From: Flectonema sp. DT1601
Lineage: Eukaryota; Euglenozoa; Diplonemea; Diplonemida; Diplonemidae
DNA length: 64,000 nucleotides
Assembly (NCBI GenBank): GCA_964019425.1
Contig: OZ025784.1
Location: 1,054,001-1,118,000, forward strand
Reading direction: 5' to 3'
In this document: positions 1 to 64,000 of the stretch, in pieces
Position numbering within the stretch: position 1 is the stretch's first letter
How the letters are laid out: each line of letters begins with the position of its first letter
Made by a program: the position numbers and the translations under genes
Notes under the pieces: model-generated
Told to the model about the DNA's origin: nothing
What the model saw: only the letters and a program-made list of their open reading frames with translations
Databases searched by the model: none

Positions 1-2895
1 AGACGATAAATCAATTGAAATTAGAGACTTACAACCACAAAGAAATCCACTACCAACGCCGGTCAGCTCATTCAAATTTGATAGTTCGATTGAAACCAGA
101 GATCTGCAACTCTGCAAAAAATGGGATCCTATGAACTTGACTCCTGTCATGCTATTGAAGTTATAAACAAACTCCAGAGAGGTACAATCACAAAGAAATC
201 CATTTCCAATTTCAGTTACGTTCTTAAAAGATTTTAAGTCAATCGTTTTTAGGGATTCGCAATTTCTTAAAAAACATTCTCCGATGGTTTTTAATTTCGT
301 AAAAGACGACAAATCGATGGCATTCAACGAACTGCAAGAAAAGAATGCAAAATCTGAAATTGACGTCACGTTGGATAAAGTGGACATCTGCTTTATGGAT
401 TGTAAGGATGAACACTCACTGAGGAATCCTTCGCCCAATTTAGATACTTTTTCAAAAGATATTTTTATCGTTGTCAGAGATGAACACCACGCCATGAATT
501 CCGATCCTACCTCAGAAAGATTTTTCAAACTCGAAAAATCAATTTCCAATAATGACTCGCAGCTTCTAAATGCGAAATCACCTATCTTTGTAACACTTTG
601 TAACCCCTCAATATGTAAAAGGGTTTTTAAAGACTTGCAATCAGCTAAAAATGAAACACCCAATTCAGTGACATTTCCAAGACCTGATAAGTCGATCGTC
701 TCTAGTTTGGAACATCCAGCAATAAACAAGTCAGGAATATTTTTTATACAGGACAAAGATGAAGTGTCAAAACTAATCAAAGAATCACAATTAAATAAAA
801 AACCTTCTCCGACACTTTCAACATTCTTCAAACAAGAAATATTACTGATGGTTTCCAGAGAGTTGCACTCGCTTAAAAAATCTTCTTTGATCTCAACAAT
901 GTTGGTGAAGACTGATAGGTCAACGTGCAACAACGATCGGCAATTATGAAGAAAAGCAATTCCAATAAACTTAATGCTTAACAAGACTGAAACATCTATT
1001 GATGTTAAAAGTTCACAAAAATTTAAAAATTGATCACCAATGTAAGATACATTTTTCAAAGTTGAAATATTTTCAATCACCGACAGTGATTTACACTTGT
1101 ATAAAAACCCATGGTTTATTTTTTCAACTTTTCCAAAAGAATTGAAATTCACAGATTCCAGTTTCGAACAGCTGTTCAGGAAGTCTTCTTCAACGAGAAC
1201 GAGTTTTTCAAAACTCGTCAGATCAATCGACGACAACGACCCGCAATCACAAAGAAATCGATTCCCAATTTCTTCAACTTTCTTTAAACAACACATTCCC
1301 TTAATAGATTTCAAAGATGAACACCTAAATAAAAACGCTCCCTCGATAACTTTCACATTTTTAAAAGCACTCACATCAATCAACTCAAGAGACGTACACT
1401 GAAATAAAAAAGCAGAAGCAATACAGGTTAACTTTCCAAACGCAGAAAGGTCTATCGCAGTCAAAGAAGTACATGAGTGTGCAAAATGAGTTCCAATTTT
1501 TTCAATATTTTGTAAACTGAAAATGTTTGAAATCGAAGTCAGAGATGTGCATTCAGATAAGAATCCATCTCCAACTCCAATGACTCCTTCAAAACCAGAA
1601 ACAGATGAAACAGAACTGCATCCGTTCATAAACACGCGTCCTATTTCTTTCAACTTGGTTAACTTTGAAACATCAATCGAAGTAAGCGACGAACACGAAA
1701 GTAAAAACTGCGATTTTATCTTCACCACATTACTTAAACCAGAAAGATTTTCTAACACTCGCAACGATGAACAACAAGAAGCGAAAGAGTCCTCTATTTC
1801 GATTACCTTTTTAAAAGCTGATAAGTCGATGCTTTCCAAAGACTCACATTTATGTAAGAAATCACGCCCAATGTGTTTAACTTCTGTCAACGCAGACATG
1901 TTTAAAATAGTAGTCAACGAACCACACAGAGCTAAAAACCCTTCTCCTATATTTGTAAGATTAGCGAACATCGACAAGTCAATAATATTAATAGAAGAGT
2001 TCTGAAGGAACTCTGGTTGGATTGTTGTAATATTTTTCATTCCAACAGTGCAGGTTATTGATTCCAAAGAACTACACGATTTCAAAAACGAAGACCCTAC
2101 GGACTCCAGATTTAGAAAACAAGAAAGGTCAACACAAGACAAACTTACGCAATATTCACAAAAAAAGCAACCAACAGACTTCACATTCTGAAGTGAATTT
2201 AAATTCTTAATATTTTTTAATGAGGAACAATCACTCAGAAAGTTTTTTCCAACACTTTTTATTTTATCAAAAACTAACAAGTCAACGGAAACAAGACTAA
2301 CACAGTGATCTAAGAAATTTGTACCAATACTGGTAACGTTTTGCAGACCGTTGAAATTTATATCAGTTAGATTAACGCAGTGGCTTGAGAATGAATCATG
2401 TATTTGAGTCACAGAACACAACCCAGAAAGAGTCAATGTTGTTATATCTGAGGATGCTAAAAAACCTTCTGAAGTCCAGTTTGCCACTAGTGGCGGATTC
2501 TCAAATGACATTTTTATTTTTATTTTTGGAATCCAAGATCCAGGAAATACAATCTCATTACCAACAACAAAGGTCGTCGTGTTAATCCGAAGTTGTTTTT
2601 GTGTGTGTTCGTGAAGCTCGCTGATCATTCTTCTTCTGACTACACTAGAAAACCATTCCTTACCAAACAACCTAATTATTGAAGCAACCAACTGACAATC
2701 AGGACCCACACCGTGTTTTGTTAATAGCGTGTCAGTCGGAAGTATATTTCCTTCAAAACTCAATTCCAAAAATTCAGAATTAGCTCCCCATTCAGCAGCT
2801 GCTTGTTGTGATATGTCACCTACTGAAGTTCGTGATGTCGACACCACTACCACATCTGAGTAACCAACATCAGGACATGAGACAATTACTTGCAT
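1..2895 (-). CDS. Large leucine-rich-repeat protein with N-terminal ubiquitin-like domain (partial, runs off left edge)
   Basis: The minus frame starting at ATG 2895 is open without a stop through position 1 (965 codons); I checked every codon. The first ~75 residues look like a ubiquitin fold (start MQVIVSCPD, then a helix, then FLELSFEGNILPTDTLL, which matches the ubiquitin strand-3 to strand-4 region). A linker of about 80 residues follows. From about residue 155 to the edge there are roughly 34 leucine-rich repeats of 23-24 residues with the pattern SLxxIxLSxFxxLxxIGxxFLxxC, which is the BspA/LRR_5 type. Such repeats serve as protein-binding solenoids and are often multigene families in protists. 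An acceptor-like TTCAG ends at 2918, 23 nt before the ATG, which supports this start. No signal peptide or membrane segment is visible in the part present. Function and partner are unknown. Confidence is high that this is coding and LRR, lower for the ubiquitin-like assignment. Confidence 0.88.
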   Translation of the reverse strand, partial: MQVIVSCPDVGYSDVVVVSTSRTSVGDISQQAAAEWGANSEFLELSFEGNILPTDTLLTKHGVGPDCQLVASIIRLFGKEWFSSVVRRRMISELHEHTQKQLRINTTTFVVGNEIVFPGSWIPKIKIKMSFENPPLVANWTSEGFLASSDITTLTLSGLCSVTQIHDSFSSHCVNLTDINFNGLQNVTSIGTNFLDHCVSLVSVDLLVFDKIKSVGKNFLSDCSSLKNIKNLNSLQNVKSVGCFFCEYCVSLSCVDLSCFLNLESVGSSFLKSCSSLESITCTVGMKNITTIQPEFLQNSSINIIDLSMFANLTNIGEGFLALCGSLTTILNMSALTEVKHIGRDFLHKCESLESIDLSAFKKVIEIEDSFASCCSSLRVLENLSGLSNVVKIKSQFLLSCSSLTSIDVSKLTKLKEIGRVFMNGCSSVSSVSGFEGVIGVGDGFLSECTSLTSISNIFSLQNIEKIGTHFAHSCTSLTAIDLSAFGKLTCIASAFLFQCTSLELIDVSAFKNVKVIEGAFLFRCSSLKSIKGMCCLKKVEEIGNRFLCDCGSLSSIDLTSFEKLVLVEEDFLNSCSKLESVNFNSFGKVEKINHGFLYKCKSLSVIENISTLKNVSYIGDQFLNFCELLTSIDVSVLLSIKFIGIAFLHNCRSLLHVDLSVFTNIVEIKEDFLSECNSLETISNISCLKNVESVGEGFLFNCDSLISFDTSSLSCIKNIPDLFIAGCSKLETIDLSGLGNVTELGVSFLADCKSLKTLLHIEGLQSVTKIGDFAFRSCESLLEIDFSSLKNLSEVGSEFMAWCSSLTTIKISFEKVSKLGEGFLSECSSLQSIKQMSTLSNVTSISDFAFFSCSSLNAIDLSSFTKLKTIGECFLRNCESLKTIDLKSFKNVTEIGNGFLCDCTSLEFVYNFNSMTGVKFIGSHFLQSCRSLVSIELSNLNELTGVGSGFLCGCKSLISIDLSS

Positions 2896-3594
2896 TTGGG
2901 TGTCTTGAATTCCCTGTCTGAACCATAAAATAATAAAGAGCAACTTTACACGAGACGCATCAAGATTTTCAGCTGTCCCTCAGAGATGGCATGGCTGAAT
3001 GGTAAATAACCAAACATCAGGACATCATAATCTACTCTGAAGTGAATTAAATATTTTTAAAATTTTCATCACCAAACTCACGAATGACGCTTCCTTGCAA
3101 AGACACACTGATACAAAAAAGAGTTAGTTTTCAAAGTACTCATTGAAAGAATCGATAAGCATGTATCAATGAATGCAAAAAAATAACGAAATCGAAACAT
3201 GCCATGAAAGAATAGGCTTATAATATAACATAAGAATTGAGAGGGGAAAACACGGTTAGACATTAGAAACACATTCACAGTTGGCTCAAACGGAAGCCTG
3301 TTGTTTTTTAATAATATAGAAATAAAGATATAGAAATTATAATGCGGCTATAGCGCATTCATTCTCCTTTGGAAGAAACTCTCGGTCTCCTCAAGGAAAG
3401 GATTCATTTGTGTGAACCTCAAGAAAGATGAGGTGATTACATATTCATTGTCACCTTTGTATATTTAGTGTGTTCTCGAATGCGCACACTGGCTACACAA
3501 AAGGGTTTACGATTTGACTGGCTGGCTGGACGGCAAACACGTCAAAATCAAATTCAAATAAGAGGGAGAGAGAATGAGAAACAGAACGAACTAC
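2896..3594. other. Intergenic spacer
   Basis: AT-rich spacer between the LRR gene and the protease gene. It holds short open frames only (for example 3078-3278 minus), which lack an acceptor-like site and have no protein-like composition. I see no RNA gene or repeat here. Confidence 0.5.
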
Positions 3595-4611
3595 TTAGTT
3601 GTTCACAACACTGTGGACAGCGTCATTGGCGAGACCACACTTGTTCTCACCACGAACGATTCTGTAGTAACCTTCCTCTCCCCAGTCAGCTGCCCATGAG
3701 TTCTTAATCTTCCAGTAGTCAACACCGTTCTCAGAACCGAATCCAACAATCAACACAGCGTGGTCGAGTTCAAGTCCAGAGCATCTCTTTGGGTTGTCAA
3801 TTCCACCCTTGTAGTCCTGCATAGGGGTGGCATTGATTCCGATGGTGATAGGTCCAACGTGAGGAAGCTGCGACTCGATCTTCGACTCACCAGAAGCGTG
3901 CTTCGACACCTGGTACCACGTCTTGATTGAAGCAGCGATCGGTTTCTCCTTCGCCTCCTTGCAAGGTTCAACAAATCCAAGCTTGCTAGTGTACGGATAG
4001 TTCTCTTCGGTAGTGAGTCCTCCTTGTTTGATCACCCATGCGAAAGCTGTCTCTTGAAGGCCTCCACCACACCCTGAGCTGGTCTTGTCACACGACACCA
4101 ACTCCTGCTCAGAAAGGGAAGTGAGTTCGTGTCCAGCCAAGAACCAAGTTCCTTCAATGTCTCCGGTGGTTCCGAAACTCCAGCAAGATCCACACTGTCC
4201 CTGGTTCTTCACCTTGGTCACTGCTCCCTTGGTGGTCCAGTCGAATGAGGTCGCGTTCTTCAGGTTGCTGAGTTCAGGGAATCTCTTGCAAGCAGTGCAC
4301 TCACCATCCCATTCCGCGACAGGCGGGTTGCTCTTCTGAAGAGGGCGGGCGCTCAAGTACGTTGCCTTGAACTCCTCAGGAGTCATATCACTGAACTTCG
4401 TGATTCCGTGAGTTGGGTTTCCGGAGACCGCAACTCTGTCGAGCGACGCCTTGAAGGCTTCGTATCTCTTCGCTTCCTCAACCTCGCTGACGTACTTTTT
4501 GTTGTACTGGTTCTTGAACGAGTCAAACGCAAGGTGGGCAACGTCATCAGCCGAGGCTGTAAGTCCGGCAGCCAGACAAGGAACCGACAAAAGGGCGAGC
4601 GACAACTTCAT
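3595..4611 (-). CDS. Cathepsin L-like papain-family cysteine protease (C1A) preproenzyme
   Basis: The 338-residue protein is a secreted or lysosomal endopeptidase. Residues 1-21 form a signal peptide. An I29 inhibitor prodomain spans about 28-85 (SFKNQYNKKY...FSDMTPEEF). The mature peptidase starts near 118. The catalytic set is complete: oxyanion Gln138, Cys143 in GQCGSCW, His284 in LDHAVLIVGFG and Asn304 in KNSWAADWG. The disulfide motif CGGG is also present. Length fits family C1A. Codons are biased to C-ending forms (GTC, CTC, AAC, TCC), unlike most neighbours, which suggests high expression. An acceptor-like CAACAG ends at 4631, 20 nt before the ATG. Cathepsin L/F cannot be separated by eye. 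Confidence 0.96.
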   Translation of the reverse strand: MKLSLALLSVPCLAAGLTASADDVAHLAFDSFKNQYNKKYVSEVEEAKRYEAFKASLDRVAVSGNPTHGITKFSDMTPEEFKATYLSARPLQKSNPPVAEWDGECTACKRFPELSNLKNATSFDWTTKGAVTKVKNQGQCGSCWSFGTTGDIEGTWFLAGHELTSLSEQELVSCDKTSSGCGGGLQETAFAWVIKQGGLTTEENYPYTSKLGFVEPCKEAKEKPIAASIKTWYQVSKHASGESKIESQLPHVGPITIGINATPMQDYKGGIDNPKRCSGLELDHAVLIVGFGSENGVDYWKIKNSWAADWGEEGYYRIVRGENKCGLANDAVHSVVNN

Positions 4612-4836
4612 ATTTTATGAGTTCGGAAAGCTGTTGTGGTGTGTTGTGTAAATAATAATCAAAAACCTAATAATTGCGTTAACAATAATTATTTCATCTA
4701 TGAGCTAATGAACTTATAATCAGTCGAACCATAAAATAATAAAATATCTATTGAGATATCAAACGATACCTTGTTTTTTTTTTTTTTTTTTTTTTTTTTT
4801 GTTGGTACTAAAAATTTCTTCTAAAGGCAGAAAGAC

Positions 4837-6711
4837 TTACAATTCTGTTTCAGGAACAGATGCCCTTTCCACAATATGAAAAGGATAAAAGATATCATCA
4901 CTCACGATTGGTAAGAAAGGCGGTGACTCAATCGCATCTCCCTCAGTACCGATGTTCGTATCTCTGATGAAGGATAGCCTCCATTGAAGAAGGAATTTTT
5001 GATTATGAGTATCATCCAAAGTATTTGTGTAGGTCCACGTTGAATAAATAGGAGTTCGTTTAACCCCAGCAATAACATCTTGTGGATTGTAAACCTTCCC
5101 AGTCCTTCTAAGGACGACAGTGTACTCGTATCCGACTAAGAATTCGCAACTACTTCTCACGGTTCCCATGAATGACGTTCTGTCAGATTGTGGTGGACTC
5201 TGTTTTTTTATACGTTTTTTTTTTTTTTTTTTCAAAAAAACGAACAAAAAAAAAAAAAAAAAAAAAAAAAAAGCAACAATAACACAAACCACTACAGTAG
5301 TCCAATCTTCAGCAGTCGCTGGATTACTGTTAGCAAAAGCAGCAACAGAAACAGGAAGTGCTGCTGTCTGTGTTGGTAGAACTCTATTAAGGATACCTTC
5401 TCTACAGGATTCAGTAAATTGTTGTTTATTAAGAGTCACGAGACATCCACTTGATGAAATATCAAATAAGAACTTAACCTGTCGAGTACCAGCAGTAGCA
5501 CAGTCATGTCCAAAAGGAAGAGACAACAACCCAGTAGGTGTCCTAATTTGATCACCTTTTACATATCCTGGAGCACCACTGTATCCAGGTATAGGTAGAA
5601 GAGCTAAGTCGGTGTTCTTGTCTAACCAAGCAACACCATAGTTTTGAGAAAACGAGTTGGTATTTCGTTGGATAGTTGCTGTTCTGATAATGATGTTAAA
5701 GTTTAAGAATGAAATCCCTTGATTGACTGGGTACTCAGATTTGATTGAAATTTGAACCGACTGAACAGCGTTAATACAAGTACCTGTTGCTTCGTCAAAA
5801 GTAGTTTGAACAGCAGGATCGAGTGCTGCTCCACTACTATCAAAGATAGTTACTACCGCTGCTAATGATCTTGCTCCAAGGTTTGCTCCTGTTAATTCAG
5901 GACCCTCAGGAGGCGCGACTCCTAAACTTAACCATCTTGATATCGCTAACAGTGGAGATGTACATTGTTGTCGTAAATTAGTAATCAATCTCAGACAACT
6001 ATTACTCTCAAGGATTACATTCCTAAGGAAGTATGCTGGAGTTGCATCACTACAGATTCCATTCAATGGCCTCGGTAGTATTAAATACGGTAGTGCAGTT
6101 GGAGTTGGTGTTAATTTCACAGCTGTGACTCGATCACCAACTCGATACCACACTCCCGGAAGTACATTGCCGGAGTTCGGTTGATTTCCTGCTGATGGAG
6201 GAGATGTCCAATCACCGTTGAAAGTTTCTCTGTCGTAGTTCCAAACATTTCTAAAACGTGTCTCAGATTCTATAGCCGTAATACTTTCAACTGTCGATAA
6301 AGGATTTACTGTGAGTGGATTATTGTAAGAAGAGTCATCAAGTCCAAGGTTGTCGTGAACTATGCAGACGGTACTCTTTTCAGCTTCTGTGTTCCTTGTT
6401 GCGATCTGTCTTGAATAATATTCATCTTCTGTGTTAACAATTGCTTCAACACTTCCTGTCGGATTTATATAAAAAGGTTCGAGTAGCGACACTGGAGGTT
6501 CGGTACATTTGACACCTTTCTTGTCTCCGTATTTCTCCCTCCTACATTTCGTAAACGCTAAAAATATTGTCCTGGAATCGCAGTCCGTGTCGCAACAGCA
6601 ATTCGCATCGCAATATGCTTCTGTAAAGTCACAGATACAGTTTCCAGTTCTGTCAACTGTTTGAGTGTTCACAAGTAATAACAGTGACAGGGATGCTACC
6701 CAGATCTTCAT
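4837..6711 (-). CDS. TCTN: Tectonic family ciliary transition-zone protein (likely one 96-nt intron)
   Basis: The protein has a signal peptide (1-18) and then a cysteine block, CICDFTEAYCDANCCCDTDC, which is the hallmark of tectonics (DUF1619). A long extracytosolic domain follows that includes the KFLFDISSSGC segment typical of the family. Tectonics belong to the MKS/B9 complex that gates the ciliary transition zone. The frame is open for 624 codons, but residues ~473-504 are a poly-Phe then poly-Lys run encoded by T and A homopolymers. This 96-nt piece (5295..5200) starts GTAGTG, ends AAACAG, and lies in phase 0, so I read it as a retained intron in the frame; the spliced product would be 592 residues. 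If it is coding, it would act as a membrane anchor with a basic tail. An acceptor-like TTTTCACAG ends at 6731, 20 nt before the ATG. Confidence 0.88.
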   Translation of the reverse strand: MKIWVASLSLLLLVNTQTVDRTGNCICDFTEAYCDANCCCDTDCDSRTIFLAFTKCRREKYGDKKGVKCTEPPVSLLEPFYINPTGSVEAIVNTEDEYYSRQIATRNTEAEKSTVCIVHDNLGLDDSSYNNPLTVNPLSTVESITAIESETRFRNVWNYDRETFNGDWTSPPSAGNQPNSGNVLPGVWYRVGDRVTAVKLTPTPTALPYLILPRPLNGICSDATPAYFLRNVILESNSCLRLITNLRQQCTSPLLAISRWLSLGVAPPEGPELTGANLGARSLAAVVTIFDSSGAALDPAVQTTFDEATGTCINAVQSVQISIKSEYPVNQGISFLNFNIIIRTATIQRNTNSFSQNYGVAWLDKNTDLALLPIPGYSGAPGYVKGDQIRTPTGLLSLPFGHDCATAGTRQVKFLFDISSSGCLVTLNKQQFTESCREGILNRVLPTQTAALPVSVAAFANSNPATAEDWTTVVVCVIVAFFFFFFFFLFVFLKKKKKKRIKKQSPPQSDRTSFMGTVRSSCEFLVGYEYTVVLRRTGKVYNPQDVIAGVKRTPIYSTWTYTNTLDDTHNQKFLLQWRLSFIRDTNIGTEGDAIESPPFLPIVSDDIFYPFHIVERASVPETEL

Positions 6712-7048
6712 TTTATTGTTTTATACCTATCTGTGAAAATATAAATAAGATAACTGAAGTAGTAGTAAATATAACTCAACAGAGGTGTTCCCTTCTAAAA
6801 GGATTTCGTATCAAAGAGAAAGAGAAAGAGAGGACAAGTAACTCATTGGAATTGATACCACAACTGTTTAAGTTATGGAAAAGATCAACAGGTTAGAAGA
6901 TCCAACAGGTCGTTACTATGAGGGGGATACTCTTTGTTTTGAATTATTAATAAATTTAATCAAAAGTACGATAGTTAAAGGACGACTTGATTAGCCAGCT
7001 AGGGTTAGATTAGCCAACAGGAAGAGTCTTTATAAATAATAGAATAGC
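6712..7048. other. Intergenic spacer
   Basis: This AT-rich spacer upstream of tectonic contains the tectonic acceptor-like site at 6731. I see no other gene or repeat. Confidence 0.45.
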
Positions 7049-7432
7049 CTATGGCTTACATCGAGTCCGAATAAATACTTCATCAACGGTTGCTTCTAAA
7101 AATGCACATTTTCGTCTGCATAGCGAAGCTTGTGAATGTGAGTCTGTCCACTGTGGGCATTTGTATGGTCTGTTTCTGTTGTAGTTTCCTTCTGATCTGT
7201 GATACCGTTCAGAGCTTCCCTGACTTCTTTGATGAATGTATCTCTGTTTCATTTTGTCAACAGTTTTTGGAAGACTTTTGTTATTACCAAAACCACAGTC
7301 GGGATTCTTCTCAGTCCACTTCTTGCTTCTGATGTGTCTCTTTGAAAGACCAGGTAGCTTGTCCCACTTTTCATCTGCTTTGTGAAGTCTTTTACGTGCA
7401 ACAGATTGTCGTTGATACTCAATGTAGGACAT
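7049..7432 (-). CDS. Small basic protein of unknown function
   Basis: The frame is open from 7483, but ATG 7432 is the likely start, because a strong acceptor-like sequence (TTATTTTCCTCGCATCACAG) ends at 7452, 20 nt upstream, as at neighbouring genes. The product has 127 residues and is rich in Lys, Arg, Gln and Ser (for example YQRQSVARKRLHKADEKWDK). It has no signal peptide or membrane segment. The C-terminal part contains several cysteines (YKCPQW, SLCRRKCAF) that could bind metal, but I recognise no family. The end may be altered by an unseen 3' intron. Confidence 0.6.
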   Translation of the reverse strand: MSYIEYQRQSVARKRLHKADEKWDKLPGLSKRHIRSKKWTEKNPDCGFGNNKSLPKTVDKMKQRYIHQRSQGSSERYHRSEGNYNRNRPYKCPQWTDSHSQASLCRRKCAFLEATVDEVFIRTRCKP

Positions 7433-7725
7433 ATTAATCAGGAGGTTGTATTCCTGTGATGCGAGGAAAATAAAAAAGTACAAATAAAAAAAAAAAAAAA
7501 ATTAAAAAAAAAAAAAACAACAAAAAACACCAAATCGCCGTCAGAAAAAAAAAAATAATTATTTTCAATTTACTTCAATACTTTTTTTTTTTTTTTTTTT
7601 TTTTTTTCCAAAGTATGTTTTTTATAAAGTAGGGCTGCCATAAGGCTGACCTGATAGGTTTAACGAAAATACAGCGACTATGATTTTACAAGTCATTAAA
7701 GCAACGAAGTTAGAATGAGGATACA

Positions 7726-9246
7726 TTAAGAAGTGGAACCATACATATTTTTAACGAGTGGAATGAGACGCTTGACCTCAGTCATTTCCAGATGGGGAAT
7801 CAAGAACGGTACGGATACCGTAAAGAGATTCATTTCAGGCCACAAACATCTTCCCATTCCTTCAAGAACTATAATTGAAATTATCAGTTGAGTGAAATTC
7901 GGGTCCAACGTTACGCAGTTTTGACGAACAGCTGACAAGGCATCGTTGAGGACGTCTCCAATTTTTATATCTTGAAGACTGAATGAACGATGTTTTTTAG
8001 CACTAACTCGGTCGATTATACTTTGCATATCACGTTTGAATCTGTTTTTATCTCTACACCTGTGATATTCCGATCCCGCAATCATAAGTTCTGCTGCAAG
8101 AGATCCGTCAGCAACACACACGGCTGAGAACAGTTCAATAAAATTTTTCTTATCTTTTTCATTTAGCGATGACACCAACCCAGCGTCAAGTATAACAAGT
8201 TGTGGTTCACCAGTAGCTGTTTTTGACACCAGAATGTTACCTGGATGGAGATCTGAATGAACGAAATTATCATTAAATACCATTTTAAAGAATGCTTTGC
8301 ATCCAAGCTTCGCAATACGTCGATACTCCGAAGTGGATGCTTTAATAGAACCGTCCATGTACTCTCTTACTGAGTAGCCTTCCATGAATTCTTCAACGAG
8401 AACGCATTGACTGCTTAAGAAGGGTTCTGGAAAGATAATTCCTTCCTCATCTTTAAAATTATTTCTAAATTTTGATAAGTTTTCTGCCTCAACTCTCAGA
8501 TCTAGTTGTACCCTCATCAGAGACTTGAATTCTTCAAAACACCTCATCAAATTAAGCCATTCACTCTGAGGCAGCATAAAATTAACAATCGCAACACAGG
8601 CTTTTATAACTCCGAGATCTAATTCGATGTTTTCAAGAATCCCCGGATGCATTACTTTAATAGCAACTTTACGACCTTTATAATATCCCTCATGAACTTG
8701 AGCAATACAACCACTATGGATGGCTGTTCTCTTGATGTCAGTTAGATCTTCTAATGGTAATCCTGATTGTTTTAATACAGCTTGTGATTCATACCAGTAA
8801 TGAGTTGGGGCATTTTCTTGTAACCGTGCAACTACTGAGCAAAATTCTTTTCCAAAGATATCTTGTCTAGTTGCAGCCCATTGTCCTAGTTTAAGAAAAC
8901 ATGGTCCAGAACTCATGAAAGCGTTCAATAGCATCTGATGGAGAATTCTCATTGAACAAAGACGTGGATGAATTAGATGGAGTATTGCTGCCCATCCAAG
9001 TGGTATTATTACACGAAATATTAAATAAGAAACTCTCATGACTACTTTCAAATGAAGCCAAAGAGTTGCTTTAGGTGCCGTGTAAGCAACTTTTGCTACA
9101 ACAGAACTCTTTGGAATCTTCTCATCAAGGGTGGTTGAGAAAGCAAAACAATCATTAGTTGGTGTTATAGCATTCCATCCAATACCCACAACCGTTCCAC
9201 TTCCAAGAGCGAGTGCTGCTCGTATAGCGTTTGCTTTGACTCGCAT
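7726..9246 (-). CDS. ABC1/ADCK2-like atypical kinase
   Basis: The 506-residue protein belongs to the UbiB/ABC1/COQ8 atypical kinase family. The KxGQ motif is at 119-122 (KLGQWAATRQDIF), where KLGQWA fits the ADCK2 branch best. The modified nucleotide loop SGCIAQVHEG is near 178-187, followed by VAIKV. The catalytic loop FVHSDLHPGNILV and the metal site LDAGLV are intact. Residues ~65-95 are hydrophobic and could be a membrane segment, and the N-terminus could serve as a mitochondrial targeting region. Members act on coenzyme Q or lipid homeostasis in mitochondria; the substrate of this branch is not settled. An acceptor-like CATTAG ends at 9262. Confidence 0.92.
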   Translation of the reverse strand: MRVKANAIRAALALGSGTVVGIGWNAITPTNDCFAFSTTLDEKIPKSSVVAKVAYTAPKATLWLHLKVVMRVSYLIFRVIIPLGWAAILHLIHPRLCSMRILHQMLLNAFMSSGPCFLKLGQWAATRQDIFGKEFCSVVARLQENAPTHYWYESQAVLKQSGLPLEDLTDIKRTAIHSGCIAQVHEGYYKGRKVAIKVMHPGILENIELDLGVIKACVAIVNFMLPQSEWLNLMRCFEEFKSLMRVQLDLRVEAENLSKFRNNFKDEEGIIFPEPFLSSQCVLVEEFMEGYSVREYMDGSIKASTSEYRRIAKLGCKAFFKMVFNDNFVHSDLHPGNILVSKTATGEPQLVILDAGLVSSLNEKDKKNFIELFSAVCVADGSLAAELMIAGSEYHRCRDKNRFKRDMQSIIDRVSAKKHRSFSLQDIKIGDVLNDALSAVRQNCVTLDPNFTQLIISIIVLEGMGRCLWPEMNLFTVSVPFLIPHLEMTEVKRLIPLVKNMYGSTS

Positions 9247-9508
9247 CTTTTTTTCCGAAGACTAATGATGAGAAATTTAAATTTAAAATAAACAACCAAG
9301 AATGAAACAAACAGAAACAAGCCTCCCCCCCATCATCAATACATCGTTCACACTATTCTATCTGTAGGTAATAAGAAATACTTCAACGTCAACCATTCCA
9401 CTACAATCATTCATTTGGTTAATCAAATAAAGTAATCCGCCAACGTGAAAACGAGGCAGCGAGACGGTCAAGAACCTTAAAAAAAAGACAAAAAAAAAAA
9501 CTGAGAAA

Positions 9509-11116
9509 TCAATCATCATCAAGAAGCGGAGAATCCCTGATGTAAATAGAATGGTATTCGTGAATATATTTTATAAAGTTAGAAAATGATGTTGAAGCAT
9601 CCAACGTGTCGACTGACACCAGTCGACGCCGTTCAGATTCAGGAAGTAGCTTCAATTCAGCAGCAAGCTGAAGACTTGTTGTTTTCCCCTCGTGTTTAAT
9701 TGATAAAAACTTTCCATCAGCAATGTGTGTGCAGAGAGCGAGTTGTAAAAGTTCTTTAAATGAATTATAAAAGTGTAATTCATGTTTTAATATTTTATTA
9801 CCAACATTTGGATTCTTCGTGAGAATCGTTCTTATTGCTGATCCGTGTTGTGTGAACATCTCTTTTAAACTTCCCCTCCAAGTATTACTGCTGACTAGTC
9901 CCCATACAGATTCTAGACTGTCGGCTAAAGTTCTTGCTAATTCAACATCGTCACTGCGTTGGTTTTCTTTGACCCATTTTGCGGGGTTTCCAATCGCATA
10001 TTTTTTACCTTTGCGAACGGTGCTTACAACTTCTGTTGTTGACGGGAGAATAGGACACTTTGCATCTGGGGGAGGGTACGCACGACAAGATAAGTATTGT
10101 TTAGGAACTGACCAATCGAGTCGATCAGCAGACTTATGAAGTTCCTCCACAGGAAGTAGTAGTCGTAGCCAGGTATGGATTCCCATCGGACGGTGAAGAC
10201 GAATGTCAGCAGAACTCCAAAACTCATCATAAGTTGAAGTCTGTCTAAGTATTCCACCCATCGGATCAGAGACAGGAACTACAGTTGGATCACCTCTCGC
10301 TAATCCTTCCAATACTAAGTGTGCTGTGTCTAATGTTCTTCTCTCACCTTCACATATCGCAATCTCTTTTTCAATCGCAGCGATTTCAATTTGCTTTCTA
10401 TTATCAATATCAGCGTGTAAACTTGTTCTTCTTTCATTCAATGCGCTTACTAAAGAATCAATCTCATCATCGACATGTCTATGAAGGCTGTCCTTCTCAC
10501 ATGGTAATGCGATGGCTAATTCATGAGCTGACTTCACCAATCGTTGGAGTTCACCTTCCTTTTCACTGAGTCTTTGAATTTCAGAACTACAATGAGAAGC
10601 TAATGACACCAAACCTTTCCCAGCATACTTCTCTCTCGTACATTGCTCACAGATTAGACTACGATCGTAGGCACAAAAGTACTTAAGTTGTTCGTAGATG
10701 TGACGAGTGCAGCAGAACGGTTCTCGAAGTTTCTGTTGAAGTCGATCGTGTAAACGTCTACTAGAACGATGAGCAGTAAAAGCATATCGAGAAAGTCTTT
10801 TTATATAAACAGATATTACGACTTCATCCTCAACAGTGTGTCGACCTCCTCCTCTTTGTCGTCTGTTGTTGTCAGTTGATCGTCTTCCGTCGTAAACAGA
10901 ACGACGATCACCAGATAATCCAATTGATGATGCCATTGAGTAGTGTCTTGATGAGCTGAATGAAGCGCTCTCTGTTATGTTACTTTGTCTACCGTCACCT
11001 TCTATTGAACAGTTTAGTTCTTCTTCTTCTACTCCTTCTGCTTCTTCAGTTTCATCATCACACACTCTGTTGTCATCCCACGTCTTGTCAACAAATACAC
11101 TTCCTTGACATTCCAA
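9509..11116 (-). CDS. B-box zinc-finger / coiled-coil protein (TRIM-like, no RING)
   Basis: This frame encodes an acidic N-terminus (EETEEAEGVEEEE), a Ser/Arg-rich stretch, and a B-box-type zinc finger near 136-180 (CTRH, FC, LICEQC, then SHC). A coiled coil of about 90 residues follows (SEIQRLSEKEGELQRL...). The C-terminal ~230 residues have no match I recognise. B-box plus coiled coil without a RING resembles TRIM-type scaffolds. The start is uncertain: the open frame begins with TTG at 11116, an upstream in-frame TAA lies close by, and an acceptor-like AAAACCAG sits just before it, so the true ATG may be in an upstream exon or at Met61 (10936). The gap to the preceding gene is only about 82 nt. 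Confidence 0.8.
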   Translation of the reverse strand: MECQGSVFVDKTWDDNRVCDDETEEAEGVEEEELNCSIEGDGRQSNITESASFSSSRHYSMASSIGLSGDRRSVYDGRRSTDNNRRQRGGGRHTVEDEVVISVYIKRLSRYAFTAHRSSRRLHDRLQQKLREPFCCTRHIYEQLKYFCAYDRSLICEQCTREKYAGKGLVSLASHCSSEIQRLSEKEGELQRLVKSAHELAIALPCEKDSLHRHVDDEIDSLVSALNERRTSLHADIDNRKQIEIAAIEKEIAICEGERRTLDTAHLVLEGLARGDPTVVPVSDPMGGILRQTSTYDEFWSSADIRLHRPMGIHTWLRLLLPVEELHKSADRLDWSVPKQYLSCRAYPPPDAKCPILPSTTEVVSTVRKGKKYAIGNPAKWVKENQRSDDVELARTLADSLESVWGLVSSNTWRGSLKEMFTQHGSAIRTILTKNPNVGNKILKHELHFYNSFKELLQLALCTHIADGKFLSIKHEGKTTSLQLAAELKLLPESERRRLVSVDTLDASTSFSNFIKYIHEYHSIYIRDSPLLDDD

Positions 11117-11198
11117 TAACTGGTTTTAGTTTGATTTGATTCAAGAAGTTTGAAGAGAACAATAAACGATAAAGTGAGGAGGAGGAAGGGGGAGGATA

Positions 11199-12524
11199 TC
11201 ATACATTAGAATTATCAATATCTCCAATCTTTTTATCATCTTTATCAGATTGTTTTGTACCTTTTGATCTTACTGCGGCTTTTCTGTTGTTCTCAACAAT
11301 TGGTTCTTTCTCTGCAGCACGTTGGAAGACACTGAATGGCATGAAGAGACAAACTGTATTGTGTCTCAAACAAGCTGTTTTCGCAACGCTAACAGCAGAG
11401 TTTGCCTTCGATGAAAATTGTTGTTGTGATTTAGTTGGAGAAGTTGGTATAGCTCCTTGTACTAATCGAGGTGGAACCATAATTAAGTTCGATAAATCAC
11501 AAATAGCAAGTTCTCTGTCTTTTCCGCTGACGTTTATTTTCCACCAGTTGATTTCTGATGCGTCTTTTCTTGAATCAGTCGGCGCATTGATTTTTGCTCC
11601 TTTTTTCGCAGTAGATTTCTTGGCTGTAGGTTTATTCAAGAGTCCTAGTAACCCTTCTCGTAGGTCGTCTCGTTCTTTATCTTTGCTGGAATCGACGACT
11701 TCTCTGGGACCTGCTTGTCCCAAAACAATCATTAATGGAACACAACATTTTTCATTTACCAAATTTAGAGGAACGTGAAAGGCGAATGAATCTTGTATCA
11801 GAGGAAACCAAATCGGAAGACAAAACAAGATAGAAAAAGAACCCACCCAATTAACCAAAACTGGCCATTTTGGTTTCGCAGCAGCCGTCAACAATAATCT
11901 CCCAAAAGTAGGAGGATCACCCAGAAGAGGCGACTCAGTTGATAATTTTGAATGAAAAATAATTGAAAGTGTCGGCACAGGTGTTATAAGTATAAAAACA
12001 ACAAGTAAAACAACTGGCGGGAATGGTAAATCGTCTAAGGTCACACAGTCCTCTTCAATGCAAGGCATGTCATTACCGATAGAAAGCCATTTATTAACCA
12101 GAAGATTCTCTAAAACAATAACATCAGCAAGATTGCATTGTAAATTATGAGCAAGTTCACAATGAATTCTTAGATAGTGATCGTCGAACATTTCATCGAA
12201 TAAATTTGAAACTTTAACGACGGTGTTGGTGATTAACTGATCAGCGTGTTGAAGAGTAGGAAACGGTCCCAACCCTCTGACAATAGCATCAGTGTTCATT
12301 AATCTACCCAACGGGAGTGTATTGAACTTCGCGGTAATGAACTCCAATCGATCTTCTGTTATAGTCGGAGCCTTCTCTAAGCTGACATAATTCAACGTGT
12401 AAGTATGAATAGTTGCAACGACAGCCGCATGTTCTTCCTCAGCAGTCTTGTGCGCTGATAATAGTTGCTTTAGAACTTTGACTCCCCGACCTGTCTTTTT
12501 AACATCTTTTTTTATGATTGGCAT
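11199..12524 (-). CDS. Two-helix membrane protein of unknown function
   Basis: The 441-residue product has a basic N-terminus, a helical region (~25-170), two strongly hydrophobic segments near 177-203 and 228-252, and a Lys-rich C-terminal half with low complexity (AKKSTAKKGAK). I recognise no family. The start is well supported: a long pyrimidine tract ending in TTCACAG (12529) lies 5 nt before the ATG, one of the clearest acceptor-like sites in the window. The stop lies about 82 nt from the next gene, which is an operon-like spacing. Confidence 0.75.
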   Translation of the reverse strand: MPIIKKDVKKTGRGVKVLKQLLSAHKTAEEEHAAVVATIHTYTLNYVSLEKAPTITEDRLEFITAKFNTLPLGRLMNTDAIVRGLGPFPTLQHADQLITNTVVKVSNLFDEMFDDHYLRIHCELAHNLQCNLADVIVLENLLVNKWLSIGNDMPCIEEDCVTLDDLPFPPVVLLVVFILITPVPTLSIIFHSKLSTESPLLGDPPTFGRLLLTAAAKPKWPVLVNWVGSFSILFCLPIWFPLIQDSFAFHVPLNLVNEKCCVPLMIVLGQAGPREVVDSSKDKERDDLREGLLGLLNKPTAKKSTAKKGAKINAPTDSRKDASEINWWKINVSGKDRELAICDLSNLIMVPPRLVQGAIPTSPTKSQQQFSSKANSAVSVAKTACLRHNTVCLFMPFSVFQRAAEKEPIVENNRKAAVRSKGTKQSDKDDKKIGDIDNSNV

Positions 12525-13584
12525 GAGACTGTGAAGGAAAAAAAGGAAAAAATATATATAAAAAAATATATCTTATATCACTTTATAAAGTTAATGGCCC
12601 GATCGTTGAGCAGTGCATCTTCCTATCAAAACCGCTAGAGCGAATCATAAGATAACACCTGCTTTTGAATGCGGCGGCCTTGAAATGGGAAGGGGGGAAA
12701 AGGAGGGGACTTGGATAAATAAATCAAGGGGGAGTACTATAATTGAAGGCGCCAATAAACATCAGCAATGCAAAAAAAAAAAAAAATACAAAACTTTTCA
12801 CGCGTGCTGAAAGGGTTTAATATTTCGTGTGGGTGATATCCTTTGTAATTCATTTTATCTTTTTTCTTCTTCTTTTTTGTCATACTTGTAAGTTTTTTTT
12901 TTTTTTTTTTTTTTTTTTCCTTTTTTTTGCGACCGAAAAAAAAAGTAAGGGGAGAAGGGACTTGTTGGTGAACAAGAAAAGCAAACAGCAAACTTGCGAA
13001 AAAATAAAAAAGCCAAAAAAAAATGGCCAACAGTCACACTGGTCTTGTTTAGAAATTATACTCAAGGATCACTCGCGGTAAAGTATCCTAAAAGTGGAGC
13101 AAAAACTATCAAAGAAACCATTTTGCAAACAACGAGGAAGCTGCCTCTTCTCTATAGCTAGCAGTTTTAAGACAGCTGCAGCTGAAGAACCAATCAACAG
13201 AAGTAGTAAGGGGTGAAACTTTGACAATGTAAAAACAGTAACAACTTTAACGTATTAATACAAAATTAACATCAAAAGTACTCAACTGAAAAAAAACATT
13301 TGTAGTTTGTTAATCAAAGAAAACGCTCCTAAACATAAAAAGGGAAATTATATGTTTATAGTATAGAGGGGAAAAAAGAGAGGGGGAAAAAAAAATAGAC
13401 CGAAACACAATAAACAAACGTAAGTAAAACATGACATAAAAGTGGGGAATCTTTTTTTTTTTTTGCAATGCAACTACCAACAATAAACCAAACTATGATA
13501 TTTATTCAGAATGAACTAATAATGTTGCTGATCAGTCGAATAATGGCAAAGAAAAAATCGACGAATGATTTAATTTTCTTTTTT
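12525..13584. other. Gene-free, low-complexity spacer
   Basis: About 1 kb with several A or T runs, for example a T run near 12893-12918. Open frames here (12737-13081, both strands) are made of homopolymer codons and I do not accept them as genes. Confidence 0.5.
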
Positions 13585-14853
13585 TTACAAGGACGGGGAC
13601 TTGAACCTGGCATCTGGCTTCCAGCACCTCTTCTCCTCTGCCCAAACAGCTCCATCAGAGGTCAACTTTTCCCAAGCATGAGAGAAGTAGTGCTCAAGAC
13701 TGGTGATGTCAGCAGCAAATTTGCTAACAAGTTTTTTGTATTCGGCATCGAATGTAAGAGCAACATCAGTAGTCATCATCATTAGCTTTGGCTGCTCAGG
13801 AATGTTCCATTGGTACTTACCTCCAGCACCCTTGTAGTAGGTGTAGTTGTGTCCGAAGGTGTCTAAAAGAGTAAAGTATTCATTGTCCCATGCGAATGGA
13901 TCAGTAGTCCATGGTCCTTCAATACCACTTGTGAATGTGTTGAGACCTTTACCATCTCCACAGAGACCTGGCCATGGCTCAGTTGGGTTTTCCATTGGTG
14001 ATGGTCCAGCTCCCTTAGTACAGGCACCGTGAGTACGTCCGAATGCGTGACCACCTCCAATAAGAGCAACAGTCTCAGTGTCATTCATTCCCATTCTTGT
14101 AAAGACATCACGGACTTCAAGAGCACTGTGAGCTGCGTCAGGAACTCCCATAAACCCTTCAGGGTTCACGTAAATAAGACCAACAGTTGAAGTTCCAAGA
14201 GGGGCCTTGCAGTCTCCCTGAATTGGGCAGGCTGGTTGTTCAGGACCAGGTCCTAATGGCTTACTGGAGTTACCATCAGCATCATCAACACGTCCAACAC
14301 AGATCTCAGTAACTGGTCCACCCATGTGAAGGATAGAACCAGTACCAGCTAAGATAAAAAGATCTCCCCAACTAAGAGCATCTCCGTACTTCTCCTTGAT
14401 AGGCCACAGAAGTCCTCTAGCCTTGTCAAGGTTGGTGTTGTCTTTCCAGCTGTTTTCAGGTTGGAAACGTTGACGACCTCCTCCACATCCACCACGTCCG
14501 TCAGTGTTACGGTACGATCCGGAGCAGTGCCATGCGAGACGAACGAACAGTCCTCCGTATGAAGTTCCAACCTTCGAAGTAGCGATAGTGTCTGCTGGCC
14601 AGCAGTCCTGTGATTTGGTCAACATAGTGACAACATCAGCGATGACAGCCTGAATGTTAAGTCCCTTTAACTTTGCGTTATATTGATCAAGAGTTGGGAT
14701 TGGTGCGCTGTCAGCAACTGGAGTTCCGTGAAGTTCTCCTGGGCATTGGGTGCGCTTTGGCAAATCTCCTTCCTTACCAGACAAGGAAGGGAATCCCATC
14801 GCCGTTGGGCACGCGGCCGCGGCGAGCAACACTAGAGGTACCTTAGTCAACAT
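13585..14853 (-). CDS. Secreted class I haem peroxidase (catalase-peroxidase / APX-CcP hybrid type)
   Basis: The 422-residue protein begins with a signal peptide (1-20). The distal haem site is Arg105-Trp108-His109 (VRLAWHCSG), and the proximal His269 lies in GGGHAFGRTHG. The segment IYVNPEGFMGVPD (Tyr228) matches the catalase-peroxidase tyrosine that joins the Met-Tyr-Trp adduct, while the short length fits ascorbate or cytochrome-c peroxidases, so it is a hybrid class I enzyme that removes hydrogen peroxide. The signal peptide suggests a secreted, endomembrane or plastid-like location. Codon bias toward C-ending codons is strong, as in the protease and tetraspan genes, which suggests high expression. 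An acceptor-like TTTACTTCAG ends at 14867, 14 nt before the ATG. Confidence 0.94.
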   Translation of the reverse strand: MLTKVPLVLLAAAACPTAMGFPSLSGKEGDLPKRTQCPGELHGTPVADSAPIPTLDQYNAKLKGLNIQAVIADVVTMLTKSQDCWPADTIATSKVGTSYGGLFVRLAWHCSGSYRNTDGRGGCGGGRQRFQPENSWKDNTNLDKARGLLWPIKEKYGDALSWGDLFILAGTGSILHMGGPVTEICVGRVDDADGNSSKPLGPGPEQPACPIQGDCKAPLGTSTVGLIYVNPEGFMGVPDAAHSALEVRDVFTRMGMNDTETVALIGGGHAFGRTHGACTKGAGPSPMENPTEPWPGLCGDGKGLNTFTSGIEGPWTTDPFAWDNEYFTLLDTFGHNYTYYKGAGGKYQWNIPEQPKLMMMTTDVALTFDAEYKKLVSKFAADITSLEHYFSHAWEKLTSDGAVWAEEKRCWKPDARFKSPSL

Positions 14854-15564
14854 TTTATACTGATAGCTGAAGTAAATATAAATAACAACAACAACTCAAC
14901 ACCATTCAATTCGATACGTAACCTGATCATTAACGGAAGGCATCCTGTTCTCAGAATGGGTACATCACTATGTCCCTTAAAATAGAAATATCATCATCAC
15001 GTGTCCTAAAAGCCTCCGCTGTGCGAGCAACCCACAGCCACCGAAATTTAAAAAAAAGAAACCGTTCATTAGCCTTATATTTCGTTGATCCTGTTGTGGG
15101 AAAATAAATATCGGCTTTCATTCTGAACAGTTTCCTTTACATCGGTACAAAAAAAAAAAAAAAAAAAAAAAAAAATCAACAGCTGATTGTTAACTCATTA
15201 AAGTCATGCCTCGTAATAAATAATGTGGTTTGTCAACAATAATTGACGTGTCGTATTGTAAACTTTGCAAGAAGAAAAAAAAAAAAAAAAAAATGGCAAA
15301 ATACAGAGTTAGAAAAATAGAAGCTAGGTTGTTTGGTAAAAAATAAGAAAAGAAAACGACCGAGTTATTTCGGTGCAGCCAACAACGTTATTTTTATCTT
15401 GTCCACCAGTCGCGATCTAGACCAGGTTGAGGCAACCATGAGGATTACGAGATGATGCTGAAGGAAATACCGATAGCAGCAGACATTGCAGTGAATTCAA
15501 CCAACAAAAAGAAAACCCCCCCAAATAAAACACGCGAATAATTCATTCCGTCTTAGAAATGAAT
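14854..15564. other. Intergenic spacer
   Basis: The spacer has A runs at about 15149-15174 and 15273-15292 and the peroxidase acceptor-like site at 14867. I see no gene, RNA or repeat that I can support. Confidence 0.45.
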
Positions 15565-16704
15565 CTACACGGAAAGAACAATTTCAGCAAACTCTTCCGG
15601 ATGGGTTGCGTACATGTGATGTCCAACGTTATCCATTATAAATGTTTTTATAGACGAAGGAAAACTATTAATCTGAGACATGAAAGAATCACTACAAGTG
15701 AAATCATGTCTTCCCATTACAATTGCAATCTTCGTAGACGATGATACTTTAGAAAGACTTTCAAGAAGAGGGGAATGCCAACCCAACTGAGGATGTAAAA
15801 GAGAACGGAGAGGAATCTCACCAGTTACTGGAGCACATTGTAGATGTGACACATAAGTGGATAGCGGTCCTTCATCGAATCCGTACCATTTTCGTCTTTT
15901 TGTTAATATTTTTTTCATGGCTGAATGAGCAAATGGTCCTAACAGTGAAATCATTCTGGATCTCGATAATCCGATAAAGTAAGCGATCCGGATAACTAGT
16001 TTAGTAGAGTTAGTCATCCTATCAATCGTTTCCTTTGATGAAATAATCCCAACAGGAGCAGCCAACAACAATTGATTAACGTCATCAGGATACGCCAATG
16101 TATATGATGCTGCTATAAATCCACCTAAGGAGTGACCAAGTAAATCAATTTCTGCGTTTGGAATATTTCTATCTTTCCATTCCTTTATAGAAGACGTCCA
16201 CCATAAAGACGCTTCCTCAGCAGTGTTTCCTTTAAAATTATCTTTGCTGCTTAGACCGAAACCTAACAGATCTATACACCAGATGTTGTATTTTTTTAAC
16301 AGAGAAGGGATATTTTTTATCCAAATTCCCAGTCCAGCTCCAAGACCGTGAATGCATACGAGAGTCTTTTTATCTGATGAACTTTCTCCACTGGTGAAAT
16401 ACACGGCGTTGATGACTCGATCACGACTGATGGTAGTCTTTCGTTTATCATACTTAATAGAATACTTATCAAGTGTCGTCAGTAAGTCCCCTTCAGCAAA
16501 TAGTAATTCTTCTTCGCTTGACGGTAGTTTCCACAATGTTTTGTATCCAACTAACCACGCTCCAGCCATCATTAAAAATTTCTTTGGTCCGCAATACAAC
16601 AACAACCATCCACAAAATATCCAAAACCCTGTTATCACGACCAGTGCGATGTTTATTAATCGAGGACCGTTTCTTCGGTTCATTAATCCTGGTGCTGAAG
16701 ACAT
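15565..16704 (-). CDS. Alpha/beta hydrolase, ABHD4/ABHD5-like
   Basis: The protein has about 379 residues from ATG 16704; the open frame starts three codons earlier with TTG. An N-terminal hydrophobic segment (LINIALVVITGFWIFCGWLLL) anchors it to a membrane. The hydrolase fold shows the oxyanion strand HGLGAGLGIW, the nucleophile elbow GHSLGG, an acid in GRHDFTC and a C-terminal GHHMYATHPEEF. That last element resembles the HxxxxD region of ABHD4/ABHD5, where the animal proteins read GHYVYADQPEEF. Because the Ser is present, this is likely a true lipase or acyl-hydrolase rather than a Ser-less CGI-58-type co-activator. An acceptor-like AAAAAG ends at 16718, 14 nt upstream. Confidence 0.9.
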   Translation of the reverse strand: MSSAPGLMNRRNGPRLINIALVVITGFWIFCGWLLLYCGPKKFLMMAGAWLVGYKTLWKLPSSEEELLFAEGDLLTTLDKYSIKYDKRKTTISRDRVINAVYFTSGESSSDKKTLVCIHGLGAGLGIWIKNIPSLLKKYNIWCIDLLGFGLSSKDNFKGNTAEEASLWWTSSIKEWKDRNIPNAEIDLLGHSLGGFIAASYTLAYPDDVNQLLLAAPVGIISSKETIDRMTNSTKLVIRIAYFIGLSRSRMISLLGPFAHSAMKKILTKRRKWYGFDEGPLSTYVSHLQCAPVTGEIPLRSLLHPQLGWHSPLLESLSKVSSSTKIAIVMGRHDFTCSDSFMSQINSFPSSIKTFIMDNVGHHMYATHPEEFAEIVLSV

Positions 16705-17278
16705 CTTTATCAACTATCTTTTTAAAAGAGATGAGAATTACTTTTTGCGGGGGATAACTTTTGATACCTTTATTAAATATAAAGCAACTTGAATTTGGAT
16801 AAAAATCATGTGTGCCGTCGAATATGGGGATTCGAGGGCCCTGTACTACAGCTTTTTAATTTGCAGGGGGTGAAGAATAACTGTCTCCCGACAACATATT
16901 TGAAATCTGTTTTTTTAAAAATAGAGTTTTTAAAAATATCAAAAGATTTCATTTTTATTTTACTTCGAATGGTAAAGAAGCCTCTCATGGGATCTCTTTG
17001 TTGTTGTTTTTTTTTTTTTCCTTCTTCTTCAGACAATGACAGACAAAACAAATGCCTTCCTACTCATGTGGCACATGTTTTTTTATTTTTCCTTTCCTTC
17101 GTATTTTTTTTTTTTTTTTTTTTTTTTTTGGTGCTATAATCACAGCAGACTGGGGTGGGTTCGCTTGCGAACGTGCAATCCTTAATTGCGCTATATTGAA
17201 GATAACGTCTGTGATTCCTGTTTACTCACAGTTAGTGAATGAGGACCAATGTCATGACACATCATAATTGTGTATTTG
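16705..17278. other. Intergenic spacer with an R3 motif
   Basis: AT-rich with T runs at about 17105-17130. It contains one copy of the R3 motif (16807-16846, see repeats). No gene is supported. Confidence 0.45.
16807..16846 (+). repeat. R3 motif, copy upstream of the hydrolase gene
   Basis: Shares about 33 of 37 positions with the intron copy at 61.25 kb, in the same orientation relative to the downstream minus-strand gene. It ends about 103 nt before the ATG of the ABHD4/5-like gene. Confidence 0.78.
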
Positions 17279-18058
17279 TTACTTAGAAACTCTTTCGTAA
17301 ACCTTTTCAAGGATAGCGTTAATTGCTACAGCTGTTTGGGTTTCAGGAAAAGCTGCTGTGAAATGTTTGCCGTCGTCTTCACATAAAGACAGACGAGGGT
17401 CAATCGGAATCTTTCCTAAGAATGGAACAGAAAAGTCTTTTGCGAGAGCTTCACCACCTCCCTGAGAAAATATTGGAGTGCAATCAGAGCAATGTGGACA
17501 CACAAAACCTGACATATTCTCAACAATACCCGAGACAGGAAGATTTAACTTGTTACAGAATGAAAGTTCTTTCCGAACGTCATCACAGGCAACTTTTTGT
17601 GGACCAGTCACCATAATAGCTCCTATGTTATTTAATCCTTGTAGTACTTCGCAAAGTGTTATGTGTTCGTCGCTGGTGCCAGGTGGGGTGTCAATCACGA
17701 TAGCGTCGAGGTCACCCCACTGAACTTGGTTTATAAATTGTTTTATGCAGCTGTCTTTTTTAGGACCTCTCCAAACTACTGCGTCAGTTCTTTGATTTGG
17801 TAGTAAATATTGAATTGACATCACTTTGATACCACTCTCTGATGTGACAGGAATCCATGTTCCTCCTTCTCCTTGAGTTACATCTGCATTTTGAACACCC
17901 ATAATCATCGGTACTGATGGTCCGCACAGATCGATGTCGAGAATACCAACTTTCTTTCCTTTCTCAGCTAATCCCATCGCAAGCTGACATGCGACAGTAC
18001 TCTTACCAACTCCTCCTTTACCACTCAAGACTACTATCTTGTGTTTGACGTTTTGCAT
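17279..18058 (-). CDS. NUBP2: Cytosolic Fe-S cluster scaffold P-loop ATPase (CFD1/NUBP2 type)
   Basis: The 259-residue protein of the Mrp/NBP35 family begins directly with the deviant Walker A motif SGKGGVGKS (12-20), so it lacks the N-terminal four-cysteine ferredoxin-like part of NBP35. That places it with CFD1/NUBP2. WRGPKK, DTPPGTSDEH and the C-terminal cluster-bridging CPHCSDC (Cys187, Cys190, Cys193) are all present. It should assemble Fe4S4 clusters for cytosolic and nuclear proteins as a heterotetramer with NBP35. An acceptor-like TTTTTCTAATCAG ends at 18077, 19 nt before the ATG. Confidence 0.95.
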   Translation of the reverse strand: MQNVKHKIVVLSGKGGVGKSTVACQLAMGLAEKGKKVGILDIDLCGPSVPMIMGVQNADVTQGEGGTWIPVTSESGIKVMSIQYLLPNQRTDAVVWRGPKKDSCIKQFINQVQWGDLDAIVIDTPPGTSDEHITLCEVLQGLNNIGAIMVTGPQKVACDDVRKELSFCNKLNLPVSGIVENMSGFVCPHCSDCTPIFSQGGGEALAKDFSVPFLGKIPIDPRLSLCEDDGKHFTAAFPETQTAVAINAILEKVYERVSK

Positions 18059-18297
18059 TTTGATGTGAATAAATATCTGATTAGAAAAATATTACTTTTT
18101 GATGATGTACTTTTTTATTGTTTTTGCTCTAAGTTTGCGTATTTCACAATTAAATAATTTTTTTTTTTTTTTTTCTAAATAAGTAATAACTAATAAATAC
18201 AATTAAATAATAACTTTTTTTTGTTTTCTAATCTACGAAAACTCGTGAAGAACTTACATAAAAACTGATTTTCCAAACTTCTTCTTTTTTTTTTTTT

Positions 18298-19524
18298 TTA
18301 GCCAAACTTCGCAAAATCATGAGGAGGAGGTTCGAATCGAACTTGTTTATCCATTTCATCCTGACGATAGTTTCTAATTAATTTTAATTCTTTTCTCTGC
18401 TTATCGGATATTTTCCAAGTAGTTCTTCTGAGTTGTTTTCCTCTCGATTCCTCAAGTAGTGTTCTAAATATTTTTCTCTGACGAAATCCTCTAAACAGTG
18501 CCTGGATTCGAACGATAGCTGCAGATTTGATCTCTGCTTTTTCAAGAGGAGATAGTTTTCTTACGAACCCGATATCATCTTTTCTGATCAGCATAGTTGA
18601 TAGCAAACAAACAAACAAACATCCAACCGCAATAAAAAAAAACACCACAACAGAAAGTGGGAATATCGTACTGGAACTTTCAACAAGAGTTAAGTGAGAT
18701 TCAACTTCTTCGAGTGTCCTTGGAGAGAAGATGTTGGTATCTTTCCATAAATCACTACTGCAATTACCGACAGTATCAGTTTGGATTATCGAAGTCATGT
18801 TAATTTGATTAGCAATGTGAAGCGCTGTTGTTGTTCCATCTGACTGTCCGCTACCAGTAAACTCCAATTGATCAATCAACATAGACGGAGATAATGAATA
18901 AGCAACAAATGGAAGCATCACAGTAACTGAGTAGTTTGATGCCATTCGAGGAATGATACTCGGAATCACGAGTGTGTACGTCAAGTTCGATCCCGTCGGA
19001 GGTATACTTTCACGAGTCGGGTCTTGTCCCATAATTATAAATCTTGTATCGGATGCTATGACATATGAAATCTTTATTGTTTCTTGACCATTAGGAACAT
19101 GCAACCCATTCCATAATATAACAGAACGATCACCTCTAGACACGTGTCGATATGTAAGTGTTGGATAGTTTCTTGATGTGACTTTTACATCTCTGATTGG
19201 GAAGTCGATGTATCTCTCACCTCCTCTTAGAATCTCTCCGTTGTATGGAATGGTGTATGTCAATTCTTCTTCAACTTCTATAACTGTGCCATTATCACAA
19301 TTCAGTGAGAGAGTCCCTTCATAGTCAGTGAGACTTCCTTTTCCATTAAGTACTCTCGCAAAGTCATGTCTTTTATTGAACGTTCCGAGTATTCCAAACC
19401 ACAATAGAACTGACACAGCAATCCATCCGGAGACAACAACTTTACGAGTTGTGTATTTATCAATATCTGGTAGTTGATTGCGTACTTTGGTATAATTAGA
19501 TTTTATTGTCTCTATTAAGGGCAT
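18298..19524 (-). CDS. Membrane protein with extracytosolic domain and cytosolic IQ motif
   Basis: The protein has 408 residues. A first hydrophobic helix lies at about 28-48. A ~240-residue extracytosolic domain follows with many N-x-S/T sites (NGTV, NLTY, NYSV, NMTS, NCSS). A second helix is at 292-316, and then a basic tail with an IQ calmodulin-binding motif (IVRIQALFRGFRQRKIF). The ectodomain may be distantly related to DUF2207 membrane proteins, but I would not insist. A pyrimidine tract ending TTTTCAG lies at 19572, 48 nt upstream, and another CAG lies 1 nt before the ATG. The first 11 codons and the leader are duplicated upstream (see repeats). Confidence 0.78.
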   Translation of the reverse strand: MPLIETIKSNYTKVRNQLPDIDKYTTRKVVVSGWIAVSVLLWFGILGTFNKRHDFARVLNGKGSLTDYEGTLSLNCDNGTVIEVEEELTYTIPYNGEILRGGERYIDFPIRDVKVTSRNYPTLTYRHVSRGDRSVILWNGLHVPNGQETIKISYVIASDTRFIIMGQDPTRESIPPTGSNLTYTLVIPSIIPRMASNYSVTVMLPFVAYSLSPSMLIDQLEFTGSGQSDGTTTALHIANQINMTSIIQTDTVGNCSSDLWKDTNIFSPRTLEEVESHLTLVESSSTIFPLSVVVFFFIAVGCLFVCLLSTMLIRKDDIGFVRKLSPLEKAEIKSAAIVRIQALFRGFRQRKIFRTLLEESRGKQLRRTTWKISDKQRKELKLIRNYRQDEMDKQVRFEPPPHDFAKFG

Positions 19525-20010
19525 CCTGACTTCAATCTGATTCTCTCTTTTCCATCGTCGTGTTGACTAATCTGAAAAAAAAAATAAAAATAAAAATGAA
19601 ATTTAACGAAATCTAATAAATGCATATCTCCGTTGGCCATTAAAACAAAAGTAAAAAAAAAAAATTATATAATTGAGCCTTTGATCTTGTTCGGTTATTC
19701 CTGAGGGGGTGAAGTATAATAAGAGTTAAAGTATTCACTCGCACAGGTCTTGGCGCTGATCGTCAGAAATCAGAAAATCCTTTACGAACACACACAAAAT
19801 GTTTTCTTTTTATCAATTTCTGATAATTAGATTTTATTGTCTCCATTAGGGTCATCCTGACTTCAATCTGATTCTCTCTTTTCCATCATCGTATTGACTA
19901 ATCTGAAAAAATAAAAAAAAAAAAATGAAATTGTCAGAGTAAGAAACGTTACGAAATTTAATAAATGCATATCTCTGGGGTTGCCATTAAAACAAAAGTA
20001 AAAAAAAAAT
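19492..20010 (-). repeat. Tandem duplication of the leader and first codons of the IQ-motif gene
   Basis: The segment 19492-19672 (start codon, first ~11 codons, 5' leader, acceptor-like site) recurs at 19822-20010 with high similarity. The second copy would start MTLMETIKSNY against MPLIETIKSNY in the gene, then diverges. The R2 element lies between the two copies. The upstream copy therefore has a start codon and an acceptor-like site, but no gene body behind it. Confidence 0.85.
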
Positions 20011-20375
20011 TAAAATGTAACAAAAAAGGTTCTTCAAAAAAAAGCAACCAGAAAAAAAAATAAAAACTCTCTCGTTTTTTTTTTTTTTTTTTTTTATGTT
20101 TAGCAGAGAGCGTCGATCAATAAAACATAAACAAGCAGCAGGTTTTCGGAAGCTAGTTGTCAACGGCGATCAAAAGAAAAACAACAGAACTGAGAGACTG
20201 ACAAACCACTGAATGGTTGAAAGGCAAATACCAAAACGAAATCTCAAAACAACCTAATACACTCTTGACACTTAAACAAATTGGGAAGAAATTATTAGTA
20301 GTAATTCTGAAAGAACCAGTCAAACAAAAAAAGAAAAAAAAAGAAAAAAAAAATCAACTTACCATCGACCAATTA
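19525..20375. other. Spacer upstream of the IQ-motif gene
   Basis: It holds the duplicated leader copy, one R2 element and A/T runs (20078-20096). No further gene is seen. Confidence 0.5.
19682..19806 (-). repeat. R2 leader-associated repeat, copy 1
   Basis: Read on the minus strand it contains the shared block TTTCTGA..AGCGCCAAG, a CTGTGCGAGTGA block, and then TATACTTCACCCCCTCAG, which looks like a branch/pyrimidine/acceptor sequence, followed by GAATAACCGAAC. It lies 158 nt upstream of the IQ-motif gene start. Related copies are at 30.3, 45.2 and 61.6 kb. Confidence 0.8.
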
Positions 20376-22175
20376 TTATGAATTCTCATATTCGTCTCCC
20401 AAATGCGACATCTGTTGTAGCATTTCCGTTCCTGTAACGATTTGTGTTGTTCCATAGATAACTGATTTCCCTTTGTTTTCCTCGAGTTTTTCCCATTTCT
20501 TCAGATCTTCATATTCAACGTAGTTACCACCACCAGCAACGAATACCAGTGCTTGGTTAAATCGGAGTGGGGTTGGGTCAACTTGTTGGGCTGTTTTAGG
20601 ATCCCAGAAATCTAACTCATCAATAATTGGTTTTGATGAATCAGATCTTCGAAGGATAGCGTCAATCATCCTCGTGTGTGGTAACTGTCTCTGTCCACCA
20701 CTTGCGATGTTTTTAACAAAATCACCTATTTTCCTGGTACTGAAGAAACTCTTAGTAGTCTTTTCCTGATGTCTACCCTTCGCACTGAAATTAGCAGCCA
20801 TGATACGCTGGATACATTTGTATGCCAGGTGGTATTTGCCGTCGACGTCTTCTGGATCAGCGTCGGTTTTTCCGGCTTTTCGGGAAATGTAACCTTCGAG
20901 TTCCTTTGGTTTGTCGGTCTTTTCTCCATCCTCACCTGAGAGGATGCTGTAGACGAGTGCTAGTCTCATTCTATGGCTGAGGGGGATGTCATCGCTCTTA
21001 CAGAGATCTCTAATCTTATCATGGTCGTACTTCGATGCGAACATCATTTCTTCTGCGATTCCGTTGAACTCATCCAGTCGGTGTTTTTTAATTTCTCGAC
21101 TTAAGAGATCACACAGCTGCATGTGTGTTTCCAAACTCCTTTTTCTCTCTGTGTAGGATGAAGCATTTTCCAACGCCTTCATTAAGAATTGCGTTTGTTC
21201 GTTGAGATCAGATTGTTGCTTTTTACGTTTTGATTCTTTTTCTTCTTGATCGATTGCTTTTAGGTATTCTCCCACCTTCTCAATGACTTCACCGACTTCT
21301 TCTCCTGAGAGCTCTTGCCATACTAAATCTTTTTCGTCTACTTCGAATTCTTTTTTTCCTCTCACAACTTTATTTAATGACATCCCCAAAGTATCGTGTA
21401 GCAGTGCTCTGTAAGCAAAAGGCTGAACCAGACCTGTCGATAAATCACAAGTTCGATCTGATAGAAGTAATATGGGCCTGCTAACCTCTGCATGAGGTAA
21501 GTAGTGTTTCATATCTTTTATTTTTGATTTTAATTTTTCAGCAATGTCTATGCATGCTAGGTTTCCTCTTGACCAAGCGATGATCGGGATCATCTGTAAT
21601 GTCAGTAAGACGTGAACAATACCTTCAGCACAACTATCAAGATGTTCATCCAGCTGTTCTACAGTATTCTGACCTGAGTTTAACGTGAAGAAACTGTCAG
21701 GTATATTCAAAGTAAACATATCAGAAACTGGAGCGACAAAGTTTAAAAATTGATCTTTGACTTTAACATTTGTAATACCCCTACGAGGTTGTAATTCCAC
21801 AGCAAGTAATTCCAACAACTTTCTCGGCATTGGAGATGTCCAGTGAATGTTAAATGATTGATACATGTCAGAGACACAATCTTTCGCAATTCTCTTTACA
21901 GCTTCTTCTGTAGGTTGACAGATGTATATTGCAGGGGCGTCTGTGACTGCCTCTCTCGAAGCTGATAGTTTCATGAATAGCGTGACTCCCATTTTCCTCA
22001 AATCTCCTACTTTCAATATCGGAGCGATAAGTCCCATGGCAAAGTCATCATAAATAAGCACGGACCAATTAGGGGACATACTATTCCCCTCTGTGTATCC
22101 AAGTATCTCTTCTAAAGTAGACTTCGTCAACTGTCGCAGAGAAACCTGCCGACCTTCTCTGCTAGGCGTTGACAT
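20376..22175 (-). CDS. SLY1: Sec1/Munc18-family protein, Sly1 (SCFD1) type
   Basis: The full-length 599-residue SM protein has the family landmarks: IYDDFAMGLIAPILKVGDLRKMGVTLFM near the start, YICQPTEEAVKRI, PIIAWSRG, the conserved LLLSDRTCDLSTGLVQPFAYRALLHDTLG, and the C-terminal VFVAGGGNYVEYEDL. The PTEE and GGGNYxEY signatures fit Sly1, which binds Sed5/syntaxin-5 SNAREs for ER-Golgi fusion, better than Vps33, Vps45 or Sec1. An acceptor-like TTTTCACCCCCTCTAG ends at 22226. The 50-nt leader that follows includes a run of 23 A just before the ATG. Confidence 0.94.
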   Translation of the reverse strand: MSTPSREGRQVSLRQLTKSTLEEILGYTEGNSMSPNWSVLIYDDFAMGLIAPILKVGDLRKMGVTLFMKLSASREAVTDAPAIYICQPTEEAVKRIAKDCVSDMYQSFNIHWTSPMPRKLLELLAVELQPRRGITNVKVKDQFLNFVAPVSDMFTLNIPDSFFTLNSGQNTVEQLDEHLDSCAEGIVHVLLTLQMIPIIAWSRGNLACIDIAEKLKSKIKDMKHYLPHAEVSRPILLLSDRTCDLSTGLVQPFAYRALLHDTLGMSLNKVVRGKKEFEVDEKDLVWQELSGEEVGEVIEKVGEYLKAIDQEEKESKRKKQQSDLNEQTQFLMKALENASSYTERKRSLETHMQLCDLLSREIKKHRLDEFNGIAEEMMFASKYDHDKIRDLCKSDDIPLSHRMRLALVYSILSGEDGEKTDKPKELEGYISRKAGKTDADPEDVDGKYHLAYKCIQRIMAANFSAKGRHQEKTTKSFFSTRKIGDFVKNIASGGQRQLPHTRMIDAILRRSDSSKPIIDELDFWDPKTAQQVDPTPLRFNQALVFVAGGGNYVEYEDLKKWEKLEENKGKSVIYGTTQIVTGTEMLQQMSHLGDEYENS

Positions 22176-22666
22176 GGTTATTTTTTTTTTTTTTTTTTTT
22201 TTTGCTTAACGCTTGCTACTACTATCTAGAGGGGGTGAAAATATAACTCTCCATCATTACTCTTTTTAATGTCCACAGCTGTTTGTTACATCAATCAAGG
22301 TTGTGATCATCTATTCACACGCTGTTTTTAAATTATTGAAAATAATAAAATACTCTTTTCATCAACACATAACACAAGTTAAAAAGTTTTATGTACACTT
22401 ACCTGACTGCCAATATGAATAGGATATGGTAATGGCTAATTAATTGTGTGTCTCATCACATACACATACATACATAACACACAGCACACACATATACACA
22501 ACCAGCGGAATAATAGGAGAAATTTAATCACATGACTAGTGAGGCAGGCGCGCATAGAAACAAATAAAAAATAATAATAATAATAATAATAATACACCAA
22601 AGGACAAGACCGAGGTAAAAGAAAAAAAAGAAAATCAAACAATTCTAACGAGTAAATCTTCCAAAA
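22176..22666. other. Intergenic spacer
   Basis: Leader of the Sly1 gene (poly-A run at 22181-22203 on the minus strand) and AT-rich sequence with a TAA/ATT microsatellite at 22570-22593. No gene is supported. Confidence 0.5.
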
Positions 22667-23320
22667 CTATTTCTTAACACTCTTCTTAATCATAGGAGAC
22701 GACTTTTTCTTCGGCGGTGATTTTTGTAGTGACCTGGCCGGAGACTTTTGCTTCTTTGGTTTCGGTTGTTTAGCTGTTTTTTGTCCTTTTGTAGACGCCT
22801 TAGCACGTACCGTTTTGTTTGGAAGGTTCGATGTTACTGTCGAAATTTCAGGAGCGTAGTCCCCTCGAACGATAAGGGCTGCCTTTAAATGTGATTCCCT
22901 GGGAGCACTCGAACCGTTAGCACTAGCTACGCGAATCGCATCTTTTACGACGTCATGAAGGTATTCCTCAGCGTGGTACATCAGTGTTGAGACTGCCTTT
23001 GGTCCTAACCGAAGGCCATGATCAGAACCATTATTATTACCTGGGAGGTGATGATCATGATGAACTGCGAGCATGTTTCTCACTTCCCTTTCAAAAGGAG
23101 CTTTAGCAATAATCGGTTTTGTCAGTTTTCTCAATTTCTTAATTTTATTTATGTTCGCTCTGATTCTTGCCTGTCCCGTTAAAGACCGAGTCATCTTTCC
23201 TGCATGTTTCTTCTTTGACATGAATGGTGTCTGGATAGGTCCTCCCGTTGCAGTGTTTTGCACTGGAATCTGAGTGGAGGTAGTTGGCAATGAACCACCT
23301 GAAGCTGTTTTAATTCTCAT
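22667..23320 (-). CDS. Divergent histone-fold protein, H3-like, with basic C-terminal tail
   Basis: The 217-residue, very basic protein has a core around 68-155 that can be aligned with histone H3. KPIIAKAPFEREVRNML corresponds to the H3 LIRKLPFQRLVREI region, AVSTLMYHAEEYLHDVVKDAIRVA to the alpha-2 helix, and ESHLKAALIVRGD to the MPKDIQLARRIRGE region. The loop after alpha-1 is about 14 residues longer than in H3 and includes a His/Asn/Gly stretch. Residues 1-60 form a basic tail, and 165-217 form a Lys/Pro/Ser-rich tail like that of linker histones. Alternatives are a TAF or another histone-fold subunit. An acceptor-like TTTTTTTGATCAG ends at 23339, 19 nt upstream. Confidence 0.72.
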   Translation of the reverse strand: MRIKTASGGSLPTTSTQIPVQNTATGGPIQTPFMSKKKHAGKMTRSLTGQARIRANINKIKKLRKLTKPIIAKAPFEREVRNMLAVHHDHHLPGNNNGSDHGLRLGPKAVSTLMYHAEEYLHDVVKDAIRVASANGSSAPRESHLKAALIVRGDYAPEISTVTSNLPNKTVRAKASTKGQKTAKQPKPKKQKSPARSLQKSPPKKKSSPMIKKSVKK

Positions 23321-23414
23321 ATCGTAATTTGTTGTTGCCTGATCAAAAAAAGGTTAATATCCCTAATAAAATATTTGCTACGAGAAAAAAATTTATTAAA
23401 AGCATAGTAACAGT

Positions 23415-23449
<35 letters not shown>

Positions 23450-24397
23450 GTTATTGTATCAAAATAATGAGGCAAGGGGGTGGAGGCTAGAAGAATCTCT
23501 CTTCAACAGAAAAAAAGACCCCAAAATATCTTCACAATTCTACACCCCTTTTTTAATATCCTCCTTCAGCACAACCTGGGTAAATTAGCACCTTTTTTGT
23601 TCTTATTTTTGTCTTCCCTCTCTCTTTCGACTTAACGATAGAACGGTGCCGTGCTGTGTATTTTGCTTTTGCTCTGGTTTTTTTTAAACACTTTTAAAAA
23701 TTGACAGTAACATTATTTTATTCTTTTTCTATTATTCTTTTTGGAAGGGTTTTTTTTTTTTTTTTTTTTTTTTTGGGAAGTTACGGGAAGAAAAAAAAAA
23801 AAAAAAAAAACAAGGGGTTTTAAATAATTAATTTATTTTTCTTTCATTTTTTTAACAAACGTGGTTTTAAACAACGGAGTTGGACATGTGTCCAGTCTTC
23901 CCAGGCCATAGCATAACTACCTTTCATCTCACACGCAAAGGTATTTTTGCATTTAACAAGTATTGTAAGAACGAAAAAGAATGATGGACAACACACGTAA
24001 ACTTCCTTTAGCGTTATCAGTTTAAGTCGGTTCACGTTTTCGGGCACAAACAAAACATCAACAAATGTTATATTATTCTCTGTATAGTTTAAGATAAAAG
24101 CCAATTTCTTGTAGTGGTCCAAAGAAACTTTACTTTCAAAAAAAAAAAAAATTTATTAAAAAAAAGAAGAGTAGAATTATTCACACTCATCTTTTTTTCC
24201 CCTTTTTTTTTTTTGTGTATTTTCCAAAAAAAAGTTTGTGTATTTTTTTTTTTTACATAGTTTTTACACCTTTTTTAATATAAATAAACTCTAACGCCAC
24301 CACGTCCATTACGTCACAAAGCGTGCAGTCTATTTTGGCACTTGTGGGTGCTCATTGCTTGATATCAATAATAGCCCTCAACATAGCTATAAAAATA
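23321..24397. other. Intergenic spacer with homopolymers
   Basis: The spacer has long T and A runs (23419-23446, 23752-23774, 23791-23810). The minus frame 23844-24122 has fairly protein-like codons but starts with TTG, and I cannot connect it to an exon. It could be a remnant or an unrecognised exon. Confidence 0.4.
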
Positions 24398-26285
24398 CTA
24401 CAAAATTGAACATATTTTTCTCTTCTTCCTAGTTGCTCGGGTTTTTGACTTATCAGATTTTTCACCCAATGTAATCTGTGTTCGTGTGTTTACTATCATA
24501 TAAGAAGAAAACTATAATCTGAATGTAAGTGTTGCATACCTTTGGTGTATCAGTAAATCCTTCTTTTGTTGCTTTCTTAGCACTATCAGAACCTCCAGAA
24601 TGTATCGCAGCAGCTGCTTCTCCAGCTGTATCACGACCCGAAGTTAACCACGCCTTCGCAAGATACATAAATACCTTGTCAACATTAAAATTTTCTTTTG
24701 TTGATATTTTTATAAAATGTAGTCCAAGGCGACTGGCTAAGTGGTCTGCTTCGTCGTTTTGAACAGTTGCTTGCTCCACCAAATCCATCTTAGTCTGAAC
24801 TAAACACATCACCGGAGGGGGTTGTACTTCGTTTTCTACCTTCGTCTTCCATTTTTCAATGGCTTCAAATGATTCTCTGTCGTTAAGTTATTATCAAACT
24901 AAGGCTAAAGAACAACAATAACAATACCATTTCATTATAAACATACCTGTCGATCGTTGAAAAAGCTAAAGCACACGCACCTGCCCCTCGATAGTACGAT
25001 GCAGTAAGCTGTGCAAACACTTCCTGACCAGCTGTATCCCAGAGGTCAAGTTGAATTTCCTGCCCCAGATCATCCATATATAGCCTCTTATACATATAAT
25101 CAGTTCCTGTGTTTTGTTTCTGACAGGTTAAACCAATAAATTACAGGGCAGCTTTTCAATGTTTCCTTGGCAAGTAATTTTAGGCACTTTTAGGCAGGCT
25201 GTTGCATTTCAGATTGGTTGAACTCCACGAGTGGAGAAGACGGCCGCAGTGGCACTTTTGTTAACAGCAGGAGACTGGAGGGATGGATCAGCTAAGCTGA
25301 CAAAAATTGAACAAAAAAAATACTTTTTACTGTCCAGTGTTGTCAAGTTCGAGTTCGGTGAAGCAACTTTCTGCTGAATTTCGTAAGGACGATCGAAATA
25401 GACAGAAGGTCAACAACAGGATCTACAGCTGGTTACACACTCATTATCGGATGCCGACTTCCATGGCCACCGTCCTGCTGTCTAGATGAACCGACACCCT
25501 TTGAGCGACCGGGTGGCACAATATCATCAAGCTGTTTCTTGCACCTCTCTGGGTGGTAACCCCGATGAAGTCGTCTTCTTCGTTCGAATATTCGAGGGTG
25601 GATTTACAGCCCTGCTTTTATAAAACCAGCCATGATAGTATTTTCGTAATACTATCAAGGGCTGTCACTATCCGCCTCTTCATCTTGTTGCGGTTTCGGT
25701 TACTGTATCTTTTATGTTGCTCTGTTAGTTCGGTTAAGGTGTCTCCAGCAGAAGCACGCATGTTTATTTGGAAGAAAATTGTGACGCATTTTTCAGGGGT
25801 AAGGGGAAAAAAAAAGTCTGCCTTAAATTCGGCAAGTTCGATTCCGGGTGGCGGATTGTTTAACCCTTTTTTTTTTTTCCACATCACAAGGCACTTTTTT
25901 TGTATAACTTTTTGTGTCCGGATCAATAAATAAAAAAATCAATGTGGCCCTCCTCCCAGCCAAACTCCCCACCTGACTGGTGTCTCCAAACGAAGCCCGT
26001 TTGTCGCTGGAATCGGAAAAGCTACGAGTCCGAAAGGACCCTAACCTCCGAAGAGGCAGTTGCCGTTCCCCCATCATTGGATAAGTAAAGCGACGATAAG
26101 AGTAGTGGTATTTCATTGTTGGTAAACCTCCCACCTATAACTACACCCGACTAGAGTCAAACTCAACAGGGTCTTCTTTCCCCGCTGACAGTTTCAAGTC
26201 CGTTCCCTTGACTGCTGTTTCGCCAGATAGTAGGTAGGGACAGAAGGAATCTCATTGGTCCATTCATGCGCGTCTTTAATTAGAA

Positions 26286-26317
<32 letters not shown>

Positions 26318-27020
26318 CAGTTGCAAATTTGTTTTTTCAGGTTGGAACAGGCGGGCTTTTATTAGGGGGGGGGGGGCTTGCACTCTTCCCAGCCAAGTAG
26401 GCTAAAAAACAAAAAACCCGCCGCAAGCCAATTTTTTGGGTCAAGTTCGAGTCCTGGTGGACAACTTTTTTTTTGTAGGGAGTTGGCGATTTCGCAAACT
26501 ATTTTTGTTGAATTAGAGGTTTTCCCAAAAAAATAATAAAAAAAAAAAAAAATAAAAAAAAAAAAATTATTATCAGTCCTCAGTAGTACAGAGGTCAGTA
26601 CATCAATCACATTGCTGCTCAGCAGCGAAGTATTACTTGATGACCCAGGTTCGAATCCTGGCTGAGGATAATTTTTCAAAAAAAATGCCTCCTGAAATAA
26701 GATATTTGCGGATAATTTTTCAAAAAAAAAAAAAAAAGAGAAAACTTCCCTAATTCCCAAAAGTTTGAAATCGCAAACTCTCAAAAATAAGCTCTCAAAC
26801 AAAAAATCCGCCGCAAGCCAAATATTTGGGTCAAGTTCGAGTCCTGGTGGACAACTTCTTTTTGTTGAATTAGGCAAAAAAAAAATTACACACCTATTGT
26901 TTTCTTGTAATCCTCGGTAAACTCGCCTTTGCAATAACGGGTCAACATTGATGACTTACCAACTTCACCATTCCCTACAACAATTACCTTACAAGTGGTA
27001 TCCACACTGTCGCACTGCAT
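24398..27020 (-). CDS. RAB23: Rab23-type small GTPase, four exons
   Basis: I assembled four exons: 27020-26894, 25106-24947, 24876-24540 and 24475-24398. They total 702 nt (233 residues) in frame. Introns start GTGTGT, GTATGT and GTATGC and end CAG; their lengths are 1787, 70 and 64 nt. Visible motifs are the P-loop GNGEVGKS (16-23), the switch I region CKGEFTEDYKKTIG, WDTAGQE (65-71), the Rab23-like FSTIDRESFEAIEKW, and a QTKMDL guanine-specificity motif in place of NKxDL. The basic C-terminus ends CSIL, a CaaX-type prenylation box, which is unusual for Rabs but known for Rab23. Rab23 acts in ciliary membrane traffic. The QTKMDL Asn-to-Thr change is notable. An acceptor-like CACCCCTCAG lies ~20-25 nt before the ATG. 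Confidence 0.93.
26414..26858 (+). repeat. Pair of ~54-bp direct repeats with a B-box-like core, inside Rab23 intron 1
   Basis: Segments at about 26414-26467 and 26806-26858 are nearly identical (core GCCGCAAGCCAA, then GGGTCAAGTTCGAGTCCTGG and TGGACAACTT). AAGTTCGAGTCC resembles a Pol III B-box. Sequence just before the first copy (AGCCAAGTAGG, 26389-26399) resembles an A-box. The pair brackets the tRNA-like sequence at 26577-26669. This suggests tRNA-derived SINE-like material. Confidence 0.6.
26577..26669 (+). tRNA. tRNA-like sequence (degenerate or intron-bearing), within Rab23 intron 1
   Basis: On the plus strand TCCTCAG pairs perfectly with CTGAGGA as an acceptor stem. TA, a GTAC/GTAC D-stem with an AGAGGTCA loop, a four-base variable region and a perfect T-arm (CCAGG TTCGAAT CCTGG) follow. 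The anticodon arm is the weak part: TCAA/TTGA can pair, but the enclosed 28-30 nt include a GCTGC/GCAGC hairpin and no clear U33-anticodon. It could be an intron-containing tRNA gene or, more likely, a tRNA pseudogene or SINE head. I cannot assign an amino acid. Confidence 0.45.
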
Positions 27021-27297
27021 TGTAGGTATGCTGTGCCTCCTGAGGGGTGCATCAAGTAAGTATTACAAGAATGAAATTTGTGCAACCAATGAAAAAGTGG
27101 CAACCCGACTCAAATCTTTTTTCTTTGCCTGCAGCCAAAATGAAATTCCAAGAAAAATCAATAGCACAAATTGTGTCATGGCAATCAAGCCTAGAGATGG
27201 GGTACTAACACTTTTGCTCCCTTGCCAATTTTTTAGGGGTAGAACACTTTTCTTTGGAAAAATGCAGGTTTTACAAGTTCAACAGGAAAAAATGATT

Positions 27298-28755
27298 TCA
27301 TTCACAAGATTTATAGCGTTTCAATTGCTGTCTCTCTCCGTCGTCAAAACTGCGAACCTTTTCTTTAACTTTAGTTGATGTACTTTCAATTATATTCTCT
27401 AGATAGAATGGATTGCTCTGAGAAAGAGCTTTGTCAACTACTTCCTTATCAGATTTTAGTACGTCGTCTGAAAATTTGAAAATGTCTTTCGTATGGCATG
27501 CCTCTGATTTAGAGAGTGCCAACAGAACGATATCCTTGTTGGATTTAAGTGACGAAGGCAGGGTTTTGAATATGTGGAGGATTTGGTCATCACGAGAACG
27601 TTCGAGAATCACAGAAACAACATCGAAATCAGCCTTCAAGACTGTCGGAAGTGCGTCGAAAACACACTTAGAAACTGTCCCAGATGTCTGTGACACTATT
27701 TGCAACACAATACTTTTATTGCAAGAAATTTTTTCAGAAAACTTTAGAAACAATAATCCGTATGAAGACACAGCACAACTCCCAAGAGCTGCCAGCACCA
27801 CTTCTGTGTTATCTCGCATATCAGGTGATGCTCTACCAAAGACTTTCCAAACTATTTTTGATGAGCAACAATTTAGCGTTTTCATCACAAATTCATACTC
27901 GCCTCGCAATTCTTCCTCCAACGACATGAACAATTCTGCGAGGCACTGTCCCCTTGACACTCTATCAAACATTCGCTTTACGATACACTTATCAGACCTA
28001 TTTTCACTTGTAAACATTAAGTACAGCAATCTGAACTTCTCTGGACCGTTAAGAGAGTCAATGCAGCGAAAAATAACATCCCGCCGGACTTGAACTTGAG
28101 AAGGAAATTCTCTAAAAAGAGAAATTATTTCTAACTCAGAGTGTGCAGAAGATGAAAGAGCAGCGTCTACGATAGCATTGTCTTGCTGAAATTCTAGACT
28201 GATGAGTGAATATATATCCGCAGGATCACTGCTCTGCCGAAGTGCAACAATGCAAAGACTGTTGTATTTTTTTATTGTGATGGGAACCATTTCCCAGATT
28301 TGTCTGGTGTATCTAGCGATATCATTAGCCAACAAGGCCTCTGATATCACAGATGGATCATTGAGAAGGTCAGTTGACAGGTCTCTAAGGATACTTTGCA
28401 CGTGAAACGGACCAACATTGCGGATGGCTGCTATTACCAATTCGCTGTCCGATTTCAGCTCTGTAGGAAGAGCCTTGAACATTTCATAGGCTTGGAAAAC
28501 TGTAGCCTTCATACTGTCCATGGCTTTTTTCCATATCGCTGACTGAACAAGAGTTATCTCTTCCCCTGCAGTAATACCACAACTTAACACATTGTCACTG
28601 CCTTGTAAAGGATTATCACAGTAGCATAGTTGTAGTCTTATTTGCTTATAGCCATGTTCTTCACAAAATCTAAAGAGAAGCTCGTCTGCCGTGTCGGAGG
28701 CATTGACTGTGAAGCAGATTTGCTGGTCATCGAGATTGTTGATAATTATTTCCAT
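27298..28755 (-). CDS. Ubiquitin-like domain plus DUF4116-like helical repeats
   Basis: The product has 485 residues from ATG 28755; the frame extends one codon upstream to a TTG. The first ~70 residues resemble ubiquitin (MEIIINNLDDQQICFTVNASDT, then LQLCYCDNPLQGSDNVLSCGITAGEEITLVQ). The rest consists of about ten repeats of ~35-45 residues with the pattern LKSDxEVVxxALxxS (LKSDSELVIAAI, LKADFDVVSVIL, LKSNKDIVLLAL, LKSDKEVVDKAL), which is the DUF4116-like type seen in protist and bacterial repeat proteins. No function is known. The architecture parallels the LRR gene at the left edge: a ubiquitin-like head and then a long repeat array. An acceptor-like TTCTTTTCACAG ends at 28785. Confidence 0.85.
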   Translation of the reverse strand: MEIIINNLDDQQICFTVNASDTADELLFRFCEEHGYKQIRLQLCYCDNPLQGSDNVLSCGITAGEEITLVQSAIWKKAMDSMKATVFQAYEMFKALPTELKSDSELVIAAIRNVGPFHVQSILRDLSTDLLNDPSVISEALLANDIARYTRQIWEMVPITIKKYNSLCIVALRQSSDPADIYSLISLEFQQDNAIVDAALSSSAHSELEIISLFREFPSQVQVRRDVIFRCIDSLNGPEKFRLLYLMFTSENRSDKCIVKRMFDRVSRGQCLAELFMSLEEELRGEYEFVMKTLNCCSSKIVWKVFGRASPDMRDNTEVVLAALGSCAVSSYGLLFLKFSEKISCNKSIVLQIVSQTSGTVSKCVFDALPTVLKADFDVVSVILERSRDDQILHIFKTLPSSLKSNKDIVLLALSKSEACHTKDIFKFSDDVLKSDKEVVDKALSQSNPFYLENIIESTSTKVKEKVRSFDDGERQQLKRYKSCE

Positions 28756-29083
28756 CAAAAATACGTTTTTTGTATACTTGCGACCTGTGAAAAGAATTAA
28801 GCATTAGAAAAAAAGAAAAAAAAACATTTTCAGATTTTTTTTTATAGTTTTTTCAAAAAAAACAACCTCTAATATAATAATCTAACTGAACGGTAATCTA
28901 AATGTTTGTGTTGTACGAACGGAAAACAAAAAAAAAAAAAAAAAACTATTGGACGTCACATCCACCTCCATCCTGACTGCTTGTTAACGCATCGAGAATA
29001 GTATTTCTGAGTCTCTTTATGCTGTCCTGTTGTTTTGATTAGGTAGCGTTGTTTGATTTATTAAAATAATATAGGTTTTGATA
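28756..29083. other. Intergenic spacer
   Basis: The spacer holds the acceptor-like site of the DUF4116-like gene and short A/T runs. Nothing else is seen. Confidence 0.5.
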
Positions 29084-30289
29084 CTAAGTGAGGTACAATA
29101 CCTGGTTCATAATTGCAGAATCAAGGACAGACTTCCCAGAGATGCGATCTCGGCGATCGGCTTGGGACTCACTGTTACCAACACGGAGTTCTACATCAAC
29201 TGACCCTTGAGTGGCAGAATCGACTACTTGTTCAAGCCATGTAGAATCTGATATTGCTTCTGCCAGCACATCAAAGATCTTATGTTGTTGAGAGGCAAAG
29301 TTGTCGTCAGATTCCTCTAGAACAGAAACAGAGCTGCGAAGTTCTCTGTAGCGACGTTTCCAATCAGAGCACTCATCAGTAAGTTTCTCATACTCATTAC
29401 TTAAAGAATGCAATTGTTGTGTGAGCATATCTTCTACTCTAACCTTCTCGTCTTTGATATCCGAAATCTCTAATTCAAGATCCTTATCAGCAATACCGAC
29501 AGCCTTTATCTCAGCTATTCCCTCAGCGAGTCCATCGACTACTTGTTGCAGGTTAGTTACTCTGTCTTCTGTGAGTTGCTTTTCAGATTTTAATTTAAAA
29601 ATTTCCTCCATTCTCTCATCACACAAGAGTTCTAGTCTGGCCTTATCTTGCTCAATAGCAGCAATGCTGTGATCAGGTTGTTGATGTTGTTGCTGAGACA
29701 TGAGACGGGCTTCATACTCTTCGCGTTGGTCTTTTTCTCTCAGAGCAAGTTCTTTAACCTTTCCTCGTAGGGCTTCACATAGTACAGCTTTTTCATGTAA
29801 TTTTCCTTTCAAAGAAGAGATGTCTTCCTGTAATGAAGTGTTTGCCTTGCTAAGCCTTCGATTTTCTTCATGAACACCTTTTATCATCGATGTTTTAGTA
29901 TCTGTTTGTACCTCACTGCAGTACACTACCTCAGGTGAGGTTGGGGACTTTACTGGTCTTCGATAGCTAACGGATGTGTTATTTGAACGACGAGGTTGAA
30001 CCTCCTCAAACTCATCTCCTTCCGTCATAATGAACTCTTCAGCTTCTGGTGAATAATCTCTTCCATTTCTTACTGGTGAAATAGGAGTTCTACCTCCTCT
30101 TCTTAAGGCAATCATGGTATCTAAACCTGTACTTCCACATTGTTTTTGCTTCAGGATTTCCCTTCTTGGTGGTGTTTCGAGTGTCTCATCTAAAGAGTAC
30201 TGAAGCGCTCTATTAGTTGAGGAGTATGCTTTGATTTTGCTACCAGCAGCAGTGGCATCGCCACTCGCATGTTGGTTCCTCCACGTCAT
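29084..30289 (-). CDS. Coiled-coil protein of unknown function
   Basis: The product has 401 residues from ATG 30289. The open frame extends to 30340, but those 17 codons are AT-rich, and an acceptor-like TTCAATTCATCAG ends at 30300, 11 nt before this ATG. Residues 1-125 are disordered and rich in Ser, Arg and Pro, with possible proline-directed phosphosites (TPISPV, KSPTSPE). Residues ~135-330 form a long coiled coil (heptads in ENRRLSKANTSLQEDISSLKGKL and onward). The last 70 residues are less charged. It could be a cytoskeletal or basal-body protein, but I recognise no family. An R2 element lies immediately upstream. Confidence 0.78.
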   Translation of the reverse strand: MTWRNQHASGDATAAGSKIKAYSSTNRALQYSLDETLETPPRREILKQKQCGSTGLDTMIALRRGGRTPISPVRNGRDYSPEAEEFIMTEGDEFEEVQPRRSNNTSVSYRRPVKSPTSPEVVYCSEVQTDTKTSMIKGVHEENRRLSKANTSLQEDISSLKGKLHEKAVLCEALRGKVKELALREKDQREEYEARLMSQQQHQQPDHSIAAIEQDKARLELLCDERMEEIFKLKSEKQLTEDRVTNLQQVVDGLAEGIAEIKAVGIADKDLELEISDIKDEKVRVEDMLTQQLHSLSNEYEKLTDECSDWKRRYRELRSSVSVLEESDDNFASQQHKIFDVLAEAISDSTWLEQVVDSATQGSVDVELRVGNSESQADRRDRISGKSVLDSAIMNQVLYLT

Positions 30290-30328
30290 TTGTGGTAACC
30301 TGATGAATTGAAAAATATAATTGATACT

Positions 30329-30420
30329 TTGATCTATCAACGGGCTAAAGAATCACTCGCACAGGGTTGGCGCTGTTAGCACACACAAAAACGTTGTTGT
30401 TTTTTCACAGTCGCCGAGAC
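30329..30420 (-). repeat. R2 leader-associated repeat, copy 2 (partial)
   Basis: This copy shares with the others the minus-strand blocks AGCGCCAAC, CCTGTGCGAGTGATTC and TTAGCCC, but lacks the CACCCCC acceptor-like core. Its 3' edge lies 40 nt upstream of the start of the coiled-coil gene. Confidence 0.65.
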
Positions 30421-31091
30421 CGATCTCTCTATCCATGTTGGTAATTTGACTGGTGTAAGAAAAGATTGCTTTAGTTGTGTGGGTTACCTTTTATATTGTT
30501 TTCTTTGTTTCGACTTAAAGGCAAGTCGACTAACATAGCATTGGGCAACCACAATCAATATTGTATTCCTTTGTATGAGGATTATAACCTCATTGACTGT
30601 AACTTTTATTCCGTTCTTTTCGCAAGTTCAGTTATGAAAAAGTCTTAGAAAAAAATAAGAATTTCTCATTGGGAAAGAAATCGCAATTAAGTAACAACAA
30701 AAGAAAACCCCAACTATTCCAAAACACAAGGTTTTCCTGAAATTCCCGACTACAAGGAAACTGCTGAGGGGCTTTGCTGTGACGTTGGCCGGCGTTGGCG
30801 TCGGGAAGTTTTCCCCTTATTAAACAGTGTCTCCGAAGACTAAATTACAAAACAAAAAAAGAATACAACTGCAAAGCTTGAGAATTATTTTTTTTTTTTT
30901 TTTTTTTTTTCCCCTTTTTTATCTTTCGAGATTTTCGCTTTTCACTAGATTGGGTGCTTGCTGAGTTATTTTCGCTATTCACTAGAAGTTTGTTGATGTG
31001 ATCGAATACTTCAGAACTGACTAGGCAATTCCTTCACTGATACTCGTGCAAAGATGTCGGGGACTTGGGGATGAGACTATTCACGTGGTCG

Positions 31092-31109
31092 CACCCGCAG
31101 CTGCGGGTG
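31092..31109. repeat. Perfect 18-bp GC-rich palindrome
   Basis: CACCCGCAGCTGCGGGTG equals its own reverse complement. It stands out in an AT-rich gene-free region. It could be a dimeric protein-binding site, but there is no direct evidence. Confidence 0.6.
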
Positions 31110-32113
31110 GAAGGTATGCTTCACAACAGGACAGCAAAAGAAGATCGAGTGAAAAAAAGCGAAAAAAAAAACAACAACAATCGAATCTTGATAGCGAAAA
31201 TCCTTTTTTTTTAAAACAGATCATTTCGTTCTTTTGAATTTTTCAGCCTGAACTTGTCAGCGAAAAAAAAGAAATGAACAAACAAAAAAAAAAAAAAAAA
31301 AAAAAAACTCGCATGCAAGTTATTATTATTTCAGAAATACAGAACACATTAAAAAAAAAAATATATCACTCGAGACGCTATCCTTTTGGTATTCTTTTTT
31401 TTTTTCTTTCTGAAAAACTGCCATCTCTGTACACGTTGTGACGAGGTGTTGCATGTAATGAAGATAGAGACCCTTACATAGTCATTCATAGACTTAAAAG
31501 GCTTCAAAATCAACGACAGCTTGATTTTTCAAAAAAAAAAAAAAAAAAAAAATTATAAGTTGTAGTACTGCCATTCGGCTATTTTTCAAAAACGTGAAAA
31601 AAATAAAATACAACTGTATTGTATCATATTAACAATAGAACACGATAATTAACAATCTGTTATTTATTTATTTATTTTTTTTTTTTGAGGGAGGTGAGAA
31701 GCAGGTATGGCAGGAGAGCAAACCCTCGGAACCAGCGATCCTTATGTTACATGAGTGTGTGCCAAAAAGATAAACTGCATCAAGTTTTGGGCCGGTTTTC
31801 TATGTCCCACCATATCTGTCACCGAAGCGAAGAAGAGAAAAACGAAAAAATAATATTTGTGGTTGTGTTTGCACTGATAGTTACACTTCCACTTCCAGAG
31901 TTGTTTTTTTTTTTTTCCAGTTTTTTCTCAATTTTCCAGTTCTCTAGGTGGCTGTGTCCAGCACAAAGAAAACACAATACTGAAAACTTAACAAAAAGAG
32001 GGATCAAAAAAAAAGTTTTTTTTTTTTTTCCGTGTTGTGTCTCATGTGACGTAAAATCGAGGGCAAGATTGACCCATCATTAAAGAGGGAGCAATTAAGA
32101 AACAAAAAGAAAG

Positions 32114-32144
<31 letters not shown>

Positions 32145-32444
32145 CCTCCAACGAAAGAGGTTAGAATAGAATATGAGTTTATTGTAAGATAGCGCACCAC
32201 ATCAAAAAAGTTATAAAACACAAATATTCTGTTGTTCCATAAAAAACACTGTTGGAATACAGAGTATTTCATCAGTAGAGTAAGCTAGGGGACTTCATTC
32301 TGATTTTTTCGATAAATCATCCAAAAAGAACTGATTTCTTAATGTCCATTGTAGCTCGCCAGGACGGGGGATCATAAATTTGATTTTCGTACTGATGTTC
32401 GAAAGAAGGCGATGCTAGTTAGGTAAATCAATAAATCGTAACAT

Positions 32445-32484
32445 GAAGAAAGTAAGGGACACTGCGGTGTCAGGCCTGTCCTAC
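32445..32484 (+). repeat. R1 dispersed repeat, copy C (short)
   Basis: GAAGAAAGTAAGGGACACTG and then CGGTGTCAGGCCTGTCCTAC match the 3' part of the longer copies at 37.2 and 63.1 kb. GACAC..GTGTC forms a small hairpin conserved in copies B and C. Confidence 0.7.
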
Positions 32485-33158
32485 TCATAGCGTTCACATC
32501 TCTTAGCAAAGGGACTAGTTATTTATTTTACCATTTAACAGTCCCTACATATACCATAAATGAACGTGGGATATCAGGTTTCGGCAACCCACTTGAATCG
32601 CGTTCTTATAGCCAGTTGTCCACCTTGCTTGGAGATTAACGGTTGGGAAAAAGAAAAAAAAATATATATGATCAGGGGTGTGGAGCCTGGGAATAAATAA
32701 AAAAAAACACCATTTCTTATTCCACAACATGAAATGATTACGTGTATCGAATACCTCCCAATACCACGAAAGAAAAAACAAAAATAAAACCTCGGAACAC
32801 GACAAGCATATCCACGCCTAATAATCATCGTAGCAGCTTACCGAGGAACATAATCAAAAGGTATCTCAAATGAGGCAGTCAGTTTTTAGGCCTCAACTTC
32901 TCCGAACCACAACCACGATAACTATTAAACACAAACAGAAGCTCCTAGCGGGAGCTACTGCAAGATACAATTAAAATTTAAAAAAAAAAAAGAGAGAGAG
33001 AGAGAGAGAGAAAAGAGAGTAGAACAGACAGCCAAAAGAACAGAAGCACACCACAAGAAAAAGAGGGAAAAAAAAAAGAAATCTCATGGTGACTATAATA
33101 GAGGTATATATATAAAATGGAAAGTGATAAGAAAAAGACGGAGAAAAAGACAAACGTA

Positions 33159-33881
33159 TTAACGTTCTACCCCGTCTAAACTATCTTCTGATTTATTTTT
33201 ATTATCGGATTCAGAAGGAATCATCTCATCTTCTTCATCATCATTCAGTGTAATCTCGTAATCTATCACTATTTTGACTTCTTTCAATGAGCATCTTCTG
33301 AATTGTAAAGTAGGTTCATCTATTCGGTATAACTTACACCCATACCAACCCTGACAGATTGCGAGAACAGATAATACGACAATAAATATCGTGAATTCAT
33401 TGGTTCTTTCATGCGAACGTAGTTGATTCGGAAACCACACCAACAACGTAAAGTAAATCGGCATCATCACAATCCCCACTGTAAACATAATTCTCCAACA
33501 GACTAGAGGACATGATCGTACTGCTTTCGCACCAGCAATTTTTGGATTTATCTTTTTTTCTGATATAGGAAGATCTGAAACTCCCATCAAATTCAAAAAC
33601 ATATGAAAAGCACATGCCGGAATTATTGCTACAAACAACACGCAATAAGCCACGGCTACTGGAACTCCTTCATGAACCATCAACACTGGCAACAATCCAA
33701 CTACAATTCCTAGTAGTATCCCAATAATCAAATTAGTTTTATGTTTTGAGAATATCAACTTCTTTCTCTTTTCACATTCAATAATTCTACCGAAGCTGAG
33801 TGATCCATTTGGGTAGTAGATCGTACTACCATCATCTTGATCAACGAAGGCAGATTCAGATATTTTGTTGAAATATTCCAT
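33159..33881 (-). CDS. Four-helix membrane protein, tandem family member 1
   Basis: The protein has 240 residues. The N-terminal cytosolic signature SAFVDQDDGSTIYYPNG..FGRIIECEKRKK is followed by four hydrophobic helices (~48-67, 72-95, 131-152 and 164-185) and an acidic C-terminal tail (DDEEDEM). It is paralogous to the genes at 36276 and 37818. The DG-x-x-x-Y/F-YPxG-x-x-x-GR signature reminds me of small bacterial membrane proteins with DGRxxFFPWGxxGxGY, a memory-based comparison that I could not test. Function is unknown. Confidence 0.82.
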   Translation of the reverse strand: MEYFNKISESAFVDQDDGSTIYYPNGSLSFGRIIECEKRKKLIFSKHKTNLIIGILLGIVVGLLPVLMVHEGVPVAVAYCVLFVAIIPACAFHMFLNLMGVSDLPISEKKINPKIAGAKAVRSCPLVCWRIMFTVGIVMMPIYFTLLVWFPNQLRSHERTNEFTIFIVVLSVLAICQGWYGCKLYRIDEPTLQFRRCSLKEVKIVIDYEITLNDDEEDEMIPSESDNKNKSEDSLDGVER

Positions 33882-36275
33882 GTCTATCAGTCAATATTTA
33901 TTATTATTTTTTTTTTTTTTTTGTGACTAAATTCTGGACAAAAAAAAATAAATAAATAAATAAATAAAAAAAAGAGTCGAAAAAAAGAGTAAATTTTTTC
34001 GATATTCGCAGCATCGTTCAGTTCATTTCCGTCCGAAATCGGGTGGTTGGTATCACATGCTTGTCACCTGAATTGAGAAAAGAGATGCTATGGTTTGCTT
34101 AATGAGCCGTGGACAAGTCCTGAAGCTAAATAATAATCTAACACGACTTTAAAGTAACATTCTCCTCACGTTGAATCAATGTCTTGACAACTACTTCAGG
34201 GTTGTGGGAAGTGTACCAATATACAGATACAACATTTTCCTATTTGCTACTAAAAGAATTGGGTTGGATCGTATTAACAGTTTATCAGTCAATTAAAAAA
34301 AATCAAATGCAAAAAAATTCGTAGGATAATAAACAGAACGATAGGATGGTTAGTTAGTTTTAAGCGGAAATCAAAAAAAAAACAAGTTCATTGAGTACTA
34401 TCAAGGAAAACTTGCAGAGACGTTTATTACCTTGTAGCAGCACTATATGTGTTTACATTACATCCGTATGCTCATTTTAACAGGTTGCACCCCTCCCCGA
34501 TTCCAAAAAAAAAAAAAAAGAAATCGAGCAACCTTGCTGCATTTGCGGAATCGGTGTTCTTTTTCAGTCAACAAAAAACTATTTTAGACTGAATATTCCT
34601 GGATTCTTTGTTGTTGTTTTTTTTTTTTTTTCCACAAAAAAAATAAAAATAAAAATAACATAACCTATCAAATTACTATGAATATCCGTCACTCGAGTCG
34701 CTGGGGAAAAAAAGTTTTCGCCAGCAAGCAGGATGATACGACATCAAATAGCATTAAAATAATTGATCTGCCGCAATACTTTGACGCTTGATGCATTTCA
34801 AGACACCCTACCGCACAAAAGAGTGCAGCTTGATGAATTTCAAGGGACAATCATTCTTTCAAAAAAAAGAGATGACGACGTCATTCGAGGGGCCAGTAAT
34901 CACGGTAGACAAGATCGTCATAGGTTGGAGGAATGTTCAAGCATTCCTTTTTTTTTTATAAATTTAATAATTTACATTACAGTGAAAAATCATATATTTC
35001 AATGACTTATCCTCAACGATGCACACACATAAAAATTCATGGTGGAAAAAAACTAACTTGTTTCTTATTTTTTTTTTTTGTAATCCGTAAGAAAAAAAGA
35101 GAATAGTGAGGCTGAATAAACTAAAAAGACTTCATAACACGAAGTCTTTTTAGTTTAGCAGAAGAAAGTCAAAATGTGATATTTTTTTCGAATTTTTTTT
35201 TTGTGTAAAAAGCTGGGTTTTGGGAGGGTTATTCAATTGCCTATGTCAGGCAGGGTTCGTTTTATGCACATGTTCGCTGTTTCGTGATATGCAAATTTCT
35301 GGTTTTCAAGTTCAGGGAAATTACGATGCGAGTAGGTCTTAACTCTATCAGCAGATTTCATAAAAATAATAATAAAAAAAATCGACAAAAAAAAAGCGTA
35401 AGTAAGTACTCTGTAAATCAGGTTTTTTAAAAAAAAAAGGTTTTTTTTTTTTTCAAGAAAAAACTGATATAAAACAAAATAAAAAATAATAAAGATTGCT
35501 AAAACAAAACAAAGCAAAGGAAATAGTGCTTTTTTTAAAAGGAAAATTCTCCTGCTCCCCTAAAAAGTTTTTTTTTTTTCATTTTTCACTGGTGTGGTGC
35601 CACCTCTAAATAATACAACAAAAAAAAAAAAAGAGTTGTTCGCACCAGCGAAAAATTTAGCGAAAAATGCTTTTTTTGGGGGCAATGGGAGAGTCCTTTC
35701 ATTTTCTGCAATATAACCTCGTAAAAAAACCAGCCAGTGTTGGATTTGCTGCCGCAAAAGAACCTTCTGATAGAGCACATGCTTCTTGTGGTCAGATTCA
35801 CGGATTTATGTGTTCATAATGTCATGTTACTATGTCAGATCTCAATTCTATTTGTCGGCCAAGCAGGTTGATTCCAAAGAACAGTTAGCTGCTGACCCTA
35901 ATGATTCGAGATTCCATTGAACGTTAATCATGATTCCGTGCAAGTTGGAGCTGGGGTCCGACTAACAGGTGGAATTATGAACAAGGAACATTTCCTACCG
36001 TAGCATGCTTGCTCATAGGACATTCCATCGCAGATAAATTGGGAGCGTTGTTAGAGTAGGAAAATAAGATAAAAAGAATTCCTTCTTTCTCTACCTGAAA
36101 ATAATAAGTTTGCAACAAAAAAAAAGAAAAGCAAAAGAAACTCCGCATCAAAATCGATGAGTAAGCAGTAGCCTTCATAAATAAAATAGATATAACAAAT
36201 AACAAATATAAGGATCGGGAGACTCATCTCCTTGAGAGCAGCAAGTGTTTTGAATAATCTTTTTCGGAGTTTCTT
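33882..36275. other. Gene-poor spacer between paralogues 1 and 2
   Basis: It contains a perfect 17-bp inverted repeat (35117-35157), a short tandem repeat of GCTTGATGxATTTCAAG (about 34790 and 34831), an R1-flank-like sequence near 34287-34332, and many A/T runs. No gene is convincing. Minus frames at 35233-35517, 35560-35801 and 35975-36205 are AT-driven. Confidence 0.5.
35117..35157. repeat. Perfect inverted repeat (17-bp stem, 7-nt loop)
   Basis: TAAACTAAAAAGACTTC, the loop ATAACAC, and then the exact reverse complement of the first arm. It could be a structured RNA element, a terminator/processing hairpin or the remains of a MITE. No gene lies within 800 bp on either side. Confidence 0.85.
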
Positions 36276-36965
36276 TTAAACAGAGCTCAATTTATCCATT
36301 GAATCAAAGGGTTCCTTAATTATCAATTCCTGGATCTGTTCTTTTTCATCTTTACAATTGATGTCTTTAAGTTCGTGTGTTTCTCTGAACTTCAGAGTTG
36401 GTTCTTCTATTTTATATGATTGGTATCCGTACCAACCTTGGAACGTTGCAAGAAATGACACTATAAGCATACTCCCCGCGAATTTTGTTGTTTTTTCGTG
36501 GTCATCTAATTGATCGGAAAACCATGTTCTCATAGTAACGTAAAACGGCATTAGACACAAACCAACAAACAGTAAACCTTTCCAAAATATTAGCGGAGCA
36601 ATTCGAACTGATTTGGCACGTGCTTTTGAATAATTTAATTTCACTTCTGTTTTTGGAAGGTCGGTTACTTCTCTATGATTTAGGTAAACCTGAATAGCAG
36701 CGAGTGGAATGACTGTTGCGATCACAACCACGTTGGCAAACAGTAAAGTAAATCCCAGCTGTAAGAATATTAATGGAGATAAAGCGGTGAGCAGCCCGAG
36801 AACCATCCCGATTATTATATTTCGACGATGGGTCTGAAACACCATCTTCTTTCTCTTTTCAGATGATATTATTCTCCCACATCCGAATCCATGCGGGTAG
36901 TACGCAGTAGTCCCATCATCCAAATCAACGAATGCTGACTCAGTCGCTACATTCAGGAAAGACAT
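36276..36965 (-). CDS. Four-helix membrane protein, tandem family member 2
   Basis: The protein has 229 residues from ATG 36965. The open frame continues to 37031 only through a poly-Lys run encoded by the A tract, and an acceptor-like TTTCCAACAG ends at 36994, so the A20 run is leader sequence. The signature is ESAFVDLDDGTTAYYPHG..CGRIISSEKRKK, followed by four helices and a C-terminal cytosolic tail. The tail sequence YKIEEPTLKFRETHELKDI is identical to that of member 3, so members 2 and 3 arose by a later duplication than member 1. Confidence 0.84.
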   Translation of the reverse strand: MSFLNVATESAFVDLDDGTTAYYPHGFGCGRIISSEKRKKMVFQTHRRNIIIGMVLGLLTALSPLIFLQLGFTLLFANVVVIATVIPLAAIQVYLNHREVTDLPKTEVKLNYSKARAKSVRIAPLIFWKGLLFVGLCLMPFYVTMRTWFSDQLDDHEKTTKFAGSMLIVSFLATFQGWYGYQSYKIEEPTLKFRETHELKDINCKDEKEQIQELIIKEPFDSMDKLSSV

Positions 36966-37817
36966 AATTTGTCTTTTTTTTTTTTTTTTTTTTCTGTTGG
37001 AAAAAAATTTAAAAAACAAAATACAATTCACTAGCAGGGGATTTGTCTCGTTCGGATGTCAAACAAACAAAAATAAATAAGTTAGTTGGTATTTAATATA
37101 AATCGGATTTATCAAAAAAATCAATCAAATCAAACAAATCGTGAGGGCAAAGAAGTTATGGTTGCTTTTCGGGCTAAAATTAAAAAGATCTTTCCCCGGA
37201 CCATTCCTCTTACCCAGCCTTCTTCAGCGAAGAAAGCAACGGGGACACTGCGTTGTCAGGCCTGTTCCAGAAGTGTTAGTTTTTGAGAGTATTAAAAAAT
37301 TGCATTTCAGAAGGGAAGTCAGCGAAGTCAACACCCCTGGGGAAGCCCACGGGGTACGAGTTATTTGGTACGACAACCATGGGACTCTCACAGGGTTATT
37401 ACCAGAGTGAAAACATAAAATAAATTGTTCCGTTGGTATCAATACTTAATCTAAACGTATACTATGAGTCGCTGTAACAGAGGACTCAATCCATAAGTAT
37501 AGATTGTTGAATTACCTTCAACTAAAGTACTTCTACCTTGATTCTGTATATTTTATTGTTTTAGAAGGAGAGACCGTGTGACTCACCAGCTTCAGAAGAG
37601 GAATGAAGAAATGACCTTTCGCATTAAATACGGAAAGATATTCAAGAGTGTGTGAAAGGAGATTAATCGTTTGATTTAACAATCTGGTTAAGGTGTGTAC
37701 ATTAGTGTTCACACATGGATGAAAACATTTGAAAATATCTACTTTTTTTTGTACAGTTTGAATTCCCTTGCAATTGCTGTTATTTTTCAGGTGATCAATT
37801 ATTGCTCTCACAACTTC
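36966..37817. other. Spacer between paralogues 2 and 3
   Basis: Contains the A20 leader run of member 2 and R1 copy A. The minus frame 37533-37811 is in the same frame as member 3 beyond its stop codon; I do not accept it as coding. Confidence 0.5.
37166..37270 (+). repeat. R1 dispersed repeat, copy A
   Basis: Blocks TTTTCGGGCTAAAAT, GGACCATTCCTCTTA, CAGCGAAGAAAGCAA and GACACTGCGTTGTCAGGCCT match copy B at 63.07-63.17 kb in the same order and spacing. Confidence 0.85.
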
Positions 37818-38507
37818 TTATGCTCTACTTGAGATTTCTGAATCCAACCTGTCCGATGGATCAGATTGTTCTTTAATAATTAATGCGTGTTTTTCATCTT
37901 CGCAATTGATGTCTTTAAGTTCGTGCGTTTCTCTGAACTTCAGAGTTGGTTCTTCTATTTTGTACAATTGGTATCCGTACCAACCCCAAAGTATGAAAAA
38001 AAGACATATCAAGAATAAGAGTATTGTGTTTATAACTGTTCTTTGATACGGTTTCAACAAATGTGAAAACCAAACTCTAATCGTTAGGGTCAACATCGTC
38101 AGACACACACCAAAAACAATATCAGCTTTCCAAAATATTAGTGGAAGGCACCGAACTGATTTCGCACGTGAGTTTGTGATATTCATTTTTATATCTGTTT
38201 TAGGAAGATCAGCTACTACTCTGTGATTAAAATATATCTGAAAACCCACTGCTGGAATACAAGCAACAGCTGTAATGCCGACCACGAATATCAGTTGGAG
38301 ACTCAGCAGTGCAACTACTATTCCAAAAACAGTTGCAGCTAACAATTCGGCGAGAATAATTCTACGGTGAACTTCGAACACTTCCATCTTTCTCCTTTCA
38401 CACGTAATTATTCTTCCTGAAACTACTCTTCCACAGGGATAGAATATTGTGCTTCCGTCTTCCTGATCGGTGAATGAAGCTTCTGCTTGTTTGTCTAAGA
38501 ATCTCAT
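37818..38507 (-). CDS. Four-helix membrane protein, tandem family member 3
   Basis: The protein has 229 residues. The signature is EASFTDQEDGSTIFYPCG..SGRIITCERRKM, followed by four helices and the tail KIEEPTLKFRETHELKDINC that it shares with member 2. Conserved across all three members are the D..DGST..YYP.G pattern, the GRII-E-R/K-K motif, VxDLPxxxxKxN between helices 2 and 3, and WYGxxxYxIxEPTLxFR after helix 4. The strong conservation of the cytosolic motifs suggests a binding role. An acceptor-like CTGACCAACAG ends at 38532, 25 nt before the ATG. Confidence 0.84.
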   Translation of the reverse strand: MRFLDKQAEASFTDQEDGSTIFYPCGRVVSGRIITCERRKMEVFEVHRRIILAELLAATVFGIVVALLSLQLIFVVGITAVACIPAVGFQIYFNHRVVADLPKTDIKMNITNSRAKSVRCLPLIFWKADIVFGVCLTMLTLTIRVWFSHLLKPYQRTVINTILLFLICLFFILWGWYGYQLYKIEEPTLKFRETHELKDINCEDEKHALIIKEQSDPSDRLDSEISSRA

Positions 38508-39391
38508 TTTATATGTTCCGTGTATACCACACTGTTGGTCAGAAAGATTAATTTAGAAAAGCTTAACTGATAGTGATTAGAGTCAAGCAAGAACGATAGC
38601 AACAACTGCAATTATTGTTTTGTTTTGTTTTGTTTGTTTTTTCTCGATAACTAAATACCTGAGGAATGTTATAAATAAGTGAAACAGCAACTACGCAACT
38701 TTTCTTAATAAACTAACTCGATTTCCCGTTTTTTCGATATCATTAACCAGATGTAGTTTTGTAGTACCTCGGCTACATTTGTTGCTATTGGGCAATTTGC
38801 GCGCCTGCTGCCATCCTTAGATGTGGTAGCCGTTTCTCAGGCTCCCTCTCCGGAATCGAACCCTAATTCCCCGTTACCCGTTACAGCCACGGTAGTCATA
38901 TCATCCCTGCAAAAGAAGACAATATAAATACTCACCAGATGTTACTTAAATCCAAATGTGGTACACTTTTAGAAACCTGAGACATAGATACAGGGAACAT
39001 TCTTAAAGTAAACACATACAGTTTTTTTTTTTTTTTTTTTTTTTTTTGGCCGATCTATGTCGATACTAGACTTGTTTAATATGCGAAAATATAATAAATA
39101 CCTTCCTCGGTCTTCTTATAAAGTATATGTTTTTCCGACAACAAAAAAAAGGAAGTCTAGTATGAAGCATTGCATAAATAAAGAGAGGAAGGAAAAAAAA
39201 AAAAAACAACTCCATACTGCACAAACCCATTGACGAGCACGAGTAGAATACGGTATGAGAAATGAAAACTGGTCCACTATACGATTGAAAGGCAAGAAGG
39301 TTAAGCGACATTTGGGGGGCAAGCCTGTGAAATATCACAAAAGCTTTAAAAAAAAAAAAAAAAAAAAAAGAACGCTGCTTTTGTTTGAAAC

Positions 39392-39429
<38 letters not shown>

Positions 39430-39964
39430 GCAAAACCTCAAGATAAAAAAAATAAATAAAAAACCAATCGACAGGGACGGTAATAAAAAAAAAAAAATAA
39501 AAACGTGTTTTTTCTCAAATTTTCAACTCGGCCGTGAGGACTGCCGAAGAAAAACAACCTCATTGGAATAAAAGCCTTGGGTCGAAGTTAGAGCATTGAA
39601 CACAATGATCTAATTTCTACCGAGCTCTGCTGAGGTACACTCATTCCAACTAATGCAAAATAAAGATCTATTTGATCCCGTCAGTGTTGTAAACGAATTC
39701 CTTTTCTTCACATTCGCAGGACGAACGGGTCCCGTGAAATAAAAGAGCCATCCGCTTTACAGCTGTACGCAATCAATAAACAAGTCTTTTGTACCTTGTG
39801 GTATTTCTTTTTGTGTGGGGTTATTTTTAAAAAAAAACTATAAAGAAACAAAAAATAAAGTGATATTCGTTTTAAATGAATGCGATGAGAGAAAATCGTG
39901 GTACTCTCATCAGCATGAAAAAATATTTTTGGAGATTACGTGATTTAATTTGTCACGAGAATAT
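38508..39964. other. Spacer with an rDNA fragment
   Basis: It contains the 18S rDNA fragment at 38783-38900 and long T/A runs (39020-39046, 39349-39369, 39393-39426). No protein gene is supported. Confidence 0.5.
38783..38900 (-). pseudogene. Isolated 18S rRNA gene fragment (~118 bp)
   Basis: The minus strand reads ACGGGTAACGGGGAATTAGG, TTCGATTCCGGAGAGGGAGC, CTGAGAAACGGCTACCACAT, GGCAGCAGGCGCGCAAATTG. This is the universally conserved 5' domain of small-subunit rRNA (around helix 11-14). It is well preserved but lacks the rest of the gene on either side. The AAATTGCCCAAT end, where most eukaryotes have AAATTACCC, is, as I recall, also seen in kinetoplastids. It is likely an inserted rDNA piece, not a functional rRNA gene. 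Confidence 0.9.
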
Positions 39965-40423
39965 TTATGCCTCATCTGGAGCACCAGTCTTCTGACGCAC
40001 CTGCTCAGCAGCTCCAAGGAACTTAACTCTGATGGCACCGTTTCCGTAACAAATGAGAAGGATCCAGTTGATAACCTGACACATGATGATACCTGCTGCT
40101 GCTGCACGTGCTGAGTCTCTAATCTCAGAATCGATGTTGTCATTGTCAGCTAACTGAAGCCAGAACTCAGTCTGAGTCATCAAGTAAGCTCCAGCCATGG
40201 CACAGAATCCAACAATAACTTGAGACCATTCCTCAGCCTTGTCAGTGAACACTGCTACAATCACGCAGACCAACAAGAAGAATTCAAACCAACATCCCCA
40301 CCACAGAGGTCTCATTGCTTCATTGGACAGGTTTGCCTTGTCATGGTAAGCTGCGGTACCCGCCAACAACAGAAGCCAGGCGATCAAAGTGAGGACTAGA
40401 AGAACGATGGTAACAACACGCAT
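39965..40423 (-). CDS. Small tetraspan membrane protein
   Basis: The 152-residue protein has four hydrophobic helices (about 4-25, 43-62, 69-84 and 106-127), short loops and a hydrophilic C-terminus. The layout resembles MARVEL/Nce102-like membrane organisers, but no signature is decisive. Strong bias to C-ending codons (ATC, GTC, AAC) matches that in the protease and peroxidase genes and suggests an abundant protein. The leader begins after an acceptor-like TTATTTTCCTCAG at 40472 and includes a run of 20 A before the ATG. Confidence 0.8.
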   Translation of the reverse strand: MRVVTIVLLVLTLIAWLLLLAGTAAYHDKANLSNEAMRPLWWGCWFEFFLLVCVIVAVFTDKAEEWSQVIVGFCAMAGAYLMTQTEFWLQLADNDNIDSEIRDSARAAAAGIIMCQVINWILLICYGNGAIRVKFLGAAEQVRQKTGAPDEA

Positions 40424-40495
40424 TTTTGAAAAGTGTTTTTTTTTTTTTTTTTTTTAAAGATAACAAAATAGCTGAGGAAAATAATAAATAAATTT

Positions 40496-40512
40496 TATCC
40501 CTAACCCTAACT
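40496..40512 (-). repeat. Short interstitial telomere-like sequence
   Basis: On the minus strand AGTTAGGGTTAGGG holds just over two TTAGGG units. A second similar stretch lies at 48091-48102 (GGGTTAGGGTTA, plus strand). They may be chance or scars of repair. Confidence 0.4.
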
Positions 40513-40686
40513 AAAACCAAAAACCGACAAAAGTAAATGAGCTCTCTGAGTTTATCGAGCCATGTAAGAACTATAATTAAAATATTACAATCAGATTAGT
40601 TGGGAATATAATTAAAATAAAGACTGCAATCTATAATCTAAACACAGTTAGCTGTGTAAAGTATGAACTCGTTAACCAAATCGAGT

Positions 40687-41637
40687 CTACAGTGGCATTG
40701 GAACTTTACCAATTAAAAGTTCAACACCCATTCTCTGTCGCAGGTATGGAATGTCTTTTTGTGTGAAGGGGAACACCTGTTTACGAGACATCAAACAGTT
40801 ACAATATTGACAAAGAAATACTCCGCAGTCATGACTATTTTCCTGAACAGGGATATTTGATGGAACAATCCGGTCTAAGTGATTAAAACTTTTCGGTTTT
40901 CCTTTCTTTTTCATATATTCAAATGAAAGGAAGTCAATAAGGACGTGAACGACATCACTTCCACTAATCCCAATTGAGTCGAAATAAGCGATCCTCCCAC
41001 CTCTGAAATCAACAACTGCTAGTCCCCAATGGTTTGTTAGATTACAAGGTAACAATAACATGTCATAATTAAATATATCAACTTTTCTTGTCCATCGTTG
41101 GACAGCTGTAAAGTCACAATCGCTGTGGATAAGCTTCATAAAGAAGTGAGTTCCAAAAGCAAATACCGTCGTGGATCCGTACAAGCTATTTATCCTGTGG
41201 ACTACAAGACTTAAATAAGAATTAATGACCTCATCGTTCAACCAATTTGAACCAGACAACGTGGCGTAATCACGTCTTAGCAGTCGTACCGCTGATTGGG
41301 GGGCTGGGGACTCATCTGATTTGGTTGACTCATTATTGTCCATCCCCGCTCTGGTTAGGTTTTGGATGTCACTTTCTGTTATTTTGTATTTATTTTTTCG
41401 ATATTTCCAATCGCGGTTATGATGCTCATCGACACCTATTTTGTAGCTCATTTCTGAAAAGACATCTGCCAACGACTTCGTCCTATCTTCCAATATTTGA
41501 TCCACAGTGAGACTCCATAAATCTGTACTTAGAATTTCAGCTTTTTGACGTTTTATGATTTCTTCTTCAACCAAATCAGACAAAAGAAGCTCCGCAATCC
41601 GTTTTGCTGAAGTATACTTCTCTCTGTCCTCGGACAT
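40687..41637 (-). CDS. Ulp1/SENP-family SUMO (or NEDD8) protease
   Basis: The 316-residue protein has its C48 peptidase domain at about 115-310. The catalytic set is complete: His203 (TNHWGLAVVD), Asp220 (AYFDSIG), Gln265 (PVQENSHDCG) and Cys271 (DCGVFLCQY). The substrate-recognition segment LSGSNWLNDEVINSYLSL precedes them, as in Ulp1. The N-terminal 110 residues are charged and probably regulatory. It should remove or mature SUMO in the nucleus; a NEDD8-specific NEDP1-like role cannot be ruled out. An acceptor-like TTATTCAACAACAG ends at 41693. Confidence 0.94.
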   Translation of the reverse strand: MSEDREKYTSAKRIAELLLSDLVEEEIIKRQKAEILSTDLWSLTVDQILEDRTKSLADVFSEMSYKIGVDEHHNRDWKYRKNKYKITESDIQNLTRAGMDNNESTKSDESPAPQSAVRLLRRDYATLSGSNWLNDEVINSYLSLVVHRINSLYGSTTVFAFGTHFFMKLIHSDCDFTAVQRWTRKVDIFNYDMLLLPCNLTNHWGLAVVDFRGGRIAYFDSIGISGSDVVHVLIDFLSFEYMKKKGKPKSFNHLDRIVPSNIPVQENSHDCGVFLCQYCNCLMSRKQVFPFTQKDIPYLRQRMGVELLIGKVPMPL

Positions 41638-41935
41638 TAATTATGCTGCTCGGTATTGGTCTGCTGGACATGAATTCCTTTTTCTATTCATCCTGTTGTT
41701 GAATAATAAAGATTTATTGTAAAACAAGTACTAAACACGTTCCCCTGCCAATGCAATTCTTTTTTTTTTTTTTCCTCTCTAATATCATGATGAGATTATA
41801 ACAATAAAAAGAAACGGGAAAAAAAAGAGGAAAAAAAAAAAGAAAAAAACATCGTAGTGTTTTTTAATCTTTTTTTTTTCTTCTTATATATTATCAATGA
41901 GTGTGCTACTGCACAGTTATTCATTAAGAGTAATA

Positions 41936-43375
41936 CTATCCTGCAGTGTCTCTATGTCCGTATTTTCCTCTCCATTCGAATTGAAGCTGACCTCTTCCGG
42001 AAACAAAGGGAGTGTTAACTATTTCTGTGTCACTGTAATGACTCGCTCCGACAGCATCATCGTTGACGTTACCACTTCCGCTGATAATTGCATCGCGTTC
42101 TGTCCAGTGGGTGTAATCTAATTCTTCTATTAAGGCTAAGGCTTGAGCAAGGCAATATGATTCTTCTGGAGTTGGAGTGGATTGCATAACAGATACAGCA
42201 TTACGTACCTCTTCTGGTGAGGCAAGTCCAACTAAATTAGTACCGATAGCCTTCTGTTGTAATGCAAAGAACAACGCTACTCTAACTACGTCAACGTTGT
42301 TACTCTCACAAAGTTCGACAATCTCAGCGCAGCATTCTCTTATTTGAGGAGGTGCGCTGTGCCAACGTGGTGGTCCATTCGGAGTGAACAATCCCATGTT
42401 TAGCGGAGCAGCATTTATTATCCCAACGTTATTGTTAATCGTGTGTTCTAAGAATCGAAATGGAATACTTTTCGTACTCGTCAACAGTCTGTCTAATAAG
42501 TTATATCTTCCAACTGTCTGGAATACATGACAATGTCTTGCTTCACCGATACCAGTCGTTTCAAGTTGAGTTTCCTCTTTGAATATCATACTTAAGAGAG
42601 TAAGATCATACCCTGAGAGACCAATATGGTTTATCATTCCTTGTTCTTGGAGGTTAACAAGCGTCAGAAGACAACTGTTTCTTGCTGTCTTATAGCTCTT
42701 GCTATACCCAATGTCATGAATATAAACGATATCTAAATAATCAACGTTTAACAATTCAAGTGAACGCTCTACTGACTTAGCAGTAACATCACTCGAGTAG
42801 TTATTTACTCCAACCCAACGTGTTCCTCCGAGTATCGGGTCTTTTACTTCTTCTAAGTATCGACCTACTTTTGTACTTACATAGTAAGAGTTTCGTGGTT
42901 TTCCTTTTAATGCTTCTCCTAGTAGATATTCTCCAGATCGATTGTAGCCATAGAGGGGTGCGGTATCGAAGTAATTAATACCAGAGCGGTATGCTTCTTG
43001 AACTGTTTGTACTGCTACGTCTTCAGAAACATCGCTGTAGGTACCAGCTGCTGCACTCATTCCCATTGATAATTCCGACGCATCAATGTCTGTTCCTAAT
43101 ATACGTCGATATTGTGTATTCTTAACAAGCTCGAGATCGACTCCGCTATTTTTGTGGTATGTTGATGGAAGACCTTTGTGATCATTCATTTTTCTTCGAT
43201 GCTTTTCTTTTATATACAATGTTGTCACGAGCTTGTCTTCGTCGGTTTGCTTTAAACTCTTTATATAGTCTACGCCTCGTTTCGCTGCGTCTGTCGCTGA
43301 TTCATAGCAGCTTTTTCCTACTGCTGACATAACATCAGATATTTTCGGTAGTCCCACGGGTTTCCGAGGTGGCAT
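41936..43375 (-). CDS. Aldo-keto reductase (L-galactose / D-threo-aldose dehydrogenase-like)
   Basis: The 479-residue protein has an extra ~95-residue basic N-terminus ahead of the TIM-barrel. Catalytic residues are visible: Asp in NYFDTAPLYG with its Tyr, Lys in YYVSTKVGRY, and His in IVYIHDIGYS. SGYDL and the C-terminal GLASPEEVRNAV fit the NAD(P)-binding end. The combination of FDTAPLYGYNRSGEYLLGEAL and GxYLEEV resembles L-galactose dehydrogenase and bacterial D-threo-aldose 1-dehydrogenase. If it is an L-galactose dehydrogenase it would act in ascorbate synthesis, which would fit the class I peroxidase in the window. That link is inference. An acceptor-like TTTCTTTCACAG ends at 43399. Confidence 0.9.
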   Translation of the reverse strand: MPPRKPVGLPKISDVMSAVGKSCYESATDAAKRGVDYIKSLKQTDEDKLVTTLYIKEKHRRKMNDHKGLPSTYHKNSGVDLELVKNTQYRRILGTDIDASELSMGMSAAAGTYSDVSEDVAVQTVQEAYRSGINYFDTAPLYGYNRSGEYLLGEALKGKPRNSYYVSTKVGRYLEEVKDPILGGTRWVGVNNYSSDVTAKSVERSLELLNVDYLDIVYIHDIGYSKSYKTARNSCLLTLVNLQEQGMINHIGLSGYDLTLLSMIFKEETQLETTGIGEARHCHVFQTVGRYNLLDRLLTSTKSIPFRFLEHTINNNVGIINAAPLNMGLFTPNGPPRWHSAPPQIRECCAEIVELCESNNVDVVRVALFFALQQKAIGTNLVGLASPEEVRNAVSVMQSTPTPEESYCLAQALALIEELDYTHWTERDAIISGSGNVNDDAVGASHYSDTEIVNTPFVSGRGQLQFEWRGKYGHRDTAG

Positions 43376-43509
43376 TTTTTATAAAAGAAATAACAGATCT
43401 GTGAAAGAAAATACAGTAAAGCAATCGGCAGAATAAATAATTTTTCCTTGTTTTTTTTTTTTTTTTTTTTAGATTTTTTTCTATTTTCTATTGTGGGGCT
43501 TAAAGAGGG

Positions 43510-44787
43510 TTAGAAATGCCTTTGTGAATTTTTTTTTACTACCCCACGACGTTCAGATTTTCTAGCAATGAATTGCTCATTAGAAACGACAATTTGTTTA
43601 ATGACACTCAGAGCTTTCTTAAAGAAGTCAATGCTGAGACCGAATTTCTGATACCAGTGAATGTATGCTCCAACAAATATTTTAACAGCCGCCTGATTTG
43701 CCATTGGAACTAATATGAGAGATGTTGTCGAAGGAGCAGTTGTGACGACGAGAATTTCTTTAGTACCTGAGCGAGAAGTTGAATTTGGAATGACTGAGGC
43801 GTCAAATGAGAGGGTCGACATTAAAGATTCAATTTCTGATATTTTCGATGAAACAGAAGTGAGTTGATTGTTATCACAACAAACAACAACACTAACACCA
43901 ATGGCTTCTTTAGTAGTTCGATTCTTAACATGAATTCGAAGGACCGAATCCCACGACTGGAAATCATCAACAGTAACATAATGACACGACAACGTCGCTA
44001 TCTTATGATCTTCATGAGGTGCAAGAGACGCTACTAATTTACATCCTATACAAGGAAGACTACCGAACTGCAGCAATAGTCCTACAGAGTCTGCTATAAA
44101 ACTGTTGATGTGCTGAAGTGTTACTCCAGTTGTTTTCTTTTTTCCAGCTGATAAAAAGTCAAATACTTGTTGATTACTAATATAAATAATTAAATTAGAA
44201 TACTGTAGCAATGTACTAAATGTTAATAAAGAATTCAGACTGCTAACTGCGGTGTCGCCGTAATTATGTGGTCCAACAGTAATGTTAATGTGATACATGA
44301 TTGCTTCCGAGAATAATTTTTTACATTCTTCAAGAAGCCGACTACCTAAGCCAGAACCTGTACCTCCCGCTAAGGAGTGTATGAATATTAAACTTTCGAT
44401 AAAACCGTTTGATCGTTTTATTTCTTCTTCGATGGCTTCCAATGCTCGTTCATATATTAGAGTTTTCGTTGGTCTCCATCGAGTGGTGAACGCTGGTCTT
44501 TCATCAACTCCGTTCTGAGGAAGTGATTGAGCACGAGATGGTTTTTTTCCGATATAACCAAAAGCCCAGTTGTTTCCCCTTCCCTCCTCATCCGCTATAA
44601 AATTAGATTTCCTGAAAGTCGTATTTTTCGCTAATACTTTTTCTATTACCTTCGGCTCAGTGTCGACTCCAACACATCTCGCATATCCATCTCTTGTGTG
44701 AGTTCTCTCATTTCGTTGAAGACGTTTCCAAATTTCACTTCCAACTTGAATACCACATTGACCAACCAATACGAATACAACAGACAT
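43510..44787 (-). CDS. TUBD1: Delta-tubulin (divergent)
   Basis: The 425-residue protein is tubulin-like throughout: GQCGIQVG (9-16), the GTP-binding loop GGTGSG (141-146), and the C-terminal AYIHWYQKFG. Delta-type features are VDTEPKVIEKVL (human VDMEPKVINQML), GRGNNWAFGY (GSGNNWAYGY) and the KFGLSIDFF..ALSVIKQIV end. Delta-tubulin is needed for triplet microtubules in centrioles and basal bodies. The N-terminal GQCGxQ and nucleotide loops are intact, so GTP binding is likely kept. The ATG lies immediately after an acceptor-like ACTACTAACAAATAG at 44788, which contains the yeast-type branch sequence TACTAAC. Confidence 0.9.
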   Translation of the reverse strand: MSVVFVLVGQCGIQVGSEIWKRLQRNERTHTRDGYARCVGVDTEPKVIEKVLAKNTTFRKSNFIADEEGRGNNWAFGYIGKKPSRAQSLPQNGVDERPAFTTRWRPTKTLIYERALEAIEEEIKRSNGFIESLIFIHSLAGGTGSGLGSRLLEECKKLFSEAIMYHINITVGPHNYGDTAVSSLNSLLTFSTLLQYSNLIIYISNQQVFDFLSAGKKKTTGVTLQHINSFIADSVGLLLQFGSLPCIGCKLVASLAPHEDHKIATLSCHYVTVDDFQSWDSVLRIHVKNRTTKEAIGVSVVVCCDNNQLTSVSSKISEIESLMSTLSFDASVIPNSTSRSGTKEILVVTTAPSTTSLILVPMANQAAVKIFVGAYIHWYQKFGLSIDFFKKALSVIKQIVVSNEQFIARKSERRGVVKKNSQRHF

Positions 44788-44801
44788 CTATTTGTTAGTA
44801 G

Positions 44802-45077
44802 TTACCAGGAGATGTGTAATAAAATATATTTTTTATGTTCGTAGAGCATGTCTGTAGTCGAATATGTTGTGTCGCCTGTTATGGAATTGAAGTAATCATC
44901 CTTTAGTAACTTTCCTTTGTTCAATATTACTAAGTCGTTGTGTGATAGTATATCGGAGTAGAGTACGAGGGAATAGTCATTCTTATACCACACAGCCGTA
45001 AGACACCCTCCAACAAGTGAATGTTCACGCATTCCCTTGACGGCTTTGAGGCGAGCAATTACGGTTGAACATGTCAC
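44802..45077 (-). CDS. Possible small protein or 3' exon, unknown
   Basis: An open frame of 91 codons lacks the homopolymer bias of the spacer and reads like protein (for example LVGGCLTAVWYKNDYSLVLYS). It opens with GTG; the first ATG is at codon 16. It ends 14 nt before the delta-tubulin ATG. It may be the last exon of a gene whose upstream exon I cannot find, or a small gene. I recognise no family. Confidence 0.35.
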   Translation of the reverse strand: MTCSTVIARLKAVKGMREHSLVGGCLTAVWYKNDYSLVLYSDILSHNDLVILNKGKLLKDDYFNSITGDTTYSTTDMLYEHKKYILLHISW

Positions 45078-45543
45078 AGTAGTTTAAAATAAAATGAAAA
45101 TGCGATGAACTTTATTAGTATACTTGTCCAACCGAGGGGGATGAGATGACGGGGAACTACTTTGAAAGAATAAGAAGAATGAACTTTGATCTCGTTCGAT
45201 AATTCCTGCGAGGGGTGAAGTACAATGGGGGGTAAAGAATCACCTACACAGGACTTGGCGCTGCTATTGTCAGAAATCAGAAAACCCATTACGAACATAA
45301 AAACGATTTTTTGCTTCTTCACAGTCGCTGAGAAGTTGGTTTGATTTGATTTCAGCGACGCAACCAAAAGGAAAAGAGAGAATAACAACATTGAGAATTC
45401 TGCGGATAAAAAGAAATTCTCTCTTATTTTTATTTCACTTTTTTTTTTTTTTTTTTTTTCACAATACCCGTAAGAAGACACAACTTCGTCGGCCTGGAGC
45501 TACCGTGAAGCTCGACTAAAGTCGTACCGAATAACTCAAAACT
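45078..45543. other. Spacer with R2 copy 3
   Basis: Holds the R2 repeat and a T run at 45439-45459. No gene other than the possible 45077 frame. Confidence 0.5.
45186..45334 (-). repeat. R2 leader-associated repeat, copy 3
   Basis: The most complete copy. The minus strand has TTTCTGACAATAGCAGCGCC, AAGTCCTGTGTAGGTGATTC and then TACTTCACCCCTCGCAG followed by GAATTATCGAACGAGATC. It lies about 110 nt upstream of the small frame at 45077 and 400 nt upstream of delta-tubulin. Confidence 0.85.
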
Positions 45544-46599
45544 TTACTCTTGTTTAACAACCCAGTCACATATTCCTCCGGATCTAAGTGGTACAACTAC
45601 CGTTGGGTTTGTTTCTTTAGTTCCAAAAGGGAATGACTCGGCTACCTGGTGGGGCTCTTTAACTAATGTTACTTTCTCACTATTTTGAGGAATGCCATAA
45701 ATATTCGATCCATTAATTGATGTAAACTTCTCGAGGTGCTCTAATGCGCCAGCAGATTCAAACGCCTCCGCGTAGAATGACAACGCTTCATGAGCAGTAA
45801 AGATACCAGCACATCCACAAGCAGATTCCTTATCTCCAATAGCGTGAGGTGCTGAGTCAGTACCAGCGAAAAACTTTGTATTTTCAGGATCAGTTGCCGC
45901 TGCGAGAAGAGCTTTTCTGTCCTCTTCCCTTTTAAGAATTGGAAGGCAGTACATGTGCGGTCTAATCCCACCTTTAAAAATGTCATTTCTGTTGTGGATT
46001 AAGTGATGAGCGGTGATGGTGGCGCCAACGTTTGGTCCCTGTTTTTTTACGAAATCAACGGCAGCGCGGGTGGTGATGTGCTCACAGACAACCTTGAGAT
46101 GTGGTACTTTCTGAATGATTAACTTTCCCATAATCTCATCATAGAATGCCTTCTCACGATCAAAGATGTCTTCACAAGTAGTTGATTCACCGTGTACACA
46201 GAGAACCATACCAAGATCTGCCATCTTTCTTAAAGCAGGAAGACACGATTCATAGTTTGTGATTCCGTTTTCTGAATTAGTTGTTGCTCCAGCAGGGTAC
46301 AGTTTTACTGCCTTAACAAATCCAGTGTTCCACGCTTCTTCAATCTCATCAGGAGTAGTAGTGTCAGTTAGATAAAGAGTCATTATGAAATCAATACGAG
46401 CACCACCAGCGGCTTCAATTAATCGCTGACGGTACTCAGTCGCTTTTGCTGCGTTTGTAACGAAATTGTTCTTCAGATTTGGCATCGCAAGAACTCTTCT
46501 AAACTGCTTTGCTGCGAGTGGAACGGTTGTTTCAAGTACTTCACCGTCTCTGAAGTGATGGTGGAAGTCATCAGCTGCTGTGATTGTTAACGTCGTCAT
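45544..46599 (-). CDS. pyrC: Dihydroorotase, PyrC (E. coli) type
   Basis: The 351-residue monofunctional dihydroorotase makes dihydroorotate from carbamoyl-aspartate in pyrimidine synthesis. Metal ligands are all visible: His13/His15 in DFHHHFRDG, the carbamylated Lys99 (AVKLYPAG), His136 (CVHGE), His174 (CEHITTR) and Asp248 (GTDSAPH). Many eukaryotes with this type have separate pyrimidine enzymes instead of a CAD fusion. The open frame begins at 46698, but the extra 33 residues are hydrophobic spacer translation: an acceptor-like TTTTACATTTTCCAG ends at 46617, 18 nt before ATG 46599. Only 82 nt separate this ATG from the stop of the preceding gene. Confidence 0.95.
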   Translation of the reverse strand: MTTLTITAADDFHHHFRDGEVLETTVPLAAKQFRRVLAMPNLKNNFVTNAAKATEYRQRLIEAAGGARIDFIMTLYLTDTTTPDEIEEAWNTGFVKAVKLYPAGATTNSENGITNYESCLPALRKMADLGMVLCVHGESTTCEDIFDREKAFYDEIMGKLIIQKVPHLKVVCEHITTRAAVDFVKKQGPNVGATITAHHLIHNRNDIFKGGIRPHMYCLPILKREEDRKALLAAATDPENTKFFAGTDSAPHAIGDKESACGCAGIFTAHEALSFYAEAFESAGALEHLEKFTSINGSNIYGIPQNSEKVTLVKEPHQVAESFPFGTKETNPTVVVPLRSGGICDWVVKQE

Positions 46600-46681
46600 G
46601 ATAGTGTTTGTGTTGTCTGGAAAATGTAAAACAAAAATAAAGACAACAATTAAAACATAATTCACCAAATGAAAAACAGCC

Positions 46682-47821
46682 TCAGTTCTCCTCTTCAAAT
46701 ATCGACATCTGCAGATTTTGAACTTCTGAGTTTTTCAACAAGTCTCCCACAACAACTTCCTTTATAGTTTTCAATAACACCTCATCAACTACCTTCATCT
46801 TTGACACAGCTTTTAAGAATAATATCACAACCTCAGTATGGTTGTGTAGTTTATATTTGTCACGATAAAGTTCAAATATAGCGATTGTTGATTTATCAGC
46901 TGCCGGACTATTTATAATATTTAATGAGAGTAAAGCTTTGCTAATCGACTCACCGGATAATAGATTGTGGTGATCAGCTTGTTTTAAGTACATCATTATT
47001 GTAATGTGATTGGTTGTGCAACTTATCCAAATGTCGAAGCAGGAGGGAGGGAATTGAATTCCCATGGATTCTGCGTGAAGTAACCACTGTCTACGATCAG
47101 AACTTTGAGTGATGTGCCATCCAACTATGTAGTAGTACCTCCATCCTAATGATAGTTTCGGATACGTAGATGGTATTGTTTTGTGTTGTAGTTGCAACGC
47201 TTTGAATCCCTTTTCAAATGCGACAACAGAGTGATAAGCCTGCAACACATCAACCGTCACATCAATATCATTAGCATACTTTGATAACAACAATTCAACG
47301 TGGATTAACTTATCTGTCACTGTATGTGTCTTTGCAATGCTAGTAATTGCCTGAGCAAGGACGTAGTCGTCTATTGCGGGTACAGATGAGTCACATTGCA
47401 TTTGATCAAGTATTTCCATTATCCTCACAATAGCTGTCTTCCCTTCAATACTCGACGCTATGCGTAATAACTGTACGTAGCTTCCTTTATCCACGTTGTG
47501 ATAATGAGAAGCGAATTTTATAATTTGTGTGCATTCGTGGTATGCTTTTGGTATTCGTTTTTGAGATAATTTTTTATATCTCTTAACCACTTTTGAAATT
47601 ATCGATATGTATCTTGCTACTTCAGAATTGTTTAGGGTAACACCTTTTCCAACGTCTCCTTCCCATGTAATTTGCTCAAAAACTTTTAATGGCGAGGGTT
47701 CGGTTCCCTCTCGCAGCCACCTTGCTGCTATAAATTCTGTACCTGTACTATGTCTAAAGCTTAAATTAGTAAAAGTACGAATCCAACTGACGTACCCTCG
47801 CACTTCGCTGTACCTGGGCAT
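46682..47821 (-). CDS. Helical-repeat protein, probably mitochondrial
   Basis: The product has 379 residues from ATG 47821, chosen because an acceptor-like TTTTCATTTTTCCAG ends 17 nt upstream; the open frame itself continues to 48019. The first ~30 residues (MPRYSEVRGYVSWIRTFTNLSFRHSTG) are rich in Arg, Ser and aromatics and lack acids after residue 6, like a mitochondrial presequence. The rest is alpha-helical, with paired helices of about 35 residues suggestive of PPR or related solenoids, but no clear PPR consensus. A role in organelle RNA metabolism is only a guess. Confidence 0.72.
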   Translation of the reverse strand: MPRYSEVRGYVSWIRTFTNLSFRHSTGTEFIAARWLREGTEPSPLKVFEQITWEGDVGKGVTLNNSEVARYISIISKVVKRYKKLSQKRIPKAYHECTQIIKFASHYHNVDKGSYVQLLRIASSIEGKTAIVRIMEILDQMQCDSSVPAIDDYVLAQAITSIAKTHTVTDKLIHVELLLSKYANDIDVTVDVLQAYHSVVAFEKGFKALQLQHKTIPSTYPKLSLGWRYYYIVGWHITQSSDRRQWLLHAESMGIQFPPSCFDIWISCTTNHITIMMYLKQADHHNLLSGESISKALLSLNIINSPAADKSTIAIFELYRDKYKLHNHTEVVILFLKAVSKMKVVDEVLLKTIKEVVVGDLLKNSEVQNLQMSIFEEEN

Positions 47822-48742
47822 CAGCAACGAATTTGTACTGGAAAAATGAAAATGAGCAATTAACAAAGTAAATACGGCTGCAATCTCATTGGAAAAGGTC
47901 ACTATTCGCATGGTCCTGCTGAGTGTGTGTTCCTTGAGAGAAGAAGGGGAAAAAGAAAAATACGTCTCTACGAACATCAAAAAAACCAAAATTGAGAGTC
48001 GCACTATAATTTTTTGCATTATTTATAATTTTCTTTTTCCATCATTTTTTTTTTTTTTTTTTTTTTTTTTTTCTTCGTAACGTGCGAGGAGGGTTAGGGT
48101 TAAACCTGAGTATGGGAAGTTAATGTGTGTCCTCTCGCTGTTTCTTTCCCCCTGCTATTGATACATGTCGTGCGTGGCAATGCCAGTCCAATGCACTGTG
48201 GTCGTTTCCGTAAACCGAAGTTAAAAATTAGTGATCCCTCACAACAATCGGGTTAGATTTTGTACGATGCGTACAACGAAAAAAAAAAAAAATGTATCAT
48301 TTTTTTTTTTTTTTTTTTTTTCCCCCTATTTCCCCTCATTCATTTGACACTACCTGCAGCATCTTCGTAATAATACTACGGCACATAGAACGTGTGCTCA
48401 TCCAACGGTATGGTATATAATACAGACGGGCTAAGGGACGGGCTGTGATTACAGATGTGTACGGTAAATCGAAAACAACGTGTAGGGAAAATGGGAAAGG
48501 AGTTTTTTTATTTCGCCTGGGGAAAAAGAAAAAAATCTGACCTTTAAACAGCTGCCTTTCTATTTTCTTACAGCAGGCCAGAATACACCTAGCCTCACTT
48601 TTTTTTGTCGGTGATGACCGAGTTCTGAACCCAGCTTGTGTTGATTTTTAAGCAACAACACAGTTTACAGTAATTACTACCGCGTACAATTTGTAACTAA
48701 CTAAAATAAAACGGGAAACGCATTGAAGAAAAAAAACAGTTT

Positions 48743-48777
<35 letters not shown>

Positions 48778-49024
48778 CCATCCTGTTTTTAGTTCTTCTT
48801 GTGTTAGGTATTTTTTTATTTTTATTCCTATTTTTTTTTGAAATTTTTTTTTGTCTTTTTTTTTTTTTTTTGTCTTTCCGTTTTTTTTTTTTTTTTTTTT
48901 CTTGTTTCTTATAAAAAATTTGCAGTGGGTTTTTTCTTCCTACTCCCATTTTATAAATAATAGAAAACAGGTTAGCTTACCCATAATCTATGAGGAGAAA
49001 AAGAACCACTGATATTAAAGAACT
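47822..49024. other. Spacer with long T runs
   Basis: T runs at 48046-48072, 48299-48320 and 48749-48777, plus the telomere-like GGGTTAGGGTTA at 48091-48102. The frames at 48701-48949 are homopolymer translations. No gene is supported. Confidence 0.5.
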
Positions 49025-49642
49025 CTATGCACTTGGCTGGGTAGGCGTGTCATAATCCCAGAACAGTGGGTGATCACTCTCAAGACCAGGAGCATCCTTA
49101 AGTGCCTCTGGGTTAGGGTTGTTGCTGATGCGTTTTGTAGGCGCCTGCTGAAGATAGTCTTCTGCGGTTTCATTGTATGAGTAGAAGTGAATCTGTTTTG
49201 TTTGTTTATTACAACTCGAGATTACTATTCATTTGTGTTTCTCATACTGAGTGCGTTAAGTTCAACTCCCATCATCTTAGTAGTGAAGAAATGAAAAAAT
49301 CTACACCAGCGCCAAAAGTTCTTGTAGAGAAAAAAAAGCAAGAAAACACATACGGAAGGCTTTGGAATTTTTTCCAACATTGGGGTCATTTCCTCTCTCA
49401 AATGCCACTTAAGATCATCAATAAGTGCGTCTTTTGGTACCAACACGGAGGTAAGATGGGGAGGTAGGTTAGTGGTACCTGTTTGGTTCGGTTTTTTTTT
49501 TTTTTTTTTTTTAAAAACGAGGCTGATTTTTTTGTTTATTTGATATATTAGGAAGTAAAAGCAAACCTCTTGGTTTTACCCAAACTCGAAGACGATCTCC
49601 AACACCGTCGGCTATCGAACGTGGAGGAAGCATAGCGACCAT
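49025..49642 (-). CDS. Small three-exon protein with ubiquitin-like N-terminal features
   Basis: I assembled exons 49642-49567, 49478-49354 and 49192-49025 (76+125+168 = 369 nt, 122 residues). Introns run 49566-49479 (GTTTGC..ACAG, 88 nt) and 49353-49193 (GTATGT..ACAG, 161 nt). The joined frame reads through all three exons and ends TAG. The protein has RLRVWVKPRGTTNLPPHLTS, then VLVPKDALIDDLKWHLREEM, a strand-turn-helix pattern as in ubiquitin-like domains, and a polar C-terminus (LESDHPLFWDYDTPTQPSA). Exon codons are GC-rich and C-ending, unlike the spacer. An acceptor-like TTAATTCAG lies ~34 nt before the ATG. The first intron's GTTTGC donor is the least certain part. No family is recognised. 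Confidence 0.68.
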
Positions 49643-50017
49643 TATAAAAACAGGGGGGAAGGGGGGCGGTAGTGCTGAATTAATTATATAAAATACTCAA
49701 ATCAATCAACTAAACCAACACACATAAAAACTAACATCTCAACAACTCAATCCATACTAACGTAATACGACGTTGTCTTGTAAAAAAAAATGAAAAAATA
49801 AATTATATGCAATGCCAAACATGCTAATTGAAAAAAAAAAAAAAAAAAAAAAAACTTTACAATAAATTACAAAAAATAAAACGACTTGCGAGATCAATTA
49901 TTTGCTTTTGGAAATGAGTTAGTTGCTTGCTTTTCACTAAAAAGAAATTAACAGGAAAGAAACTCACCAACACCTCCTCTAAGTCATCAAAAACCCAATC
50001 GAAATTCAAAAATCCGA
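49643..50017. other. Intergenic spacer
   Basis: AT-rich, with an A run at 49830-49853 and the acceptor-like site of the three-exon gene. Nothing else is seen. Confidence 0.45.
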
Positions 50018-50482
50018 TTAGTAAGTAGATGTGGTATAATTAAGAATTGGTTCTATGTCATTTAATGCCACGTTGATACGTCTGTTGGATCCATCGTGTC
50101 GGTGATCAAACTCAACATTTAAACCAGTCGGTAGATGCGGATCATCACTGGGTCCAAAGATTGTACCAGGTGTGCTGGTACTGATAACAACAGAGCCTCT
50201 GACTGATAAGTTTGCGATTGCTTGTACTCTGTTTCCAGGAGAAAATGGTGATGAAACGCTGCGAGCAGGGGATCGTTTTGGTGATGTCGATCGTCTGATT
50301 CTTCGTTGACTTCCAATTTGATTTACTTCCTCAACTTGTTGTGCGATACTTCTCGCTTTCTCAGCTAATCTTGAGAGTTCTCCTGCTCGAAGTCCACTTT
50401 CGTCACAAAGCTGTTCAACTCTCACATGGTCTTCGTATGTGCTATTGCTCCAATTATAATCATTTACATGTGGACTTATCAT
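50018..50482 (-). CDS. Small protein with C-terminal SH3/KOW-like barrel
   Basis: The 154-residue protein has a helical N-terminal part (about 16-56, EDHVRVEQLCDESGLRAGEL), then an Arg/Ser-Pro linker (RRSTSPKRSPARS) and a C-terminal beta domain at about 85-150: RVQAIANLSVRGSVVISTST, PGTIFGPS, LNVEFDHRHDGS, INVALNDIEPI. This pattern (start strand, GTI/GTVxGP turn, VxFDHR, INVxxxDIEPI) is typical of small SH3-like or KOW-like barrels. Function is unknown. The leader has a run of 15 A just before the ATG. Confidence 0.75.
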   Translation of the reverse strand: MISPHVNDYNWSNSTYEDHVRVEQLCDESGLRAGELSRLAEKARSIAQQVEEVNQIGSQRRIRRSTSPKRSPARSVSSPFSPGNRVQAIANLSVRGSVVISTSTPGTIFGPSDDPHLPTGLNVEFDHRHDGSNRRINVALNDIEPILNYTTSTY

Positions 50483-51731
50483 TTTTACCTTTTTTTTTTT
50501 TTTTTAACAATAAAAAATTTTAATCAATAAAACCATATGCTTAATCAACAAGAACACCCCAAAGGCCAAAACTAATTTCGTAAAGACGAGAAACGTAGAA
50601 AAAGTGCGAGGGCATAACAACGCCTCACAGGTCAGATTTTTTTTTTTTTTTTTCCTTCTTTATTTTTTTTTTGTTTTTTTTTTTTTTTGCTTGCTCCCGA
50701 TATAAACAAAACATGTCTCTAAAATAAAAAAGTAAACAAAGATCACTCACCTTGCCATTGCTAACCCGATATAATGAATTGGACGGGAAAAAGTCGGATA
50801 CGCCGGGAACAACAAAATTGCATGCAATGCTAAGCGAACGACGTTGTTGTTGTTTTTTTTTTTTTTTTTTCTGGAGTTACCTCGCACATTTTCTGGTTGT
50901 CTAGTTCACTATTATTTTTTTTCCCCTTTTTTTTGTTCAATTCATATTTTTTTGTTCTTTTTTTTTTTTTTTCCTTCTTTTTTTTTTGTTCTCTTCTCAC
51001 AATACTTTTTTTTTTTCTCCAGAACTATGAAATCGTTATCACCCGAAGAATAAACGCTAGTTGAATGTGGAGAGAGTTTTCCTTTTTTTTTTTTCAACAG
51101 ATTTGGCATTACATAATGGGAATTATCAGCCAATTGAGAATGCTCACCTACCATCATGGGTTCCTTATTGTAAGATGTTATGTCAGGCCAAGGGTTTGCT
51201 TAAAACTTAAAAAAACGCAAAAACCCTCCCTCTTTTTTTTTTTTTTTTTTTTTAATTCTTCTCACAATATTTTTTTTCCTTCCAGAACCATGATATTATT
51301 ATCACAGCAATCCTTTTTTTTTTAAACACTAAACCCGAAGATAACGGTAGTTAAAAGTTTTTTTTTTTTTAAAAAAAAAAAAAAATAGAAGGGCAAGTGA
51401 AAAGGAGAGAGTTTTTCTTTTTTTTTTTTTTCACAGATTCAGCATTCTAAAGAGATTCCTACTTGTCAGGCCGGGTGGCCTAAAATTAAAAAAGGAAAAA
51501 AAAACACGCACAAAAAACCCACCCTCATTTTTTTTTTTTTTTTTCCTTCCCTCATTTCAAACATTCAAGACTTTTTATTTTTTTTTCCCTAGAATTTCCA
51601 TCTATAATTTAGAAAATTTTATTTAAAAAAAAAAAAAAAAAAAAATTTAAAAAAAAAAGCATTATTGCCTACGATTTTTTTTTCCCTTTTTTTTTTTTAA
51701 TTTAGTTTAGTAGTAAAGTAGTCCTAATAGT

Positions 51732-51773
<42 letters not shown>

Positions 51774-53105
51774 GTGAACGAATTCTCTCTATAATATTCA
51801 TCTTCGATGATTTAAAAAAAATATACATAATAAAATACTACTACTTTTTTTTATAACAGAAAAACAAGAATAATATCCTCGTCATCGATCTACTTATGAA
51901 AAAGATCTCTATTTTCGAATCCGCCAAACAAAATTCAGCGATTGCTCAGATCTTAATTACAGCGATTATCTGTTATTTTTAATGAATACATTTATTTTTT
52001 TAGTGAGGTCCAGGAAACCAATAATTAGTAAAAGGCTTACAACACAACCCATTGACGACGAGGTTGATAAAGCTAGTTAGTAATTAGCCACCAAGACTCA
52101 CCACCGAAACAAGGAGAGAGGGTTAAAAAGAGTTGTCGGAGATCAGAGCAGAGACGCTCGAAAAACTTTTTTTTTTTTCCCCTCTCCCCTTGGTTGAAAA
52201 TATTTCACGGAGTTCACAATAAAATCAAACTCCAAACCACGTTGAACAAGAACTACTCTTGTACAAAACTACTCTATAACTACTTATGGAATGCGGGATA
52301 AGATTTATTGCAGTTTTTTTATTTTTATTTTTATTTTTACTATTCTCTTTTTTTTCTTTTCTTTTTTCTTCCATGTTTTTTTTTTTTTTTTTCTGATTTA
52401 TCACATTCAGGGCCGAGGAGGCACTCCCGCCTCTGCCTGCAGCTTAGGAAAAATCAGTCAAAATCAGTCAAAAACAAAGATAGCCTAGGAGCAATAAAGT
52501 AACTAAAGCGAACAAACAATAACTCTTATGGGAATTTCTTTTCACACGTGTTCTATTCTTATAATTGATACCTAAGCTAAGGGCGAGTGAACAGGGAACA
52601 ACCTGTATCCGAAAGGAATCATGGTCCAAACCTATATAGTAGCGATTCCCATCCTTCACGAAAGCACTTTGGAGAAAAGAACATATTAAAAAAAATGGGG
52701 AAATGAATAAAGAAATTAAAAAAGAAAAAAAAGCTGATTTGAGGAAAGATAACCCGTGCGGAAAATATTTATAAATGTTTACTTATTTTAAATCATTAAT
52801 GAATGTACGAAACACCGATATCAACTGCTGTTGGCAGCAAAGTCTTGAATAACACACCTGATCTTTCATTTTTTATTTACTACGTTTTTTTTTTTTTTTT
52901 TTGATACAACTAAAACCCTATTTTAGGATCGAAATAGTCCAGGAGAACTTTTTTTTTTTTTTTTTTTTTTTTTCCACTTTCTTTTATTTTTAAAGTTCGC
53001 TGGAAGCCTTCTCGTCAGATTGGAATCTTCACACGTTGTCTACACTGAACTATCATACGTCGTAAGACGACTTTAATAGGACGACATGCTATGGCTGCTT
53101 TCACC
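50483..53105. other. Gene-poor region with degenerate tandem repeats
   Basis: 2.6 kb, almost all low-complexity. Contains the tandem units at 50992-51610 and the longest T run of the window (51736-51772, 37 nt). The minus frame 52468-52659 is not convincing. I find no gene. Confidence 0.5.
50992..51610 (+). repeat. Degenerate tandem repeats of ~270 bp, two full units and part of a third
   Basis: Each unit begins TCTTCTCACAATA and a T run, then a CCAGAAC.ATGA block, a GAGAGTTTT block, a T run ending in AACAG or CACAG, a GCATT block, and GTCAGGCC. Unit starts are near 50992, 51258 and 51545. On the plus strand the T-run/AG junctions look like splice acceptors. Confidence 0.65.
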
Positions 53106-53960
53106 TCAAGTAGGAAGTGCTAATGACTGCGGGGGTGGTGTTGAAGGTGCGCTCTCTAACGAAGCCTCAACTTCTTGTCTTCTATTAGCGAGGTGCCACT
53201 TGTCGTTGTGCTTTCCAGTCTTTGAGTATCTTGAAAACCATATCCTACACCTCCACTTTGCGAAACACTCTGATAACACTCCTTTAAAATTAGGATGTGC
53301 TTCCTTAGACGTAAAGTAAAATGTTAACTTCTTCATATCAAATTGAAACTCAGCGAACATAATTTTCATATTAGAAGTTCCACAGCGCTGAAGGATCTCT
53401 TGACATTCCTGCTTCGCAAGTTTTTCTTGCTCAGGGAGAGTTGTTCTCCAGATTTCAATTTCGTCATCGGTCGCGAATCGAACGACATGTTTTACATCTG
53501 GTGGAGGCTCATCAGGTCCAAAAGGTCTACTCTCAGTTACCATACCAAGATCTTCACCACGATCACCACTTACTATTACGTGAGTTCCGTGTTGGAGAAC
53601 TTGAGTATGCATGAACTCACCAACACGATTCTTTTTAAACTGAATTAAAAGCATACAAGGTCCTTCTGGAGCAGGTGGTTGAAACTTTGGTGTCGGAGGA
53701 GGAGTCTGTCTCGGAAGATCCCAACAATCAAGAGAGTCGTCAAGTGTTGGAGGTGCGTCAGACGAATACGAAGCAATACTCAAAGACGCATCACTGAATG
53801 ATCCATGAGGAGATGGTGGTATGCCTGGTGGGTACGCTGATTGATTCAGAGGGATGAATTTTGGCGCCTGTTTGGGTTTAAATTTCAGAATTATTATTGT
53901 CAGTTGACAAAAAGAATTGAAGAATGATAATTCCCAAATGGCACCAAAATGTTTGATCAT
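53106..53960 (-). CDS. PSP1 C-terminal domain protein
   Basis: A Pro/Ser-rich N-terminal region (PPGIPPSPHGS, RQTPPPTPKFQPPAP) precedes a PSP1 C-terminal domain of about 130 residues: MLLIQFKKNRVGEF, VIVSGDRGEDLGMV, DEIEIWRTTLPEQEKLAKQE, MKIMFAEFQFDMKKLTFYFTS. PSP1 domains occur in bacterial YaaT/RicT and in protists; kinetoplastids have several, linked to RNA metabolism. The true start is uncertain. The frame from ATG 53960 begins with a hydrophobic AT-rich stretch, and an acceptor-like AAACCCAAACAG ends at 53868, so coding may begin at 53867 with a first exon upstream; ATG 54031..54005 followed by GTACGT would join in frame. Confidence 0.82.
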   Translation of the reverse strand: MIKHFGAIWELSFFNSFCQLTIIILKFKPKQAPKFIPLNQSAYPPGIPPSPHGSFSDASLSIASYSSDAPPTLDDSLDCWDLPRQTPPPTPKFQPPAPEGPCMLLIQFKKNRVGEFMHTQVLQHGTHVIVSGDRGEDLGMVTESRPFGPDEPPPDVKHVVRFATDDEIEIWRTTLPEQEKLAKQECQEILQRCGTSNMKIMFAEFQFDMKKLTFYFTSKEAHPNFKGVLSECFAKWRCRIWFSRYSKTGKHNDKWHLANRRQEVEASLESAPSTPPPQSLALPT

Positions 53961-54923
53961 CAATCTGGTAGTCGTATTGAGCGACTAATAGAATCCACAC
54001 GTACCCCACCCCAGACAAGTAACCACACCATCAGCCAATATTCGTAATTTCAGTTATCAGAGTTTTTTTTTTTAAAAAAAAAATCGATTTTGTTGATATG
54101 TCCAAGAAAAGGAAAAAAAATAAAAAAGTCATGTTGTGCGGATCAAACCAGTTTGATTTTAGTTTTTTCATTTTGGTACCAATTTGGTGATTTTTTAATA
54201 AAATAAACAAAAAAAAAAAAAAAAAAAAAAAATCGTAAGCATGTTTTGCCCAATCGAATAGAAAAAAAAAGTAGCAATTTTTTTTTTTGTGCCATTACTA
54301 ACTTTGTGCGTTTTACCGAAAAAAGAAAATATTTTATTGTAGCGGGATAATTTTTTTTCCGTATTTTAAAAAAAAAAAAAATGAAAACAAGAGAAAAAGA
54401 AAAAAACACATCCTTTTTTTGGTGGATGCAACTACTACGAAATAACTAACAAAAACAAAGAAGAAGAATTTTTTTATAAAAAAATAATTAAAAAAAAAAA
54501 AAAAAAATCAAATATTAATCCAATAGTTCTCAATACGCACATTTAAAGTTTAAAAAATGCGACGGAAAAACATCATCGGGTTTTAAACTTAGTCAAAAAC
54601 GCAGATGGACTTGATCATCACGAGAACTAACTGACAATCAAATTAAAAATAAAATAATAAAATAAAAATAAAACAGGGGGGAAAAGGAATCCTCATTCCT
54701 CAACGAAAAAAATGACAGAAGACACTACGAATTTGACATTCTGCATTGCCACTGAAAACAGTGAAAGGAGCAAAACTTTTTTGTCAGTTGCACTCTGGTT
54801 GGCACTTTACTCCCCCCCCCTTATTCTTGACCGTTTTTTTTTTTGGGAAAAGTTTTTCCCCAAAAAAAAAAACGATAAGAAAAAATAAAAATAAAAAAAA
54901 AATATAAATCAATAAAGAAAAAA
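53961..54923. other. Intergenic spacer
   Basis: AT-rich with A runs (54209-54232, 54490-54507). It may hold the short first exon of the PSP1 gene at 54005-54031. No other gene. Confidence 0.4.
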
Positions 54924-56453
54924 CTAAATATGTTGAGTAGACACCTCATCAGCGGAAGGGTAGGACTGCGTGTATCCGATCGGCGGTGCGACAGGTTGTG
55001 GTTGCATTTGAACTGGTCTGTAAATAACAACGAGATTCTTTGTTTTTCCTGGAGATGGATCTTCAACGCCAAGAGATTCCTCTGATACGAGAAGTCCGTT
55101 TATTCCACCATCAACAACTGCTGCTCTTGCAGCTTCTGTAGCCAATACCCACAATGTTCCCTCTCCATAGACAGCTCTCACCACTTTAGTGATAGTTCCT
55201 TGGGGAATATAAACCATTTCACCATTAGGAGTTGATACAAAAGCTCTATTTGGTCTATCAGTTGATGGGTTTGAGTATCTAGCTAAGTCTTCAGGTGACA
55301 TGTCAGATGTTCTTCTTGACATTGATTCGTCATCCATCATTGAGAATTCTGATAAATCATCAACAACAGAATTATTATCCCTCCGACTAGATCTTGGATT
55401 ATATGGATCATGTCTATATGAACCAGTTGATCTCTCAGTCACTGGATCTTCATCACCATCTTCATCCTCAATAACAATCGGACCAACTGATAGTCGCTGT
55501 GATGACAACGACATCTGAGGCATTGATTGAGGTGTTCCCTGTAACCCTCCAATTAAATTTTGCTGAGGAGTACCTTGCTGTCCCATTGCTGGCATATAAC
55601 TAACCTCTAGTTTCTTTGGTGTTCCCAATGAAAAATCTTGTACACCTAAAGCCATAGCGCTAACTTGAATAACAAAACCCCCAGCGTTCAGAGGAATACT
55701 CCTAACACAGTCTACTACTCTGTAACAGTCTCCATAAGTAGCTGACACTAGAGACGCGATGGTGCCTTGCCTAACTGACATGAATTCTCCGTCAGAAGCT
55801 GAGATCGTAATTAAATTCGGATTTCTCACTGGAAGTGGTGACCCTACACTACTCTGTGGAGACGTATTAGTGACATCAACTTTCGGATGCGGTTGTTGTG
55901 GCTGCACTCTCGGCTCTGGTTTATTCAACACTCCATTTGCTGGAAAATTATGCTCAACTCCTTGTGTATCAGCAAGCCTCATTAGTTCAATAATTATCTG
56001 TTGACTTCCTTCCCAAGGAATCGTAGCTGCAGTTTTTAACTCCGGGAAGTCAAGTCTTGGACCTCTGGTGTGAATTGATAGTTTGATGCGAGTAATTGCT
56101 GGTCGAGGATCACCGTTAACTGAATAACAAAGACCAGTGCTATCTTGTATTGCCATAAATCGGATGACCGATCCTTTTACAGGATCAGTGAAAGAGACGT
56201 CGCCTGGTAGTTGTTCAGGTTCAGGTGGTTTTTCGGGTTGTGTTTCTTTCTCTGGTGATTCGTGTACTTCACCTCCTTCTTCTTCTACCATGTCATCCCA
56301 TTGAGTTTCCCACATTGCTATCAATACGACGTCAACTTCAACACCAGCTCTCTTCGCAAGTGTTTCTAATACATCTGCTCTCTTTGTTGAGCCTTTTATT
56401 TTATCAAAAGCTAACCCGCTTTTCTTTAGCAGGTCCTCAAGTGTTACGTCCAT
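54924..56453 (-). CDS. Protein with two copies of a beta-rich C-terminal domain, unknown function
   Basis: The product has 509 residues from ATG 56453; the frame starts six codons earlier with GTG. N-terminal helices (about 1-45) and an acidic segment (EEEGGEVHESPEKE) lead to a first beta domain (70-165). Then come two related domains at about 225-295 and 408-490: QGTIASLVSATYGDCYRVVDCVR..LGVQDFSLGTPKKLEVSY and QGTITKVVRAVYGEGTLWVLAT..LGVEDPSPGKTKNLVVIY. The shared pattern (QGTIxxxVxAxYG, LGVxDxSxGxxKxLxVxY) looks like the C-terminal fold seen in DNAJC11-type proteins (DUF3395), but I could not test this. The linker is rich in Ser, Arg and Asp. Confidence 0.75.
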   Translation of the reverse strand: MDVTLEDLLKKSGLAFDKIKGSTKRADVLETLAKRAGVEVDVVLIAMWETQWDDMVEEEGGEVHESPEKETQPEKPPEPEQLPGDVSFTDPVKGSVIRFMAIQDSTGLCYSVNGDPRPAITRIKLSIHTRGPRLDFPELKTAATIPWEGSQQIIIELMRLADTQGVEHNFPANGVLNKPEPRVQPQQPHPKVDVTNTSPQSSVGSPLPVRNPNLITISASDGEFMSVRQGTIASLVSATYGDCYRVVDCVRSIPLNAGGFVIQVSAMALGVQDFSLGTPKKLEVSYMPAMGQQGTPQQNLIGGLQGTPQSMPQMSLSSQRLSVGPIVIEDEDGDEDPVTERSTGSYRHDPYNPRSSRRDNNSVVDDLSEFSMMDDESMSRRTSDMSPEDLARYSNPSTDRPNRAFVSTPNGEMVYIPQGTITKVVRAVYGEGTLWVLATEAARAAVVDGGINGLLVSEESLGVEDPSPGKTKNLVVIYRPVQMQPQPVAPPIGYTQSYPSADEVSTQHI

Positions 56454-57267
56454 CTTTGTGTTGTTAACCACTCACTTGAATATAAAGAAGGTTTTTGTAT
56501 TTATTATTATTTTCTTGTTTTTTTTTTTTTTCAATTTACCAACTTTCTCTCACATAAAATTTGTACTGTTATGAGAATATAACGTTTTTACCTTTTTTTT
56601 TTTTGAATGAAATTTAATTATTATTTTTTTAATTGATTACATAACCCAAGTAGCTAAAAAGAATAAATGGTGTGCATGGTAAATTGATACTGCATTATTA
56701 AGCCTCAAAAGGAATAACAATCCCCTCGACTGTCAGCGGCAGCGTAGTAAATGACTGCAAATAAATAAATAATACCACTGGAGGCCACATGAACATAGTT
56801 GAGCGTCAGTTTTGTATGTTACTGTTAACAGTTTTTTATAAAACTTCGGGAAATAATTCCTCTTTTTTTGTGTTGCTTCACATAATTACAAAATCAATAT
56901 CAAATTACGGGAAACAAGACACTCCATTTGTTTGAATTGAGTTGCAATTTTTTTTTTTTTTTTTTTTTTTGATAATGGAAAAACAATCACATTATATTGG
57001 GTTACACATCATACACATCTTCAGTCGCAAAGTCAAATTATTTTCAGTCTCCTTTTGAGGATGTTATTTAAGAAGAGACGGGTCTCGCAAAATATCTCTT
57101 TCCTCTTCTCTTAGTTTGGTATAAAAAAACTAAGCATTCAATGTCTCGTACCGATGTTACAGCAACGAGACGTCTGATATGAGTGAAGACAACCTTCTAT
57201 TTCCAAGGGACAAACTAAATTACAAAGAAAACTCGACTTATGACGAGAATAGGGAAAGAAAAAAAAG

Positions 57268-57458
57268 ATGACTACCATCAGCGTCACTGGTGACGGCGAG
57301 AAGACAAGCGGGTTTTTTTTTTTTATTAAAAAACTTTTATATAAACAGATGATAGCAGGCAAACTAATCAGACTCACGCCTACACTTTGCGACTAACTCA
57401 GGTGCTGATACTCAGGAAAGAACATGACGACCATCAACGCCACTAGTGACGGCGAGAA
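57268..57458 (+). repeat. 35-bp direct repeat pair, 156 bp apart
   Basis: Copies at 57268-57302 and 57424-57458 (ATGACTACCATCAGCGTCAC.. and ATGACGACCATCAACGCCAC..) differ at four positions and both end GTGACGGCGAGAA. The changes are all at third-like spacing, but there is no open frame to explain them. Confidence 0.75.
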
Positions 57459-58750
57459 ACGACGAGAAGGACCACATGAAACAGGGTGTTTATGTGTACA
57501 ATCGTCAATGTATCATTTTTTGGTTCGCAGTCACCGACGCAACAAAACATTTACGAACCGCTGAGAATCCTACGGGTAGGAGACTACAGGTAGAACTATC
57601 TCAACGTAAGGAAAAAAAAGAAAAAAGAAAAACAACTAATGCATAACATCAACTTTCTATTAAAACTCAAGCGACAGGCCAGACGCAATCACCCTGACTT
57701 CACACGTTGAAAGGAACGAAAATAGGCAAGGAGGTCGAAGACAAAACAAAAAAAGTACACCGAGTACCCTGCAGATAAAATTAGCGAAATCACTTTTTTT
57801 TTTTTTTCGTTAAAGATAACGTGAATGAATTTTTTTTTTTTTTTTTTTCCCCGCAAAAAAAAGAACAATAAAAAAAAAAAATATAAAAGACGACTTAGGA
57901 ACACCGATATACTTCCATCGTCTGTTCCAGAGGGTGGATCAAACAACCTTCTTCGCTCGAGGCTCTGAATAGATGCCCTTGCTCAAAAAACCAGAGCATA
58001 CAACAGCTGGTATTAAGAAAAACTAAAAATAAATAAATAATATTAAGTGACTTTAATGTGAATAAACACATCTACCTGCTTGTAGTCAAAGTTCCAACTA
58101 ATTATATATATACAAAAAAAAAAACAGGTACGCACGATAATAAAGAGAGCGAAAAAAAAAAAAAAAACATATTGCTTTTTTCCTTGATTGGTTATGCCTG
58201 ATTTAAACTGGAAAACTTCAAAAAAAAAAATATCACTAGATAAACAACGCCACCCATGAGTATCTTCCGAGTACCAGTTTTTTTTTACTGGCTTGATGTC
58301 ACTAGTCTCGGTTTTTCTTCAAAAATGTAAGTAGATGAATAAAAAGGAAAGAGGGTATAGAAATCATCTACTATAAGAAAATCCTTCTCTATATAAACAT
58401 TTTAATTTTTAATTCGCATCTCTTCTCTGAATTCAATTTATTTTTTTTATGTTTTTCTTATTTAAGTATCATAGTCTACAAGGAGAACACGTGAAACTAA
58501 AAAAAATATCTATACTACTCTGGAAATAACGACTGTAATACGATTACGCACTCAGCAATTGATGAGATAACGATGACAATGGACACACGAAAATGCGCGT
58601 AAACACTTTGAGAAAAAGAGGAGGAAGAGGAGGGATAGATGTATGTTCGATTTTGTAAAAATTACAACAGTGTTGAATCATAAAAACATAAAGATAATTT
58701 AACATCAGTTTTAGATACAGTGACTAAGGGTGATGCGCAACTTAGCATAA

Positions 58751-58885
58751 TAAAGTAACTATTAGGTTTCGAGAGTAATCCATATACCTCTTACCTCTAT
58801 TCTCTCTCATCAGTATGGTGTAGAAGTAGAAGTAAGTCAGTCAAATGTTGAGACTAGTTTGCGGTACTGAAATGTAGTTACTTTA
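58751..58885. mobile_element. MITE-like element, copy 1 (135 bp)
   Basis: It begins TAAAGTAACTA and ends TAGTTACTTTA, a perfect 11-bp terminal inverted repeat. The inner left half (TTAGGTTTCGAGAGTAATCC and ACCTCTTACCTCTATTCTCT) recurs in copy 2 at 62.8 kb. No coding capacity; a plain DNA-transposon-derived MITE is the best guess. Confidence 0.7.
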
Positions 58886-59217
58886 AGTTTCATGTTCATA
58901 ATAAAAAACATATTATTTACTGTTACTAGTTCGTAGCTCACTACAGGAGAGGATTATTGCCATAACAGTGAGGGGACAAACTAATCCCTTTTTTTTTTTT
59001 TTTTCTACTATTTTTCATCGAAAACGGCGATAAGTCCGATTTTAAGTAGAAAAAAAAAAAAAAAAAAACAGCAATAACAAAAAAAAAGAAATAAAATTAA
59101 AATAAATACCATTGTTAGATTTGCGGAGGAAGCAATTTTTTTTTCTCTCTTTTTTTGTTTTTCATAGTTTTTTTAAAAATGAAAATGAGAACCTTTTTTG
59201 TCAGTCATCTAATAAGT

Positions 59218-59280
59218 AAGCCGCTTTTCAGGCTCCCTCGAACCATAATTCCCCGTTACCCGTTACAGTCGTGGTAGTAC
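59218..59280 (-). pseudogene. Second, degraded 18S rRNA fragment (~63 bp)
   Basis: The minus strand reads GTAACGGGTAACGGGGAATT, ATGGTTCGAGGGAGCCTGA, AAAGCGGCT. It corresponds to the core of the fragment at 38.8 kb but lacks about ten bases (the ATTCCGGAGA part) and carries substitutions. It is an older or faster-decayed copy of the same small-subunit rDNA segment. Confidence 0.82.
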
Positions 59281-60023
59281 ACTACATTACACTCTTGCAG
59301 GCTTGAGGTAATACCTCAATGCAGTTTACCCTATTATCCACTCACTACTGAAAGAGTTCGTCCAAAAAAAAAAAAAAAAAAAAAATAGAAATAACGTCAC
59401 AATAGGGCTTCGCAACGCGAAATAATAATTAGTCTCGTCGGGAAAATGTGGGAGAGGCGCTGTCCCCCTTTCCTGTTAGACAATTCGACTCATGGCTGTT
59501 GTCCTTTATTCACAGTGATAAAACCTGATAGTTTACTTTTATTGATTATTTTTTAAGTGGCATATGGTTATCAAAAAAAAAAAAAAAAAAAAAAAAAAAA
59601 ACAAATACGAAAACAAATAAAAAAAAACAACAATATAACATTTTTACGGATATATACATAAGACTAAACTCAAAAAAAAAAAAATAAATAAACGGTTACC
59701 TTTTTTTTTTTTTTTTTAGGTATTATTTTCTTTTCCTTTAATTTTTTTTTTTTTTTTTTGATTTCTGAAAAAAAGAAAGAAAAAAAAGACTTTTTTTTTC
59801 TATGTTTGCATGATATTTGCAAAGAAGTAGTAACGCAAACCAGGCCACTTTTTAACAACTTGTGTGGAGCATAGTGATTACAAGGAAACACCTTTCTTCG
59901 GAGGATTTTTTTACGCAATCGGTGAAAATTATCCATCCTCGTTTACTTTAACACATAATAATATCATAGACCTACTTGGTGTTGCCTCTTCACTCGAAGA
60001 ATGTTTGTTGCAAAAATATATTT

Positions 60024-60075
<52 letters not shown>

Positions 60076-60339
60076 GGATTTAAGGCTAATAAATGAATGC
60101 AAGTTTCGGGAGTACATCATTTTTTCCCTCGGGTAACCTTCTTTTGGGCTCTTAATGCGCCTACACATTAATAAGGGCCAAATGAAAATTGTATTTTGGC
60201 GGAGTAAACGATGTAACCCTCCACTTGTTGTTAATTTCAATATTTCGGTCGTACTTTAAAAGTTTGTTTTCCAGTTTAGAAGCAAAAAGGTAAAGTACTT
60301 CTGATATTAATTTTAATGTTTACAAAATATATTCCCACG

Positions 60340-61386
60340 CTATATTCTCTGAACAGATAAATTTCGAGATGAATGCGTTAGGATTTGTTGAACAGGTGAT
60401 TTTGGTGGGAATTGTTTAGATGAAGGAGCTGTTGGTGTGCCCGTGTGCGTATAGGAGAGTGTTTGTCTCATATAGCGTATCTGTTCTTCCATATCTAATT
60501 TCAGTTCACGAAAACGATGTCGAACACGTTGTGAATCATCCTCGATCTGACGTTCCGCCATAGAAGTTGAAACAGATCTCCGACGTTGTTTCACATTTTG
60601 AACTTGAACAGTACCTCTAAGACTCGGTGTCACACTAATCTCTCTAGCAGGAGGATTAAAAACCGGATTTAAGTGCCAAGGAGGAACACCAAACGTGTTT
60701 GATGTACCCTTCTGGATCTGAGGAGGAGGAGTCAATATAACAGGAAATGGTATAAGAGGTGGAGTCTTTTTGATCGTCTCTTCACCATTACTGTTACAGT
60801 TTGCATTGCTGTTCCTGAAGCTCATGTTCTCCAACTCAATTTCATCTGACTTTGCGCTTACTGTTTTTACTTCATATTGGGTACTGATTTCAGTGACATC
60901 GTCTTCCCAGCTTAGCTTTTCATGTAACAAGGTTAATCTATTCCCTTGAGCAGACTGCAATCTACCTAATAATACAAAGGTAACGATCCCAGCTATAAAC
61001 AACACGGCACCCGCAGACAAAAATACGATTAACCACTCCAGTGTGTTAGGTTGTTGTTGTACGCTGCTCAGGACATTCTCTTTTTTTATGCGCGCTAGAA
61101 CCTCCGAATCTAATGCAGGGGGGGAAATTGATACTAAAATTAAATGGAAAGCAACTTCAAACTGGCAAAAACGAGAATAGGGTTCGGCCAAACCTGGTTG
61201 CAATATAAGAAATCAACTGTTGGTATCGATAAAAAATCCCATATATGTGCTGTCGAATATGGGGATTCGGGGGCCACGTACAGGGGGGAAATTAATACTA
61301 AAATTATGAAACTTGAAACAAGTAAGAAAAGTAATTTCGGGGGGTGAGAAAAAGATGAAGCAAGCAAAATAAAATAAAATACGCAT
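60340..61386 (-). CDS. Single-pass membrane protein, two exons, unknown function
   Basis: I assembled exons 61386-61299 and 61133-60340 (88+794 = 882 nt, 293 residues) around an intron 61298-61134 (GTATTA..TTTTAG, 165 nt). The N-terminus (MRILFYFACFIFFSPPE) is a signal peptide. A transmembrane helix follows at about 75-97 (LEWLIVFLSAGAVLFIAGIV), and then a ~195-residue cytosolic tail rich in Pro, Thr and Arg with a short coiled coil (RVRHRFRELKLDMEEQIRYM). The intron's ends lie within a direct repeat (see repeats). Without splicing, the frame opens at 61203 and lacks a signal peptide. An acceptor-like GCGATCAG lies 23 nt before the ATG. No family recognised. Confidence 0.7.
61115..61312 (-). 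repeat. Direct repeat at both ends of an intron
   Basis: On the plus strand CAGGGGGGGAAATTGATACT plus AAAATTA (61115-61141) and CAGGGGGGAAATTAATACTA plus AAATTA (61282-61307) are nearly identical, ~167 bp apart. The donor GTATTA falls in the upstream copy and the acceptor TTTTAG in the other, so splicing removes exactly one repeat unit. Confidence 0.8.
61239..61285 (+). repeat. R3 motif, copy in intron
   Basis: TGTGCTGTCGAATATGGGGA, TTCGGGGGCCACGTAC. The same motif occurs at 16807-16846 (TGTGCCGTCGAATATGGGGA, TTCGAGGGCCCTGTAC). Here it lies inside the repeat-bounded intron. Confidence 0.8.
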
Positions 61387-61601
61387 GTTGTCAACGTCGT
61401 ACCGTACTGATCGCACATAATATTTTAAAACCGAGTAGGGGGGGAACAACTGTAACACAAATCGATGATTAATTTCGAGATCGACTCCGTTGAAGTGTCT
61501 CTCTAGTTGATCGTATATTTTTCCCATGTTATGTATCCTGTGTTAGTGACACGAATACACTTCCCAGCAGCCGACCAAGTATAATTGGAGTTAACTTCTG
61601 T

Positions 61602-61730
61602 TTCGGGAATTCCTGTGAAGGGGTGAAGTACAATGGGGTTAACGAATCACTTGCATAGGGTTCGGTACTAATGGTCAAAAATCAGAAAACCCTCTTTACG
61701 AACACAACACACACACACAGGTTTTTGCTT
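61602..61730 (-). repeat. R2 leader-associated repeat, copy 4
   Basis: The minus strand contains TGTACTTCACCCCTTCACAG followed by GAATTCCCGAAAC, and upstream TTTCTGA and CCCTATGCAAGTGATTCG. It lies about 215 nt upstream of the two-exon membrane-protein gene. Confidence 0.8.
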
Positions 61731-62770
61731 TTTTTGTAAGTAGGACTCGACTTCAAGAGCAAAGGAAAAGGGAGAAAGAAAAAAAACACTTGAGGGGCAA
61801 AAAAAAAAAAAAAACGGAATTGTGAATTGTGATGTTAGGTTAATTATATTTTTCTTCCATCCAAAAGAAAGTGTTTGGATGCAAAAAAAAATTAAACATC
61901 ACTGTTGTCAATTTACAAACAATTTTTTTTAAAAAAAAAAAAAAACTCGCAAGTAGACACTTGGAAAATAAAAAAAAAAAACCAAAAATAAACAAAACAA
62001 ACCCAAAAACGATAAACGTTTGAAACCAACAGCGTCAAGCCAGATCTCGGGCGACAAGCTGGAATGGTGCGGAGACAAAAGAATACGAGCTTATAGATAA
62101 CGGGTCTAGTACATTACGTATGTAGACCAAATCTTGTCTAGGATTATTATGTAGCTAAGCTGTCGTTGGAATGGAAAGATCAGATACATAATCTGGGAAA
62201 CAACAGCCAGACAATTAACAACACTAAAGCAACCTCTTCTTCTAAGCTATTCCAACGTAAAAAAAAAGACGTCAAAAAATTAACTGTCTTTAATTCAGAC
62301 GAATACAGAAAACTAAAATAGATAACTAACTTCAGCAACACACATGACCCACTTATGTTACCAAAACTTGTTAAGTAAAGCAACCTGATGGTTGTTTTTT
62401 TCTTTCTTTTTTTTTTTTTTTTTTTTTTTTGCTCTTTTTTTTTTTTTTTTTAATTAGAAACCACATTACACAACCGACACGAGCTACAGAGTGAATAGCT
62501 TCTCCAATATATCAAGCACACATTCGATCGCGTGCTGGGGTAATTTTGATCCGATACGAAAAGATTTATCTGGGAAGAATACAGGGCTGAGGTAGGGGAA
62601 AGAACGAGCAAAAAAAAAAAAAAAAAAAAAAAAATGGGGGAAAAGGAAAAACGGGGGGGAGGTTAATTCTTTGATTTTTGCAAAATAAATTACAACCGTA
62701 TTGTACCACATTAACATAAACGATAAATTTAGCAATCAACTGTGAACTACTGTGACTTAACTTACTCTTT

Positions 62771-62894
62771 TAAAGTAACTATTTAGGTTTTCGAGAGAAT
62801 CAATCTACCTCTTTACCTCTATTCTCTCATCATCAGTAATAGTGTGAGTCTGAATAACCTTCAGTTAAGGCAAGTCTGGAGTGTAATTACTTTT
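62771..62894. mobile_element. MITE-like element, copy 2 (124 bp)
   Basis: Starts TAAAGTAACTA and ends TAATTACTTTT, a slightly decayed terminal inverted repeat. The left 65 bp is about 85% like copy 1; the right half has diverged more. Confidence 0.65.
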
Positions 62895-62966
62895 CAAAAA
62901 ATATGATCCTAAGAAAAATCTTATTATTGTCATCTTAATTACAGTTGAATACAGTCACAGCTCGTG

Positions 62967-63021
62967 GTAACAAGTTAGTATTAATAATTATCGTAGTAAC
63001 AAGTTAGTATTAATAATTATC
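62967..63021 (+). repeat. Perfect 26-bp tandem duplication
   Basis: GTAACAAGTTAGTATTAATA plus ATTATC occurs twice, at 62967-62992 and 62996-63021, with a 3-bp spacer. The copies are identical, so the duplication is recent. Confidence 0.9.
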
Positions 63022-63174
63022 AGTCAATCAAAAAAAAGGCAAAAGTTCGTAGGACAACAAACAAGTTGGTTTCGGGCTAAGATGAAAAACAATCTTTCTT
63101 CGGACCATTCCCCTTATCCAGCCCTCTTCAGCGAAGAAAGCAAGGGGGACACTGCGGTGTCAGGCCTGTCCTAC
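63022..63174 (+). repeat. R1 dispersed repeat, copy B
   Basis: Longest R1 copy. Blocks: AGTCAATCAAAAAAAAGGCA, TTTCGGGCTAAGATG, GGACCATTCCCCTTATCCAG, CAGCGAAGAAAGCAAG and GACACTGCGGTGTCAGGCCT. The first block also resembles 34287-34332. It is followed by a TTAG microsatellite. Confidence 0.82.
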
Positions 63175-63656
63175 AACAACAAGTTAGTTAGTTAGTTATC
63201 AAGTCCATCAGACCACCGAGTATCGGTTAGGTAGACACTCAAAGAGTACCGGGTGGCTCTTCTGAACAAGAAACCTTTAACTACTTCAGAGCTAATTATA
63301 AATAACGGAACATTATTCAATGCTCAGTGAAAAGAAGATGAAGATTGATATCATTTTCTTAAGAAAAATGAATACCGTAAATAAACAAACACCATTAAAA
63401 AAAAACTAATCAAAACAAAACAAAAAACAAGAATTTTTTTTTTTTTTTTTTTTCGATGATAAAAAAAGACAGTTAATCTCAGCACAAAATACACAGTTTC
63501 AGATGTCAAAGGAACCGTGGCACATCCATTGCACATTCATCAAAAGGAAAGAAAATTGATAATCCACAAATGCCCTCGTCATAGCAGAGACAGGCTCTAT
63601 TTATGAATAAAATTTATAAATAAAATAATTTTGAAACAGCCGTGAAGCAGCTTCAA

Positions 63657-64000
63657 CTAGTCATATCCACTCAAGTATTTCCTGTAAGCTTTGTAATTAG
63701 TAACCCATCCAACCATGAAACTATTTACCTGATATGAGGTAAGTGTAATTGACCCGATGTGGTCATAATCAGCAGGCGCGTCCTCACTAACGACAAATGG
63801 CTCAGACATAGCAGTTAGTGAAAAGTCATACTTTGCAACCATTACGAAAGAACGACGGGCGAACTTATCATAAGCCACCCAGGCAACTACAATATAGTCA
63901 ACCAGTACTAGTACCTTCGGCTCAGTTGTTGAAGCTATGTTGGACCAGATAACAAACTGAATAGAATTAGGAACGACGTTACTAGAAAAGTCGATTTTAA
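63657..64000 (-). CDS. C-terminal part of an unknown protein (runs off right edge)
   Basis: The minus frame is open from the window edge to the stop at 63657, giving at least 114 C-terminal residues. It alternates hydrophobic and polar residues in strands (VLVLVDYIVVAWVAYDKF, SFVMVAKYDFSLTAM, DHIGSITLTSYQVNSFMVGW), which looks like a beta-rich, possibly propeller-type, domain. No motif identifies a family. There is no internal ATG near the start of the visible part, consistent with a truncated gene. Confidence 0.65.
   Translation of the reverse strand, partial: KIDFSSNVVPNSIQFVIWSNIASTTEPKVLVLVDYIVVAWVAYDKFARRSFVMVAKYDFSLTAMSEPFVVSEDAPADYDHIGSITLTSYQVNSFMVGWVTNYKAYRKYLSGYD

Follow-up and report, generated by a model that had tools for sequence, protein, structure and literature searches.

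The window analysed here, a stretch of 64,000 nucleotides on contig C5, lies inside a long run of genes with one orientation. All 29 open reading frames (ORFs) overlapping it in a codon-model set, from which frames scoring below threshold are excluded, are on the minus strand, in agreement with the original prediction that all genes of the window share one strand. A Pfam family above the cut-off was found in 13 of 29 minus-strand frames of at least 150 amino acids, and the five plus-strand frames of the window gave no Pfam match at E <= 0.001. Acceptor-like sites had been proposed at 17 positions upstream of these genes. Sixteen are exactly the last G of a CAG or TAG located 0-50 nt before the ATG, and the remaining one, placed at 7452, belongs at 7454. 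The gene run and the sites are listed below.

At least C5:1,004,013-1,207,974 (window 1..64000 included), minus strand: one-way gene run, read as a polycistronic unit, from codon-model ORF calls
2918..2920, minus strand: acceptor-like CAG, 22 nt before ATG 2895 of an LRR protein
4631..4633, minus strand: acceptor-like CAG with weak pyrimidine tract, 19 nt before ATG 4611 of a papain-family protease
6731..6733, minus strand: acceptor-like CAG, 19 nt before ATG 6711 of a tectonic-like protein
7454..7456, minus strand: acceptor-like CAG, 21 nt before ATG 7432
12529..12531, minus strand: acceptor-like CAG with 17/18 pyrimidines, 4 nt before ATG 12524
14867..14869, minus strand: acceptor-like CAG, 13 nt before ATG 14853 of a haem peroxidase
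18077..18079, minus strand: acceptor-like CAG with 10/18 pyrimidines, 18 nt before ATG 18058 of a NUBPL/ParA ATPase
22226..22228, minus strand: acceptor-like TAG with 15/18 pyrimidines, 50 nt before ATG 22175 of Sec1
23339..23341, minus strand: acceptor-like CAG, 18 nt before ATG 23320
28785..28787, minus strand: acceptor-like CAG, 29 nt before ATG 28755 of a ubiquitin-like/DUF4116 protein
30300..30302, minus strand: acceptor-like CAG, 10 nt before ATG 30289
36994..36996, minus strand: acceptor-like CAG, 28 nt before ATG 36965
38532..38534, minus strand: acceptor-like CAG, 24 nt before ATG 38507
40472..40474, minus strand: acceptor-like CAG, 48 nt before ATG 40423
43399..43401, minus strand: acceptor-like CAG with 14/18 pyrimidines, 23 nt before ATG 43375 of an aldo/keto reductase, lying in the 134 nt between the tubulin-family gene and this ATG
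44788..44790, minus strand: TAG with weak pyrimidine tract, abutting ATG 44787 of the tubulin-family gene
46617..46619, minus strand: acceptor-like CAG with 15/18 pyrimidines, 17 nt before ATG 46599, lying in the 82 nt between the upstream frame's stop and this ATG

Two gene pairs had been described as about 82 nt apart. One such pair exists (stop 46682, ATG 46599), with no Pfam family in either frame, and no second pair at that distance was detected; the next-closest gap is 134 nt (stop 43510 to ATG 43375, acceptor 43399), between two genes that are both supported by Pfam. A YAG with at least 12 of 18 pyrimidines lies within 100 nt ahead of 20 of the 29 window frames and is missing from the other nine. 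Enrichment was measured for ORFs of at least 250 amino acids over 254 kb around the window, counting a YAG after at least 14 of 18 pyrimidines within 70 nt of the start. Such strong acceptors occur at 17 of 60 starts, but eight of these starts belong to copies of a single tandem gene, and without these copies the figure is 9 of 52 (17%). In the controls the rate is 1.5% for internal in-frame ATGs (3 of 200), 4.1% for shuffles (43 of 1040) and 6.9% for ATGs on the wrong strand (224 of 3234), with Mann-Whitney p values for the starts without tandem copies of 6e-9, 1e-7 and 4e-6 respectively. The acceptor signal at gene starts is therefore real but moderate, and it is weaker once the tandem copies are removed. 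TTTTCAG is not enriched on the sense strand of the minus run (27 vs 33), and the strand asymmetry of GT motifs is weak. Base composition across the genome is AT-rich, and runs of T and of A are numerous on either strand. A splice-pair scan of the window gave no convincing cis intron (two candidates on the minus strand, one on the plus strand), and ARAGORN reported one doubtful tRNA there (26576-26670, plus strand).

According to the codon-model ORFs the minus-strand run around the window extends over about 204 kb of C5 and ends in a convergent switch. Convergent unit ends and outward-pointing units are features of kinetoplastids. Plus-strand frames at C5 1,173-1,197 kb (eight of 108 amino acids and one of 153) were considered as strand switches and rejected; they are read as shadows cast by a tandem gene array on the minus strand, and make up 9 of the 21 plus codon-model calls. 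Genome-wide, the layout was followed with marker genes, a set of best-scored candidates in which same-family matches within 2 kb were merged (299 to 287). Among the best-scored matches listed, neighbouring markers 20-100 kb apart agree in strand in 60 of 61 pairs, those less than 20 kb apart in 28 of 29, where tandem paralogues inflate the closest pairs, and only 2 of 90 neighbour pairs less than 100 kb apart disagree. Of the 63 markers among the same matches that fall in the outer tenths of contigs, 62 face the contig end, with the lengths of 8 contigs interpolated from their neighbours in a length-sorted list. Both the C5 run and the genome-wide markers thus present long one-strand gene runs with few switches.

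The genome contains tandem arrays of 5S rRNA genes on C16, repeating every 623 bp, and on C20, repeating every 610 bp, and within them a 39-nt spliced leader (SL), AACCAACGATTCTAAAGCTACAGTTTCTGTACTTTATTG, is encoded. Its exact 3' end is found about 247 nt downstream of the 5S gene in 24 of 24 5S genes on C16. The SL exon is followed by a GT donor (GTACAG) and a 72-nt tail ending in GGGG ahead of a T run, which suggests an SL RNA about 111 nt long with a predicted 3' end; its fold has a z score of -3.2, 1 of 200 shuffles folds equally well, and no Sm-protein site was assigned to it. At the DNA level this is a multi-copy SL RNA gene with a short exon and a GT donor. Rfam applied to a 3,120-base piece of the C16 array detected 5S but neither U2 nor an SL family; the SL was therefore identified by visual inspection. 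The 3' half of the SL has 727 matches with at most one mismatch (reversed control 0). Since many of these are SL RNA genes, a match to the SL is not by itself the sign of an mRNA. Compared with nine euglenozoan SLs from the table in PMC3795323, where three entries with ambiguity letters were left out, the leader differs from one at 2 of 39 positions and from the others at 7-11.

The joining of this leader to a message is seen in an intronless retrocopy of a kinase gene (C17:649271), which carries 39 of 39 SL nucleotides followed by 1043 nt with one mismatch to the parent. The parent gene, on C18 from 600140 downward, reads TTCCAG at the junction, and in the retrocopy the leader is fused exactly after that AG. 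GT-AG cis introns are present in this genome, four of them in the kinase parent (72, 75, 68 and 74 nt), and all four are absent from the retrocopy. One retrocopied kinase mRNA has thus undergone both leader-to-AG joining and cis-intron removal. The SL exon is joined to further sequences as well, which may derive from other mRNAs; all of these are genomic copies rather than cDNA.

We interpret the window as part of a long polycistronic unit with SL trans-splicing in a euglenozoan flagellate, most likely a diplonemid (probability about 0.97). RNA polymerase II would presumably transcribe the entire run from a distant start. The 5' exon of the SL RNA, from the tandem 5S-rRNA/SL-RNA repeats, would be trans-spliced to a YAG ahead of every coding sequence, probably including the sites listed for the window. 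By analogy with kinetoplastids, the upstream message would be cut and polyadenylated along with trans-splicing, and ordinary GT-AG cis introns would be removed from the same transcripts. The start and end of transcription and the cap structure are parts of the scheme that we infer. The original prediction, polycistronic transcription and trans-splicing with cis introns kept, is supported by the SL RNA genes, the strand runs and the kinase retrocopy. Its proposed checks also came out in favour: tandem SL RNA genes are present in the 5S arrays, strand runs continue beyond the window in the C5 run and in the agreeing marker pairs listed, and a common 5' sequence at acceptors exists for one cellular gene, the kinase outside the window, as read from its genomic retrocopy. 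DNA alone can thus settle that leader trans-splicing exists alongside cis introns in an unannotated protist genome, and the leader sequence obtained is a means to map mRNA starts.

Paraflagellar rod proteins mark Euglenozoa. The family PF05149 has 27 matches in the genome and none in 14 control genomes, all prokaryotes; the organism is euglenozoan. It is probably a diplonemid: the 5S-SL repeat and the leader are of diplonemid type, the latter with 2 of 39 differences from the entry 'Euglenozoa 14', which we take to be Diplonema although it is listed without a species name. It is unlikely that the same mechanism belongs to a deep kinetoplastid or another euglenozoan instead, a reading to which 39-nt SLs sharing this 3' half, listed for many Euglenozoa (PMC3795323), lend some weight. 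Linkage of 5S and SL occurs in other groups too (PMC10161547). Against that reading stand the nearest SL entry with its two differences, the four introns in one kinase gene compared with their near absence in kinetoplastids (PMC7052976), and the very different euglenid leader, 28 nt in Eutreptiella (PMC3621762). The 28S rRNA is unsplit in Diplonema and split in kinetoplastids and euglenids (PMC10161547); the LSU rRNA here is one continuous match, which speaks in the same direction, although such a match is no test of processing. The 18S rRNA sequence was also read from the genome.

The acceptor-like sites might instead be 3' ends of cis introns in 5'-UTRs, with a separate promoter and a locally encoded first exon for every gene. 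GT-AG cis introns do occur in the genome and both kinds of acceptor look alike, but this explanation is very improbable given that SL RNA genes are present as tandem arrays, that the kinase copy bears the SL and no local exon at its acceptor, and that gaps of 82 and 134 nt in a one-strand run of about 204 kb leave little room for promoters and exons. A chance strand run on a T-rich background, with the SL-like repeats as a satellite or SINE without a role in mRNA, would suit the base composition and the moderate enrichment without tandem copies but is hardly credible beside the strand agreement and contig-end polarity of the markers, the enrichment over three controls and a cellular kinase mRNA with the SL at the exact parental AG, which refutes it unless the copy is an assembly artefact.

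Exact SL sites followed by A, C or T number 81 (control 0), sites inside one locus being counted singly. Of these, 25 were read, in 22 loci; 19 have SL stretches of 37-39 nt that continue into differing sequences, and in 11 of the 22 loci the downstream sequence is common to another read SL locus, as in repeat families; these may be retroelements. Among the insertions read, only the kinase one is tied to a cellular parent gene, the other joins being seen without parent comparison. The 254 kb around the window hold a single SL copy, outside the window itself, and no leader-tagged copy of any window gene was encountered. The outer tenths of contigs hold 37 of the 81 sites, 36 of which point outward like the genes. 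Leader relics begin exactly after AGs within an older leader, AAAG/CTACAG in locus L041 and ACAG/TTTCTG in L042. A tentative explanation is that trans-splicing also serves as 5'-end repair of promoterless retroelements. These would be transcribed by read-through in polycistronic units, where trans-splicing at an AG would supply a new leader of full length, and would then be reverse transcribed with it and reinserted, often near chromosome ends. The relics after internal AGs may then be a record of repeated rounds.

According to the excerpts of PMC10161547, Diplonema papillatum shares with the present genome unidirectional gene arrays, a 39-nt SL, an SL RNA gene in tandem with 5S rRNA, GT-AG cis introns, dispersed rRNA fragments and chromosomes apparently of about 0.5-1.8 Mb. 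Its SL is found on essentially all mRNAs, a system to which the one here is likened. Its genome is larger (about 280 Mb against 89.5 Mb here), and its 5S/SL repeat unit includes U2 snRNA, whereas Rfam detected none in the unit here. A chromosome-scale assembly of D. papillatum was still awaited according to that paper, and those excerpts contain no mention of SL-tagged retrocopies. Kinetoplastids likewise have polycistronic units, start sites between divergent units, a pyrimidine tract before the AG and a 39-nt SL (PMC6597758, PMC9639853, PMC4041458) but are nearly without cis introns (PMC7052976), in contrast to the four in a single gene here. In dinoflagellates, as here, mRNA is recopied into the genome with its leader, and stacked relics mark repeated rounds, as they may do here, but their leader is 22 nt, unrelated and from another lineage, and their SL retrogenes number thousands against 81 exact sites here, one tied to a cellular parent (PMC6050394).

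SL trans-splicing was known from this group before, and its occurrence in this genome is a confirmation. The new points are the outward-pointing terminal gene runs, the leader-tagged insertions with their relics and an end-linked repeat. Because the terminal gene runs point outward and the insertions share their orientation, one can test directly how one-way transcription, trans-splicing and the spreading of insertions are linked. Four consecutive copies of TTAGGG had no exact match, and six 16-mers drawn from the end repeat had no match in the papers searched. The repeat, GGGTTTGC, is linked to contig ends in an unusual polarity and is worth a check.

The original prediction, that mRNAs of this one-strand gene cluster receive a trans-spliced leader, was right both in what it observed and in its interpretation, apart from small corrections. 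The spacers of the tandem 5S rRNA gene arrays on contigs C16 and C20 hold AACCAACGATTCTAAAGCTACAGTTTCTGTACTTTATTG, then GTACAG and then a 72-nt tail ahead of a T run; the leader exon with GTACAG answers the proposed search for tandem genes for spliced-leader (SL) RNA. Only one of 200 shuffles folds as well as the 111-nt stretch of leader and tail. The nearest leader tabulated for comparison is one that we take to be from Diplonema, the table passage itself making no such statement. In the excerpted table of PMC3795323 one euglenozoan leader is 2 positions away from the leader here, and the 8 other compared leaders show 7-11 differences. Diplonema papillatum has a 39-nt exon and a 75-nt intron in a repeat linked to 5S, according to the excerpted text of PMC10161547. 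Among the matches listed, the array at G000:C20:1,248,419-1,287,266 has a 610-bp step, interrupted by steps of, for example, 1,085 bp (5S) and 1,695 and 3,267 bp (SL), and this irregularity suggests inserts or altered units.

The leader is found joined to a message at a locus on C17 that carries a protein kinase frame. Apart from missing introns, the 1043 nt that follow the leader differ at a single position from a gene on C18. Four GT-AG introns of the parental gene (72, 75, 68 and 74 nt) are absent from the copy, and the parent reads ...TTTTTTATCAAATTCCAG exactly at the point where the leader starts in the copy. The C17 locus is an mRNA copied into the genome after both trans-splicing and cis-splicing. 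The expected common 5' sequence at an acceptor is thus seen at the parental AG in a genomic copy of one gene, the sole copy and parent pair examined, and the four introns of the parent agree with the proposal that cis introns are kept beside trans-splicing. The copy diverges from its parent 3' of the stop codon and enters a GC-rich tandem repeat (L143, C17:650301-650950), with no poly(A) seen at this 3' junction.

Paraflagellar rod genes gave 27 matches in the genome and none in 14 control genomes, all prokaryotes; together with the leader, they identify the organism as a euglenozoan. Within the Euglenozoa, a diplonemid is favoured by the four introns in one gene, the continuous 28S match, the leader and its linkage to 5S. 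The gene-expression system is the one expected for a euglenozoan and is already described for D. papillatum in the excerpted text of PMC10161547.

The window, G000:C5:1,054,001-1,118,000, belongs to an assembly of 89.5 Mb in 92 contigs. Across 254 contiguous kb of C5, 95 open-frame stretches passed the codon-score threshold: 12 on the plus strand up to C5:1,002,452, 74 on the minus strand from C5:1,004,013 to 1,207,974, and 9 further plus calls, all of them short frames that lie opposite a tandem array on the minus strand or next to it. The plus and minus runs converge at about 1,002.5-1,004.0 kb. All 29 above-threshold stretches overlapping the window are minus, as the one-strand claim had it. 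The window has 29 minus frames of at least 150 aa, 13 of them with a Pfam family above its cut-off; none of its five plus frames has a Pfam match. Other features in and near the window are as follows.

Window 4774-4800, long A/T run
Window 5246-5277, long A/T run, within a tectonic-like frame
Window 7582-7605, long A/T run
Window 39349-39420, long A/T run
Window 38758-39007, minus strand, small-subunit rRNA fragment; 131 bp with 98% identity to the rDNA arrays
Window 59219-59278, minus strand, small-subunit rRNA fragment; 78% identity to part of the fragment at 38758-39007
C5:1,173,728-1,196,575 (stretches L025-L027), minus strand, tandem array of 8 gene copies with a frame of at least 496 aa

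The runs, of A or of T, are examples among many and also occur between genes. Scattered rRNA pieces also occur in D. papillatum (excerpted text of PMC10161547). The step of the tandem array is 2,951 bp in 5 of 7 steps; Pfam matches of its gene are weak and all under cut-offs, the nearest being a CUB domain.

Acceptor-like sites had been proposed before most genes. Sixteen of the 17 positions named are exact CAG or TAG ends, and one was 2 off and should be 7454. A YAG with at least 12/18 pyrimidines lies within 100 nt in 20 of the 29 window frames, which is most of them, not all. At 14/18 pyrimidines or more, a YAG precedes 17 of 60 starts, eight of these being copies of one tandem gene, and 9 of 52 when those copies are excluded; control rates are 1.5% for internal ATGs, 4.1% for shuffles and 6.9% for wrong-strand ATGs. 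Starts differ from these three controls with p values between 6e-9 and 4e-6. The acceptor signal at starts is real, though moderate. The closest well-supported gene pair, tubulin-family and aldo/keto reductase, has a 134-nt gap with an acceptor within, and an 82-nt gap separates two frames that both lack a Pfam family.

Strand runs were also seen elsewhere in the genome. Family matches to protein kinase (132), DEAD helicase (38) and kinesin (129) were collapsed to 287 markers. Neighbouring markers share a strand in 28/29 pairs less than 20 kb apart (tandem paralogues included), 60/61 at 20-100 kb, 29/37 at 100-200 kb, 21/46 at 200-400 kb and 11/34 beyond 400 kb, so the 20-100 kb pairs bear out the suggested check on other contigs. 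All 25 markers in the first tenth of contigs lie on the minus strand and 37 of 38 in the last tenth on the plus strand, and terminal gene runs are therefore directed toward the contig ends, a side result of some interest. Strands are mixed in contig middles; along contigs, changes are divergent in 47 cases and convergent in 11. C5 lacks a simple two-arm pattern because of its convergent switch.

With at most one mismatch, the leader's 3'-terminal 20 nt occur 727 times genome-wide (reversed control, 0). Exact copies followed by A, C or T number 81 and are therefore not intact SL RNA genes. They are oriented like the genes near contig ends, minus in 19/19 in the first tenth and plus in 17/18 in the last. 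Twenty-five of the 81 were read, in 22 loci; 19 have 37-39 nt of leader joined to various sequences. In 11 of the 22 loci the sequence downstream recurs at another of the loci read, as in repeat families, and these families may be retroelements. Locus L041 has a complete leader and, after it, a copy starting CTACAG, the start expected from a splice after AAAG within the leader. In L042 the first leader is partial and the copy after it starts TTTCTG, as expected from a splice after ACAG, and the arrangement recurs 63 bases further on. These relics stand ahead of a repeat family, and L043 and L047 hold additional partial copies. Comparable relics are known in dinoflagellates (excerpted text of PMC6050394); no euglenozoan case appeared by title or abstract in the literature searched, which mostly excluded subscription papers. 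At L059 (C33:50231-51071) the stretch preceding the leader looks, by eye, like the flank of the SL RNA gene, and an unrelated frame follows the leader; an element may have been inserted here where the exon of an SL RNA gene ends. Such leader-tagged insertions are likewise of some interest as a side result.

Contig ends carry (GGGTTTGC)n at 40 of 60 sampled left ends and (GCAAACCC)n at 12 of 19 sampled right ends, the latter mostly on contigs chosen for their left-end repeat (examples are L065, L122 and L136); none of these ends showed the opposite form. All 25 forward array break-points lie within 28.7 kb of left ends, and for 16 of 18 reverse ones a right end is no more than 18 kb away; of the other two, one is interior (C32:612155) and one is on C88, a contig without a known length. 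At the terminus the G-rich strand presents its 5' end, the reverse of a usual telomere; this polarity is also a side result of some interest. Either the true telomere is missing and the repeat is a subtelomeric satellite, or the repeat is itself a telomere, one whose 3' strand is C-rich. Four consecutive TTAGGG units occur nowhere in the genome, and a telomerase RNA-binding domain is found at C7:904589 (E 2.5e-10).
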